From Sipunculus nudus (lineage: Eukaryota; Annelida; Sipuncula; Golfingiida; Sipunculidae), in contig CM049315.1 in NCBI GenBank assembly GCA_026874595.1, forward strand, positions 18,683,664-18,747,663: a DNA stretch of 64,000 bases, written 5' to 3'. Both the position numbers and the translations under genes were made by a program. Within the stretch, counting starts at the first letter, position 1. Each line of letters starts with the position of its first letter. The notes under the pieces are model-generated. The model searched no databases. It saw only the letters and a list, made by a program, of their open reading frames with translations, and had not been told where the DNA came from. Below are positions 1 through 64,000 of this stretch, piece by piece.

Positions 1-426
1 TACCAGCAGATCAGCATTCAACCGTGATACATCCTTCAGTGAGATAAGTCAGGTAAATTCTAGCAGAGTATGGTGTATTGTTGTGATGAGTTCAGATTAA
101 ATTGATTTCATTTGAATTAATCTGAAGCATTGTAGCTCAGGTCATCTTAGTTCAGTTCATTGCTGTAAAAATATAATAGAATTTACTTGTTGGGTGCCAG
201 CATAGAATATGATAGAACAGAGCAGAATATATTGAAATTCTGAGACATTCTGAGATTAAAGGGAAACAAATAAATATTAAATACAGCTGATTGAATTTTA
301 TAAATGGTCCTCTTATGAAGAGTAAGAAAGCATTCAGATGAAAAAGATATCATTCTACCCTATGATATGTTCAGAAATTTTTTCAAATGTATATATATTT
401 ACATATACATTGTTTGTTGGTTTCAG

Positions 427-606
427 TATGATGAGAATTTTCTGCTAGATCCATCGTTACAAGAGAAAGTATCCAGCATGGTACTCAGCAGCTTCTCAGA
501 CATCGAGCTCGAGGTTCCTACAGAGGCATACAGGATCTGGGACTTCTTCCTGCTACTCGCTGTCTGCAACACTGTTGTTGTGTCTCCTCACCCTCATGTT
601 GACTCA
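427..606 (+). CDS. ATP10: ATP10 exon a (start of nucleotide-binding domain)
   Basis: The acceptor TTTCAG ends at 426 and the donor GTGAGT starts at 607; 60 codons, phase 0 at both ends. The peptide ends in [27 protein letters not shown] is the conserved P4-ATPase strand after the helix. The donor lies at the edge of a 34-bp minisatellite that repeats this same exon/intron junction. Sequence 1-426 is upstream intron, AT-rich, with nothing recognised. Confidence 0.88.
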
Positions 607-3600
607 GTGAGTACCTCACAAACACCCTATGTTGACTAGTGGGTACCTCATAAACACCCTCATATTTACACAAATACCCTCATGTTTACACAGTGAGTAC
701 TTCACAAACACCCTCATGTTGACTCCATGAGTACCTCACAAACATTCATGTTAACTCAGTGAGTACTTCACAAACACCCTCATGTTGACTCAGTAAGTAC
801 CTCACAGACACCCTCATGTTGACTCAGTGAGAACCTCACAAACACCCTCATGTTGACTCGGTAAGTACCTCACAGACACCCTCATGTTGACTCAAAGAGT
901 ACCTCACAAACACTGTCATGTTGACTCAGTGAGTACCTCATAAACCCCCTCATGTTGACTCAGTAAGTACCTCACAAACCCCCTCATGTTGACTCAGTGA
1001 GTACCTCACAAACTCCCTTATGTTGACTCAGTGAGTACCTCATGAACACCCTCATGTTAACTCAGTGAGTAAATACAATATTTGTAAATAACTGTTGTCC
1101 AATTCCTTCCAGATACTCACAGGAAACAAATTTATTTCACATCACCTTCAAATAGACTAAATTAGTGGCATACATGAAGAATAAGTGCTTGTGATATGAC
1201 ACTGTGATCTCCCCTTTTCATTGGTCAAATGGTCCTCAAAAATTACATCATTAAGAGCAGTTTTATTTGACCAAATTCAGTCTATGTAAGTGCTTATATA
1301 AAGTATAGCCCTGTTAAATGGAAGTCAGCATGACTTAGAGAAAAAGTGACTGATCTTAGATTTGACACAAGCATGTGAGCATGGTAATAATTTTCATAAC
1401 CTTTGCAATACTAAAGGAATGAGCAAAAGGAACTTAGACACAAAATATACTTTCTCAAAAGTATTATTGAAATATTTTTGTAGGTAATACCGGTATTTTG
1501 TGATATGTGTTGAATAGTATCTGAATTCAGTGATGTATCATGGTATATATTCAGGCTCATAGCCCATCATTAAAAGTTAGCATGGTGATCTCAATAACGC
1601 ATATTATGTTTGTTATTATAGTTAAATTTAAAAAAAGAAATTATGCTTGTATTTATAATTTTGTTTTGTTATTTTTAAACCAGATGGATGACAGTGGCAA
1701 CATAAAGGAAGAGAGTTTTGAAGACATTCCAACATTAGAAAAATACAGCCGTCTTAAGGAGGGGCTCAAAAAAAAGGCTCAGAGCAAATTTGCAGGATTA
1801 TTTGCACCAATGACTAACATGTTTTCAGCAAAGACTTGGGAGGATGATGGAAGCAGCATAGGAGGTGAATCGTCAACTGGGACGTCGATGATCTCGGAAA
1901 ATACGCTGAAGACACGATACGAAGCAGAGAGCCCGGATGAACTTGCTCTCGTCAAAGCAGCTTGTAGTTATGGGTGTAGACTAATGAAGAGAATGAGCCA
2001 TGCTGTTTTATTGTGGTTACCGGGTAAGTACGGCTGAAACAGATAGCAAATTGTTTACTTAAGCATCTGATGGGTATTACCGGACTCTGATGCTATGATG
2101 CTTCTGGTTACCATGACAACACTCCACAAAGGAACATTTTTAATGAGTAGGGGCAAAATTCTAATTGGATTGTATAAAAAAATATTAAATTGCATAAATG
2201 TATGTTGAAAGAAGATTTTGGTATTAGATTGTGGACGGCAGGGTGCTGTAACAACTAAATTGTGGTAGGGAAAAATTATTTTACACATAAGTAATCTTTG
2301 AGAAGAACAAGCATTAGATATGTAAAACTTGGTTTATTATTATAAGAAACAGTAATTAGATAAATTGAGAAATTTCCAAATTTTATAGTTGCATCAGTGA
2401 AATTAAATATAAGCAACAAAGATATTTACCAGTTCTCAGAATGATATTATAATCATTCTAGCATATTTACAATGTTGTTGGATAGGCATTCCTGAAGTGA
2501 AAAAATTAATAACATTGAGATTTTATAAGTGGCTTTTAATTCTTCGTGACTCCATACTTTTCATTACATTGCATGTGGTGTAACATGAGATCTCAGTACA
2601 CTTATTACAGAGGAACAAGCATGATGTCAACATAACACATTCATAACAAACAGATATAACAAACAGTTCAAGGAGAGACTATTGTTTATTTTACAGGTGA
2701 GGGTGAGGTGGAGGTTAAACTGCTCCATGTCTTGCCGTTTGACGCGGTTCGTAAGCGAATGTCTGTGATCATTCAGCATCCAGGGACCAATGAGATTGTG
2801 TTGTACTGTAAAGGAGCTGACAGCGCCATCATGTGTAATCTAAAACATCGACGGCCAGATGATGAAGAAGGCCAGAAGATATACAACCAGACTCTGCAGC
2901 ATCTCAACCAGTATGCAAAACAGGGCCTGAGGACACTTTGTATGGCTAAAAGAGTAAGTCCATCCAAGCTCCCCTCACAAGATGGATATTTTCCCTGCAG
3001 TTCCCTATTCTATATATAGTCTGTTCAGAATGAGGTTGCCCTTTCATATTTGGCAATATTTTTAGGAATTGGCACATGAATTCCAGAATGTAAGCTGCAA
3101 GAAGGAATGAAGCATAGGCCCTAATTAACTATAATGAAACCAATTAAATCATTATTTGAAAAAGCAGTTCTTTTTATGTGGGTCACTGATCACATGCATC
3201 AAGAACTGAACCTACTAATCATTTGCTTTGTGTTATACATATTCTAAAAAATGTAACTGCCACCAAGTCAGCTGGCCTCGAGACTCACAAGAATCCAGAA
3301 AGTATTTATTTTTATATTAGATATTCTTGTCATGGCCATTTATAATTTTATATGATCTTTTTTAGAGCATCAATAATCATGCCAGTCTACTTACATAGAC
3401 TGATATATCCATATATCCTCCCTGCCAAAATTAAGAGTAACTGTTGACCTTGTTGAAAATGTTACTAGCCAGGAGTGTCCATTTATGAAAAGTCTGTTAC
3501 CATATATAGACTGACTTGTATTAGTTAATCTAAACATCAGTGTTTGATAGAAAATCGTGTCTGTTACCATATACAGACTGGGTTAAATATACAGACTCGG

Positions 3601-6600
3601 TTATAAACCTTACCCTAAACATCAGTGTCTGATATAATATCACGGTCTTGCAGGTTTTGACATATGAAGAATACAAATCATGGTTAGTACAACAGAATGA
3701 TGCAGTGTGTGCCACGGAGCATCAGGAGCGTCAACTACATGAATCTGCATGTGCCATAGAGATGGAGCTTCAGCTTCTAGGTGAGTGGACTCAAAATGGT
3801 AGCGGCAACAACATCAACTACAGTGGAACCTGTGTAATAAGACCACTCTCTGGATTGTCCAAAGTGGTTTTAATTCACAGGTGGTCTTGTAAGACAGGTG
3901 TCATAACTCGTGAGTGCTTACAGTTCACTAAAGGATGGTCTTTATTTGTAGGTTATCTTATTTGACAGGTGGTCTTTCAGACAGGTTCCACTGTATGTAT
4001 ATCTGGTTATATAACCTACCTGTTTTGGCAGTCAGTTTACTCCTTATAATCTTAACCTGTTATTTGTCCACTGACTTCTAGGCACACAGCTGCCTATAGT
4101 GATGAGCCATGTGTCATACTACACAGACAAGATCCCTGTAAAGAGACATCCAAATGTTTCTGCATGAGCACTCATTTATAGCTTTGCATTAGTTACAATG
4201 TCCTGTATCTGTATTATAATTTATTAGTAGTACCATTTGACTTTTGTCACACAACTCCTGTGTGGCCACACAGGGGTAAATAAAAACTAAAACATGTTGA
4301 GAAGGCAAGCATGAAGATAACAGGAAGCTAAAATAATTAGAGGCAGGAGTGGAGGACATAAATTCCACAAATTTGCTTGTTGTTCTTGAAATGTTGGGAA
4401 TGATGCCAAGTGTGTCCTAATGGGGTAATTCCCTAAATTTCACATCAAATTTGAGAACTTCAACGTTTATTTTGTGAAGGAGCTATTACATCACCATCTA
4501 TGAGGAACTTGTTTTAAGTACAAGGTAAAAACATGGATTTAGCACTTAAAAAGGTAACTTTTGAGTCTCTTTAGATGGCTCCAGATCATTTTCTTTAGAT
4601 CACAGTAATTAAATTTCATGCCTCAATCAATCGTGCATGTATAACTGCATAATTTCAGGTTGCACAGGGATAGAGGACCGTTTACAAGATGGTGTACCCG
4701 AGACAGTGGCAGCTCTCCGTGAAGCTGGGATTAAGATGTGGGTTCTGACAGGTGATAAACAGGTGAGGTTACTGTAGAGACAGGTGACGTCATCATATTC
4801 ATTGTGTGTGTTTATATATGTAGTTTTACAGACAGGTATTACTTATTGATTAAACCAGACAGTTAACAAGATCATTGTAGATTTACAGTTAATGACATTA
4901 AATTTGCTGATAATTTCAGGTGATTTTCCTGTGTCATTTTATAACATTACCATGATGGTGCTAGTATAAAAGCTTTGTTTTTAAAATTAGTTTGATATCT
5001 CCTTTAAACTTAAGTGTTGTGCATATATTTACCTTACCATTGTTAATGTTAAGAAGAGAAATCAGTAATAACATTCGAGAGTCAAATATGTCTCTTTGTA
5101 ATTACTGTTCATTTCTGGGAAGTTTCTGTCAGTTGTCTCTTTAATTTCTCAGAAATTGGTGTCAGGATTAACTTTATTGTTACATGTAAGTTTAATATTT
5201 CCAGGAAACTTCTCTCAGTATGGTGTTTACTGTTCTAGGAAACCCTGTGTTGTGTTTTATTTCTGAGACTCTGACCTAAATATTAACATATTTCCAGAAT
5301 AAAAAAAACTCTCAACATTGTCTCATTCAGTTAAAAAAAAAACTGATATAGTCTTTATTTCCAAGATACTAATCTCAGTTTTCACACTGTTTTCAGGAAA
5401 CTGCTCTCAACATTGCCTACTCATGTAATCTGATCTCATATGACCAACAACTCATTATTCTCAATGCTAAGTCCAAGGTGAGTTTATCTAAAAAAAATCA
5501 CTCTCTTTTCATTCATTCATTGTCATTTATTCATTAGTTCAAAATTGTTATAAAAGCTATAAAATCTCATTGTTTCTACACACTATTTGCACACTTCTTT
5601 TATTAGACACTACAGAAATAACTGTAATAAAATATGTTAATATAAAAGCTTGTTGTTTTTGTAACTGCTCAGCAGAAACAGGTATGTGTTTCTGTAAAAC
5701 ATACAAGGGATATTGACATGTCTGCCTTATGTAAACCATTATATTCTGTTAGGGATTTTATTTGTAATTGTTCATAATTGTTACAGTGCAGTGAACCATA
5801 TGTATTTGATATCTTCTGATCATACGGCCATCTGTGAAGCCTGATTCATGGCATCACGCAGGACAGTTTGACATCACACCTTGTGCTGTTTCTTTTCAGG
5901 ATGCCATTAAGTCAGCAAACACTTTGCCAGGATTATGCATGTTGAATGTGTGTGTATATTAGCCAATGCAGCAAACTCATGGAAGTGTTTTTCATGATAA
6001 CTTTTAAATTAAATAATTTCATATTTTTTAAAAATAGTGCAAATCTCAATAAAAATCCAGTGCAGCTCGCAGGTAGTGCATCCCCACATTAAATGCTTTT
6101 TGGCATTATTTATGTTTTAGCGTATATTTGTGTGTTTAGGAACGGGTGAAGGAGATGCTTCAGAATCGTTTAGAACAACTGACGATGATTCAGGCGTGGA
6201 GTCATGACAACGATGGTGCTCAGTCCCTCAGTAGAGGAGGAACACTACAGTCTGTATCCAAGACATCAACGGTAAATGCTAGCACAGACTTTTCAGTGTC
6301 AAGCAGTACTGCAGAAACAGATACATCCCAGCAAAGAACTCAGCCAGGAAAATCTATAAACAGTATGTCAGTGAGTCACGGTGCTGCAGCAGTTACCATG
6401 GTAGCAGCTCCATCTTCTAGTTCAACAGATGTCAATTGTGCCACATCACCAAAGAAGTGGAAAACTCTCTCATTGAATAAGAAAAAGAAATCCTCAAATT
6501 TGATTGGACAGAAAGTTGCCATGGTGATTGATGGGAAGACATTAGGATTTATTATAGATCTGAAGTTGGGGCCTGTCCTGGTAGAGCTTGCTAAACAGTG

Positions 6601-9600
6601 TGACTCTGTGTTATGCTGTCGGGCTGCTCCATATCAAAAGGTACGTGCAGACTTTTTTTTTTTGCCTAAATTTTAAATGCTGTACATCACTAGGTAGCAG
6701 TGTCTGTATGATCATGTGATTTGATATTGATGGTCATGTGATATGAATGGTCATGTGATTATAGTGGTCGGGTGATAAATATTTACTATTATTTAGTTTA
6801 AGTTAAATTCAGCAGAATATGGGAAATATTGCAAAATGAGTGGGGGGGGAGGGGTTGGGGTTAAAGAATTGACATAAATGTTAATACAAACATACGTATA
6901 TATGCTGATCTTCAGTTTGTGTGATTTACTTTATGGTACAGTTGACTGTGCAGAAAAATATCTGTGACATTTTGTTGCTTTTGTACCCATGTTGTGATGT
7001 TATTGTTCTTTTGTGATTTCAGGCAACGTTGGTGCGGTTGGTGAAGGACCAGCTGCATCAGCTAACCTTAGCTATAGGTAAGTGTATGAACATTACATTC
7101 TTCCTCATATCTAGTTACACATGTACAAAAATGCTGTAGTATGTTTTGAAACCAGCTTTTAAGGGGGCTGACGAACGTGAGTATGAAACAGACATTGGGG
7201 TGTCTGTTATGATTCTTTAATCATGTGAGTATGATACAGACAACTGACATTTACGCGTGAAGTTATTAAAGTTATTTTACATTGATTGTGCAAGCAGTTA
7301 ATTTAAATAATTGCGGCACTCTCCATTACTCTGGCAATGGCAATCAGTAGTGTCAAGAGGCAGAGGAAACCAGAGAACCTGAGAGAAAACTTATATATTA
7401 CGGTCACTGTCATACAGTTACAAACGTCCTACCTGACGCCAAGCCATGTGGTTTTATACGTTTTATTCCAGAACATGACATACGACTACGCGATCTGGTG
7501 GCTATAACAAAGTACACGTTTTATCAGACAGGTGGCAGCACCTACCGGCACACCAACTGCAACACATGCATATATATAGTATCATCACATCTCCCCTCTT
7601 TTATGTAAGTGTTGGTGAATGTTTGTTGTTATATCAATATTAAAACTAAAGAGGGTTTCATAAACATTTTGAATATGCATATTAAGTTGGTCAACAAGTC
7701 TCTATCAGGCGAGAAGGTGCCTTACGATGGCGTGTAGACCTCTTAGGACTTGCATTTGTTCCTGTCACCGGATTATCCATCTCGGATACTGTAACTGGGT
7801 TTGTGTCTGCAGAGATCTCTGGTGGGTTTGGTCGATCTGCTGCTGTTACGGGAGTAGAGTCTGCAGTTTTCAGCAAATCTCGTCTGTTTCTGCGTAACTC
7901 TGCACCAGAGTCAGTCTGTACTTGGAAAGATCTAGGTGCTTGTTGATACAATATGGTTGCACCCTCTGACCACAATGATGTTTGAATATCTCTTACTTTC
8001 ACTCGATCACCGGAGTTCAATCCTTCGAGTGGCTGCGTGTGCTGATCATAGTACTCTTTCTGTTTTTGCTTGTTGATGTACTTCTGTTCAGCATAATCAC
8101 CATTTACATCATTTTTAAGCAGAGACGGGTGTACAGGTAATGAAGATCGTAGATTTCTTCCCATCAATAGCTGTGATGGAGAAAGTCCATCTTGCAGTGG
8201 TGTTGATCGATATGCTAGCAATGACTTATAGAAGTCCTGACCACTATCAAGCGACTTTTTCAGGGGTCTTTTCACTACTTTAACAGCACTTTTGCTTTGT
8301 CTGTTGGACTGAGGATAGTGAGGACTCGACGTAACATGGTCAAAGTCCCATTCTTTACTGAAAACACAGAATTCTTTGCTTGAGTATTGAGGCCCGTTAT
8401 CACTAACGATTGTATCTGGCACTCCATGTCTAGCAAGGATAGACTTTAAAGCTTGAATCACTGCTTGGCTACTGGTACTTGTTAGCGTGACAACTTCTGG
8501 AAAGAGTGAATAGTAGTCTGTTACTACTAAGTAGTCCTTACCATTGTATGTGAATAAATCCGTGCCTATTTTCTGCCATGGATAATTTGGCATCTCATGT
8601 GGCTGTAAGGGTTCAGCGGTTTGCTTGTTTGCGAATTTTGAGCAGGTTTCACATCGCGCTACAAGTTGGTAGGTGTCTTTATTTAGACCGGCGCAGTAAA
8701 CAGCACTACGGGCACGTCGACGACATTTTTCAATTCCTAAATGCCCTTCATGTATTTTGATGAGCACGGTGTTTCTCATGGTTTGAGGGATAACCAACTT
8801 GGACCCCTTTAGTATTAACCCCTCTGTAACCGAGAGTTTGTCCCTAACAACCCAGTAGGGAGCAATCTCACATGGACAGACACTTTTGTTGGTAGGCCAT
8901 CCATTGATGATTACGTCCTTTAACATCATCATTGAATCATCTTTCTGGATCTCTTCGCGGATCTGACAGAGGCGGCGGTCAGAGACTGGCATAGATGATA
9001 TGACTAAATTCACATGCACTTCAACGTCATTCTCTGTGCTTGATCCAGCTGCAGACTTGTCTGTAGCTCTGGATAGCGCATCAGCCACCACTAAATATTT
9101 CCCAGGTGTGTATGTGACTTTCAAGTCATACTTCTGTACTCGTAGAAGTAACCTTTGAATACGAAGCGGACAGTCTTGTAGTGATTTACTGAAAAGTCCA
9201 ATTAGCGGTTTATGATCAGTTTCAGCCTGAACTGTGCTTCCATAAATAAACTGGTGGAAGCACTCACAAGCAAATGTTATACTAAGAAGCTCCTTTTCAA
9301 TTTGAGCGTATCTGGTCTCAGCGCTGGTTAGGGCACGCGATGCATATGCAACAGTTTTCCATGTATTCTCATCATATTGTAATATCACGGCTCCAAGTCC
9401 ATTTCTGCTGGCATCACTAGAAATCCGTATGGGCCGTTTCGGATCATAATACTGCAACACTGGCTGTGTTGTCAACAGGTTCTGCAGTTGCTCATAAGCT
9501 TTTTGCTGCGCAGCGTCCCACTGCCATACTGTTTTTTTTGTTCCAGCAACTGGCAGAGAGGGGCTGATATCTCTGAAAGTCCAGGAATCCATTTGGCCAG

Positions 9601-12600
9601 ATATGTCACCATGCCCAAGAATCTCTGGACATCATGTTTGTTCTGTGGGGTTTCCATGTTAATAATGGCTGACACTTTATTCATATCTGGCTTGATACCC
9701 TCATCTGTGATCAAGTCACCCAGAAATATCAGTTCCTTTACCCCAAACTGGCATTTGTCTTTATTTAATTTGAGGTTGCTCTGTCTTGCAGCCTCCAGTA
9801 CCTGCATCAGACTGTCATCATGTTCCTCCTGTGTTGCCCCCCAAACTATGATGTCATCCATTGATGTGTAAACATTTGGTATTTTCTCAAATATCTGATG
9901 GATTGTCTTGTGATAGACTTCTGGGGCGGAGGATATTCCAAATGGAAGTCGCAGGTACCTGTAGCGTCCAAACGGAGTAATAAAGGTACAGAGGTAGCTA
10001 CTCTGTTCATTCAGTTTTAGCTGCCAGAAACCATGTGATGCGTCAAGTTTACTAAAGACCTTTGCACCGGAAAATTTGGCCATAACTTCTTCTCGGTGGG
10101 CATTTTGTAATGCTGGCGTTTAACAGCACGATTTAAGTCCCTTGGATCCAGGCATATTCTCAGCGATCCGTCACGTTTCTTTTTGACAATTACCATTGAG
10201 TTGACCCAATCTGTGGGCTGATCCACCTTGGCTATTACACCTAACTTTTCCATTTTGTCAAGCTGCTGTTTTAACTGATCATGCAGAATAAAGGGTATTT
10301 TTCTGCATGCATGGACCACTGGTGTGACTGTATCATCCAGCACTATGTTATGTTCACCTGGCAGTTCACCAAGACCATCAAAGACATCATTATAATCTTT
10401 GAACAGTTCACTGTATCTGTCCACCTTCAATGCATGGACGCGTTTGATAAGACCTAGTTGTTCACAGCTTTGACGACCAAGTAAGGCCTGCGAATCACCT
10501 GGCACAACAAAGAAGTAAAGACTAACACTGTTTCCTTTGTGGTTAACTTTGAGACGACAGCCTCCAAGAACAGGTATTACACAATCACCATATGCTTTCA
10601 GTTTTTCAGTAACTTTATGCAACTTTGGCCTGTTCTTTAATGTGTTGTAATCTTTCTCTGCTATAATATTAACCTGAGCACCAGTATCTAACTTCATAGG
10701 TATAATGATTCCATTGATAGCCAATGGCTCTATCCAATCACTTGATACAGAGTCTACTGTTATTGTGTCCATAAAGAAAACCTCAGAGTCCTGTGGCTCT
10801 GTTTCTTCAACAGTGTGCACCCTTTTAGACTTAGCAGATTTACAACATTTGGCAAAGTGGTTCTTGCCACCACATTTGTGACAGACTTTCCCATACGCTG
10901 GGCAGTGCATACTGGCATGTGTAGTATCACACCGACAGCAGTGATGTTTTTGATCATCCTTTGTTTTCCTTCGAACATCAGTATTAGTTCTCCTGTAAGA
11001 AGGACCGTATTTGAGTTATTGTTTGCTCTGTACTGCATCCACTGATGCTGCAGGTGCTCCATCTGACCGTAGCTCACTAGCGTGTCTTTTGACCAGCTCA
11101 GTTGACTTGCATATCTGAATAGCCTTATGCAACTGTAAATTATCCTCACGCAATAGGCGTTCACGTGTCACATTGTCACGTATGCCACATACTACACGGT
11201 CCTTTACTAGTGACTCTTCAAGATCACCAAACTCACAGTTTTTAGCTCAGCTGACTGTAAGTCATCTGAGCTATAGTCGTGGTCCTTTGTCCGTCATCCG
11301 TCCGTCCGGCCGTCTGGCCGTCCGTCCGTTAACAGGACACGTTTTAAAACCGTTGGACCTATGAATCCAAAATTCTGCATACCATTAGATGTCCCCAAAA
11401 TCTCCTACCATACCGAAGATTGGGTCATTAGAACTTCGTTCCTTCGAGATATTAAGGAAAAACCTCCGTTTACATAATAAAGCAATTGTTACACTTCAAG
11501 TCTGCATAATATCAAAACCACTGATCTGTTTTTGATCATATTTAGTATTCATATTCTTCCATATATTTTCTATGCACATACCAAAAATTAGGTCAGTATT
11601 GGGTATTATTTTGAAGTTATAGGCCCAAATATAATGCAATTTTTTAAAAATAAGGACATATATTTGCTCACTTAACATGAGAATTGCTGAAGCTGAAGAC
11701 TTTTTTTCAGGAATATAACTTTATTTAATCAAGATTCAATTGTTTGCCCAAAATTAGATCTGAATTTTGCAAATTTTTCAAGTTATTAGCATAAATAAAA
11801 AATTAATACCTTAAATTTTGTCCAACTTTGGCAGTGGCACGTTTTTTCCCTGTAAGCACTGTTGATTTAATTTTCACAGCATATATACATAAGGATTTAA
11901 TCTTTTAAAATCTGAAATTTCAAAGAAATTGTTTGAAAAGAGTAGCTTTTATTCAAGTTTTCATACACCATGTCAAGTGTTGTTTATATCTGGCCCACCT
12001 AGTAGTACAGCCTTCACTTGCATTATGTAACCCACCCCAGGCAGCTTGCCTTGACCCAGCTTGGCCACTACTAGCAGGCTTCTCCTCTGCCCTGCACTCA
12101 ACCCCCCCCCCCCCCCCCCCCCCCGCCAGCTGGTGCATAAACTAGATGAATGTTATAATTTTCTGTATTTTATTTTATTCTTGGACATGCTACATTTTAG
12201 ATTTTGGATTGTACCACCAGGGTTACAATGATTAAAGTGCACATTTAATTGTGTCCACAAATTGATGTATTGCTATGAAAGTATGGATGTTCATCAGATA
12301 ATTAATGCTTTACTTCAGAAGAGTAAAACTTCACCAGATGCAAATGTATATGAATATGAATATGAATATGAATATGAATATGTACTCCATTATAAAATTT
12401 CTTGCATAAAAATGGGAATTCAGGTAAAAATGAAAGTATTTGAATACCAGTGCAAATACTTTCAAAATGTATTCATGAATGCATATATTATATATGCAAT
12501 AATATTATTTTAATAATTAGTTCAGTTATATTTTATTAAAAAAAACATCAGATTCTCTTATTATTTTTAATAAATATCATATTGGCACAACATTTGTTAT

Positions 12601-15600
12601 TAAATTTTAATAAATAGTTAAACTCTTTTATTTTATGTGCTGCTTATAAGTTATATGGCCAGGTCAAAATCTGTGTGACAATAGCACTCCATTTGTTAAT
12701 AAAATAAATGATATCAATCCTCTTCCCTGTCTCCAAAAATACGATCAAAATCATACATAAGCTAAACACCAACAACTCATAATAAAGCTTATATTTATTA
12801 CCACACAAAACCAGCATATGCCTCTTTCCCAAATCATATTTTTTATCATATATAACAGCTGAGCGCCGTGACCCATGGGTCCCTTGTTACTAAGAGCTTT
12901 TAATCTAGTCAGATACTGATCTGTACTTTCATCTTGATTTTGAACACATTTATTAAAGTAGAACCTCTCAAGTGTCACATTTTTCTTTGGTGTGAAATGT
13001 TCCTCGAATTTCTGTAGAACTATTTTATACTTCCATTCATCCCCATCATGATCATATTTGAAAGTATTATAAATGTCTATGGCTTGCTCACCAATCACGT
13101 GTAGCAATATGGAAGTCTTGGTTTTGTCAGGTTTGTCAATCGAACCGGTAGCTTCCATATAGAAGTTGAATCTCTGTATAAACCGCTTCCAGTTCTCACT
13201 AGTATTCCCTGTATAACACATGGGAGGTGGCGGAGCGATCTCCATATTTCTATCAATGGGCTTTACCCACAAATAATATAAAAGAGAGCGGCAATATCGA
13301 CGGGACACAGCACTTTTCCCCTATTATCACCCACGGACAGTTCGGCGCTATTTGTGACAGCTACTGTTATTCTGCCACTTATAAAAGTACATCAGCGGTT
13401 CCATAAGGTAACTGTGTCACTTCTGACACCATGTTATATTACTGTCACTGTCATACAGTTACAAACGTCCTACCTGACGCCAAGCCATGTGGTTTTATAT
13501 GTTTATTCCAGAACATGACATATGACTACGCCATCTGGTGGCTATATCAAAGTACACATTTTATCAGACAGGTGGCAGCACCTACAGGCACACCAATGCA
13601 ACACATGCATATATATAGTATCATCACAAAAACCACCAGCTTTGGACATATCACTACATTCTGCTCTCATAACCAGGTCTGGGGAACCAATCCAGGTCAC
13701 CAGTGGAGAGATCCCAAGAATTTCACCCGTCCATTGTTATAATGTTATCATTATATATCTGTTAACAGGTGATGGGGCCAATGATGTCAGCATGATCCAG
13801 ACTGCGGATATCGGTGTAGGGATCTCAGGTCAAGAGGGTATGCAGGCCGTCATGTCTGCTGACTTTGCGTTGGCTCGTTTCCGTTTCCTGCGTCGCCTCC
13901 TCATGGTGCATGGACACTGGTGTTATGATCGGCTGGCCCGAATGACACTCTACATGTTTTATAAAAATTGTGTAAGTTCATTCAGTAATATCTCTTGCAT
14001 ATTTTTATTATGTGTAAATTAACTTACAAATATAAGCTTGACGTTTTTTGTTTGAGAGTTCATGTAATATTGTGCTGTTTGCACATGTACAAAATAGTTA
14101 ACCATAGAAATTAATATAAGCTATAGAATAACTGGTAACTCTCTTAGGGCATCAAAATAGATACCTTCCATTAAAATTATTGTAAATGAATTATACTGTG
14201 ATTAGATTTTATGCTGGTAGCATTGCTGAAAGAAAGAAGTAAATTTATTTACATTTCAAGAAACACAGCTTGCAGATAACAAGACGTGGGTTGTAGCCAA
14301 TGATATCACAAGAAACAGACCAAGAAGCCAATCAGATTCCATTAACATGACTAGCTACCAATCACATGATATGTAATAGCTGGTGGCCAGTCAGAATCTG
14401 AGAAATAACTGGTAGATGATCAGATTTAAGGAACAATTCCTTGTGCCCATTCAGATTGTTAAAAGAAAGAAATTGTCCTATTTTGTTACATTGAACATTG
14501 TAATTAGTTGTATCAGATCAGTTTAAATGAAATCTGGAAAATTCTAAACATGATTATAAATAAAAAAAATTATCCAACATTAACATGTTAAACAGTATAA
14601 CCTTTTGAAACCTTTTTGCACAGTTTTACTATATTTTACACAAGTAAAGACTGAAACGTAGTCAGGATTCTCTTTGATGACCCTTTTCTGCAGACATTGA
14701 CCTTTTAGTATATTTACAGGTATAGGGCTTGATTTGGTTTATTTTGGTTTCAGGTGTTCATTTTCATTCTCCTGTGGTATCAGTTTTTCAATGGTTTCTC
14801 TGGATCTACACAAGTCGACCAGTACAACCTGATTTTCTTTAACCTCCTCTACACCTCTGTTCCTCCCCTGGTGCTCGGCATCTTCAATCAGGATCTCCCA
14901 GAGCGCATCCTCATGGCCAAGCCACATTTGTATCGACAGGGACCAGCAAGTGCTGTATGTACCATTGCAGATTTTTTGTCTTTCCTCATGATATGGTGGT
15001 CATTATGTCCATTTTGATCGTTACCAGATAATAAATTATGGAGATATTTTTAATTACAGGCAAACCTTATTATTTAAGTGTTTAAGTCAGAGCCCTTACT
15101 CATGTCAAAGTTTAAAGCTTGAATTTCTAATAAACAGTTTTTAAGTTATTACCAAGTAAAAACTGCTTTATTGTTGAACTGTGGATACATCAACATTGTC
15201 TGCAGACCCAGCAGTTAATGATAACAAATTATAACTATACATAGCACATCATGAATAGGCTAATATAAAATTCCAGGCCACATAAGGGGGTTATGTGGGC
15301 TGTTTTAAAACAGTCAGGACCAAAATAGACATATTTATACTTGTTTCTTGGCAGTTGAGCATTGTAACTTCATGATATATTTTCTTATTTTCCTTAATGT
15401 ATCCAAAATATTCTTAATAACATTTTATAATAATATCAAGTTATGAAAAAAAAAAAATAATGAAAAAATACTAATGTTCATTATATTTTTTTGTCCTTTT
15501 GAGCTTGGTTAAGTGAATTGTAATAATGTGTGTTTTCCGTTATTTCATTTTCAGATATACAAGCCACATTCCTATTTTGTGAACATCCTGGATGCATTAT

Positions 15601-16278
15601 GGCAAAGTTTACCACTGTATTTCACTGCTCACTGTGTAAGTCACATTATGGCAAGTCACCGACTTTATATATGTCACAAAGCACTCAGCAGATCCCTCAT
15701 CAGCATGTCTTCATTTCCATTATTGCCTTTTAATTGAAATACTGTTCTTCCTTTTTTAAGTACAGGTATACCTGATGTCTCATCATTGAACACCTGTAAT
15801 GTTTGATTGTTAATTGTGTATAATATATCACTGCTTTATGTTGAAAGATATTTACACTCTTCAAGGCATGCAAAGTGTTTCTTCATATCATTTTTTCACT
15901 GTTACTTCAATTCCTGGTTTTTGTCATCGTCTTTATCACATTTACTTGTTAAAAAATACTTGAGTTCAGCAAGATATTTAACAAAATTTTCCTGTGTTAT
16001 GGATCAGTGGCTCCCTCTTCAGGGATTGTTTAACAAATGGTTCTTTCAGGCATACATTGTCAGTGATTGTTTTTACCATCGGTGAATCTTTCAGGCGTAC
16101 ATTGACAGTGATTTGGACATCTGGGAGTTTGGGACCGTTGCCACGTTCTCCTGTGTGTTAGCTTCACTTCTCCATATGGGCATTGAAACGCACCATTGGG
16201 TAGGTATTGTATTTATTATAACAAATCTCCTTCTCCCTCTTTCTGTTAAGCATGTATGCATATATAAATATATATATA

Positions 16279-16347
<69 letters not shown>

Positions 16348-18244
16348 TTATATTTATATTTTGATTGGGTCTGGACCAATTCCCCATTAGTCCAGATCCT
16401 AACCGTTATTAATTTACGTTATTAAATCCTAACTTGGATGTGGTCTGGAATAATGATTGATTGGTCCAGATCCCAAACAGGATTCAGTTCAGCCTAAATC
16501 CCCATCTTTAATTATTAACAAAGAGAATGACATCCTGTTTATCAGTTGAAGGTTATGGGTACCAATACCTCTGATCCTGCTCATAATAGTATATACTTAC
16601 TAACTTCATGTCCACAAGGCTTTTTTCAATTATCAAATAAATGTAGAATTGTTTATATTTAAAAAATGTTTTTTGTTTATTTTACATACAGAATTTACTT
16701 ATTTAAATTCAAACATGCATGTTGCATGTAGGCAATACAAGCCAGAAAGAGTTTTATTCGTCAGGTTTAACATATTTCAAATTTTTACAAAGGTTGAGAT
16801 GTGCCACAAAAGTCAGTATTATTCTTTTATTCCATTAATTGATTCATATTAGGTATCAATCCAGAAATATATATTCATGTGTTCAACTAACTTATGGCAT
16901 GGCATAAATATAATTTTGTCATAAAGAAATTAGATTTAAGTTTTGGATAGGCTGAAATTAGGTGAATTTACTTAATTTAATCAAAAGTATATGTTGATAT
17001 GCTGATGGCATCATGTTGTATTATGTCAACTCACAGTCTGAATCAGGATTGGGCTGGACCTGATCCTTATCCCGATAAGGATGTAGTCTGGACCAATCAG
17101 GAATTGGTCCTGACCATTTGGCATTTAGTCCAGACCAGATCCGGATCTGGATTTAGTAGTTTCTAAACCCTGATCTGGATCTAGTCCACTCCAAATTCCT
17201 GTTGAGGTTTAGGCCGGACTGAATCATGATCAAGATTTGGTCTGGACCAAAAGCAGATTGGTTCAGATTGGGATCTGGACCTTGACATATACTGTCTATT
17301 CAAGATAACAATATGATAAGAGTTATATACAGTTATTCAGCCCTTTGGATATTAGGTTTTATATGCATGTCGTCAGAAATGATTATAAAGATTAAAAAGA
17401 ATCTGTGATGTTCTCTATAGATTTATGTCCTTTGTCTTGGTCACACTAGATGGATAGAACAAGGATTATTCAGCTCCTACCTCAGTGTATTAACAACTAG
17501 CCCACATCCTACATTCTACTGTATTTCAGTTTTGTATTAAGTTTGTCTCTCTTGTCTTTACAGAACATTTTCCACTGGCTGTCCATCCTGGGCAGCATAG
17601 CGTTGATGTTGGTGTTTAATCTGGCCTTCGGGGCCCTGTGTGTGACTGGGGCTCCGCCGTCTAACCCTCACTGGGTTACACAGATTGTCATGTCGTCAGC
17701 CCCAGACTGGTGCATCCTCCTTTTAGGTGTTATTCTGGCATTAGCCCCAAGGTAAATCATGATATTCATTTTAAGCATGATTTAAGAAGTTGGATGAATC
17801 CAAACTGTAATTTCAAACAAGATGTTTGCTATCGCAGAAAAAATCTCTGGCCTCCCTCCTTTTTAGTGCATTTTATAAAAATTATTTAATAAAAACATGT
17901 GGACAGGGAAAGTAGAATGGTTTATATAAATCTGAGATTTTATATTCAAGTTCAATAGTCACAGTACTGTTAAAAAAATTAAGATATTTTATGTTATATT
18001 TATATTATATTATATTATATTATATTTTATTATATTATTTTATATTATATTATATTATATTATATTATATTACATTACATTACATTACAGGTATATAATC
18101 AGGGCATTACAAGGGACCCTGTGGCCATCAGATGTGGACAGAGCACGACAAGAGAGTAGGAAACCACATGAGAGCTACGTCACAGTGACCAAAGTTCTAA
18201 CCAAACAAGGCTGTGAAGAAATGACTGCAGAGCTTGTTACATAG
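427..18244 (+). CDS. ATP10: ATP10-type P4-ATPase (phospholipid flippase), 3' part, 14 exons
   Basis: Catalytic subunit of a P4-ATPase, which moves phospholipid from the outer to the cytosolic leaflet using ATP. The start of the gene (actuator domain, DKTGT phosphorylation site) lies left of the window. Joining 427-606, 1684-2023, 2697-2953, 3654-3780, 4659-4762, 5397-5477, 6140-6640, 7023-7077, 13769-13971, 14754-14954, 15555-15635, 16095-16199, 17564-17751 and 18091-18244 gives 858 codons plus a stop, with all phases compatible and GT-AG ends. Visible landmarks are the N-domain [24 protein letters not shown], the P-domain [11 protein letters not shown], and membrane segments 5-10 in the last six exons. 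The order and spacing follow vertebrate ATP10A/B/D; which vertebrate paralogue is closest cannot be told. A gypsy element fills intron 8. No clear polyadenylation signal was found after the stop. Confidence 0.93.
588..1075. repeat. 34-bp minisatellite that copies the splice donor of ATP10 exon a
   Basis: About 15 tandem units of 30-35 bp. The unit is the exon's last bases plus the donor: CTCATGTTGACTCA followed by GTGAGTACCTCACAAACA. The first unit is the real exon/intron junction; the others lie in the intron. About ten later units keep GTGAGT, GTAAGT or a close variant after CTCA. The rest of the intron to 1683 has no recognised feature. Confidence 0.9.
1684..2023 (+). CDS. ATP10: ATP10 exon b (N-domain, RYEAESPDE motif)
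   Basis: The acceptor AACCAG ends at 1683 and the donor GTAAGT starts at 2024; 340 nt, entering in phase 0 and leaving one base. A low-complexity acidic and serine-rich stretch comes first, then [16 protein letters not shown], the P4-ATPase N-domain signature. The following intron (2024-2696) is AT-rich with nothing recognised. Confidence 0.92.
2697..2953 (+). CDS. ATP10: ATP10 exon c (N-domain, KGADS)
   Basis: The acceptor TTACAG ends at 2696 and the donor GTAAGT starts at 2954; 257 nt. The peptide contains [17 protein letters not shown] and [10 protein letters not shown], the ATP-binding core of the N-domain, and ends [10 protein letters not shown]. The next intron (2954-3653) shows nothing recognised. 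Confidence 0.94.
3654..3780 (+). CDS. ATP10: ATP10 exon d (end of N-domain)
   Basis: The acceptor CTTGCAG ends at 3653 and the donor GTGAGT starts at 3781; 127 nt, leaving one base. It encodes [11 protein letters not shown] through EMELQLL. The downstream intron carries a small TA-flanked MITE (3821-3993). Confidence 0.92.
3821..3993. mobile_element. Small MITE with CAGTGGAACCTGT ends (pogo/Tigger-like)
   Basis: 173 bp with perfect 13-bp terminal inverted repeats, CAGTGGAACCTGT and ACAGGTTCCACTG, flanked on both sides by TA. There is no coding capacity. TA targets and CAGT ends fit the Tc1/mariner-pogo superfamily (inference). Related elements lie at 60892-61069 and, more diverged, at 23494-23648. 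Confidence 0.75.
4659..4762 (+). CDS. ATP10: ATP10 exon e (WVLTGDKQ)
   Basis: The acceptor TTTCAG ends at 4658 and the donor GTGAGG starts at 4763; 104 nt. Reads [16 protein letters not shown] and ends WVLTGDKQ, the P-domain TGD motif. The following intron (4763-5396) is AT-rich with no recognised element. Confidence 0.95.
5397..5477 (+). CDS. ATP10: ATP10 exon f
   Basis: The acceptor TTTCAG ends at 5396 and the donor GTGAGT starts at 5478; 27 codons, [13 protein letters not shown] onward, continuing the P-domain after TGDKQ. The next intron (5478-6139) contains an exon-like stretch after an AG at 5899, but it runs into a stop and has no counterpart in the family. Confidence 0.93.
6140..6640 (+). 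CDS. ATP10: ATP10 exon g (variable insert and SVLCCR)
   Basis: The acceptor TTTAG ends at 6139 and the donor GTACGT starts at 6641; 167 codons. The middle is a serine/threonine-rich, poorly conserved linker typical of ATP10 proteins. The end, [10 protein letters not shown] and [18 protein letters not shown], is the conserved P-domain block. Confidence 0.93.
7023..7077 (+). CDS. ATP10: ATP10 exon h
   Basis: The acceptor TTTCAG ends at 7022 and the donor GTAAGT starts at 7078; 55 nt encoding [18 protein letters not shown], leaving one base of the glycine codon that starts GDGAND. Intron 8, which follows, is 6.7 kb because of the gypsy insertion. Confidence 0.92.
7391..7589 (-). repeat. Gypsy 3' LTR (left copy)
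   Basis: 199 bp, nearly identical to 13432-13628. Its outer end reads TTATAT where the other copy has the canonical TGTTAT, so the outer dinucleotide has mutated; the inner end ATCATCACA is conserved. Confidence 0.92.
7590..7602 (-). other. Polypurine tract of the gypsy element
   Basis: On the - strand, AAAAGAGGGGAGA lies directly before the 3' LTR, the expected place and composition for the plus-strand primer of reverse transcription. Confidence 0.8.
7691..9592 (-). pseudogene. Gypsy pol: RNase H and integrase
   Basis: A 633-codon open frame. The first third is RNase [29 protein letters not shown] and VADALSR. The middle is integrase: an HEGH/CETC zinc module, [19 protein letters not shown], and [11 protein letters not shown]. 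Where the third catalytic acidic residue of the DDE triad is expected (SN-x-Q-x-E context) the protein reads SNRQSKSAV, so the glutamate is replaced by lysine. The frame joins the upstream RT frame only through a shift near 9532-9539, a run of eight T on the + strand. The C-terminus is basic ([12 protein letters not shown]). Confidence 0.9.
9472..10083 (-). pseudogene. Gypsy pol: reverse transcriptase core
   Basis: Contains [41 protein letters not shown] and FLGDLI, the palm and thumb motifs of a gypsy reverse transcriptase. The position usually filled by Y or V before xDD is serine. The frame is shifted against the upstream RT start near 10095-10110 and again against RNase H near 9535. Confidence 0.9.
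10017..10910 (-). pseudogene. Gypsy gag end, protease and start of reverse transcriptase
   Basis: Begins inside the nucleocapsid with the zinc knuckle [13 protein letters not shown], followed by the aspartic protease motif [12 protein letters not shown] and the RT fingers ([20 protein letters not shown]). Ends out of frame shortly after HYKMPTE, where a single-base shift moves the reading frame to the next segment. Confidence 0.9.
11030..11240 (-). pseudogene. Gypsy gag, middle part after the nested insertion
   Basis: The - strand continues gag with [19 protein letters not shown] and a leucine-rich stretch before the nucleocapsid. The matching upstream half lies at 12889-13245 on the other side of the nested repeat, so the gag reading frame is physically split. 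Confidence 0.8.
11241..12888. mobile_element. Nested repeat, family A copy 1 (TTTTTAGCTCAGCTGAC ... CTTGTT)
   Basis: A 1.65-kb non-coding insertion inside gypsy gag. The left end has a near-perfect hairpin, AGCTCAGCTGACTGTAAGTC followed by ATCTGAGCT, then a GTCC/GTCCG-rich run. The right end reads CAGCTGAGCGCCGTGACCCA and stops at CTTGTT. The target was probably CACAGTTACTAAG; TT or GTT is present on both sides, so a 2-3 bp target duplication is possible but ambiguous. It includes a poly-C run (about 12100-12124) and a GAATAT microsatellite near 12348-12380. The copy at 19097-21727 shares ends and interior. Confidence 0.82.
12889..13245 (-). pseudogene. Gypsy gag, N-terminal part
   Basis: Starts at a methionine at 13245 ([20 protein letters not shown]), followed by a capsid-like segment with [16 protein letters not shown] and [10 protein letters not shown], typical of Ty3/gypsy gag. 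It is cut at 12889 by the family A insertion; the downstream continuation in the track (GPMGHG...) is insert sequence, not gag. Confidence 0.85.
13418..13431 (-). other. Primer-binding site of the gypsy element
   Basis: Directly inside the 5' LTR the - strand reads TGGTGTCAGAAGTG, which would pair with a tRNA 3' end finishing in CCA. Which tRNA is not certain. Confidence 0.75.
13432..13628 (-). repeat. Gypsy 5' LTR (right copy)
   Basis: 197 bp with canonical ends TGTTAT and ATCACA, followed by the target duplication AAAAC at 13629-13633. For - strand transcription this is the promoter-side LTR. No TATA box is claimed. Confidence 0.93.
13769..13971 (+). CDS. ATP10: ATP10 exon i ([11 protein letters not shown])
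   Basis: The acceptor TTAACAG ends at 13768 and the donor GTAAGT starts at 13972; 203 nt. It completes [20 protein letters not shown], the Mg-binding P-domain motif, then reads [14 protein letters not shown] and [12 protein letters not shown] leading to the membrane. Confidence 0.96.
14754..14954 (+). CDS. ATP10: ATP10 exon j (membrane segments 5-6)
   Basis: The acceptor TTTCAG ends at 14753 and the donor GTATGT starts at 14955; 67 codons. Two hydrophobic spans ([17 protein letters not shown] and [18 protein letters not shown]) are separated by a short polar loop, and the exon ends GPASA. The upstream intron (13972-14753) and the downstream one (14955-15554) are AT-rich with nothing recognised. 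Confidence 0.92.
15555..15635 (+). CDS. ATP10: ATP10 exon k
   Basis: The acceptor TTTTCAG ends at 15554 and the donor GTAAGT starts at 15636; 27 codons, [19 protein letters not shown] onward, matching the family's segment before membrane span 7. Confidence 0.88.
16095..16199 (+). CDS. ATP10: ATP10 exon l
   Basis: The acceptor TTTCAG ends at 16094 and the donor GTAGGT starts at 16200; 35 codons, [20 protein letters not shown] to [10 protein letters not shown] near copy of the acceptor plus the first 19 exon bases lies 45 bp upstream (16041-16068); using it would hit a stop at 16083, so the downstream acceptor is the real one. The next intron opens with an (AT)n run at 16264-16345. Confidence 0.9.
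16264..16345. repeat. (TA)n microsatellite in ATP10 intron
   Basis: About 80 bp of nearly pure TA with a few TTTA interruptions; produces long spurious Tyr-Ile open frames on both strands. Confidence 0.95.
16366..17285. repeat. Degenerate GGTCTGGACC-rich repeat in ATP10 intron
   Basis: Two clusters (about 16366-16500 and 17035-17285) hold many copies, in both orientations, of short words such as GTCTGGACCAAT, AGTCCAGACC and GATCTGGATC. The intervening sequence is AT-rich and shows nothing recognised. Confidence 0.6.
17564..17751 (+). CDS. ATP10: ATP10 exon m (last membrane spans)
   Basis: The acceptor TTTACAG ends at 17563 and the donor GTAAAT starts at 17752; 188 nt. Hydrophobic spans [19 protein letters not shown] and [14 protein letters not shown] are separated by the conserved PPSNPHW loop. 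Confidence 0.93.
17998..18085. repeat. TATAT/TTATA pentamer microsatellite directly before the last ATP10 exon
   Basis: A run of about 85 bp of TATAT units grading into TTACA units that supply the acceptor TTACATTACAG at 18080-18090. The usual pyrimidine tract is replaced by repeat sequence. Confidence 0.9.
18091..18244 (+). CDS. ATP10: ATP10 last exon and stop
   Basis: The acceptor TACATTACAG ends at 18090. It completes an arginine codon and reads [20 protein letters not shown], then a short cytosolic tail ending in LVT and TAG at 18242-18244. RALQGT is conserved in ATP10 tails; the rest is lineage-specific. Confidence 0.9.
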
Positions 18245-19096
18245 GAGATCACATGATCATGTGGGACCTGTGACAGTGTTTATATTAAAAGCAGGAGACT
18301 GAGGTGAAATTTATGGAGCAGTTTTTAGGTTGCTTGGTAACACCTGGTAGTGTTCTTATTAAAAACTGGATTTTTTGGGTGAAATTTATGGAACTTTTGT
18401 GATATATAAAATTTTTCACATTAAAAACAAAAAAACACTGATGATAACCTATAAACAAGTGGTCACTTATTCATGGAATAATTTCAGGTGTCCCAATAAC
18501 TACCTTAAAATCCAAATTTCAATTAGAAAATACTCAAATACAGTGGTGCATTCTGAAAAGAGTAACCTGGATGAACTAATGGACCATTGCTCAATGGCAG
18601 CTGAAATTGTTAAGTACAAAATTCAGCAACCAAGGTGACATAAATGAATCAACTTCAGGAATTTGATTTCAGGCACTAGGACTCTTTGTATCTAAGTCAG
18701 AAATTTAAATTAAAATGAATTGATCAGTGTCAGTTATGTATATCATACATTCTGATCAGTATGTGTGGAGATTAGTGGCTCATCTCATAAGTTTTTTGGT
18801 TGGTTGTCGGTTGTGCTGGATGATTTGTAAAAGTCAAATGTCACAAGAATTTTACGTTTTATGTTTTTCAGGGAAAATGTTTTGTATCAAGCAGGTATGA
18901 AGTTATTAAAAACATTTTAACTGTCTTTCAGTGTTAAAATGTCCAGGATCCATCAAAACTTTACTGACTCTAGTTAATGTCCACATATGAGACAGTTATG
19001 TATATTTTGTGAACCAGTATCAATGTTTTGTGTTTATTGTTAACTTATAATTAAGCAGTGTAACTGCATGGTGCTGTTTTGTTCAGGTTGGTTTCA
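18245..19096. other. 3' flank of ATP10, probably 3' UTR
   Basis: AT-rich sequence with no coding region. ATTAAA occurs near 18282 but I cannot pick the transcript end. Confidence 0.4.
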
Positions 19097-21727
19097 TTTT
19101 TAGCTCAGCTGACTATAAGTCATCTGAGCTATAGTCGTGGTCCATTGTCTGTCGTCCGTCCGTCTGTCCGTCCGTCCGTCCGTCCGTCCGTCCGTAGATG
19201 TGGCACGTTTTGAAACCGTAAGACCTAGGAATCCAAAATTCGGCATAATGTTAGATGTCCCCAAGATCTCCTACCAAGCCGAAAACTGGGTCTTTGCAAC
19301 TTCGTTCCTTTGAGAAATTAAGGAAAAACCTCAATTTTTTATTAAAAACCTTTTTTCACACTTTAGGACTGCCTAATATCAAAACCACTCATCTGTTTTT
19401 CCTCATATTTACCATTAATATTCCTCTATATAGTTCCTATGTACATGCCAGAAATTATGTCTGTATTATTTAATTTTAAAAAGTTCTGGGCCCAAACATA
19501 ATGCATTTTGAAAAAAATAAGGAAAGATATTTGATCACTTAACACAAAAAATGTTAAAGCTGTGGATCTTTTTTCCAGTAATATAACTTTAATAAAGCAA
19601 AATTAAATTGTATACCCAAAATTAGATGAAAATCTTTTAAAATTTTTAAAATATTAATAAAAATAAAAAATTGGTACCTTAAATTTTGCCCAACTTTGAC
19701 CATGGCACGTTTTTTTCCTGTAAGTACTGTGGATTTAATTTTCACAGCATGTTTTTGGCAGCATTTCAACTGTTAACACCAAAAATTTGAAACCAGTTGA
19801 TCAAAAACTGTAGATTTTAATCAAGTTTTCAAGCACCTTGTAACATATTGTTTACATCAAGCTAGTGTTATGCAGTTTGCAAAAGCTCAGCTCCCCAGCT
19901 TCAGCTCTAAGTTCCTTAAATTCAGCATACAGTTAGATGTCTCCAAAATCCCCTACCATGCCAAGAATTTGGTCACTAGGACTTAATATCTTCGAGATAT
20001 TAATGAAAAACTTCATTTTTCCATTAAAAACCCATTGTTACACTTCAAGACTGCCTAATATCAAAACCACTGATCTGACTTTAATCATAAACAATATACA
20101 TATTTTTCATTCTCTATGCACATCCCAGAATGATGTCAGTATTGCGTAATTGTTTTAAGTTATGGGCCCAAACATAATGGACTTTGTAAAAAATCAAGAA
20201 ATATATTTACTCCCTTAACAAGGGCATTGCTAGAGATTTTTTTGTCAGGGATGTAACATTATTTAATCAAGATTCAATTGAATACCCAAAATTAGTTCTG
20301 AATTTTTCAAATTTTATAAGTTATTAGTATAAATATAAAATTAGTACCTTAAATTTTGCCCAACTGTGACCATGGCACGTTTGTTTCCCGTGAGCACTGT
20401 TGATATAATTTTCATATCATGCACACATAAGGATTTCAGCTTTTTAGTTTAGAAAGCTGAAAGAAATTGGTCAAAAATTGTAGCTTTTATTAATGTTTTT
20501 TATGAGACCCTGTCAGACTTTGGCTCTCTCCAGCCCCTCTTGAGTCACCTGTATGTTGACCTTGTTGACCTTTCATCAAATTATGCAAGCTTCAGGCGAG
20601 GCATACAGGAATCCAGGCAGCTTATGGCCAGCCACAGTTGATCCAGGTGTCCAACCCAACTCATCTAGTAGTTTTAACACTATCATAACAATAAACAACA
20701 AATTAATAAATTTTTATTGGTTTTTAATAACAAATTAAAGAAAAATAGAAAAGGAATTTGTTAGTTTATAACAGGAAATTAACTTGCAGTTACTGATGAT
20801 ATAAGAATCTTTTGTCAATGGGTAGAATGTCACATATTCCAAATAACACCATGCAGTCACCTATGGCATTTTTCAGTTCAATTTTAATGATAAAGAAGTA
20901 AATCATATTATTCATTACTAATCATTAGGGATCATATGAAGGAAATTAATGATAGACAAAGATGCAGTTGATAATATTAATCTAGATTCCTACTGTGTCT
21001 AGTGTGTACATTGATGTGAAATTAGTCCAAAATGAATTTTTTACAGTTATTTTTTTAAATAAATAAAAGCCATAAAACCAGGTACTTATGATAATTATTT
21101 AAATGTGTGAATTTTGTATATTCTGGATTCTCAACATCATTGTTTGGTGAAAATTGAATAAATACCAGACATAGAACGAATACTTTGTAATTGTATTTAA
21201 ATACGAATATGATTATGTACTCCATTATAAAATTTCTTGCATAAAGAATGGGAATTCAGGTAAAAATGAAAGTATATGAATACTTGTGCAAATACTTTCT
21301 AAATGTATTCATGAATGCATTCATTAATATATTCTTTAATATTATTTTAATAATCATATCAGTTATATTTCATTTTAAAAAATTATATGATTCTCTTATT
21401 ATTTTTAATAAAAATTATATTTGGGACAATATTTGTAATTTTTTTTAATAAATAGTTAAACTCTTATATTATATGTTCTGCTTATTAGTTATATGGCCAA
21501 GTCAAAATCTGTTTGACAATAGTACTCCAATTGTTATTAAAATAAATGAAATCAATCTTCTTCCCTGTCTCCAAAGGTACTATCAAAATCATACATAAGC
21601 TAAACAACAACAACTCATAATACAGCTTATATTTATTACCACACAAAACCAGCATGTGCCTCATTTCTAAATAATATTTTTTTATCATATATAACAGCTG
21701 AGCGTCGTGACCCATAGGTCCCTTGTT
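19097..21727. mobile_element. Repeat family A, copy 2 (2.6 kb)
   Basis: Same left end (TTTTTAGCTCAGCTGACTAT with hairpin and a GTCC run at 19148-19194) and same right end (CAGCTGAGCGTCGTGACCCA to CTTGTT) as the insertion in gypsy gag. It is longer because an internal module (about 19230-19910) is repeated, diverged, at about 19915-20500. No conserved protein is encoded. Confidence 0.8.
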
Positions 21728-22018
21728 TATTCTTAGAAGCCCCATATTTTATCAAATATGAAAATTCTGCCAAGCACTCCAAACTATAATGACAGACCTT
21801 ATTTTCCTTTTTATTAAGATTTTACTTCTTGTATGTTGGTGTCCTGTGAATAAAACAGATTGTTTTGTAATTTACCTAAAAAATTAAAAAAAACTACTGC
21901 AAAACTTGCCAGAATTCCCTAAAGTCTCATTAAGTCTCATTACACAATGATAATATCATAAAATACTCTGCAAACCTGCAGTTCCTATGTAGGAATGTAT
22001 ATTTTCATGTTCATCATA

Positions 22019-22021
<3 letters not shown>

Positions 22022-22101
<80 letters not shown>
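22022..22101. repeat. Compound (AT)n (GA)n microsatellite
   Basis: About 48 bp of AT followed by ACATAGA and about 28 bp of GA. Confidence 0.95.
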
Positions 22102-22104
<3 letters not shown>

Positions 22105-23493
22105 TATGCAGGTTCCAGTGCTTGCAGTATAGTGTTCCAACAAGATGCTCCAACATGCTTTATATATATATATATATATATGAAAAAACTAGCATTCATA
22201 ATAAAATTTTGAAAATGATGGCACTTTAGTTAATTACATCATTACTCCCACTCTTGTCATCACCATCATCATATACAATCACTAGGCACACTCATGACTA
22301 CCCGTAACTCTGATTATTTATACATGTATAGTGGAACCACCCATTTACCGACACTGATGGGACCTTGATCTTTGTCTTTTGTACATAGATTGCCCTAAAG
22401 GGAGGTTTTTCTGTGTGTATATATATATATATATGTACATGTGTGTACATAGCGTACATTGTACATATGCCTTAAGTTATAAATTGGTAGTTTTGCAAGA
22501 CAGTGGTGTCATAATTTATATTCCATTTCTAGGTATAGAAATTTAATTATTGTTGATGCTTGCTAAATACCTGAGATAAAATGCACTGTGGACTGGTTAA
22601 GTTATAGCGATACCCAACAACTGCTCAGTAAAGAGTATCTGCACTTTCTTCAAATCCCTGTGTAATGATTTCCATTTTTATGTTGAAAAAATATGCTTGC
22701 TTAGCTGTACATCAGGTTACTTCAGGTTTCTGTCAAAGAGGACGGGTCTTCTGAAGGGTCAAGTATGTTTTGTATCAGACAAGTTTTACTCATTTATTTT
22801 ATATTAATTTCATACTGATTGTTAATGGATGCATTTCAGTAAGATTATGCAATATTAAAGATTTAATTTGTTTTAGATTAATTTTTAGTATTTATTTAAA
22901 TTTCACAGATTAATTTCATATTTTATATTGAGTTGACAGCACACTTATTAAGATATGCTTGGTTCTCTCATAGGCAGAAGCCATATACTTACTCTGTGCC
23001 ATATATAAATACATCAGATAACAAGTTTACATATCAAATATTCTGGGTGTTGTTTTTTTTTGCCTCAGTAAACCTGGATATTAGAAACACATACATGTGT
23101 ATTAGATACACATTGATTTGGCCTAAGTAAATGTACTCATTGAAACAATATAAGAAGTATGTATCAGAAATATATGTTCTGAACCTCTGTAGACGTATTC
23201 CAATTGTTGTGAATGGAAATATACTGTTGTGAAAACAGTATATGCAGAGATTGAAACACATACACCATTTTATTGGATGCACTTTGTCTTACCTTTTGCC
23301 ATAGCACTGACTGAAATGTGCATATCAGATTGGCGTTTTTCTTTGCCTTAATGAATGCAGTGTCTTAGCAATAATAATTCTCTTTTGTAACTTAATATTT
23401 TACTGCTAATACAGCATTAAATGAAAAATTGTAATGATAAATTAATAGGGATGAAATGGATGAAATTTGTTTTAAGGGATATATATATATATA

Positions 23494-23648
23494 CAGTAAA
23501 ATCTCCACTAACCACCACCCAACTGTAAAGACCACCCCACTTAGACGACCACTTGTTGAGGTCCCAGACTTATCCTCTAACGTTACCACCTTGCTCACAT
23601 GACTATTTGGCTGGTCTCTTAGATGGTCGTGTTAGCAAAATTTCACTG
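23494..23648. mobile_element. Diverged MITE with CAGTAAAATCT / CAGTGAAATTT ends
   Basis: 155 bp, TA on both sides; the outer ends form an imperfect inverted repeat. The interior contains ACCACC and GGTGGT-like words as in the 3821 and 60892 elements, so it is likely the same family. Confidence 0.55.
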
Positions 23649-25309
23649 TATGAGACTTCACTGTGTATTCTGTACACGAGCAGTGTCATGAGATTGTATC
23701 AGCTTGTCTACATGTTACCTGTATAAGGTGCATTGTTTTGTATATATAAGTGTAGATCTTTTGAAATCTATGAATACTTCACACAGCAATAATTAGCATG
23801 ACTGCTTATTCATGCATTTTTCAAATTTTTGGTTAAATATATTGGGGGAATTCCTCGCTCAGTTTCATATAAAATAACAACATCTTAGTTTGTTTCCAGT
23901 TCGGAAAATTTGCTTGATGAAAAAAGTGTGCATTTTCTTGAGAATTGATAATAACTTCAAAAGACAATGCACTTTCTGTCATCTGTATTATATCATGCAG
24001 TCAAATATATATATATATATCTTATCCCTAGTGGAAGACGCCCAGGTGGACACCAGCCTCCATAACACTTGGGCGAATGAAACCCTATGGGATAAAACAG
24101 ATCATTGTTTTTAATAAGCTTGAATTTTTAAGGCTAATTGTAAAGCATTGGATAACCATTCTTGAATTGCCACTAACAAGAATCTCTAAATTTGTATGTT
24201 GAATGAATAAATTACAGAATAAGTTGCTAATATAAAATATGGTACAGATTTTTAATATTTTGGATCATGAATATTATACCCAACGGAAAGGTTTGATTTT
24301 ATACTGTTCAATAAATATTTGCATTTAATTCTGGTTTGATGAAGAATATTTTTCTTTATCAAATATCTAATTTTTAGGATTTTTTTTTTATAAAAAGCCT
24401 TTATTTTTCATATGAATTTTGATTATATTATTTGAAACCATGGCACTTCTCTATGTTTGTGTGTTCTTGTGCTCTTGCTCAATCTGTAAATTGTGTTTGT
24501 ACTATTTATTTGCATCCTTCTCTTAAATCCAGATGCAAATATAGCTTCAATAAAGGGTAGCTCAGTGTTGTATAATATGACCCAAGTATAACTGTCAGTG
24601 CCTATTGCTTGTACTTGCTCATTGTTTGTAAACTTTTAATTTAAGTTCAAATGAAACTCGTCTAATTTTGCTCAAACATGTAATAAACCTACTACTACAT
24701 TTATGTATGCTTCTTGCTGGCATTATATTAAGATTTGTAAGTCTTCTAGCTTGTCTATTTTAATGTTAATAAATTTCCAGCTAAGCTGATGATGACATTT
24801 GTTGGTATCTGCTAATTCTGTTTTGCATTATCAGTCTCCAGAGGACTATAAAATGGGCCTCATCTGTTTCCATCTGTCCATCATTCCCAACCAAATTCTT
24901 TTACCACATAATGGTATCTCTAAAACCATAGCTGCATTCTTTACAAAATTTATTTACAAATTCTTTACAAGTGACATAAAATATCCAGCCAGTGGTGCCA
25001 TCTTTTTTTAAATACTTACAGCGATTTTAAAAAGAAAAAAAGTATTTTTCTGCTTTCCTTCAGATAAGTCCATAAACAAGAACACTCCAGCCATCAAATC
25101 ATGTATAATGATTTTTTAGAATAAGGAGAATTATTTACAAAATGAGTTTCCCATTGGACTAATGTTTGCACACATCTGGTGCAAAATCTGTTACCTTTCA
25201 TTACATGAACTGATTGTATCCCCAGACAAATTTGGGATACTATATGGTTTAAACATGGTCCAGCCACTGCCACTGCCATAGAGATTTCGTTTGGACGCAA
25301 CAACTAAAA

Positions 25310-28300
25310 AATATTTCATCCATATTTACCAAACTTGACATGTGCATAGATATGGGTGAAGCCTATTTAAAATGGAGTCATGGCCTTCACTAGGAGTGAC
25401 CTTGACGTTGAATAGGTCAATTTTGGGGGGAAAATCGCACAAATTCTTAAATATCTCAAGAAGTCTTGCATGAATTGATCCAAAAATCAACTTGACTGAA
25501 GATCTTGGATAGTGTTGTTATGTACCAAAAACTGGTGGCGCCACCTATTATCCTTTTCTTGTTTTCTTGTGTTTAATACCCCCATCATTGCCACCTAAAA
25601 GTACTGTGAGCATTATAAGTAAAAAAATATTAGACAGATTTCTTTCATATTATTCATTTACATAGACATGGGTTACAGGATGATGTATATTTAAACTGGG
25701 GTCATGACCTTTCCTATGGGAGTGGCCTTGACCTTGAATATTGCCATATATGGTGAAAATCGCACAAGATCATAAATATCTCAATAAGGGTTAAGCATGA
25801 ATTGGTCCAAAAATCAAATTGACAAGATCTTTGATAGCTTTGTCTTCTGAGGAAAACAGGTGGTCCCACCTTCTGTCCTTTTCTTGTTTTCACGCCTTTT
25901 AATACCCCATCATTGCCACTTGACAGTACTGTGAGCATTATTATCTAAAACAAATGGACAGATTGACCTAAAATTGTGCATATCCATAGATCTTGGACTC
26001 CTCCATCTTGTACTCAAGACTTGTGGCAACATCTGCAATTGTTTTGCTGTGGCATCCATCCATACGTTTGCTTTCGGTGAAAGTGCTTATATTTCTGGAG
26101 TGGTTCAAGGTTTTGGTCCTACATTTGGCATGTCCATCCATCTTGGAAAATTTTCTTTTAAACCAGACAGGTGGCGCTACCTACCTTCCCATTTCTGTAT
26201 AATTAATGCTCCTTTCTAAGGAGTAGTGTACCATATTGGTCTGAAACTGTGCATTTCTATAGATCTTGGCCTCCTCCATCTTGTACTCGAGACTGGTGGT
26301 GCCATCTGCCATATTTTGAGGAGTCATTAAATATGTTGGTCTCCAATTTGGCATGTACATCCATCTGGGAGTTTTCTCGCTAACCAGACAGGAGGCGTTA
26401 CCTACCTTACCCTTTTTAGCTCAGCTGACTGTAAGTCATCTGGGCTATAGCAATCACTCTTTGTCCGTCGTCCGTCCGTCTGTCTGTTAACAAGGCACAA
26501 ATCATAACCAGCGGACCTGAAATTTTCTAACTTTACATCCAGAGAGGTCCATGAAAAGTCTTCTTGGAAATCTGGAATTAGGTCTCTGTTACCCATATTC
26601 TTCAAGCAATGGGGCTCCGAAGTACCCCCCAGAAAAATTAAAAATTTGGTACAAAAGCTCAAATATCTGAACAACTAATGCATTGATCACCATTATTTTT
26701 TGCATGGATATTAATCATGGAGTGTTTCATCAGTTTCTGCAGACTGGTGGTGCCACCTGTATTTTTCCATTTTTTAACTCAGCTGACTGAAAGTCATTTG
26801 AGCTATTGCGATCACTCTTTGTCCGTCTGTCCGTCCGTTAACCAGTCACAAATCGTAACCGCTGGACCTAGAACCTTGCAACTTGGGATTCTGAGAGGTC
26901 CATGAAAAATCTCCTTGGAAACCAGAAATGCCAAAGAAGTGCCAAAACGAAGTTTTATACAGTTTTATACATCCTGGATAGCTTTCTTGATTTTATGACA
27001 GGTGGCACTACCTACATTATAGTTTACGCTGCAGACATCCAAGCTCATATCTGGGGAACCATTAGACATATTGGACCAGAATTGTGCATGTGTATAGATC
27101 TCACATAGCTCTTTATCATACGCAAAACTGGTGGCGCCACCTGCAACAATTTTTGCACTGCATCCGTCTGTTTGTCTGCCGTGGGATAATGTCACTCATA
27201 TCTCGGCAGTGGTTTGACATATCTGCCTAAAATTTTGCAGTTTTATACATCCTGGATAGCTTTCTTGATTTTATGACAGGTGGCGCCACCTACATTCTAG
27301 TTTACACTGCAGACATCCAAGCTCATATCTCTGGAACCGTTTGAACAACTGGGCCAAAATTTTGCATGTGTATAGATCTCACATAGGTCTTTTTCATACA
27401 CAAAACTGGAGGGGCCACCTGCAACCATTTTTGCACATTTTGCACAGCGTCTGTCTGTTTGTCTGCTGAGGCCTAAAATCACTCCTATACATGTAGTGGT
27501 TTGACATAACTGCCTCAAATTTTGCAGGTTTATACATCCTGGACAGCTTTCTTGATTTTATGACAGGTGGCGCCACCTAAATTCTAGTTAACGCTGCACA
27601 CATCCAAGCTCATATCTCAGGAACCATTTGACTGATTGTGCATATGTTTAGATCTCACATAGGTCTTTATCATACACAAAAGTGGAGGAGCCACCTGCAA
27701 CCATTTTTGCACAGCGTCCATCTGTTTGTCTGCCGTGGGCTAAAATCACTCATATACATGTAGTGGTTTGACTTTTCTGCCTAAAATTTCGCATATGTAT
27801 ACAACTTGGACAGCTTTCTGGATTGGTGGTAGGTGGCACAACCTACATATTCATTAAGGCTGCAGATGTCCATGCTAATATGCAACATACCTCACTCTAT
27901 TTCCCCTTGCCACACAATCCATGCCTCACTTCACCCATTCCACTCTGATTTTGGTGGATACATGTAGTCACTTATCCGCTTCCCGTATTCTAGTTTTTAG
28001 CTCAGCTGACTGTAAGTCATCTGAGCTATAGCAATCACCCTTTGTCCGTCGTCCGTCTGTCTGTCCGTCCGTCTGTCCGTTAACCTGGCACAAATCGTAA
28101 CTGCTGGACCTAGAAACTTGTAACTTGACATTCTGAGAGGTCCATGAAAAATCTCCTTGGAAACCAGAAATGAGGTCTCTGTTACCCATATCCTTCGAGC
28201 TATGGGGGCCAAAGTACCCCCCAGAATAGTCAAAAATTTCATACAAAAACTACAATATCTCATTAACTACATCACTGATGGTCATGATTTTTGGCCTACA

Positions 28301-31300
28301 TATTAATCATGAGATGTTCCAGCAGTTCCTGCAGACTGGTGGCGCCACCTGTATTTTTCGATTTTTTCGAATTGTTTTCTCTATTTTTGAGACCTTTAAA
28401 AATGTGAACATCTGTTAACAAGGCACAAATCATAAAGCCTGGACCTAGAATCTTCATTCTTTACACACTGAGAGACCTATGAAAAGTCTCCATGGAAACC
28501 AGAAATTAGGTCTCTGTTACCCATATCCTTTGAGCTATGGAGCCCCAAAGTACCCCCCCCCCAGAATAGTCAAAAATTTTATACAAAAACTTCAATATCT
28601 CATTAACTACATCACTGATGATCATGATTTTTTGCATACATATTGATCATGAGATGTTCCATCAGTTTCTGCAGACTGGTGGCGCCACCTGTATTTGTTC
28701 AGGTTTTTTTACGAATTGTTTTCTCTATTTTTGAGACCTTTAAAAATGTGAACATCTGTTAACAGGGCACAAATCGTAAAGACTGGACCTAGAATCTTCA
28801 TTATTGACACAGTGAGAGACCTATGAAAAGTCTCCATGGAAACCTGAAATTAGGTCTCTGTTACCCATATCCTTTGAGCTATGGCACTCCAAAGTACAGC
28901 TCAGAATAATGGAAAATTTGATACAAAAGCTGAGGTATCTGAACAACTAATGCAGAGATCACCATAATTGTTTGCATGGATATTGATCATGGAGTGTTTC
29001 ATTAGTGTCTGCAGACTGGTGGCACCACCTGTATTTGTTCAGGTTTTTTTACGAATTTTTTTCTCTATTTTTGAGACCTTTAAAGATATGAACATCTGTT
29101 AACAGGGCACAAATCATAAAAACTGGACCTAGAATCTTCATTCTTGACACACTGGGAGACCCATGAAAAGTCTCCATGGAAACCTGAAATTAGGTCTCTG
29201 TTACCCATATCCTTTAAGCCGTATGGCTCCAAAATACCCCCCAGAATAATGAAAAATTTGATACAAAAACTGCAGTATCTCAATAACTACAACACTGATG
29301 GTCATGATTTTTCACATACATATTGATCATGAGGTTTTCCATCCGTTTCTGCAGACTGGGTGTGCCACCTCTATTTTTTTTCAAATTTTTACGAATTTTT
29401 TTCTCTATTTTTGAGACCTTTTAAGATGTGGTTATATGTCAACAGGGTACAAATAGTAACAACTGGACCTAGAATGTTCATTCTTGTCATGCAAGGAGGC
29501 CCATGAAAAGTGTCTGTGGAAACCTGAAATTAGGTCTCTGTTTCCCATATCCTTCAAGCTATAGGACTCCGAAGTATCCCTCAGAATAATGGAACATTTG
29601 ATACAAAAGCTGAAGTATCTGAACAACTAATGCAGAGATCACCATGATTCTTTGCATGTATATTTACCATTAAGTGTTTTTATAAGTTTCTGCAGACTGG
29701 CTGAGCCACCTGTTTTTTTTTAAATTTACCCATTTTTTCTCTATTTTTTAAATATATATAAATTGCAGACACAATCTTGGCCTGTTGGTTAATCTGTTTG
29801 ATGCTTCAGTTGAATGGGTATATACTACCATTCAGATGATAAACTTTCCTTTTGCGAATCTCTTCCCAGTCAGCTGAGCGTCATGACCCATGGGTCACTT
29901 GTTACAATTTTTTTCTCTATTTTTGAGACCTCAAAAGATGCCCTCATCTGTTAACAGGGCACAAATTGTAAACGCTGGACCTGGAATCTTCTCACTTTAC
30001 ATCCAGAGAGACCCATGAAAAGTTTCCTTGGAAACCTGGAATTAGGTCTCTGTATGTGGCTTCCAAGTACCCCCCCCCCCCTCCCAGAATAATAGAAAAT
30101 TTGATACATAAGCTCAAGTATCTGAACAACTAATGCATTGATCACCACGATTTTTTGAATGGATATTGATCATGGAGAGTTCATCAGTTTCTGCAGACTG
30201 GTGGCGCCACCGGTATTTTTTATTTTTCACAATTTTCTCTATCTATTTTTGAGACCTTAAAAGATGCTGTCATCTATTAATAGGGCACAAATCATAACAA
30301 CTAGACCTAGAATCTTCTTTTTCTTGACAAGCTGGGAGGCCCATGAAAAGTCTCCTTTTTAAACCTTAAATTAGGTCTCTGTCATCCACATTGTCCGAGA
30401 TATGGGGCTCAAAAGTACCCCCAGAATAATTGAAAATGTGATACCAAAGTAGGCCACATATTATAACCATGGGGCCCAGAATCTCCTAACTTGACATCCT
30501 GAGAGTTCCTCAAAAGTTCTCCCTAGAGACCTGAAATTGGATCACAGTGACCTAAATTTTCAGTTTTTGGGTATGTTTAAGCACCCCAGAAATAATGCAA
30601 AATACACACAAATTGCCAGATTCCTCATGAAAACTGGTTGGACTGTCATCAAATTTGTTGTGCTTATGGGTCTTGATGAACTTAAGCTAATATCTATGAA
30701 CAATGATGCAACCTATCTTAACTAGACATTTCTTGGCACCGCAGGTGCCAGAGTATCCCCAGACATAGTAGCCCACCCCCCTTTAAGAATAGGCCCCCAT
30801 TTTTAGCAGCATATACTGACACTTGGCATATTTATTGTTTCTTCCATCTATCAATCCACAATCTTGTTGAAGATGTTAGTCCTGTGACCTTGATCTTTTT
30901 AAAGATGTGTCCTGTGACTTTGACCTTTGACCTCATGACCCCAAAATCAATTCGGGTCTTGCTTTTCCAATGGGACATATACAAGTCAAGTTTGAAATCT
31001 ATACATCAGTTAAGCAGGAATTATCATCCAGAAACTAATTTTTGGACAGATGGCTCCTGTGACCTTAACCTTTGACCTTGTGACCTCAAAATTGATAGGG
31101 GTCTTCCACTCTTGGCAGGTGAACTATATGTGCAAGATGAAAGATCTGAGATGAATTGTTTGGCTGAAAATGCATCCACATCTTTTTAAAGATGTCCTGT
31201 GACCTTGACCTTTGACCTCATGACCCCAACGTAAATTTGGGTCTTGCTTTTCCAATGGGACATATACAGGTCAAGTTTGAAATCCCTACATTAATAAAAG

Positions 31301-32600
31301 CAGGAATTATCATCCAGAAACTAATTTTAGGACAGATGGCTCCTGTGACCTTCACCTTTGACCTTGTGACCTCAAAACTGATAGGGGTTCTTCCACTCTT
31401 GGCAGGTGAACTATATGTGCAAGATGAAAGATCTGAGATGAATTGTTTGACTGAAAATGCATCCACAATCTTTTTAAAGATGTTTCCTGTGAACTTGACC
31501 TTTGACCTCATGACCCCAAAATCAATTTGGGTCTTGCTTTTCCAATGGGTCAAATACAAGTCAAGTTTGAAATCAATACATCAATAAAAAAAGGAATTAT
31601 CATCCAGAAACTAATTTTTGGACAGATGGCTCCTGTGACCTTCACCTTGAAATGTTTGGCTGAAAATGCATCCACAATCTTTTTAAAGATATGTCCTGTG
31701 ACCTTGACCTTTGACCTCATGACCCCAAATCAATTGGAGTCTTGTCGTTTTTTCAATGGGACATATATAAGTCAAGTTTGAAATCAATACATCAATAAAA
31801 GAAGGAATTATCATCCATAAACTAATTTTTGGACAGATAGTTCCTGTGGCCTTGACCTTTGGCCTCGTGACCCCAAAATTGATATGGATCATCCACTATT
31901 GGCAAGTGAGCTATATATTCAAGATGGAAGACCTGGGATGAAAGTTTGGCTTAAAATGCATCAACAGTACCTTTTAAGATGCCAGTCCAGTGACCTTGAC
32001 CTTTGACCTCATGACCCTAGAACCTATAGGGTTCTTACTTTAGTGGTGGGCCATACATAAGTCATGTTTGAAATCCATATGGCTATCAACATTGTAGATA
32101 TCATAAGAGGTGTGTGATTTTCACCATATATGGCAATATTCAAGGTCAAGGCCACTCTCATAGGAAAGGTCATGACCCCAATTTAAATAAGCATCATCCC
32201 ATAACCCATACCTATGTATATGCATAATATAAAAGAAATCGGTCCATTAGTTTTTGACTTATAATGCTCACAGTACTGTAAGGTGGCAATTTTCGGGGTA
32301 TTAAACGGCACAAAAACAAGTAAAGAATAATAGGTGGCGCCACCAGTTTCTGGAACATGACAACCCTATCCATGATCTTCCATCAACTTGATTTTGGGAT
32401 AAAATCCATGCAAGATTTCTTGAGATATTATAAAGAATTTGTGTGATTTTTACCCAAAATTCAACCTATTCAAGGTCAAGGACACTCTCCTAGTAAAGGT
32501 CATGACCTCATTTTAAATAGGCATCGTCCTCTTACCCATATCTATACATATACCAAGTTTGGTAAAGTTCCGTGAAATATTTTTTGGGTTAACGCGCCAA
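25310..32600. repeat. Repeat field with 340-bp monomers and inverted arms
   Basis: A mosaic of repeats with no gene. Left arm about 25320-25970 and right arm about 32095-32590 are diverged reverse complements of each other. Between them lie family A left ends at 26413, 26771 and 27994, right ends at 29903 and about 32742, and tandem monomers. The palindrome GGTGGCGCCACC occurs at least eight times (25534, 27130, 27279, 27566, 28338, 28678, 30200, 32333). Part of this field (from 29066) is included in the 13.1-kb duplication. Confidence 0.75.
27994..29903. mobile_element. Repeat family A, copy with 340-bp tandem core
   Basis: Left end TTTTTAGCTCAGCTGACTGT with GTCC/GTCTGTCC run at 28043-28080; right end CAGCTGAGCGTCATGACCCA to CTTGTT at 29903. 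The body is made of monomers that each restart at GAGACCTTT (28389, 28733, 29073, 29413; period about 340 bp). The outer ends match copies 1 and 2, but the interior is different. Confidence 0.7.
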
Positions 32601-32961
32601 CAAGATTTATATGCGGCGGCGGCGGTGGGACCGGTATGAAAACATAGTATCCCCCGACTTTGTCTGGGGATACAATTAGTTGTCTGTGCAAGGATATATT
32701 ATCAACATGTCAGTCGGCTGAGCGTCATGACCCATTGGTCATTTGTATAAATGAATCCCCTTTTTCAAGAGTGATTCACCGTATTGGCCCACATATTTGT
32801 TGAGAAATGTTGTTTCTCAAGTTGACAGATGGAAGAAACCATGGTCGCTTGCCAAGTGTCAGTATATGCTGCTGAAGTTGGGGGGCCTATTCTTAAATAG
32901 GGGGGGGGGGTTAATTGTCTGGGGATACTATGGCACCTGCTGAGCCAAGAAATATCTAGTT
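30720..32961. mobile_element. Long-TIR DNA element with DR1 repeat body (left copy)
   Basis: Ends 30720-30860 and 32820-32961 are reverse complements over about 130 bp (ACTAGACATTTCTTGGC on the left; GCCAAGAAATATCTAGT on the right). The target duplication is not resolved. The interior is a tandem repeat of GTGACCTTGACCTTTGACC units, roughly 145 bp apart, alternating in two types, followed by a (CGG)n-containing end with TATCCCCCGACTTTGTCTGG. No transposase is seen, so it would be non-autonomous. A family A right end is nested near 32742. Confidence 0.7.
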
Positions 32962-35461
32962 TTAATTATATATGTGATTTTCACCTGCAGCTGACATTAT
33001 CCTATGTGGCCTACTCTCAGTGAGGTGAAATAGGGGGGGGGGGGAGGACTATTTGAGGCTCTTGTATTAATTGTACATATTTGTTATGGGAAATTAAAAC
33101 AAAAACAAAGAATATTTACATCATTTGGTTTTAATACTGTGCAGATCACAACATGGCACTGGACATCACAGTTCACTGCTGGTCATCTTGACCAGCAATA
33201 CAGTGCCACCAGAAGCCCATGGACATCAGTTGTACAGTAATATCATAACTAAAGCTTACCTAGCACTTGCATTTACAACATGTACAAATGAAGTCATTCT
33301 CAGTCCATTATATACATGTGTGTATGTATTTATATATAATGTAATCATTCAGCTTTTACTGATATACACAATTTCCTAGTGCCATCTCAACTATAATTTC
33401 ATGTCATAAAAAGTAAATATGCAGCAAATTATTGTTGTGTCAAAGAAAACAAATTAGAGGTTCAACTTTAATGGGTTTCACTAAGTGATAATTATGATTA
33501 AACTTTACAGGAACTTCAAACTTATGACGTTAAAACAACCAGGCTATTCAACTTTATCAAATTTGGCACAAAAAATTTTTATGATATATATATATACACA
33601 CATGAACAACAAAGCACATACATTACTGTATGATGATTGGCTTAGTTACCACTCCCATATTATATCTTATTTCATGACAATTTTTGAGTGCATTAACCAA
33701 CATAGCTGCTTGTGCTTTCTCATACCATCATACTATTGAGCATTTTGTAGCAGTCACATCTAGCTAGGGCTGCCAATAGCTAACAAGATAAGATGCAATA
33801 AATAATGTATAAATAACTAAACAGGATATACACCAGTAGTGACTTCATGAATATCACAACATACATTATCACTTGCCAAGCTTTCTGCTCCCCTTCAAAT
33901 CATACATATTATGAATCAATATTCAAGAGCAGAAGAAAGAATAAGAAAAACATAGTGGGATATTACAGATCTGCAATGCAGAGAATAAAATTATGTAATG
34001 TTTAATACAAAACTGAAACTATAATGTACAAGGTCCATAGATGCAAATACCAGAATGCATAGTGCAGACAGCTTGAGAGTATTGAAAGTACAATATCAAC
34101 AGCTGCAACAAATGCACACATTTTGCAATAGAATATAAAACAACTGTCCCCATCTACAGTGTCAATACACAATACCGATAGTTACAAGATCAGAAACTGA
34201 ATGCATTATACCAACAGTGTTAAGATAAGAATGAATAATTTCCACAGTCACAGTGAATAAGTGTACAATACCAGTAACTCCCATGATAGAATATGTGAAA
34301 CTGACATTAAGAAGAGGTTACTGATAGTGAAACTAGTAGCTGCACAGATATAACTGAGATACAGATTGTAATGACAACATAATGCCTGATATTCATAAAA
34401 AAATACAGAATACCCCCAGTCATGTCATGTAGACAGAGTTTACAATTTTAGTACAGTAGTTGTGGTTACAGAATGCAGAATGGTGACAATTACAGCACAT
34501 TCCAGGGTTTTATGTCTGACTACACAATACTAAACATCATAAAGACAAGTGTCCAATCAACATTCTGTATTAATTGTACACAAAACTTTCAGCAGTCTTT
34601 TAAACTTACACTGGTACACACTGAACCAAAGCTACAGATAAACATGAGCTTTTTTTCATAAGCCAATTCTCAAGGATACAGAAACATTCATGAAATATCT
34701 TGTGTTACTCACAAACCTTCACTTTTAATGTTGTGCAGCTCAGAATCTTTAATCTATACAGATATATCATTACCATACTGTGATCTTTCTTGCAGACATA
34801 CAAACTTAATCCTCTGGTAGCACCATTCTTTCATCAAGATTAAAATAAGATCCTTACAGGAACCAAATCTAAGCATGACCTCCTCATACACCATCTTGTC
34901 ATAAAGCGACCACAGGGGTTAATAAGAGTAAGCAACTCCACTGATGCAGAACTGTGACCACAGACCATAAAGCAACGTTCAAGCATTGTGCATTAGTGTA
35001 ACATTCATAACCTTCAGATAAGTATATTTTGAAGAGATTATATATTGTCAGTCTAGATCAGGACACGCATATTAATATAAGATGTAACGCTTCTTAAAAT
35101 GTTTCCTGTGCTTTAACGTCGATGAAATAACTGAACCTGATCTAATACAGACTAAACAAACCATTTGTAGTCTTGTAGCATTCAACATAAAATTCAAATT
35201 TTATTTCTTTAAAACATCAAAACAGTTTGGATTGGAAATACTTAATTTATGTATATTTATCAATATTTGAAGAATATTATTAACATACTAAGTTTAATTT
35301 ACTTAATATTTCAACATAATATTTCAAATAATATAAAAAATTGACTAACTTTCCTTTACATCAATGATATGGGTAATTTTCACATTATATATTTAATTTC
35401 TACACAAGATACATAAGAGACCTACAAGTGGCTTTGCCACTGTACTTTGGGTGAAGTATAT
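32962..35461. other. HERC2 3' flank, left copy
   Basis: AT-rich and not repeat-like by eye; probably 3' UTR and downstream sequence of the left HECT block. No coding region. Confidence 0.5.
35200..35205 (-). terminator. Candidate polyadenylation signal, left copy
   Basis: AATAAA on the - strand about 255 bases past the stop codon at 35462. The same hexamer is kept in the right copy at 48357-48362. Other A/T hexamers exist further on. Confidence 0.35.
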
Positions 35462-35731
35462 TTAATCGGAGTCCTCGATTTCTCCCTCAGAGTCTGTGGT
35501 GCTTCCGATAGCATCACTCTCACTGTCCTCCGTGGTTTCCTCCTCCATGGTGTCCCCTGTGAGCGCGATGCGGGCATAGTCATCGATGTCAATGGTCTTA
35601 CAGAAGTGGATGGCGTACTTGAGCTTTTCTCTGAGAACGGACTTGCAGGAGTAGCGTGGCAGCTTCAGGAGAAAGAAGCACGTGTAGCTCTCGGGCAGGA
35701 AGTCGTCCGGGGGATTGTATTTGTCTAGAAC
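35462..35731 (-). CDS. HERC2: Left copy: last HERC2 exon (catalytic Cys)
   Basis: 90 codons: [20 protein letters not shown] onward to an acidic tail ending EIEDSD and TAA. YTCFF holds the HECT thioester cysteine. Protein-identical to the right copy. Confidence 0.92.
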
Positions 35732-35949
35732 CTGAAAAAAAGAACAACAGAAAAGTAAGGCATAAGCTATCAGGAGAAATTATGTCTAGGTATCGATAAT
35801 CAATTAATATCTGGTATGTTACCCATGTTGGCACTGGGACATGTCTGTACAACTTTGCCAGGGGACCAGTTTTCCATGGGCCAAGTTAACTTGCCAAAGT
35901 CACACACAGTGGCGTCAATTTTTCTTCCAGGGTGGGGGGGGGATGACTT

Positions 35950-36019
<70 letters not shown>

Positions 36020-39000
36020 TATATAACTATATATATATATATATATATTATATACATATATATACTTAATCATAATTCAAATAATTATAATGTTTTAGAA
36101 AAATAAGTTAGTTTGTGAATTCGTAGCAAGGTTTAGAAATAACATTTTTTAGTAAATAGATCCAAAGTCTTTAAATCAATTTATTAATATTTTTCATTTT
36201 CAATATTATAATATTATTCTCTGAAAAGTGTGGGGGGGGGGATGATTACATTGACCATCCCCCCTTACCAAAAAGTGGGGGGTATATATATTGATGAAGC
36301 TAGCAAAGAGACCAGATGTTCCAAATAAACATCCTTGGGATGTTTTTGGGACACTTGCATCTGTTTAAAGCCCTGTCATTTATTATCAAATTTTACAATA
36401 CTGAAAACATTTTCATTTGAAAATGTTCAGGGTAACAAATCTGTACTTTTAATAATTTTACATACCTGTAGGACAAAATCCCTTCCTCGGAAGTCTGCGA
36501 TGGTTCTGGGCAGCCTTGTGCGGCCCCAGACAAATCTCAGGAACAGGGAGCGCTCCGTGTTAGAGAACTCCTCCATGACTTCCCAGAACCACTGGACCAA
36601 TGACGCGCTGGCATCTACTCCTTTATATGTTGCTACGGATTTGAGCAAATTCAACGGAATGTCTGGACTTCCACATACCTGTAATTCAAACAGATGATCA
36701 CAAAACCTTTATACCAACAAAGTGTAAAGCCGGAAGCTTAACATAAAGGCTTTGGTTATGAGGGATCCAATAGTCATGATATGAATATATGTCTTTATTT
36801 GGACTGAAGTACATGTATACATAATGGTGCATTACAAAACAGGAAGAGAGTGCTTTGAAATTTTAAGTGTGTCTTTTTGTTAAAATAATTTACATTGCAG
36901 AATCTGATAATATGATTGCAAGTGTAATATGAAGGTGTTTAATAACATTGAGTTTTATCATGAGGTCACAAAAAAAGTCTCCAATATAATCAAATTAACT
37001 CTGTTGGAACCTGGCTTTCTAGTCACATAAATTTCAAGTACTTTTGAGGAAAATACAACACATACAACCAAGACAAGAAAGTGTGTTATAAGATGTATAC
37101 TTTTTTAAGACTTTTAAGCATCTTTGAAATATTTACGTATATTGTTTATCTGTTACCACCACTTACCATCGTCTCTAGTTCATAGCCTGTGAACAGCGAA
37201 AGCAGAGGGACTGGGGCCACTTTAGACATGCCCTCTCTGACCCACTGGACCTGATCATCAAACTCGTGCATCCTGCAAAGGTAAAACACATACTGCTTGA
37301 TACTATATCAGTTAATGATAATAGCATTAGATATAATTAATACTTCAAATTTATAACTGTTCAATAACTGAACAATTTGACATTTTAAGTTTCAACTTCT
37401 TATAATGACAGGTTCAAGATATCATTCTTTCAGTTTTTAAGTAAGAATGCAAATGTCCTGATATAAAACTATGAAAACCCTTTAAACAATTAAACTAACA
37501 ATGATCTGGGGTTATGGGAGTTATTGGATGAGGAGAACAACAGATTAAGGGGGTTGTTAATTCCTGGTTTTTGTACTGAAAGATAATGAGGAGAGCTTTC
37601 GCCAACAAACAAGTATGTCTTTTTTGGCTTATCTTATTGGCAACTTTGGAGTGGCAGGCTACAAAGAAACATTTATGACCACCACAGAGATTGGGTTTAC
37701 ACATCAGTTTAATCACTGACACATTTTCTGTTGTATGAATACTGTGAAGACCAACTATCTACAACAGGACAGCGATTCTGGTGCAGCGTTTTCTACTAAC
37801 GGAGTGCTTCGTGCGACGGGGGTCTGAAATTCAGTGTAACATAGAAATGCAACCACCTGGCGGAAACCCCCTGCATTATTTCCCACGAGAATATCTCGTT
37901 TACTTGGTCCATTAATTTAGGTGCTTAGTCATCAGTTATTATCCTTGCTCAATCATCAGTTAATATATTGACATTATCAATGTCTTATTCCACTGATATT
38001 TGTGTAAATAAAGTTAATGAATCATATTTTTTCGTTTTGTTCTTATTCTGCTATCTTGTCATAATAGATGATGAATGTGTATGATGTGAATGATATTTTG
38101 TGTCCTTTCTATCAATGTATGTGCTCACCAGATGTACAATAAGTATGTGTGTGTTCCTTTCAGAGAAATCAGATAAAATTCTCCATTGTTCATACCTGAT
38201 ACACCATATCCTAAAACTGGCAAAAAAAATCCAATGCTAAAAGTTGAAAATGAACTCTAAATATGAAGCCAGTTCCTTCCTCCACTGACATTATTATGAA
38301 CTAAAGAGTATTTTCTGACAATCATATATGCGCAAATTATACTAGAACAAAATCATCCCAATCAAGTTCAAAAATGAATTGTCAAAATAAGGCCATCGCT
38401 TACATGGTATGAGGGGCTATAAAGCATTTTCTGGTGATTAATATATGGCAATTAATACCAGAAGGAAATAATCCCAATCACCAGCTAATCACTTTGATCT
38501 CATTAATAATGGTCGTCTGCAAGGCTTTTCCTGTTAATCTTATTAATGACCGCCGTCGGGTTAATCCCTCTGTCCAAATAACTGGGCATAATCAGCCACG
38601 ATCCTAGACCCCCGTCGCACGAGGCAAGTCCACTAGTACGACCGGGTATTGTTGTTTCACAAGTGCACTTAAGCGGAACTGGTTATGTGGGGGGGGAACT
38701 CCTTCCTGCGACCACCCCCCCCCCCCCTGTCATAGAAATGACGGCCTTCTAATAAATATGTCCAATATGAATGCTGAGTAGTATATTCACAACATAGTGA
38801 AAGTCAAGATTGAGCCTTGTTTTTACATTGAGACCATGGCCTGTAAACATACAACTAGGTCAGACAGATGAAATATAACTACAACATGAATTTACTGCTG
38901 AAACTTCCTACAGCTGGTTGTTACCTGTAATTCAGAGCCAGCCTGACATACTCCTGGCGGTTCTCAGGGGTGATGCGTGTATGTTTAGCGCTGAGCTGTA

Positions 39001-42000
39001 CCTCATGACCCGTAGCACTGGGTGTGCTGAACGGCATGTCAGCAGCGATCAGCTGGTCCTCCTCCATGTCCTTGATGTACATCAGACCTGTCAATCAAAA
39101 CAGACGTGTATAAAATATTGCTAAATATCTTCTGTGGACAAGAGAGAAAAGTCTGATTCGCAATGCTAACATTAAGACTGCTTCATCTGATCCTACTATA
39201 ATTTGTAGATAATGGTACAGTCAACTCCAGAGCATTCCTCAGGGTTATAATTACAAAATACAGGTCTAATGGCCACAAAACTCTCTTTGCAGATAGATGT
39301 CCACCTTTAGGCTGTCCATTAAGTACTTTCCTGTAATTTTTCTGTGCCCTGGACTCACAAATATTTCGAAGCCACTCATGGGGGCTGCTTAAAACCTGGA
39401 TGTTTAAACCTGGATACTGGATTTAATGGTATGCCACTACTGTTGATCCGTAACTGAATGATCCACAAGGAGAATTCTATATTTGATCAGTGATTGTACC
39501 TGGTACATAGTCTTTGTCGACTTCGTTGATGTCACTGACGCTGAGCGGCATTCCCGCCAGCTGCTTCCACATAGGCTCAACCAGGTTGATGCTAAGAGGG
39601 CTTCCTGTTCGTATAGCGATCCCGAGCAGCATGCCTGATGATTGAAAATATACAAAAGGAAGTTAAGATGGACAATAAATGCTGAGTACATTAGGCGATG
39701 CTTGAGTGACCTCCTGGCTACCTGACCACCTACCATTAACAACTGTTTTTCTCTGGCATAGACAGTTTTACAATAAAATGTACCTTAAGCTACCACCTGC
39801 CATACCTGGTCCCTGCCAATCAAGATTAACTGCCATTCAGGTCTAAACTGACAAAGAGAATTTCTCATTACTGGCACCACACATCTACAGATCCTTTCAG
39901 ATACACAGATTTACACATCTTACTTTTCAATACATTTGTTTCAATGTTTCCATTTTCAAATATATCTACATGCTTATGTAACCTATATGCATATATGATC
40001 TATATGCACAAATAAATCTACTAAGTCTATTTATCATTTTTAAATTTTAAAATCTATCTTTATATGGACTGAACATTATCCATACCAAGGAAGTTGAACA
40101 TGTTTTGGTGAATCACTGATTTGGAGCTCGGGTTGAATAGGAAGCAGTCTCGGTTAGCCCCAGCTTCACCTCGTCCATTTGGTGTTATCATTAGGAGGGG
40201 GGTAGAGCCGTTCTGTAACTCATCACACATCTCAGCGATGGACTCGCTGTAACCTCCGCCACAGTCATCCACACTCTCTCCTGCAATCGACAGATCAAGC
40301 ATGTAGCATTTTATGTTTTGGCCGATTATTTATTAAAGGATTCAGAAAGAAATCAAAGCATGCAAATATAATGTTATTACGGCTAATCAGTACGCATACA
40401 GCCATGTGGTAATTGGAGCAAAATGATATGAATTTATGTTTGTTTCTAAAATAATAGGTTTTGTGTTAACACATTCATGCATAATATTGTGTGTGTGATC
40501 ATTGAAATGAGAATTTCTTTATGAAATTAATTGTAAATGCAACCTAATTGTAAATATATATGATTTAATTGAAAAAAAAAAATATTTTCTGTTTCAGAAT
40601 ATTCATTTAAAATTATCTTACCTGCATGAGGTAAAACAAAATTATCTTTAACCTCTTTATCATCCATAACAAAATATGACAATCTATATCCAACAGTCCT
40701 TGCCCTTAAAACAAGTCATCAATAAAGAAAGGGGTAACATGTATAAAAGTTAGATAAAGAAAAATGTATTTACCAATAAATTTGACTTTCCACACTCTGT
40801 GAGGCAACATAAGGGAATCGGGTCCAAACGCTGACATCTTGGTACAAATCTGACCGAATACTGATTTTGTGCCATCTGGGCCAGCCAAGCCACCTTTGCT
40901 GCGAGATCGCTTCACCTGAAAATCATTAACAAATTCAATCATTTTTTATAAGACAGGTCCATGGCCTGTAGGTTGCACTGTCCATTCAGTTAGGATGAAG
41001 GTAATCAGATGATAAGAATGGTGTGTTATTATTAAGCCTTTTGGATTTCATGTTTTTTATGCACAGGGATAGGAATAATCCAAAGTCATGACCTGTCATT
41101 AAGACATTAGAGCAAATCTCTATCAGAGATTCTATCTCTATCAAATCTCTTTACCCCATCAATCAAGATGTTATTTTCATGTTGCTCAGTCTAGTATCTG
41201 GACATTAAATGACATATCAAAGAAACAATCAACATGTACATGACTCAAATAATTGAGAGAAACATCACCATCCCACTAGCTACCAAATCATGTGTTTCTG
41301 TGCCATTATCAAACTGTGATCTCACTCACGGAAATTTCAAAACCACCCATAGGGGCTCCTATTCTGCATACAGACTAAAATCCTGATGCTGAAAACCAAT
41401 TTCTGGAACTAAGGGTATGTTACTTGTAAAACTAAAGAGTGTTTTCACTTCCTTCATTACACACCTGAATTCTGTTGATTTCAATCACAGGTCCGTGTTG
41501 GCGGTCTCTGATCATTGTCGCTTGGACAACCTTCCTAAATGCTGCCTCCTGGATAGATGAGAGGGGTGTTTTATAATTTAATGAACTATGTAACCAATTA
41601 TATGACAAACAAAACTAACATTTTAAATATCTGGTTAAGCAATCTGCATATTTGACACCAATATGTGTGGGTTAAGAAATTACCACATAACAATTATATA
41701 AATTTATTTTTTGGCAAATGTAATTCAGCAAAAAGCAATCATTTTGCTGTTTACAGCAGAACAATTATTTTTACAATATGTAAGTATATTTATTAAAGTA
41801 AGAATGAATGTACTTTATTATTGCATGTAGAACATGGTGTATAACTACCTTGGCAGCTGACACTAAGATCCCTTGGAGCATATCTGGACCAAGGGCTGGG
41901 TTGGCCTTTTCTTTACACATCACACTGTGCTGGAGATCAAACATCGGAATGGATGGACAGAAGAGATCAGAGAAATGGTGGAGGAGAACAAGTCTATTGC

Positions 42001-42141
42001 GCAGCACAGGAATGTCAATGCCCTGCAGGTGGTTGTACTCCATTGGAATGATTGATGGCAGCTTCCCAGCATTGATTGGTTTGTTGGTGGACCATGCCAG
42101 ACTGTGGGCGGAGCCACAAGCAACCCTGTTGATCTTCTTCC
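35462..42141 (-). CDS. HERC2: Orphan duplicate of the HERC2 3' end (HECT block), nine exons
   Basis: Exons 41849-42141, 41465-41548, 40774-40915, 40086-40280, 39500-39634, 38925-39087, 37167-37272, 36466-36678 and 35462-35731, all with GT-AG ends and no stop: 532 codons covering the end of the third RCC1-like domain and the complete HECT domain. It lacks every upstream HERC2 exon because the duplication breaks about 18 bases beyond the first acceptor. The catalytic cysteine (YTCFF, codon 35678-35680) is present. Compared with the right copy only two amino acids change: Ala to Val (39579-39581) and Arg to Gln (41873-41875). In both cases the right copy keeps the residue I recall from vertebrate HERC2. 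It could be a young gene fragment, an alternative 3' cassette or a haplotype artefact. Confidence 0.85.
35907..36290. mobile_element. Truncated hAT-like MITE (left copy)
   Basis: Begins CAGTGGCGTCAATTTTTC after GTCACACA, as in the complete copy at 49064-49495, but the 3' end and about 700 bp of flanking intron are missing; the sequence jumps at TATATATA to TTGATGAAGC. Includes a long (AT)n tract. Confidence 0.75.
36466..36678 (-). CDS. HERC2: Left copy: HERC2 HECT exon
   Basis: 71 codons, [20 protein letters not shown] through [14 protein letters not shown]. Phase 0 at both ends. One silent difference from the right copy. Confidence 0.92.
37167..37272 (-). CDS. HERC2: Left copy: HERC2 HECT exon
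   Basis: 106 nt, [15 protein letters not shown] through [11 protein letters not shown], with donor GTAAGT. Confidence 0.92.
37793..38638. repeat. Inverted-repeat element in HERC2 intron (left copy)
   Basis: Arms at 37793-37825 and 38605-38638 share TCGTGCGACGGGGGTCT in opposite orientation with weaker similarity outside. The interior of about 780 bp has no open frame. Present at the same intron place in the right copy (about 51706-52551). Confidence 0.5.
38925..39087 (-). CDS. HERC2: Left copy: HERC2 HECT exon
   Basis: 163 nt, [19 protein letters not shown] through EYVRLALNY. Codons split at both ends fit the neighbours. One silent difference from the right copy. Confidence 0.92.
39500..39634 (-). 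CDS. HERC2: Left copy: HERC2 HECT exon (Val variant)
   Basis: 135 nt, [17 protein letters not shown] then [11 protein letters not shown] and EVDKDYVP. Valine in VEP replaces alanine of the right copy. Confidence 0.92.
40086..40280 (-). CDS. HERC2: Left copy: HERC2 HECT exon
   Basis: 195 nt, [20 protein letters not shown] and [13 protein letters not shown], the start of the HECT N-lobe. Confidence 0.93.
40774..40915 (-). CDS. HERC2: Left copy: HERC2 exon before HECT
   Basis: 142 nt, [20 protein letters not shown] through [11 protein letters not shown], near identical to vertebrate HERC2. Confidence 0.94.
41465..41548 (-). CDS. HERC2: Left copy: HERC2 28-codon exon
   Basis: [20 protein letters not shown] to NRIQ; donor GTGTGT. 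In the right copy the donor is altered by a LINE insertion. Confidence 0.92.
41849..42141 (-). CDS. HERC2: Left copy: HERC2 exon, end of third RCC1-like domain
   Basis: 293 nt, [18 protein letters not shown] through [22 protein letters not shown] and ILVSAAK. Glutamine replaces arginine in MLQG. The acceptor CTCTTCAG is retained, but only about 18 further intron bases remain before the duplication junction. Confidence 0.92.
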
Positions 42142-43799
42142 CTGAAGAGCCAATAGGTCATTATTTATTTTTGAGACCTTTAAAGATATGAACATCTGTT
42201 AACAGGGCACAAATCATAAAAACTGGACCTAGAATCTTCATTCTTGACACACTGGGAGACCCATGAAAAGTCTCCATGGAAACCTGAAATTAGGTCTCTG
42301 TTACCCATATCCTTTAAGCCGTATGGCTCCAAAATACCCCCCAGAATAATGAAAAATTTGATACAAAAACTGCAGTATCTCAATAACTACAACACTGATG
42401 GTCATGATTTTTCACATACATATTGATCATGAGGTTTTCCATCCGTTTCTGCAGACTGGGTGTGCCACCTCTATTTTTTTTCAAATTTTTACGAATTTTT
42501 TTCTCTATTTTTGAGACCTTTTAAGATGTGGTTATATGTCAACAGGGTACAAATAGTAACAACTGGACCTAGAATGTTCATTCTTGTCATGCAAGGAGGC
42601 CCATGAAAAGTGTCTGTGGAAACCTGAAATTAGGTCTCTGTTTCCCATATCCTTCAAGCTATAGGACTCCGAAGTATCCCTCAGAATAATGGAACATTTG
42701 ATACAAAAGCTGAAGTATCTGAACAACTAATGCAGAGATCACCATGATTCTTTGCATGTATATTTACCATTAAGTGTTTTTATAAGTTTCTGCAGACTGG
42801 CTGAGCCACCTGTTTTTTTTTAAATTTACCCATTTTTTCTCTATTTTTTAAATATATATAAATTGCAGACACAATCTTGGCCTGTTGGTTAATCTGTTTG
42901 ATGCTTCAGTTGAATGGGTATATACTACCATTCAGATGATAAACTTTCCTTTTGCGAATCTCTTCCCAGTCAGCTGAGCGTCATGACCCATGGGTCACTT
43001 GTTACAATTTTTTTCTCTATTGTAAACAAATTGTAAACGCTGGACCTGGAATCTTTTCACTTTACATCCAGAGAGACCCATGAAAAGTTTCCTTGGAAAC
43101 CTGGAATTAGGTCTCTGTTAACAAAACCTGTGAGCTATGTGGCTTCCAAGTACCCCCCCTCCCAGAATAATAGAAAATTTGATACATAAGCTCAAGTATC
43201 TGAACAACTAATGCATTGATCACCACGATTTTTTGAATGGATATTGATCATGGAGAGTTCATCAGTTTCTGCAGACTGGTGGCGCCACCGGTATTTTTTA
43301 TTTTTCACAATTTTCTCTATCTATTTTTGAGACCTTAAAAGATGCTGTCATCTATTAATAGGGCACAAATCATAACAACTAGACCTAGAATCTTCTTTTT
43401 CTTGACAAGCTGGGAGGCCCATGAAAAGTCTCCTTTTTAAACCTTAAATTAGGTCTCTGTCATCCACATTGTCCGAGATATGGGGCTCAAAAGTACCCCC
43501 AGAATAATTGAAAATGTGATACCAAAGTAGGCCACATATTATAACCATGGGGCCCAGAATCTCCTAACTTGACATCCTGAGAGTTCCTCAAAAGTTCTCC
43601 CTAGAGACCTGAAATTGGATTACAGTGACCTAAATTTTCAGTTTTTGGGTATGTTTAAGCACCCCAGAAATAATGCAAAATACACACAAATTGCCAGATT
43701 CCTCATGAAAAGCTGGTTGGACTGTCATCAAATTTGTTGTGCTTATGGGTCTTGATGAACTTAAGCTAATATCTATGAACAATGATGCAACCTATCTTA

Positions 43800-46122
43800 A
43801 CTAGACATTTCTTGGCACCGCAGGTGCCAGAGTATCCCCAGACATAGTAGCCCACCCCCCTTTAAGAATAGGCCCCCATTTTTAGCAGCATATACTGACA
43901 CTTGGCATATTTATTGTTTCTTCCATCTATCAATCCACAATCTTGTTGAAGATGTTAGTCCTGTAACCTTAATCTTTTTAAAGATGTGTCCTGTGACTTT
44001 GACCTTTGACCTCATGACCCCAAAATCAATTCGGGTCTTGCTTTTCCAATGGGACATATACAAGTCAAGTTTGAAATCTATACATCAGTAAAGCAGGAAT
44101 TATCATCCAGAAACTAATTTTTGGACAGATGGCTCCTGTGACCTTAACCTTTGACCTTGTGACCTCAAAATTGATAGGGGTCTTCCACTCTTGGCAGGTG
44201 AACTATATGTGCAAGATGAAAGATCTGAGATGAATTGTTTGGCTGAAAATGCATCCACATCTTTTTAAAGATGTCCTGTGACCTTGACCTTTGACCTCAT
44301 GATCCCAACGTAAATTTGGGTCTTGCTTTTCCAATGGGACATATACAGGTCAAGTTTGAAATCCATACATTAATAAAAGCAGGAATTATCATCCAGAAAC
44401 TAATTTTAGGACAGATGGCTCCTGTGACCTTCACCTTTGACCTTGTGACCTCAAAACTGATAGGGGTTCTTCCACTCTTGGCAGGTGAACTATATGTGCA
44501 AGATGAAAGATTTGAGATGAATTGTTTGACTGAAAATGCATCCACAATCTTTTTAAAGATGTTTCCTGTGAACTTGACCTTTGACCTCATGACCCCAAAA
44601 TCAATTTGGGTCTTGCTTTTCCAATGGGTCAAATACAAGTCAAGTTTGAAATCCATACATCAATAAAAAAAGGAATTATCATCCAGAAACTAATTTTTGG
44701 ACAGATGGCTCCTGTGACCTTCACCTTTGACCTTGTGACCTCAAAATTGATAGGGGTCTTCCTCTATTGGCAGATGAACTCTATGTGCAAGATGAAAGGT
44801 CTGAGATGAAATGTTTGGCTGAAAATGCATCCACAATCTTTTTAAAGATATGTCCTGTGACCTTGACCTTTGACCTCATGACCCCAAATCAATTGGAGTC
44901 TTGTCGTTTTTTCAATGGGACATATATAAGTCAAGTTTGAAATCAATACATCAATAAAAGAAGGAATTATCATCCATAAACTAATTTTTGGACAGATAGT
45001 TCCTGTGGCCTTGACCTTTGGCCTCGTGACCCCAAAATTGATATGGATCATCCACTATTGGCAAGTGAGCTATATATTCAAGATGGAAGACCTGGGATAA
45101 AAGTTTGGCTTAAAATGCATCAACAGTACCTTTTAAGATGCCAGTCCAGTGACCTTGACCTTTGACCTCATGACCCTAGAACCTATAGGGTTCTTACTTT
45201 AGTGGTGGGCCATACATAAGTCATGTTTGAAATCCATATGGCTATCAACATTGTAGATATCATAAGAGGTGTGTGATTTTCACCATATATGGCAATATTC
45301 AAGGTCAAGGCCACTCTCATAGGAAAGGTCATGACCCCAATTTAAATAAACATCATCCCATAACCCATACCTATGTATATGCATAATATAAAAGAAATCG
45401 GTCCATTAGTTTTTGACTTATAATGCTCACAGTACTGTAAGGTGGCAATTTTCGGGGTATTAAACGGCACAAAAACAAGTAAAGAATAATAGGTGGCGCC
45501 ACCAGTTTCTGGAACATGACAACCCTATCCATGATCTTCCATCAACTTGATTTTGGGATAAATCCATGCAAGATTTCTTGAGATATTATAAAGAATTTGT
45601 GTGATTTTTACCCAAAATTCGACCTATTCAAGGTCAAGGACACTCTCCTAGTAAAGGTCATGACCTCATTTTAAATAGGCATCGTCCTCTTACCCATATC
45701 TATACATATACCAAGTTTGGTAAAGTTCCGTGAAATATTTTTTGGGTTAACGCGCCAACAAGATTTATATGGGGCGGCGGCGGTGGGACCGGTATGAAAA
45801 CATAGTATCCCCCGACTTTGTCTGGGGATACAATTAGTTGTCTGTGCAAGGATATATTATCAACATGTCAGTCGGCTGAGCGTCATGACCCATTGGTCAT
45901 TTGTATAAATGAATCCCCTTTTTCAAGAGTGATTCACCGTATTGGCCCACATATTTGTTGAGAAATGTTGTTTCTCAAGTTGACAGATGGAAGAAACCAT
46001 GGTCGCTTGCCAAGTGTCAGTATATGCTGCTGAAGTTGGGGGGCCTATTCTTAAATAGGGGGGGGGGGGTTAATTGTCTGGGGATACTATGGCACCTGCT
46101 GAGCCAAGAAATATCTAGTTTT
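43800..46122. mobile_element. Long-TIR DNA element with DR1 repeat body (right copy)
   Basis: Counterpart of 30720-32961; ends ACTAGACATTTCTTGGC and GCCAAGAAATATCTAGT. Keeps one repeat unit that is deleted in the left copy. DR1 motifs at 44000, 44285, 44864 and 45156 among others. Confidence 0.7.
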
Positions 46123-48618
46123 AATTATATATGTGATTTTCACCTGCAGCTGACATTATCCTATGTGGCCTACTCTCAGTGAGGTGAAATAGGGGGGGGG
46201 GAGGACTATTTGAGGCTCTTGTATTAATTGTACATATTTGTTATGGGAAATTAAAACAAAAACAAAGAATATTTACATCATTTGGTTTTAATACTGTGCA
46301 GATCACAACATGGCACTGGACATCACAGTTCACTGCTGGTCATCTTGACCAGCAATACAGTGCCACCAGAAGCCAATGGACATCAGTTGTACAGTAATAT
46401 CATAACTAAAGCTTACCTAGCACTTGCATTTACAACATGTACAAATGAAGTCATTCTCAGTCCATTATATACATGTGTGTATGTATTTATATATAATGTA
46501 ATCATTCAGCATTTACTGATATACACAATTTCCTAGTGCCATCTCAACTATAATTTCATGTCATAAAAAGTAAATATGCAGCAAATTATTGTTGTGTCAA
46601 AGAAAACAAATTAGAGGTTCAACTTTAATGGGTTTCACTAAGTGATAATTATGATTAAACTTTACAGGAACTTCAAACTTATGACGTTAAAACAACCAGG
46701 CTATTCAACTTTATCAAATTTGGCACAAAAAATTTTTATGATATATATATATACACACATGAACAACAAAGCACATACATTACTGTATGATGATTGGCTT
46801 AGTTACCACTCCCATATTATATCTTATTTCATGACAATTTTTGAGTGCATTAACCAACATAGCTGCTTGTGCTTTCTCATACCATCATACTATTGAGCAT
46901 TTTGTAGCAGTCACATCTAGCTAGGGCTGCCAATAGCTAACAAGATAAGATGCAATAAATAATGTATAAATAACTAAACAGGATATACACCAGTAGTGAC
47001 TTCATGAATATCACAACATACATTATCACTTGCCAAGCTTTCTGCTCCCCTTCAAATCATACATATTATGAATCAATATTCAAGAGCAGAAGAAAGAATA
47101 AGAAAAACATAGTGGGATATTACAGATCTGCAATGCAGAGAATAAAATTATGTAATGTTTAATACAAAACTGAAACTATAATGTACAAGGTCCATAGATG
47201 CAAATACCAGAATGCATAGTGCAGACAGCTTGAGAGTATTGAAAGTTCAATATCAACAGCTGCAACAAATGCACACATTTTGCAATAGAATATAAAACAA
47301 CTGTCCCCATCTACAGTGTCAATACACAATACCGATAGTTACAAGATCAGAAACTGAATGCATTATACCAACAGTGTTAAGATAAGAATGAATAATTTCC
47401 ACAGTCACAGTGAATAAGTGTACAATACCAGTAACTCCCATGATAGAATATGTGAAACTGACATTAAGAAGAGGTTACTGATAGTGAAACTAGTAGCTGC
47501 ACAGATATAACTGAGATACAGATTGTAATGACAACATAATGCCTGATATTCATAAAAAAATACAGAATACCCCCAGTCATGTCATGTAGACAGAGTTTAC
47601 AATTTTAGTACAGTAGTTGTGGTTACAGAATGCAGAATGGTGACAATTACAGCACATTCCAGGGTTTTATGTCTGACTACACAATACTAAACATCATAAA
47701 GACAAGTGTCCAATCAACATTCTGTATTAATTGTACACAAAACTTTCAGCAGTCTTTTAAACTTACACTGGTACACACTGAACCAAAGCTACAGATAAAC
47801 ATGAGCTTTTTTTCATAAGCCAATTCTCAAGGATACAGAAACATTCATGAAATATCTTGTGTTACTCACAAACCTTCACTTTTAATGTTGTGCAGCTCAG
47901 AATCTTTAATCTATACAGATATATCATTACCATACTGTGATCTTTCTTGCAGACATACAAACTTAATCCTCTGGTAGCACCATTCTTTCATCAAGATTAA
48001 AATAAGATCCTTACAGGAACCAAATCTAAGCATGACCTCCTCATACACCATCTTGTCATAAAGCGACCACAGGGGTTAATAAGAGTAAGCAACTCCACTG
48101 ATGCAGAACTGTGACCACAGACCATAAAGCAACGTTCAAGCATTGTGCATTAGTGTAACATTCATAACCTTCAGATAAGTATATTTTGAAGAGATTATAT
48201 ATTGTCAGTCTAGATCAGGACACGCATATTAATATAAGATGTAACGCTTCTTAAAATGTTTCCTGTGCTTTAACGTCGATGAAATAACTGAACCTGATCT
48301 AATACAGACTAAACAAACCATTTGTAGTCTTGTAGCATTCAACATAAAATTCAAATTTTATTTCTTTAAAACATCAAAACAGTTTGGATTGGAAATACTT
48401 AATTTATGTATATTTATCAATATTTGAAGAATATTATTAACATACTAAGTTTAATTTACTTAATATTTCAACATAATATTTCAAATAATATAAAAAATTG
48501 ACTAACTTTCCTTTACATCAATGATATGGGTAATTTTCACATTATATATTTAATTTCTACACAAGATACATAAGAGACCTACAAGTGGCTTTGCCACTGT
48601 ACTTTGGGTGAAGTATAT
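46123..48618. other. HERC2 3' flank, right copy
   Basis: Nearly identical to 32962-35461; non-coding and AT-rich. Probable HERC2 3' UTR at its right side. Confidence 0.5.
48357..48362 (-). terminator. Candidate HERC2 polyadenylation signal
   Basis: AATAAA on the - strand about 257 bases after the stop at 48619; conserved in the left copy. Confidence 0.35.
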
Positions 48619-48888
48619 TTAATCGGAGTCCTCGATTTCTCCCTCAGAGTCTGTGGTGCTTCCGATAGCATCACTCTCACTGTCCTCCGTGGTTTCCTCC
48701 TCCATGGTGTCCCCTGTGAGCGCGATGCGGGCATAGTCATCGATGTCAATGGTCTTACAGAAGTGGATGGCGTACTTGAGCTTTTCTCTGAGAACGGACT
48801 TGCAGGAGTAGCGTGGCAGCTTCAGGAGAAAGAAGCACGTGTAGCTCTCGGGCAGGAAGTCGTCCGGGGGATTGTATTTGTCTAGAAC
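48619..48888 (-). CDS. HERC2: HERC2 last exon (catalytic Cys, stop)
   Basis: 90 codons ending TAA at 48619-48621; acceptor TTTTTTTCAG. HECT C-lobe with [10 protein letters not shown] and [20 protein letters not shown]; acidic serine-rich tail. Confidence 0.95.
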
Positions 48889-49107
48889 CTGAAAAAAAGA
48901 ACAACAGAAAAGTAAGGCATAAGCTATCAGGAGAAATTATGTCTAGGTATCGATAATCAATTAATATCTGGTATGTTACCCATGTTGGCACTGGGACATG
49001 TCTGTACAACTTTGCCAGGGGACCAGTTTTCCATGGGCCAAGTTAACTTGCCAAAGTCACACACAGTGGCGTCAATTTTTCTTCCAGGGTGGGGGGGGGG
49101 ATGACTT

Positions 49108-49204
<97 letters not shown>

Positions 49205-52200
49205 CTATATATATATATATATATTATATACATATATATACTTAATCATAATTCAAATAATTATAATGTTTTAGAAAAATAAGTTAGTTTGTGAATTCGT
49301 AGCAAGGTTTAGAAATAACATTTTTTAGTAAATAGATCCAAAGTCTTTAAATCAATTTATTAATATTTTTCATTTTCAATATTATAATATTATTCTCTGA
49401 AAAGTGTGGGGGGGGATGATTACATAGACCATCCCCCCTTACCAAAAAGTGGGGGGTATATATACCCCCCATCCCCCCTTATATTGACGCCCCTGGTCAC
49501 ACAGTTGGCATAGTTTCTCATAGATGGCACTGCAATAGACCCTTTGAAAAATAATTAAAACTCCTCATTATTCATGAGGAAATATGGTAAATGACTCCCT
49601 CAGGATACACTTGGCATCATTCTCAATAATTTAAGACCATAAATTGACATATCTACGTTGTAGCCACAGGGGAGTTCCATGACATATATTCAGTGCCACC
49701 ACTGCCAGTTATAATATACACAGGCTGGCCATAAGCAATGAGAATTTACATTAAGACCTATTACCAGACCAAGTTCAGGGACTGGTTATTGATAGAAATG
49801 GGGCAAGACATGAGAAGAAACATAAACACTGATTACTGGTTTATATCACCTTTATATATTTTACAACGATTGTTCAACTGGTTATATTCACAAATACCAG
49901 GCATCCTCCATGCCTCAGATGGCAGTGTTCAGTATCTGTAAGGGGGGGGGGGAGGAGGGGAGGAAACAGGAAAACCCTGAAAAAAACAACAGACCTTGGA
50001 CAGGCAATTAAAACCATGCTGGGAATCTAATCCAAGTTACCAGCGGAGAGAGCCGAGCGTTTCACCACTAATCTGTCCAGGCCCCACTGGTTCATGATGA
50101 TTGATGATATTTTAATGACCTGAAGATCTATAAAATTCTTTGAAATCAATATGGCCCTCAACATATCAAAGGTTGAATATAAATAGTCAAAGTACCATAG
50201 TGTCTTGATGAAGCTAGCAAAGAGACCAGACGTTCCAAATAAACATCCTTGGGATGTTTTTGGGACACTTGCATCTGTTTAAAGCCCTGTCATTTATTAT
50301 CAAATTTTACAATACTGAAAACATTTTCATTTGAAAATGTTCAGGGTAACGAATCTGTACTTTTAATAATTTTACATACCTGTAGGACAAAATCCCTTCC
50401 TCGGAAGTCTGCGATGGTTCTGGGCAGCCTTGTGCGGCCCCAGACAAATCTCAGGAACAGGGAGCGCTCCGTGTTAGAGAACTCCTCCATGACTTCCCAG
50501 AACCACTGGACCAATGACGCGCTGGCATCTACTCCTTTATATGTTGCTACAGATTTGAGCAAATTCAACGGAATGTCTGGACTTCCACATACCTGAAATT
50601 CAAACAGATGATCACAAAACCTTTATACCAACAAAGTGTCAAGCCGGAAGCTTATCATAAAGGCTTTGGTTATGAGGGATCCAATAGTCATGATATAAAT
50701 ATATGTCTTTATTTGGACTGAAGTACATGTATACATAATGGTGCATTTCAAAACAGGAAGACAGTGCTTTGAAATTTTAAGTGTGTCTTTTTGTTAAAAT
50801 AATTTACATTGCAGAATCAGATAAAATAATTGCAAGTGTAATATGAAGGTGTTTCATAACATTGAGTTTTATCACGAGGTCACAAAAAAAAGTCTCCAAT
50901 ATAATCAAATTAACTCTGTTGGAACCTGGCTTTCTAGTCACATAAATTTCAAGTACTTTTGAGGAAAATACAACACATACAACCAGGACAAGAAAGTGTG
51001 TTATAAGATGTATACTTTTTTAAGACTTTTAAGCATCTTTGAAATCTTTACGTATATTGTTTATCTGTTACCACCACTTACCATCGTCTCTAGTTCATAG
51101 CCTGTGAACAGCGAAAGCAGAGGGACTGGGGCCACTTTAGACATGCCCTCTCTGACCCACTGGACCTGATCATCAAACTCGTGCATCCTGCAAAGGTAAA
51201 ACCCATACTGCTTGATACTATATCAGTTAATGATTATAGCATTAGATATAATTAATACTTCAAATTTATAACTGTTCAATAACTGAACAATTTGACATTT
51301 TAAGTTTCAACTTCTTATAATGACAGGTTCAAGATATCATTCTTTCAGTTTTTAAGTAAGAATGCAAATGTCCTGATATAAAACTATGAAAACCCTTTAA
51401 ACAATTAAACTACCAATGATCTGGGGTTATGGTAGTTATTGGATGAGGAGAACAACAGATTAAGGGGGTTGTTAATTCCTGGTTCTGTACTGAAAGATAA
51501 TGAGGAGAGCTTTCGCCCACAAACAAGTATGTCTTTTTTGGCTTCTCTTATTGGCAACTTTGGAGTGGCAGGCTACAAAGAAACATTTATGACCACCACA
51601 GAGACTGGGTTTACACATCAGTTTAATCACTGACACATTTTCTGGTATATGAATACTGTGAAGACCAACTATTTACAACAGGACAGCGATTCTGGTGCAG
51701 CGTTTTCTACTAATGGAGTGCTTCGTGCGACGGGGGTCTGAAATTCAGTGTAACATAGAAATGCAACCACCTGGCGGAAACCCCCTGCATATTTCCCACG
51801 AGAATATCTCATTTACTTGGTCCATTAATTTAGGTGCTTAGTCATCAGTTATTATCCTTGCTCAATCATCAGTTAATATATTGACATTATCAATGTCTTA
51901 TTCCATTGATATTTGTGTAAATAAAGTTAATGAATCATATTTTTTCGTTTTGTTCTTATTCTGCTATCTTGTCATAATAGATGATGAATGTGTATGATGT
52001 GAATAATATTTTGTGTCCTTTCTATCAATGTATGTGCTCACCAGATGTACAATAAGTATGTGTGTGTTCCTTTCAGAGAAATCAGATAAAATTCTCCATT
52101 GTTCATACCTGATACACCATATCCTAAAACTGGCAAAAAAAATCCAATGCTAAAAGTTGAAAATGAACTCTAAATATGAAGCCAGTTCCTTCCTCCATGG

Positions 52201-55200
52201 ACATTATTATGAACTAAAGAGTATTTTCTGACAATCATATATGCACAAATTATACTAGAACAAAATCATCCCAATCAAGTTCAAAAATGAATTGTCAAAA
52301 TAAGGCCATCGCCTACATGCTATGAGGGGCTATAAAGCATTTTCTGGTGATTAATATATGGCAATTAATACCAGAAGGAAATAATCCCAATCACCAGCTA
52401 ATCACTTTGATCTCATTAATAATGGTCGTCTGCAAGGCTTTTCCTGTTAATCTTATTAATGACCGCCGTCGGGTTAATCCCTCTGTCCGAATAACTGGGC
52501 ATAATCAGCCAAGATCCTAGACCCCCGTCGCACGAAGCAAGTCCACTAGTACGACCGGGTATTGTTGTTTCACAAGTGCACTAAAGCGGAACTGGTTACG
52601 TGGGGGGGCCTCCTTCCTGCGACCACCCCCCCCCCCCCTGTCATAGAAATGACGGCCTTCTAATAAATATGTCCAATATGAATGCCAAGAAGTATATTCA
52701 CAACATAGTGAAAGTCAAGACTGAGTCTTGTTTTTACATTGAGACCATGGCCTGTAAACATACAACTAAGTCAGACAGATGAAATATAACTACAACATGA
52801 ATTTACTGCTGAAACTTCTTACAGCTGGTTGTTACCTGTAATTCAGAGCCAGCCTGACATACTCCTGGCGGTTCTCGGGGGTGATGCGTGTATGTTTAGC
52901 GCTGAGCTGTACCTCATGACCCGTAGCACTGGGTGTGCTGAACGGCATGTCAGCAGCGATCAGCTGGTCCTCCTCCATGTCCTTGATGTACATCAGACCT
53001 GTCAATCAAAACAGACGTGTATAAAATATTGCTAAATATCTGCTGTGGACAAGAGAGAAAAGTCTGATTCGCAATGCTAACATTAAGACTGCTTCATCTG
53101 ATCCTACTATAATTTGTAGATAATGGTACAGTCAACTCCAGAGCATTCCTCAGGGTTATAATTACAAGATACAGGTCTAATGGCCACAAAACTCTCTTTG
53201 CAGATAGATGTCCACCTTCAGGCTGTCCATTAAGTACTTTCCTGTAATTTTTCTGTGCCCTGGACTCACAAATATTTCAAAGCCACTCATGGGGGCTGCC
53301 TAAAACCTGGATGTTTAAAGTCACATACTGGATTTAATGGTATGCCACTACTGTTGATCCGTAACTGAATGATCCACAAGGAGAATTCTATATTTGATCA
53401 GTGATTGTACCTGGTACATAGTCTTTGTCGACTTCGTTGATGTCACTGACGCTGAGTGGCATTCCCGCCAGCTGCTTCCACATAGGCTCAGCCAGGTTGA
53501 TGCTAAGAGGGCTTCCTGTTCGTATAGCGATCCCGAGCAGCATGCCTGATGATTGAAAATATACAAAAGGAAGTTAAGATGGACAATAAATGCTGAGTAC
53601 ATTAGGCGATGCTTGAGTGACCTCCTGGCTACCTGACCACCTACCATTAACAACTGTTTTTCTCTTGCATAGACAGTTTTACAATAAAATGTACCTTAAG
53701 CTACCACCTGCCATACCTGGTCCCTGCCAATCAAGATTAACTGCCATTCAGGTCTAAACTGACAAAGAGAATTTCTCATTACTGGCACCACACATCTACA
53801 GATCCTTTCAGATACATAGATTTACACATCTTACTTTCCAATACATTTGTTTCTATGTTTTCATTTTCAAATATATCTACATGCTTATGTAACCTATATG
53901 CATATATGATCTATATGCACAAATAAATCTACTAAGTCTATTTATCATTTTTAAATTTTAAAATCTATCTTTATATGGACTGAACATTATCCATACCAAG
54001 GAAGTTGAACATGTTTTGGTGAATCACTGATTTGGAGCTCGGGTTGAATAGGAAGCAGTCTCGGTTAGCCCCAGCTTCACCTCGTCCATTTGGTGTTATC
54101 ATTAGGAGGGGGGTAGAGCCGTTCTGTAACTCATCACACATCTCAGCGATGGACTCGCTGTAACCTCCGCCACAGTCATCCACACTCTCTCCTGCAATCG
54201 ACAGATCAAGCATGTAGCATTTTATGTTTTGGCCGATTATTTATTAAAGGATTCAGAAAGAAATCAAAGCATGCAAATATAATGTTATTACGGCTAATCA
54301 GTACGCATACAGCCATGTGGTAATTGGAGCAAAATGATATGAATTTATGTTTGTTTCTAAAATAATAGGTTTTTGTGTTAACACATTCATGCATAATATT
54401 GTGTGTGTGATCACTGAAATGAGAATTTCTTTATGAAATTAATTGTAAATGCAACCTAATTGTAAATACATATGATTTAATTGAAAAAAAAATATATTTT
54501 CTGTTTCAGAATATTCATTTAAAATTATCTTACCTGCATGAGGTAAAACAAAATTATCTTTAACCTCTATATCATCCATAACAAAATGTGACAATCTATA
54601 TCCAACAGTCCTGGCCCTTAAAACAAGTCATCAATAAAGAGAGGGGTAACATGTATAAAAGTAAGATAAAGAAAAATGTATTTACCAATAAATTTGACTT
54701 TCCACACTCTGTGAGGCAACATAAGGGAATCGGGTCCAAACGCTGACATCTTGGTACAAATCTGACCGAATACTGATTTTGTGCCATCTGGGCCAGCCAA
54801 GCCACCTTTGCTGCGAGATCGCTTCACCTGAAAATCATTAACAAATTCAATCATTTTTTATAAGACAGGTCCATGGCCTGTAGGTTGCACTGTCCATTCA
54901 GTTAGGATGAAGGTAATCAGATGATAAGAATGGTGTGTTATTATTAAGCCTTTTGGATTTCATGTTTTTTATGCACAGGGATAGGAATAATCCAAAGTCA
55001 TGACCTGTCATTAAGACATTAGAGCAAATCTCTATCAGAGATTCTATCTCTATCAAATCTCTTTACCCCATCAATCAAGATGTTATTTTCATGTTGCTCA
55101 GTCTAGTATCTGGACATTAAATGACATATCAAAGAAACAACCAACATGTACATGACTCAAATAATTGAGAGAAACATCACCATCCCACTAGCTACCAAAT

Positions 55201-58200
55201 CATGTGTTTCTGTGCCATTATCAAACTGTGATCTCACTCACGGAAATTTCAAAACCACCCATAGTGGCTCCTATTCTGCATACAGACTAAAATCCTGATG
55301 CTGAAAACCAACTTCTGGAACTAAGGGTATGTTACTTGTAAAACTAAAGAGTGTTTTCACTTCCTTCATTACACACATTCTTCTTCCACCTCCACATAGT
55401 AACATATACGAAACCAGATTTGTAATACACAACCTTACTCCAATACAAGCAAGAACTGATTTATATTTCAACTCTTTTCTCCCAAAATCAATCAGATTAT
55501 GGAACCAAATGGATCTTGATAAGAAAGCTTGCTTAACAAGTGCCTCATTAAACTACCAATTGAAAAAATCAGCTCTAAGAACTAAAACACCTACGTACTA
55601 CAACTCAGGAACCAGAAAATCACAAATAATCCATGCACGCATGAGAATGAAATGTAGTGATCTAAATTATCATATGTACACAAGACATATTAGTGACACA
55701 AAAAAATGTCAATGTGGCCACCCATCAGAAGATCCCAACCACTACCTACTGCAATGCCACCTGTATAACTCCACTAGGAAAACATACTTACCTAGGGATA
55801 CCCCATTAAAAGTTTTACTTTTTGGTAACCCAAAAATAGATGACAAATCAAACAAGGAAATATTCGAATCGGTAGCAAACTTTATTGAAAACTCAAACAG
55901 ATTCTAACATAAAATAATTTGATGATTTTGACAAACTCATCCCACACCCACCAAAACTCTCTCTCTCCTCTCAACTGGCACCATACACTTTCCAAATCAC
56001 AACTAAAAACATAGTCATTATGCTATCCACATCTTCCATGATACTCGAGTCATCAATATGTTAACATCACACCCCCCCCCCCCCCCTTGCCATGCATCAG
56101 AAAATTACCACTTTAGAATTCAGGAGCGAGCTTCATAAGCTTTAAGTAGCTTGCGCTCAATCTATTGATACATGTTTATATTTATATATGTGCTTAGGTA
56201 GAATACCACATGAATGTACTTACTATGTATTGTGTCAATAAATCATTCAAACCAAACCTGAATTCTGTTGATTTCAATCACAGGTCCGTGTTGGCGGTCT
56301 CTGATCATTGTCGCTTGGACAACCTTCCTAAATGCTGCCTCCTGGATAGATGAGAGGGGTGTTTTATAATTTAATGAACTATGCAACCAATTATATGACA
56401 AACAAAACTAACATTTTAAATATCTGGTTAAGCAATCTGCATATTTGACACCAATATGTGTGGGTTAAGAAATTACCACATAACAATTATTTAAATTTAT
56501 TTTTTGGCAAATGTAATTCAGCAAAAAGCAATCATTTTGCTGTTTACAGCAGAACAATTATTTTTACAATATGCAAGTATATTTATTAAAGTAAGAATGA
56601 ATGTACTTTATTATTGCATGTAGAACATGGTGTATAACTACCTTGGCAGCTGACACTAAGATCCCTCGGAGCATATCTGGACCAAGGGCTGGGTTGGCCT
56701 TTTCTTTACACATCACACTGTGCTGGAGATCAAACATCGGAATGGATGGACAGAAGAGATCAGAGAAATGGTGGAGGAGAACAAGTCTATTGCGCAGCAC
56801 AGGAATGTCAATGCCCTGCAGGTGGTTGTACTCCATTGGAATGATTGATGGCAGCTTCCCAGCATTGATTGGTTTGTTGGTGGACCATGCCAGACTGTGG
56901 GCGGAGCCACAAGCAACCCTGTTGATCTTCTTCCCTGAAGAGCCAATAGGTGATTATTTACCACATTAATAGTAGCACATCATGGTGTGATAGAAACAAG
57001 TACTGTAAAGCATCGCATAATTAATATACCCAAGTATCAGAAATGTACACTACTGCTACAGTGTAGCTGATATATATTTTTGTTGGCTTCATGATCATGA
57101 GATTAAATCCTTGTAATAGTCCCTTTTTCAGTGTTTTTGCAGGGTTCCACTTTCATGATCTCCCCATATGAACAGTAAAAAGAGTAAGTCAATAGGAAAT
57201 AATAATTTACCTGCAAGTCAGACCGTGACAATGATTTTCTATAATTTAGATTTTTTTTATATGTAAGCAGTCTTATAATCTGACAAAGGTAAAAAGGGAA
57301 CAAGAGCAGAAATTCATTTTTGTAACTGACAGACAAGCTAAAACATCGGATAACATTTATAATATCAATCTCTCACTCACAGGTTACACAAGAGATTTAT
57401 GATTATTAATAGTATGAATTATGGCTTTACACTCTTGATGAGATATGCAAGGGTTACATACCATGGTTGGCTTTTTTGTTCGCAAGGGTTTTAAGTTCAC
57501 GATATTCGCGAATGGGAAATTATCACGAAAATAAAACCTTCCAGAATAAGAGGCCCTGTGTTCTACACAGGTGAACAGTAATTCATTTCAATGGCACCTC
57601 ATGTATATTGTGCCGGTAGCATCAATATTAGCATATATTTTATGTTTCCCATAATGCAAAGGTTGATAATTTGAACAATATTAATTCTTTTTATAGCTGC
57701 CACTATTGCACGAAGAATTTCCTCCTGTTCAATGTTCCCATAGCTCCACATATCACTGTAAGTATTTTGCGTGCAAACTAGGTAATTGATCTTATAATGG
57801 TCATGTACGCTGTGTAAATTACTGTACAGGGTTAATCTCGAAAATTAAACCCTCGCGAAAGACTGAAGAAGTGAACATCGCAAAGTTTAACATTGCTAAG
57901 GCCCCCCTTCTCAGAAGATATGGTTCTAAGGCACTTTTTTCAGAAACAGTGCACACGGGTGAATTTTTTTTTTTTACCTTTTTTTTGTATGTTTTGATAA
58001 AATTGTCATATAATCCGGGAAAAGCATGATAATAAAAGAATTCTGTTTACTAAACAGGTATAAGCACTACATAATACAGGAAATCTAATCAATATTGTAT
58101 TATATTTATCTTCTTGAAAGAAAGGTCAGAGCAGCTGGAGCTAAAAATTGGTAAGTTTCTATTTAAAAAAAAAAATTAAAATTTTTGATGCAGGGGGCTA

Positions 58201-61200
58201 AAATTGACGCGAACAGTGCCTGAGAACCCTAATTTTTTTTTTGGCCTAACATGACAGTATATGAAAGACGCCCATGAGGTGGTTTACCTGAATAAATACC
58301 TGTTATAATGTGTTAATGGGGCATCTTATTCAAGATGTTCATGATATTTACCTTTCACAACTATACTGTACTGCAAATCTGAAACCTTCCTGAACATAAA
58401 GCCAACCGCAAAATGTTAAACCAGGTAAAAAGTAAACTACATGCAGAGTATTGATAAAAGTGACAAATAATTTAACATCCTAGAGAAACATAGCATACAA
58501 GTAAAGCACAAAAATTAGAGTATGAAAATAAATCGTTCACATTCTGAGGACCGAGTTCCATACAACAGGTGAAAGCTACACCATGAACTTCAATCAACAT
58601 TTATAAAGTTATGATTACTTTGTATTAAAAATTAACTTAGAGATGGTGCAGTCTTTGGCTACTTTTGTCTATTAGTTTTAAGTATATTAATACAAGTTAC
58701 CTTGCAGGGCAGCCACCTGTCTTGGCCTCTGGATGGCGTTAGTGGTACCATCTCCCAGCTGTCCCTCATCGTTATCACCCCAGGTAAACACCTCACCTGA
58801 GAAACATTTAATTTTATTTAATCATCTACAAAGGTTATGAACAGACAAGGATGTGAAAAAAAAATTAAATTGTAAGTGGACATGACATTGTTAATTTTAG
58901 GAATTTTAGTAAATGGTCCATATACCTGTGTATTTATAAGTCTTAAATTTGTAGTTTTTAATCATTAACAGTCAATAAAAACTAAGTGTTTCCAAGTTTT
59001 GGTACTCCAAGTATGATTAATTGGGTTCAGATATTGCAAATCAAAATTAAGATTTCAGATTACTCCAATAATGTTCAAATTCAGAATTATGATATCCTGC
59101 AATAAATTGTGGATAAGGGTGTTTTCATCCCCAGAGCCTTCCTTCAGTTTCTACTTGAGAAATACTGGTCTTATGGCCACCAAACTCTCTCTGCAGAGAG
59201 GTTCCCACCTGGAGACTGTCCTCACAGTACTACGTATCACATTACTTTCCCATCACATTTACATGCCCTTATCAAACCTTTACTTCACAAAAATGTCAAA
59301 ACTACTCATGGGGGCTGCCATTTTGTGTACAGACTAAAACACAGATGTAGTAAGTCACATGTTGGACTTAAGGATGTACTGGTAGTTTTAATAATGGTAT
59401 TAAAATTTTATATTCATGGTATTACAGCTGTGTATAATTATGGTATTCTTTGATGCCCTTCTGGCAGTAATTCCCTGACAGACACTGACTTACCTGTGTC
59501 AGTACAAGCCACACAATGTAGTGATCCACAGGCGACGGAGACGATTTTCTTGCCTTGTAAAGCTGTTACTCTCTTTGGTTTACGCACGTGGTCATCTGTA
59601 CCATGACCAAGTCTATGATAATCTCCCTTACCCCTATAAATAAAAGTCAACAATTATAGTCCTCATGATATTTAATTAGTAGTAAACATTATTTGTGAAA
59701 TGCAAAATCAGGAGAAATATAAACTAGGGTTTGTCTACGATCAAGAAACACATACTTAATCAATAAATCACAAAAATAGATTATCTATTTTTCAACCTCA
59801 AATCATAGGCAAAGAGCAGTACTGAAAGAAGCTCAGCACAAATCCTAACACATGGACTGTGATAGCCTGTTCTGGTAACCAGCAGACAACATTTCATGCT
59901 CACTGTCTGGTGTTTGAAGCAACAGGTGCCACTGGGAACCATTTGCGATTCATAATCATATGAGACAAAATATTAATCTGAGCCAAAACTACTTCTGTGG
60001 TTCATATTCATCTGGGCCAATATTATTCGTCCTGAATACGAACTGATTTATATATAATGTTCAGTTGACACTGCAGCTACACAGGACTACTATATGACAT
60101 ACAGACACACACATGGGTGTGATAACATTACAGATGCTCCCCTGAGAGAGAAAACCACAACACCATGTTACAGGTGATTGTGGGATTGGGGGGGGGGGAG
60201 GAATGAATTTGATACTTACCAGGTGTATACGGCTCCTGTTTTAGTCAGAGCCACAGAGAACTGAGAGCCACACTCCACTTTGCACACACCAAGTCCCGCC
60301 AGTGACTCAATCTTCATGGGTACCTTACATCCATCAGAGCCACCACGCCCAAGCTTCCCATAATCCCCGTCTCCCCACGACCACACCTGACCGTCGTCTG
60401 TCAAGCAGATTGTCTGAGCGTCTCCACTTCCACACGCCACATCGATGACACGGTATCCTTTCAGAGCCTCTACCTACAAGACCGTACACAAAATAAAGTG
60501 ACTGTAAAAAGTATGAAGTGTTAGGTGTTGTTAACAGAATGATGATCGAGCAAGGAAACAACTTATTGATCTGTTATATAATGTCAATGTGCAGGCTGCT
60601 TTGATTTTTTAAATTTATCAAGACTGTAAGTAACTCTTAAAATAACCACAAAATTGTGAAGAAGTATGATTTTTCTAAATGCAAAATTTTTCTAAAATAC
60701 ACTGAAGAATGGGATCCCAGGTCCAAACAGGATGAAGTTGCATTTGCAAATACATGATGTGTCCATTGAGTGCAAATCGAAGAAAAGTTCAATCAGAATT
60801 GCAATAAAGAGCAAGTGATGGCCAACGTTCATTGTAGTGTAACACTGAGACTTAAGATGAAGGTGACATCAATAGTGGCAACTTCCATATACAGTGGAAC
60901 CCCATAATTACGACCAACTTGGGGACTGACCAAAGTGGTTGTAATTTGGGGGTGGTCATATTTGTAAAATTCTAATTTACCTGGATCATATATATAGGAC
61001 CAAGAAAAGTGGTAGTAATTGTGAGGGGTGGTCATAAGTGTGGGGTGGTGGCAAGGCAGGGTTCCACTGTATCAGAAGACTACATAGTTTGGTTCATTTC
61101 TGATCAAAGTGAATTAAGACATTTAGAATTACAAAAGATTAGTTGGCATAGTTTCATAGCTGAACTTGGTCACAATTTATAAGTATTAGTAGCAGAAGTA

Positions 61201-63843
61201 GTAGTATTTATTTAATTATTTTCTGGTGTCTATCATCACACTGACCAGCCTGGGTTTTGACTGGTCCTCACTGTCACCATGACCAAGCCTGCCGTAGCGA
61301 CCTTTGCCCCACGTGTACAGCTCTCCACTTGAAGTAATGCAACCACTGTGGGCACCGCCTGCAGCAATGTCAACCACCTCTTTGCCCCGCAAAGATTCAA
61401 TGACCCTTGGTCTGTCACAAGGGCTGCAGATTAAATATACAATGTCATATGTAAGATGTCTTCATATACACTTCTCACAGTATCTCAATAACTGATTACT
61501 TAATTTTAATCTTCAAAGGACAGGTCTACGGCCAGTTGGTTGCACTGTCTATTGAATAGAATGAATATAACCATATAAAAAGAATGATATCATTAGTATG
61601 CCTTATGTGAAAGGGGTTAGGACTTAGGAATAACCTAGAGTTGATAAGACTATAGAGGGAATCTGTGAGATTCTAAGGATGTTTCACCATATTATCCAAG
61701 TTAGGGTTCAGACCTAAACATATAAAGAGAATGAAATTTTATTATTACGCACTCTGGTCACACACACACAATTGTTACTGTGGTGCAGGTTCTGGGAACA
61801 AAAAATACGGTGCAAGCAAGTGAATTTTAAAATGATTTTCTTCAGTAATGGTCAAGGCTGAATGCATGAAATTTTGTAAGTTTGCCCTAAATATACAAAA
61901 CATGCTTCAGTTCTCGAAATGATGTAAATGATCAACACTAAATTTGTCCATTTTCCATACCTTTGAGAATTCTTTTGGGAAATTGGTGCCATAGCACAAA
62001 TTAGAAATGTTACCAAGGAACTGGTCCTCATTTGGAAAAAAAAAATTTGATCCACATCCCCTCCCAAAAAAAATTAGGAGCTCTGAATCTGTAAAACAAG
62101 AATTTTTTAGTATGGCCTCAGGATTTCAGGTTTCATATGCACAGGGTCCAAAAGTCAACCTATCATTTAGACATTAGATCAAATATCTGAGGTGCTAATG
62201 AGATTTCATCATATCATCTTTGAGTGTTTGGTGGGGACCTGAATGGTGCACAAAGCAAACTGACTAATAAGCAAGTTGCAATTTTATTTGTGTTTCATCC
62301 ATCTTTGCAAGCTCTGGAAATACATTTACATACAAAAAAAAAAAAACAGTAATCATAAGTATGAAAGTGTACCTGCATATCTATGAAAGAGTTACTCCAA
62401 TCTCTGTAAACACTACATATATATCTGCTTTACATGAAATATTAAAAGTTGTTTTTCAATGTCAGAGATACAAATTTCAAAAGTGGTGAGGGAGGATGGG
62501 GAAGGGATGCAAGGGGTGGTTTAGGGGTGTTTGATGCCCGTCTGTAAACATTTATTCTTGACGCAAGGGCACAGATGCACAAATAGTCTCCCGGCCATAT
62601 GTTTAAATAAGCATGCATGGCACCAGTGATGCTTTGGTATACCCAAACCTTGGCAAGGGCTGCTTTTTCAATTCAAAATAAATGCAAGACAAAATGGCTA
62701 TTCAAAAGAAAGTGCATAATAAACTTTTCAGGTATGATGACCCTGCAGAGCTGGGATTATTTGGGGTGGGGGGGAGGGGGGTTGTTATTTGCAAACTTCA
62801 CAGATTGGAACAAGAGACCAAAGGGTCAGGTCTTACTCTGACTTTAATATTGTGCATGATAATGCCAGCCTGGGTAAGAAAACAGAACATTTCAGCTGTT
62901 ATCCAAAATATGTGGCTGTCATGGTTGTGGCTAAGAAGCATGCCTGTAACATATTATGCTAACAGCTCCTGCTGTTGCTGGGAAATTTGGTACTAAATAT
63001 TACATTAAAAATATAAAACCCTTGAAATTAAAAAATGTTTTGATTGGTAGTATTTGTATTTGCATGAAGAAGCAATTAAAAAAATAACCCATTCAAGTCA
63101 AATCCATTTAATTTCCCTCGTTCTAAGATACAGCAGATCATGATATGAAAGTTTCAGTTTAAATATTTCTGATTAAATCAGGAATAAGCAGAATACCATT
63201 TCCCCCTCACAGAGAGTAAGACACCATAGGTGGTGCCATCTACAGGCAAAATCACAAAGCAGTCACATGATCAAACAATTCTGCCAAATTTGGTTATGAT
63301 TGATGTAATGGTTCCTGAGATAAGAGGTAACCACATATGCATATATGCATATATAAATGTAACCATATATAGACCATATATGTAAAAACATGAAAAGATA
63401 AAATTTTGCAATCAGCAAAATTAAAAGTTCTGTGGACACACATTTTCTTAAGTAATTCCATTCAGTTTTAATATCCATTTTTTCCAGAGCACCAAGAAAT
63501 CCTTTCATATGAATAGAAGGCTAAAGTCTTCTTATTTACTCACTTATCTCAAGAAATGTGGAAAACCCTTTTGGCTGCAGAAAGAAGTGAAACAGAGGTG
63601 GCGTCATTGCAGGTTATATTCACTTCAGTCATATCATGAGTCCGTCTGCCAAATTTAGTGCAGAAAGCAGCTAGGGTGTTTGAGATATTTGGTAAAAGAT
63701 TAGGTGGGACGGACGAAATGATGGACAGATGGATGTGGACCATCTGATTTTGAGTAGTCTTCCTTCCCACCATGGGGGACTAAAAATACTTGCAGGATTG
63801 TTGAGAGAGATTGAAATCAAAAACTTACCAGCCTGTACAAATC
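48619..63843 (-). CDS. HERC2: HERC2 E3 ubiquitin ligase, 3' part, 13 exons plus a possible microexon
   Basis: HERC2 is a giant HECT ligase with three RCC1-like propellers. It takes ubiquitin on a C-terminal cysteine and acts in DNA-damage and other signalling. The 5' majority lies right of the window. Exons, in transcript order: 61246-61423, 60220-60473, 59494-59633, 58701-58796, 56642-56934, 56258-56341, 54686-54827, 53997-54191, 53411-53545, 52836-52998, 51082-51187, 50380-50592, 48619-48888. Phases fit, giving about 755 residues. The first four plus the start of the fifth are blades of the third RCC1-like domain ([36 protein letters not shown]); the rest is the linker and HECT domain, with the catalytic cysteine in YTCFF at 48835-48837. 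This copy keeps family-consensus residues where the left copy differs. One donor (56258 exon) is altered by a LINE. Confidence 0.93.
49064..49495. mobile_element. hAT-like MITE with 8-bp target duplication
   Basis: Ends CAGTGGCGTCAAT and ATTGACGCCCCTG form inverted repeats with one mismatch and the element is flanked by GTCACACA at 49056-49063 and 49496-49503. An 8-bp duplication and CAG ends fit the hAT superfamily. No transposase; the interior is an (AT)n run (about 49110-49220) and G/C runs. Lies in the last HERC2 intron. Confidence 0.85.
50380..50592 (-). CDS. HERC2: HERC2 HECT exon
   Basis: 71 codons, [56 protein letters not shown]. Acceptor TTTCAG here, TTACAG in the left copy. Confidence 0.94.
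51082..51187 (-). CDS. HERC2: HERC2 HECT exon
   Basis: 106 nt, [20 protein letters not shown] to GYELETM. The following intron upstream in coordinates (51188-52835) carries the inverted-repeat element. Confidence 0.94.
52836..52998 (-). CDS. HERC2: HERC2 HECT exon
   Basis: 163 nt, [11 protein letters not shown] through [19 protein letters not shown]. Confidence 0.94.
53411..53545 (-). CDS. HERC2: HERC2 HECT exon (Ala, consensus)
   Basis: 135 nt, [17 protein letters not shown] then [11 protein letters not shown]; alanine matches vertebrate HERC2 as I recall it. Confidence 0.94.
53997..54191 (-). CDS. HERC2: HERC2 HECT exon
   Basis: 195 nt, [20 protein letters not shown] to NMFNFL; start of the HECT N-lobe. 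Confidence 0.95.
54686..54827 (-). CDS. HERC2: HERC2 exon before HECT
   Basis: 142 nt, [20 protein letters not shown], highly conserved. Donor GTAAAT, acceptor TTTTCAG. Confidence 0.95.
55377..56257 (+). mobile_element. 5'-truncated CR1-like LINE, right copy only
   Basis: 881 bp absent from the left copy at the same place. The + strand frame to the stop at 55905-55907 is a non-LTR retrotransposon ORF2 C-terminus: [34 protein letters not shown], and a [17 protein letters not shown] zinc-knuckle-like motif. A 350-bp 3' UTR follows, ending near TCAATAAATCATTCAAACC rather than in poly(A). No clear target duplication. It lies two bases from the splice donor of the HERC2 exon at 56258-56341. Confidence 0.85.
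56258..56341 (-). CDS. HERC2: HERC2 28-codon exon with LINE-altered donor
   Basis: [20 protein letters not shown] to NRIQ. The exon is intact, but the intron now starts GTTTGG instead of GTGTGT because the LINE 3' end abuts it. Confidence 0.93.
56642..56934 (-). CDS. HERC2: HERC2 exon, end of third RCC1-like domain
   Basis: 293 nt, [47 protein letters not shown]. Joins in phase to the exon at 58701-58796 (one base plus two). Confidence 0.94.
56961..58700. other. HERC2 intron outside the duplication
   Basis: Non-coding. Contains CGCGAA-rich words in both orientations (about 57475-57540 and 57835-57890), suggesting a degraded inverted-repeat element, and A/T homopolymers. Confidence 0.45.
58701..58796 (-). 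CDS. HERC2: HERC2 RCC1-like blade exon
   Basis: 96 nt, [20 protein letters not shown] through RPRQVAALQ. Confidence 0.94.
59115..59370. repeat. Dispersed repeat in HERC2 intron
   Basis: Shares wording with 39215-39430 and 53126-53340 (ATGGCCACAAAACTCTC, GCAGATAGATGTCCACC, CACTCATGGGGGCTGC), but clearly diverged. Non-coding. Confidence 0.55.
59494..59633 (-). CDS. HERC2: HERC2 RCC1-like blade exon
   Basis: 140 nt, [20 protein letters not shown] and [19 protein letters not shown]. The acceptor is TTTATAG. Confidence 0.94.
60220..60473 (-). CDS. HERC2: HERC2 RCC1-like blade exon
   Basis: 254 nt, [59 protein letters not shown]; nearly identical to vertebrate HERC2. Confidence 0.96.
60892..61069. 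mobile_element. Small MITE with CAGTGGAACCC ends
   Basis: 178 bp, TA on both sides, terminal CAGTGGAACCC and GGGTTCCACTG. Interior contains GACCAAAGTGGTTGTAATT, related to the element at 3821-3993. Confidence 0.75.
61246..61423 (-). CDS. HERC2: HERC2 RCC1-like blade exon
   Basis: 178 nt, [52 protein letters not shown]. Acceptor CTGCAG, donor GTCAGT. Confidence 0.94.
61424..63828. other. HERC2 intron
   Basis: Non-coding. Repeat-like segments at 61515-61740 and 62105-62240 resemble 40950-41200. G/T homopolymers near 62761. No exon for the preceding RCC1 blade was found here, so it must lie beyond 64000 (or in the candidate microexon's neighbourhood). Confidence 0.5.
63829..63843 (-). other. 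Candidate 15-nt HERC2 microexon
   Basis: The - strand shows TTTTTTTCAG, then 15 bases (GATTTGTACAGGCTG), then GTAAGTTTTT: strong acceptor and donor around a length divisible by three. In the phase required it would insert five residues ahead of the CPCDRP region. It has no counterpart that I recall in vertebrate HERC2 and may be chance. Confidence 0.25.
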
Positions 63844-64000
63844 CTGAAAAAAAGATAGACTGTTATATATTCCCAGACTGTGCTGAGCCAATCATGATTA
63901 TTGTAATATTTCCTTTTAGTTATTCATTGTCATTCACAAACCTTTTTCTTACTGGGCATGTCAAAACAAGCCAAATGTCCTTTATCTCAATGAGCTTGGT

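Follow-up and report, generated by a model that had tools for sequence, protein, structure and literature searches.

The 64,000-nucleotide window of Sipunculus nudus DNA analyzed here lies on a 79.6-Mb contig of a 1.43-Gb assembly of 153 contigs and contains the 3′ end of the HERC2 gene twice. The left copy (hereafter L) spans positions 29066..42165, the right copy (R) spans 42166..56960, and both are read on the minus strand. Self-comparison of the window resolves 29066-42167 against 42166-56960 into five direct matches that are collinear and 98.1-100% identical. The first-pass annotation had placed two direct copies side by side at about 42166 with no gap, and the self-comparison bears this out, with no N between them. 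Alignment and exon borders assign to L nine exons (E1-E9) and the 3′ flank, which together form an orphan 3′ end of HERC2; the same analyses and a domain search identify R as the 3′ end of a complete gene. The copy size given previously, 13.1 kb, is correct for L and not for R, which measures 14.8 kb. In a global alignment, the two copies differ at 106 of 13,051 aligned bases (0.81%) and by 19 gaps, one of which consists only of the terminal TA at the cut. The two biggest gaps, of 740 and 881 bp, each represent extra sequence in R; further differences of 35 bp and 18 bp are found near 43022-43135. The window and the 100 kb on each side of it (264 kb checked) are free of Ns. Seventeen pairs of direct repeats above 92% identity are listed in these 264 kb, and the sole pairs above 95% identity and longer than 300 bp are the five L/R matches, so a chance pairing of L and R is excluded. 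Direct, abutting copies with unique flanks give the locus the form of a tandem segmental duplication. A tRNA scan with bacterial settings found none.

Each copy carries the same nine intact minus-strand exons, of 293, 84, 142, 195, 135, 163, 106, 213, and 270 nt, which had been annotated as the last nine of HERC2. In L, the exons are located at 41849..42141 (E1, with 26 nt of its native intron retained ahead), 41465..41548 (E2), 40774..40915 (E3), 40086..40280 (E4), 39500..39634 (E5), 38925..39087 (E6), 37167..37272 (E7), 36466..36678 (E8), and 35462..35731 (E9, including the stop codon). The corresponding positions in R are 56642..56934 (E1), 56258..56341 (E2), 54686..54827 (E3), 53997..54191 (E4), 53411..53545 (E5), 52836..52998 (E6), 51082..51187 (E7), 50380..50592 (E8), and 48619..48888 (E9, including the stop codon). 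All internal borders are AG/GT in both copies, and the exons join into a single open frame of 1,601 nt encoding 532 amino acids. The alignment of the coding sequences contains five differences, the number previously estimated by eye. Two are nonsynonymous, with Gln in L and Arg in R in E1 and Val in L and Ala in R in E5, and three are synonymous. The L codons are CAA for the Gln and GTT for the Val. A check of exon borders and frame showed that L has retained all of its splice sites and carries no in-frame stop or frameshift. The first candidate poly(A) signal of R is at 48554, 64 nt past the stop codon.

HERC2 is built from three RCC1-like domains, a cytochrome-b5-like and a ZZ domain, and a C-terminal HECT domain. 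In the spliced L protein, residues 191-489 match the HECT domain (PF00632, E 5.6e-65); the search covered the L protein, from which the R protein differs by two residues. The next upstream exons (59438..61461, minus strand), which encode RCC1 repeats according to the domain search, are present in a single copy in the window and are joined to R. In total, RCC1 repeats occupy three separate minus-strand stretches, at 59-61 kb of the window and in stretches L012 and L017-L018, while a cytochrome-b5 domain (in L017) and a ZZ domain (in L013) are found further right, also on the minus strand. Ten stretches were scanned, six with a domain (five of HERC2 type and one cyclophilin) and four without, and the upstream domains were read from these separate stretches rather than from one merged exon model. 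The combination of RCC1, ZZ, cytochrome-b5, and HECT, which we take to be the HERC2 architecture, identifies the gene as HERC2. Its closest solved structure by sequence is HECTD3, and none of the 55 structure chains listed at E ≤1e-20 is named HERC2. HERC2 remains complete because R retains its join to the upstream exons. L has full HECT exons and no upstream gene, as the first-pass annotation had described; we saw no promoter for it, and it is an orphan 3′ fragment. Judged from its sequence, L probably has no independent product and would be silent. When the assembly was queried with 951 bp from exons 4-5, two full-length places were found, L and R, among the five candidates, all of which were scored; the other three matches are short, at 71-77% identity. 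The assembly thus holds no spare haplotig of that part.

The breakpoints of the copies differ in character. The left breakpoint, 29066, falls inside a dispersed-satellite array of ~340-bp tandem units (28079..29717), where CTC is followed by TATTTTTGAG. The R-side breakpoint, 56960, falls in an intron, 26 nt upstream of E1; on this side the junction sequence is intronic and single-copy, and the intact place reads ...ATTATTTA and then CCACATT. At 42166 the two sides are fused over TA (...ATTATTTATTTTTGAG), and this dinucleotide (42166..42167) fits either side. The joined ends overlap by these 2 bp and by nothing beyond, and the sequence of both breakpoints thereby confirms the TA-only microhomology of the first-pass annotation. 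A 301-bp query across the junction has at least 41 matches in the genome, a lower bound from 40 scored of 1,037 candidates; three of the 41 are the studied locus, and the 38 elsewhere involve the satellite part only. At all five loci compared elsewhere, the satellite array is present in many units.

The 881-bp insert of R (55376..56256, plus strand) is a 5′-truncated copy of a young LINE-like family. Scoring of 40 from 296 candidates yielded at least 39 further sites with 95-99% identity. Five copies besides that of R were fetched; four align with the fifth over ~2.1 kb at 97.6-99.1% identity, extending past the start of the R copy, which itself aligns with the fifth over 880 bp at 98.9%. The high identity among family copies, together with the 5′ truncation of the R copy, marks the insert as young and derived. 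It stops right after the GT of the R E2 donor, and through it the donor changed from GTGTGT, as in L, to GTTTGG. The idea that the LINE broke this donor is not supported, as its U1 pairing of -7.0 kcal/mol, compared with -9.4 kcal/mol in L, falls between the weakest and the strongest value of the gene's seven other donors (-4.7 to -9.9 kcal/mol). No clear target-site duplication was found at the flanks of the insert (~2 bp at most), which is atypical for a LINE. A frame at 55305-55907 on the plus strand in this region resembles, by eye, the last part of a reverse transcriptase of the LINE type and has no Pfam match. The other large difference, the 740-bp block found in R at 49465..50204, is best read from sequence comparison as ancestral intron DNA that L has lost between 36290 and 36291. 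At full length the block matches itself only, among 40 scored of 1,459 candidates. The other 39 scored matches are partial, at 69-80% identity, and the block has two old dispersed fragments inside it. These partial matches do not support a mobile insert.

The low coding divergence of the first-pass annotation is confirmed, but divergence between the copies as a whole is not evenly low and comprises one part at 0.29% and another at 1.70%. The non-coding alignment contains one change point at L 36016, equivalent to R 49174; on its left side 19 of 6,637 sites differ (0.29%), and on its right side 82 of 4,813 (1.70%). The support interval is 35874..36252, with the best position at a (TA)n run, and the log-likelihood gain is 32.9, whereas 200 permutations never exceeded 7.3. 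Additional change points are not supported, as second-point gains of 5.5 and 4.3 are under the permuted maximum. Uniform ageing of L and R was also rejected, with a mismatch variance per 500 bp of 13.9 versus a mean of 4.2 and a maximum of 9.6 in 5,000 random placements. The alignment is less certain at the (TA)n run where the step sits. Both large indels are at or to the right of the step.

The coding sequence has changed less than neutral drift would allow. At local rates, 18.2 nonsynonymous and 5.2 synonymous differences are expected under neutrality, and two and three are observed. With one copy free to drift, ~9.1 nonsynonymous differences would be expected versus the two observed (Poisson P = 0.006). 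This deficit implies that selection acted on L and R alike during most of the period since they separated, either because the divergence is allelic or because both are used. The divergence between L and R looks allelic. The step and the scarcity of amino-acid changes fit alleles, and they also fit a real duplication that exchanged sequence with a homologue.

We consider it probable, though well short of certain, that the locus is a real tandem duplication of recent origin, that it was joined through microhomology, and that R later exchanged sequence with a single-copy homologue. The duplication would have begun with two breaks, one behind the gene, in the array of ~340-bp satellite units, and the other in the intron 26 nt before E1, which end joining or replication template switching may have joined over 2 bp of microhomology. 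The resulting order would be satellite, L, satellite, R, and the rest of HERC2. If R then crossed over once with a homologue carrying a single copy, close to the (TA)n run at about 49.2-49.4 kb in R, the right part of R, the LINE included, would have acquired the sequence of another haplotype. The contrast between 0.29% and 1.70% would arise because the crossover replaced R rightwards of the step, and one crossover predicts just one step, with neither of the large indels to its left. Gene conversion, or a duplication formed between two homologues, might produce the step instead. One argument for a real duplication is the junction itself: it is gapless, its 2-bp overlap offers an assembler nothing usable for joining, and ends that share 2 bp with no gap between them call for a physical cause. 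The single-copy intron on one side of the junction, the lack of any further direct pair above 95% in the 264 kb, the lack of a spare haplotig of exons 4-5, the single supported change point, and the youth of the LINE family also speak for this reading. If the junction exists as a DNA molecule, the duplication is perhaps still variable among individuals.

A less probable but by no means negligible reading is that L and R represent a single locus on its two haplotypes, and that the assembly arranged these head to tail through a chimeric read or an erroneously filled gap. The divergence resembles that of alleles in its level, its step, and its coding conservatism, and ordinary variation in haplotype age along a chromosome would give the same step. 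The amino-acid deficit and the LINE, present in one copy and missing from the other, are likewise what two alleles would show. The exons 4-5 query has exactly two full-length places assembly-wide, as if both haplotypes were here, and one end of the junction lies inside a dispersed satellite, which could trouble an assembler. Ko et al. 2022 (PMC9516828) report 4 to 16% of sequence as falsely duplicated in three older assemblies. Their false heterotype duplications resemble our locus in that nearly identical copies lie next to each other on a single scaffold and include an orphan gene part, in one example 9 of the 11 coding exons of ZBTB11; the copies there diverge as alleles do, which may also be true of L and R. 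The marks of false duplication named there are gaps or read-unsupported joins, and our locus differs in that no gap separates L and R and no N is found at the junction or in the 264 kb, although a gap may have been filled. Since the joined ends share only TA, the join cannot have been made from an overlap and would require a chimeric read or a filled gap. Nor is there a second pair of this kind in the 264 kb from which its rate was judged, a small sample of 1.43 Gb. Ko et al. also describe an allele-specific tandem duplication within one contig that proved true; its copies are adjacent and gapless, as ours are, and it was shown by read depth, whereas our case is inferred from assembly sequence.

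The first-pass annotation had offered a recent duplication or two haplotypes placed end to end, and both survive, the gapless 2-bp junction favoring the former and the allelic divergence the latter; a duplication followed by exchange with the homologue, which fits both observations, was absent from it. Also new here are the divergence step near L 36016, the young LINE at the R E2 donor, and the ancestral-looking 740-bp block.

It is very unlikely that L is a simple partial pseudogene, in which one sequence was duplicated and L drifted freely beside a constrained R with no exchange. This account is consistent with the loss of 740 bp from L and with the placement of both amino-acid changes in L (Arg to Gln in E1 and Ala to Val in E5), the residues of R (Arg and Ala) being presumably those of human HERC2. 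It conflicts with the rejection of uniform divergence and with the nonsynonymous deficit, and L shows neither the disabling lesions nor the neutral drift of an unprocessed pseudogene. We give hardly any credence to L as an alternative HECT cassette, in which transcripts running past the R poly(A) signals would splice an upstream exon to L E1, or R E1 to L E2, and so avoid the LINE-altered donor: the acceptors and donors of L are intact (the E1 AG with its 26 nt of intron), its frame is open to the stop, its E2 donor pairs better with U1, and the few amino-acid changes are compatible with use of both copies, but the R donor needs no rescue within the range of the others, transcription would have to cross the poly(A) signals from 48554 on and ~6 kb more, and an allelic origin is the cheaper account of the conservatism.

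Partial duplications of HERC2, as duplicons and pseudogenes, are described in human 15q11-q13 (PMC3171312 and PMC2394762), and the likeness is that part of HERC2 was copied near the intact gene. The human copies are large segmental duplications at several sites, in blocks of about 100 kb (PMC3171312), and include pseudogene copies; here, in a different animal, the last nine exons occur in one tandem copy of 13-15 kb whose frame is intact. We do not propose that the two cases share an origin. The locus is either a partial-gene tandem duplication of an ordinary kind or an assembly fault, likewise ordinary, and in both cases a local matter. If it is an artefact, assemblies at chromosome scale can still contain gapless head-to-tail haplotypes, which would here produce a spurious HERC2-like gene. 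Were the improbable cassette true, alternative splicing into either R or L would give HERC2 two C-termini, its catalytic domain would be duplicated as a 3′ exon block within the reach of one gene, and the spare L would let R tolerate a LINE behind its E2 donor. If the duplication is real, the locus captures a fresh partial-gene tandem duplication whose copies belong to different haplotypes, so that a duplicate may start out already diverged.

Two families of tandem repeats lie in and around the two copies of the HERC2 3′ portion, L (29066–42165) and R (42166–56960). Satellite units of ~340 bp form short arrays at 28079–29717 and 42166–42848 and belong to a family dispersed across many chromosomes. 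A second array, built of ~290-bp units, occupies 30893–31648 in L and 43971–45238 in R, and its two versions are unequal in length, with an 80-bp gap in their alignment. The LINE-like insert found only in R (55376–56256) has relatives in five further assembly stretches, L035–L039; the family is young, has many copies of 95–99% identity, and has probably been active recently.

Beyond the duplication, a cyclophilin-type gene that shares the − strand with HERC2 lies upstream of it (L020:7898–8137, in a further assembly stretch). Long overlapping reading frames, retroelement-like by eye, occupy a HERC2 intron in the right flank (L016–L017, ~118.9–123 kb in window-extended coordinates).

On its other side, HERC2 has as its tail-to-tail neighbour a P4-ATPase (phospholipid flippase) gene on the + strand (~319–18000). 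Four of its five scanned reading frames match TIGR01652, in fragments and under the curated cut-off, and two are matched by solved flippase structures. Within this gene, a Gypsy-like retroelement on the − strand (7691–11246) was recognized in a domain search by its reverse transcriptase, RNase H, and integrase; it perhaps extends to 13320, where a PNMA/gag-like match (12751–13320) is weak and under its cut-off. Human 15q11-q13 contains both ATP10A and HERC2. Because the flippase gene presumably resembles ATP10, its adjacency to HERC2 may represent an old neighbourhood.
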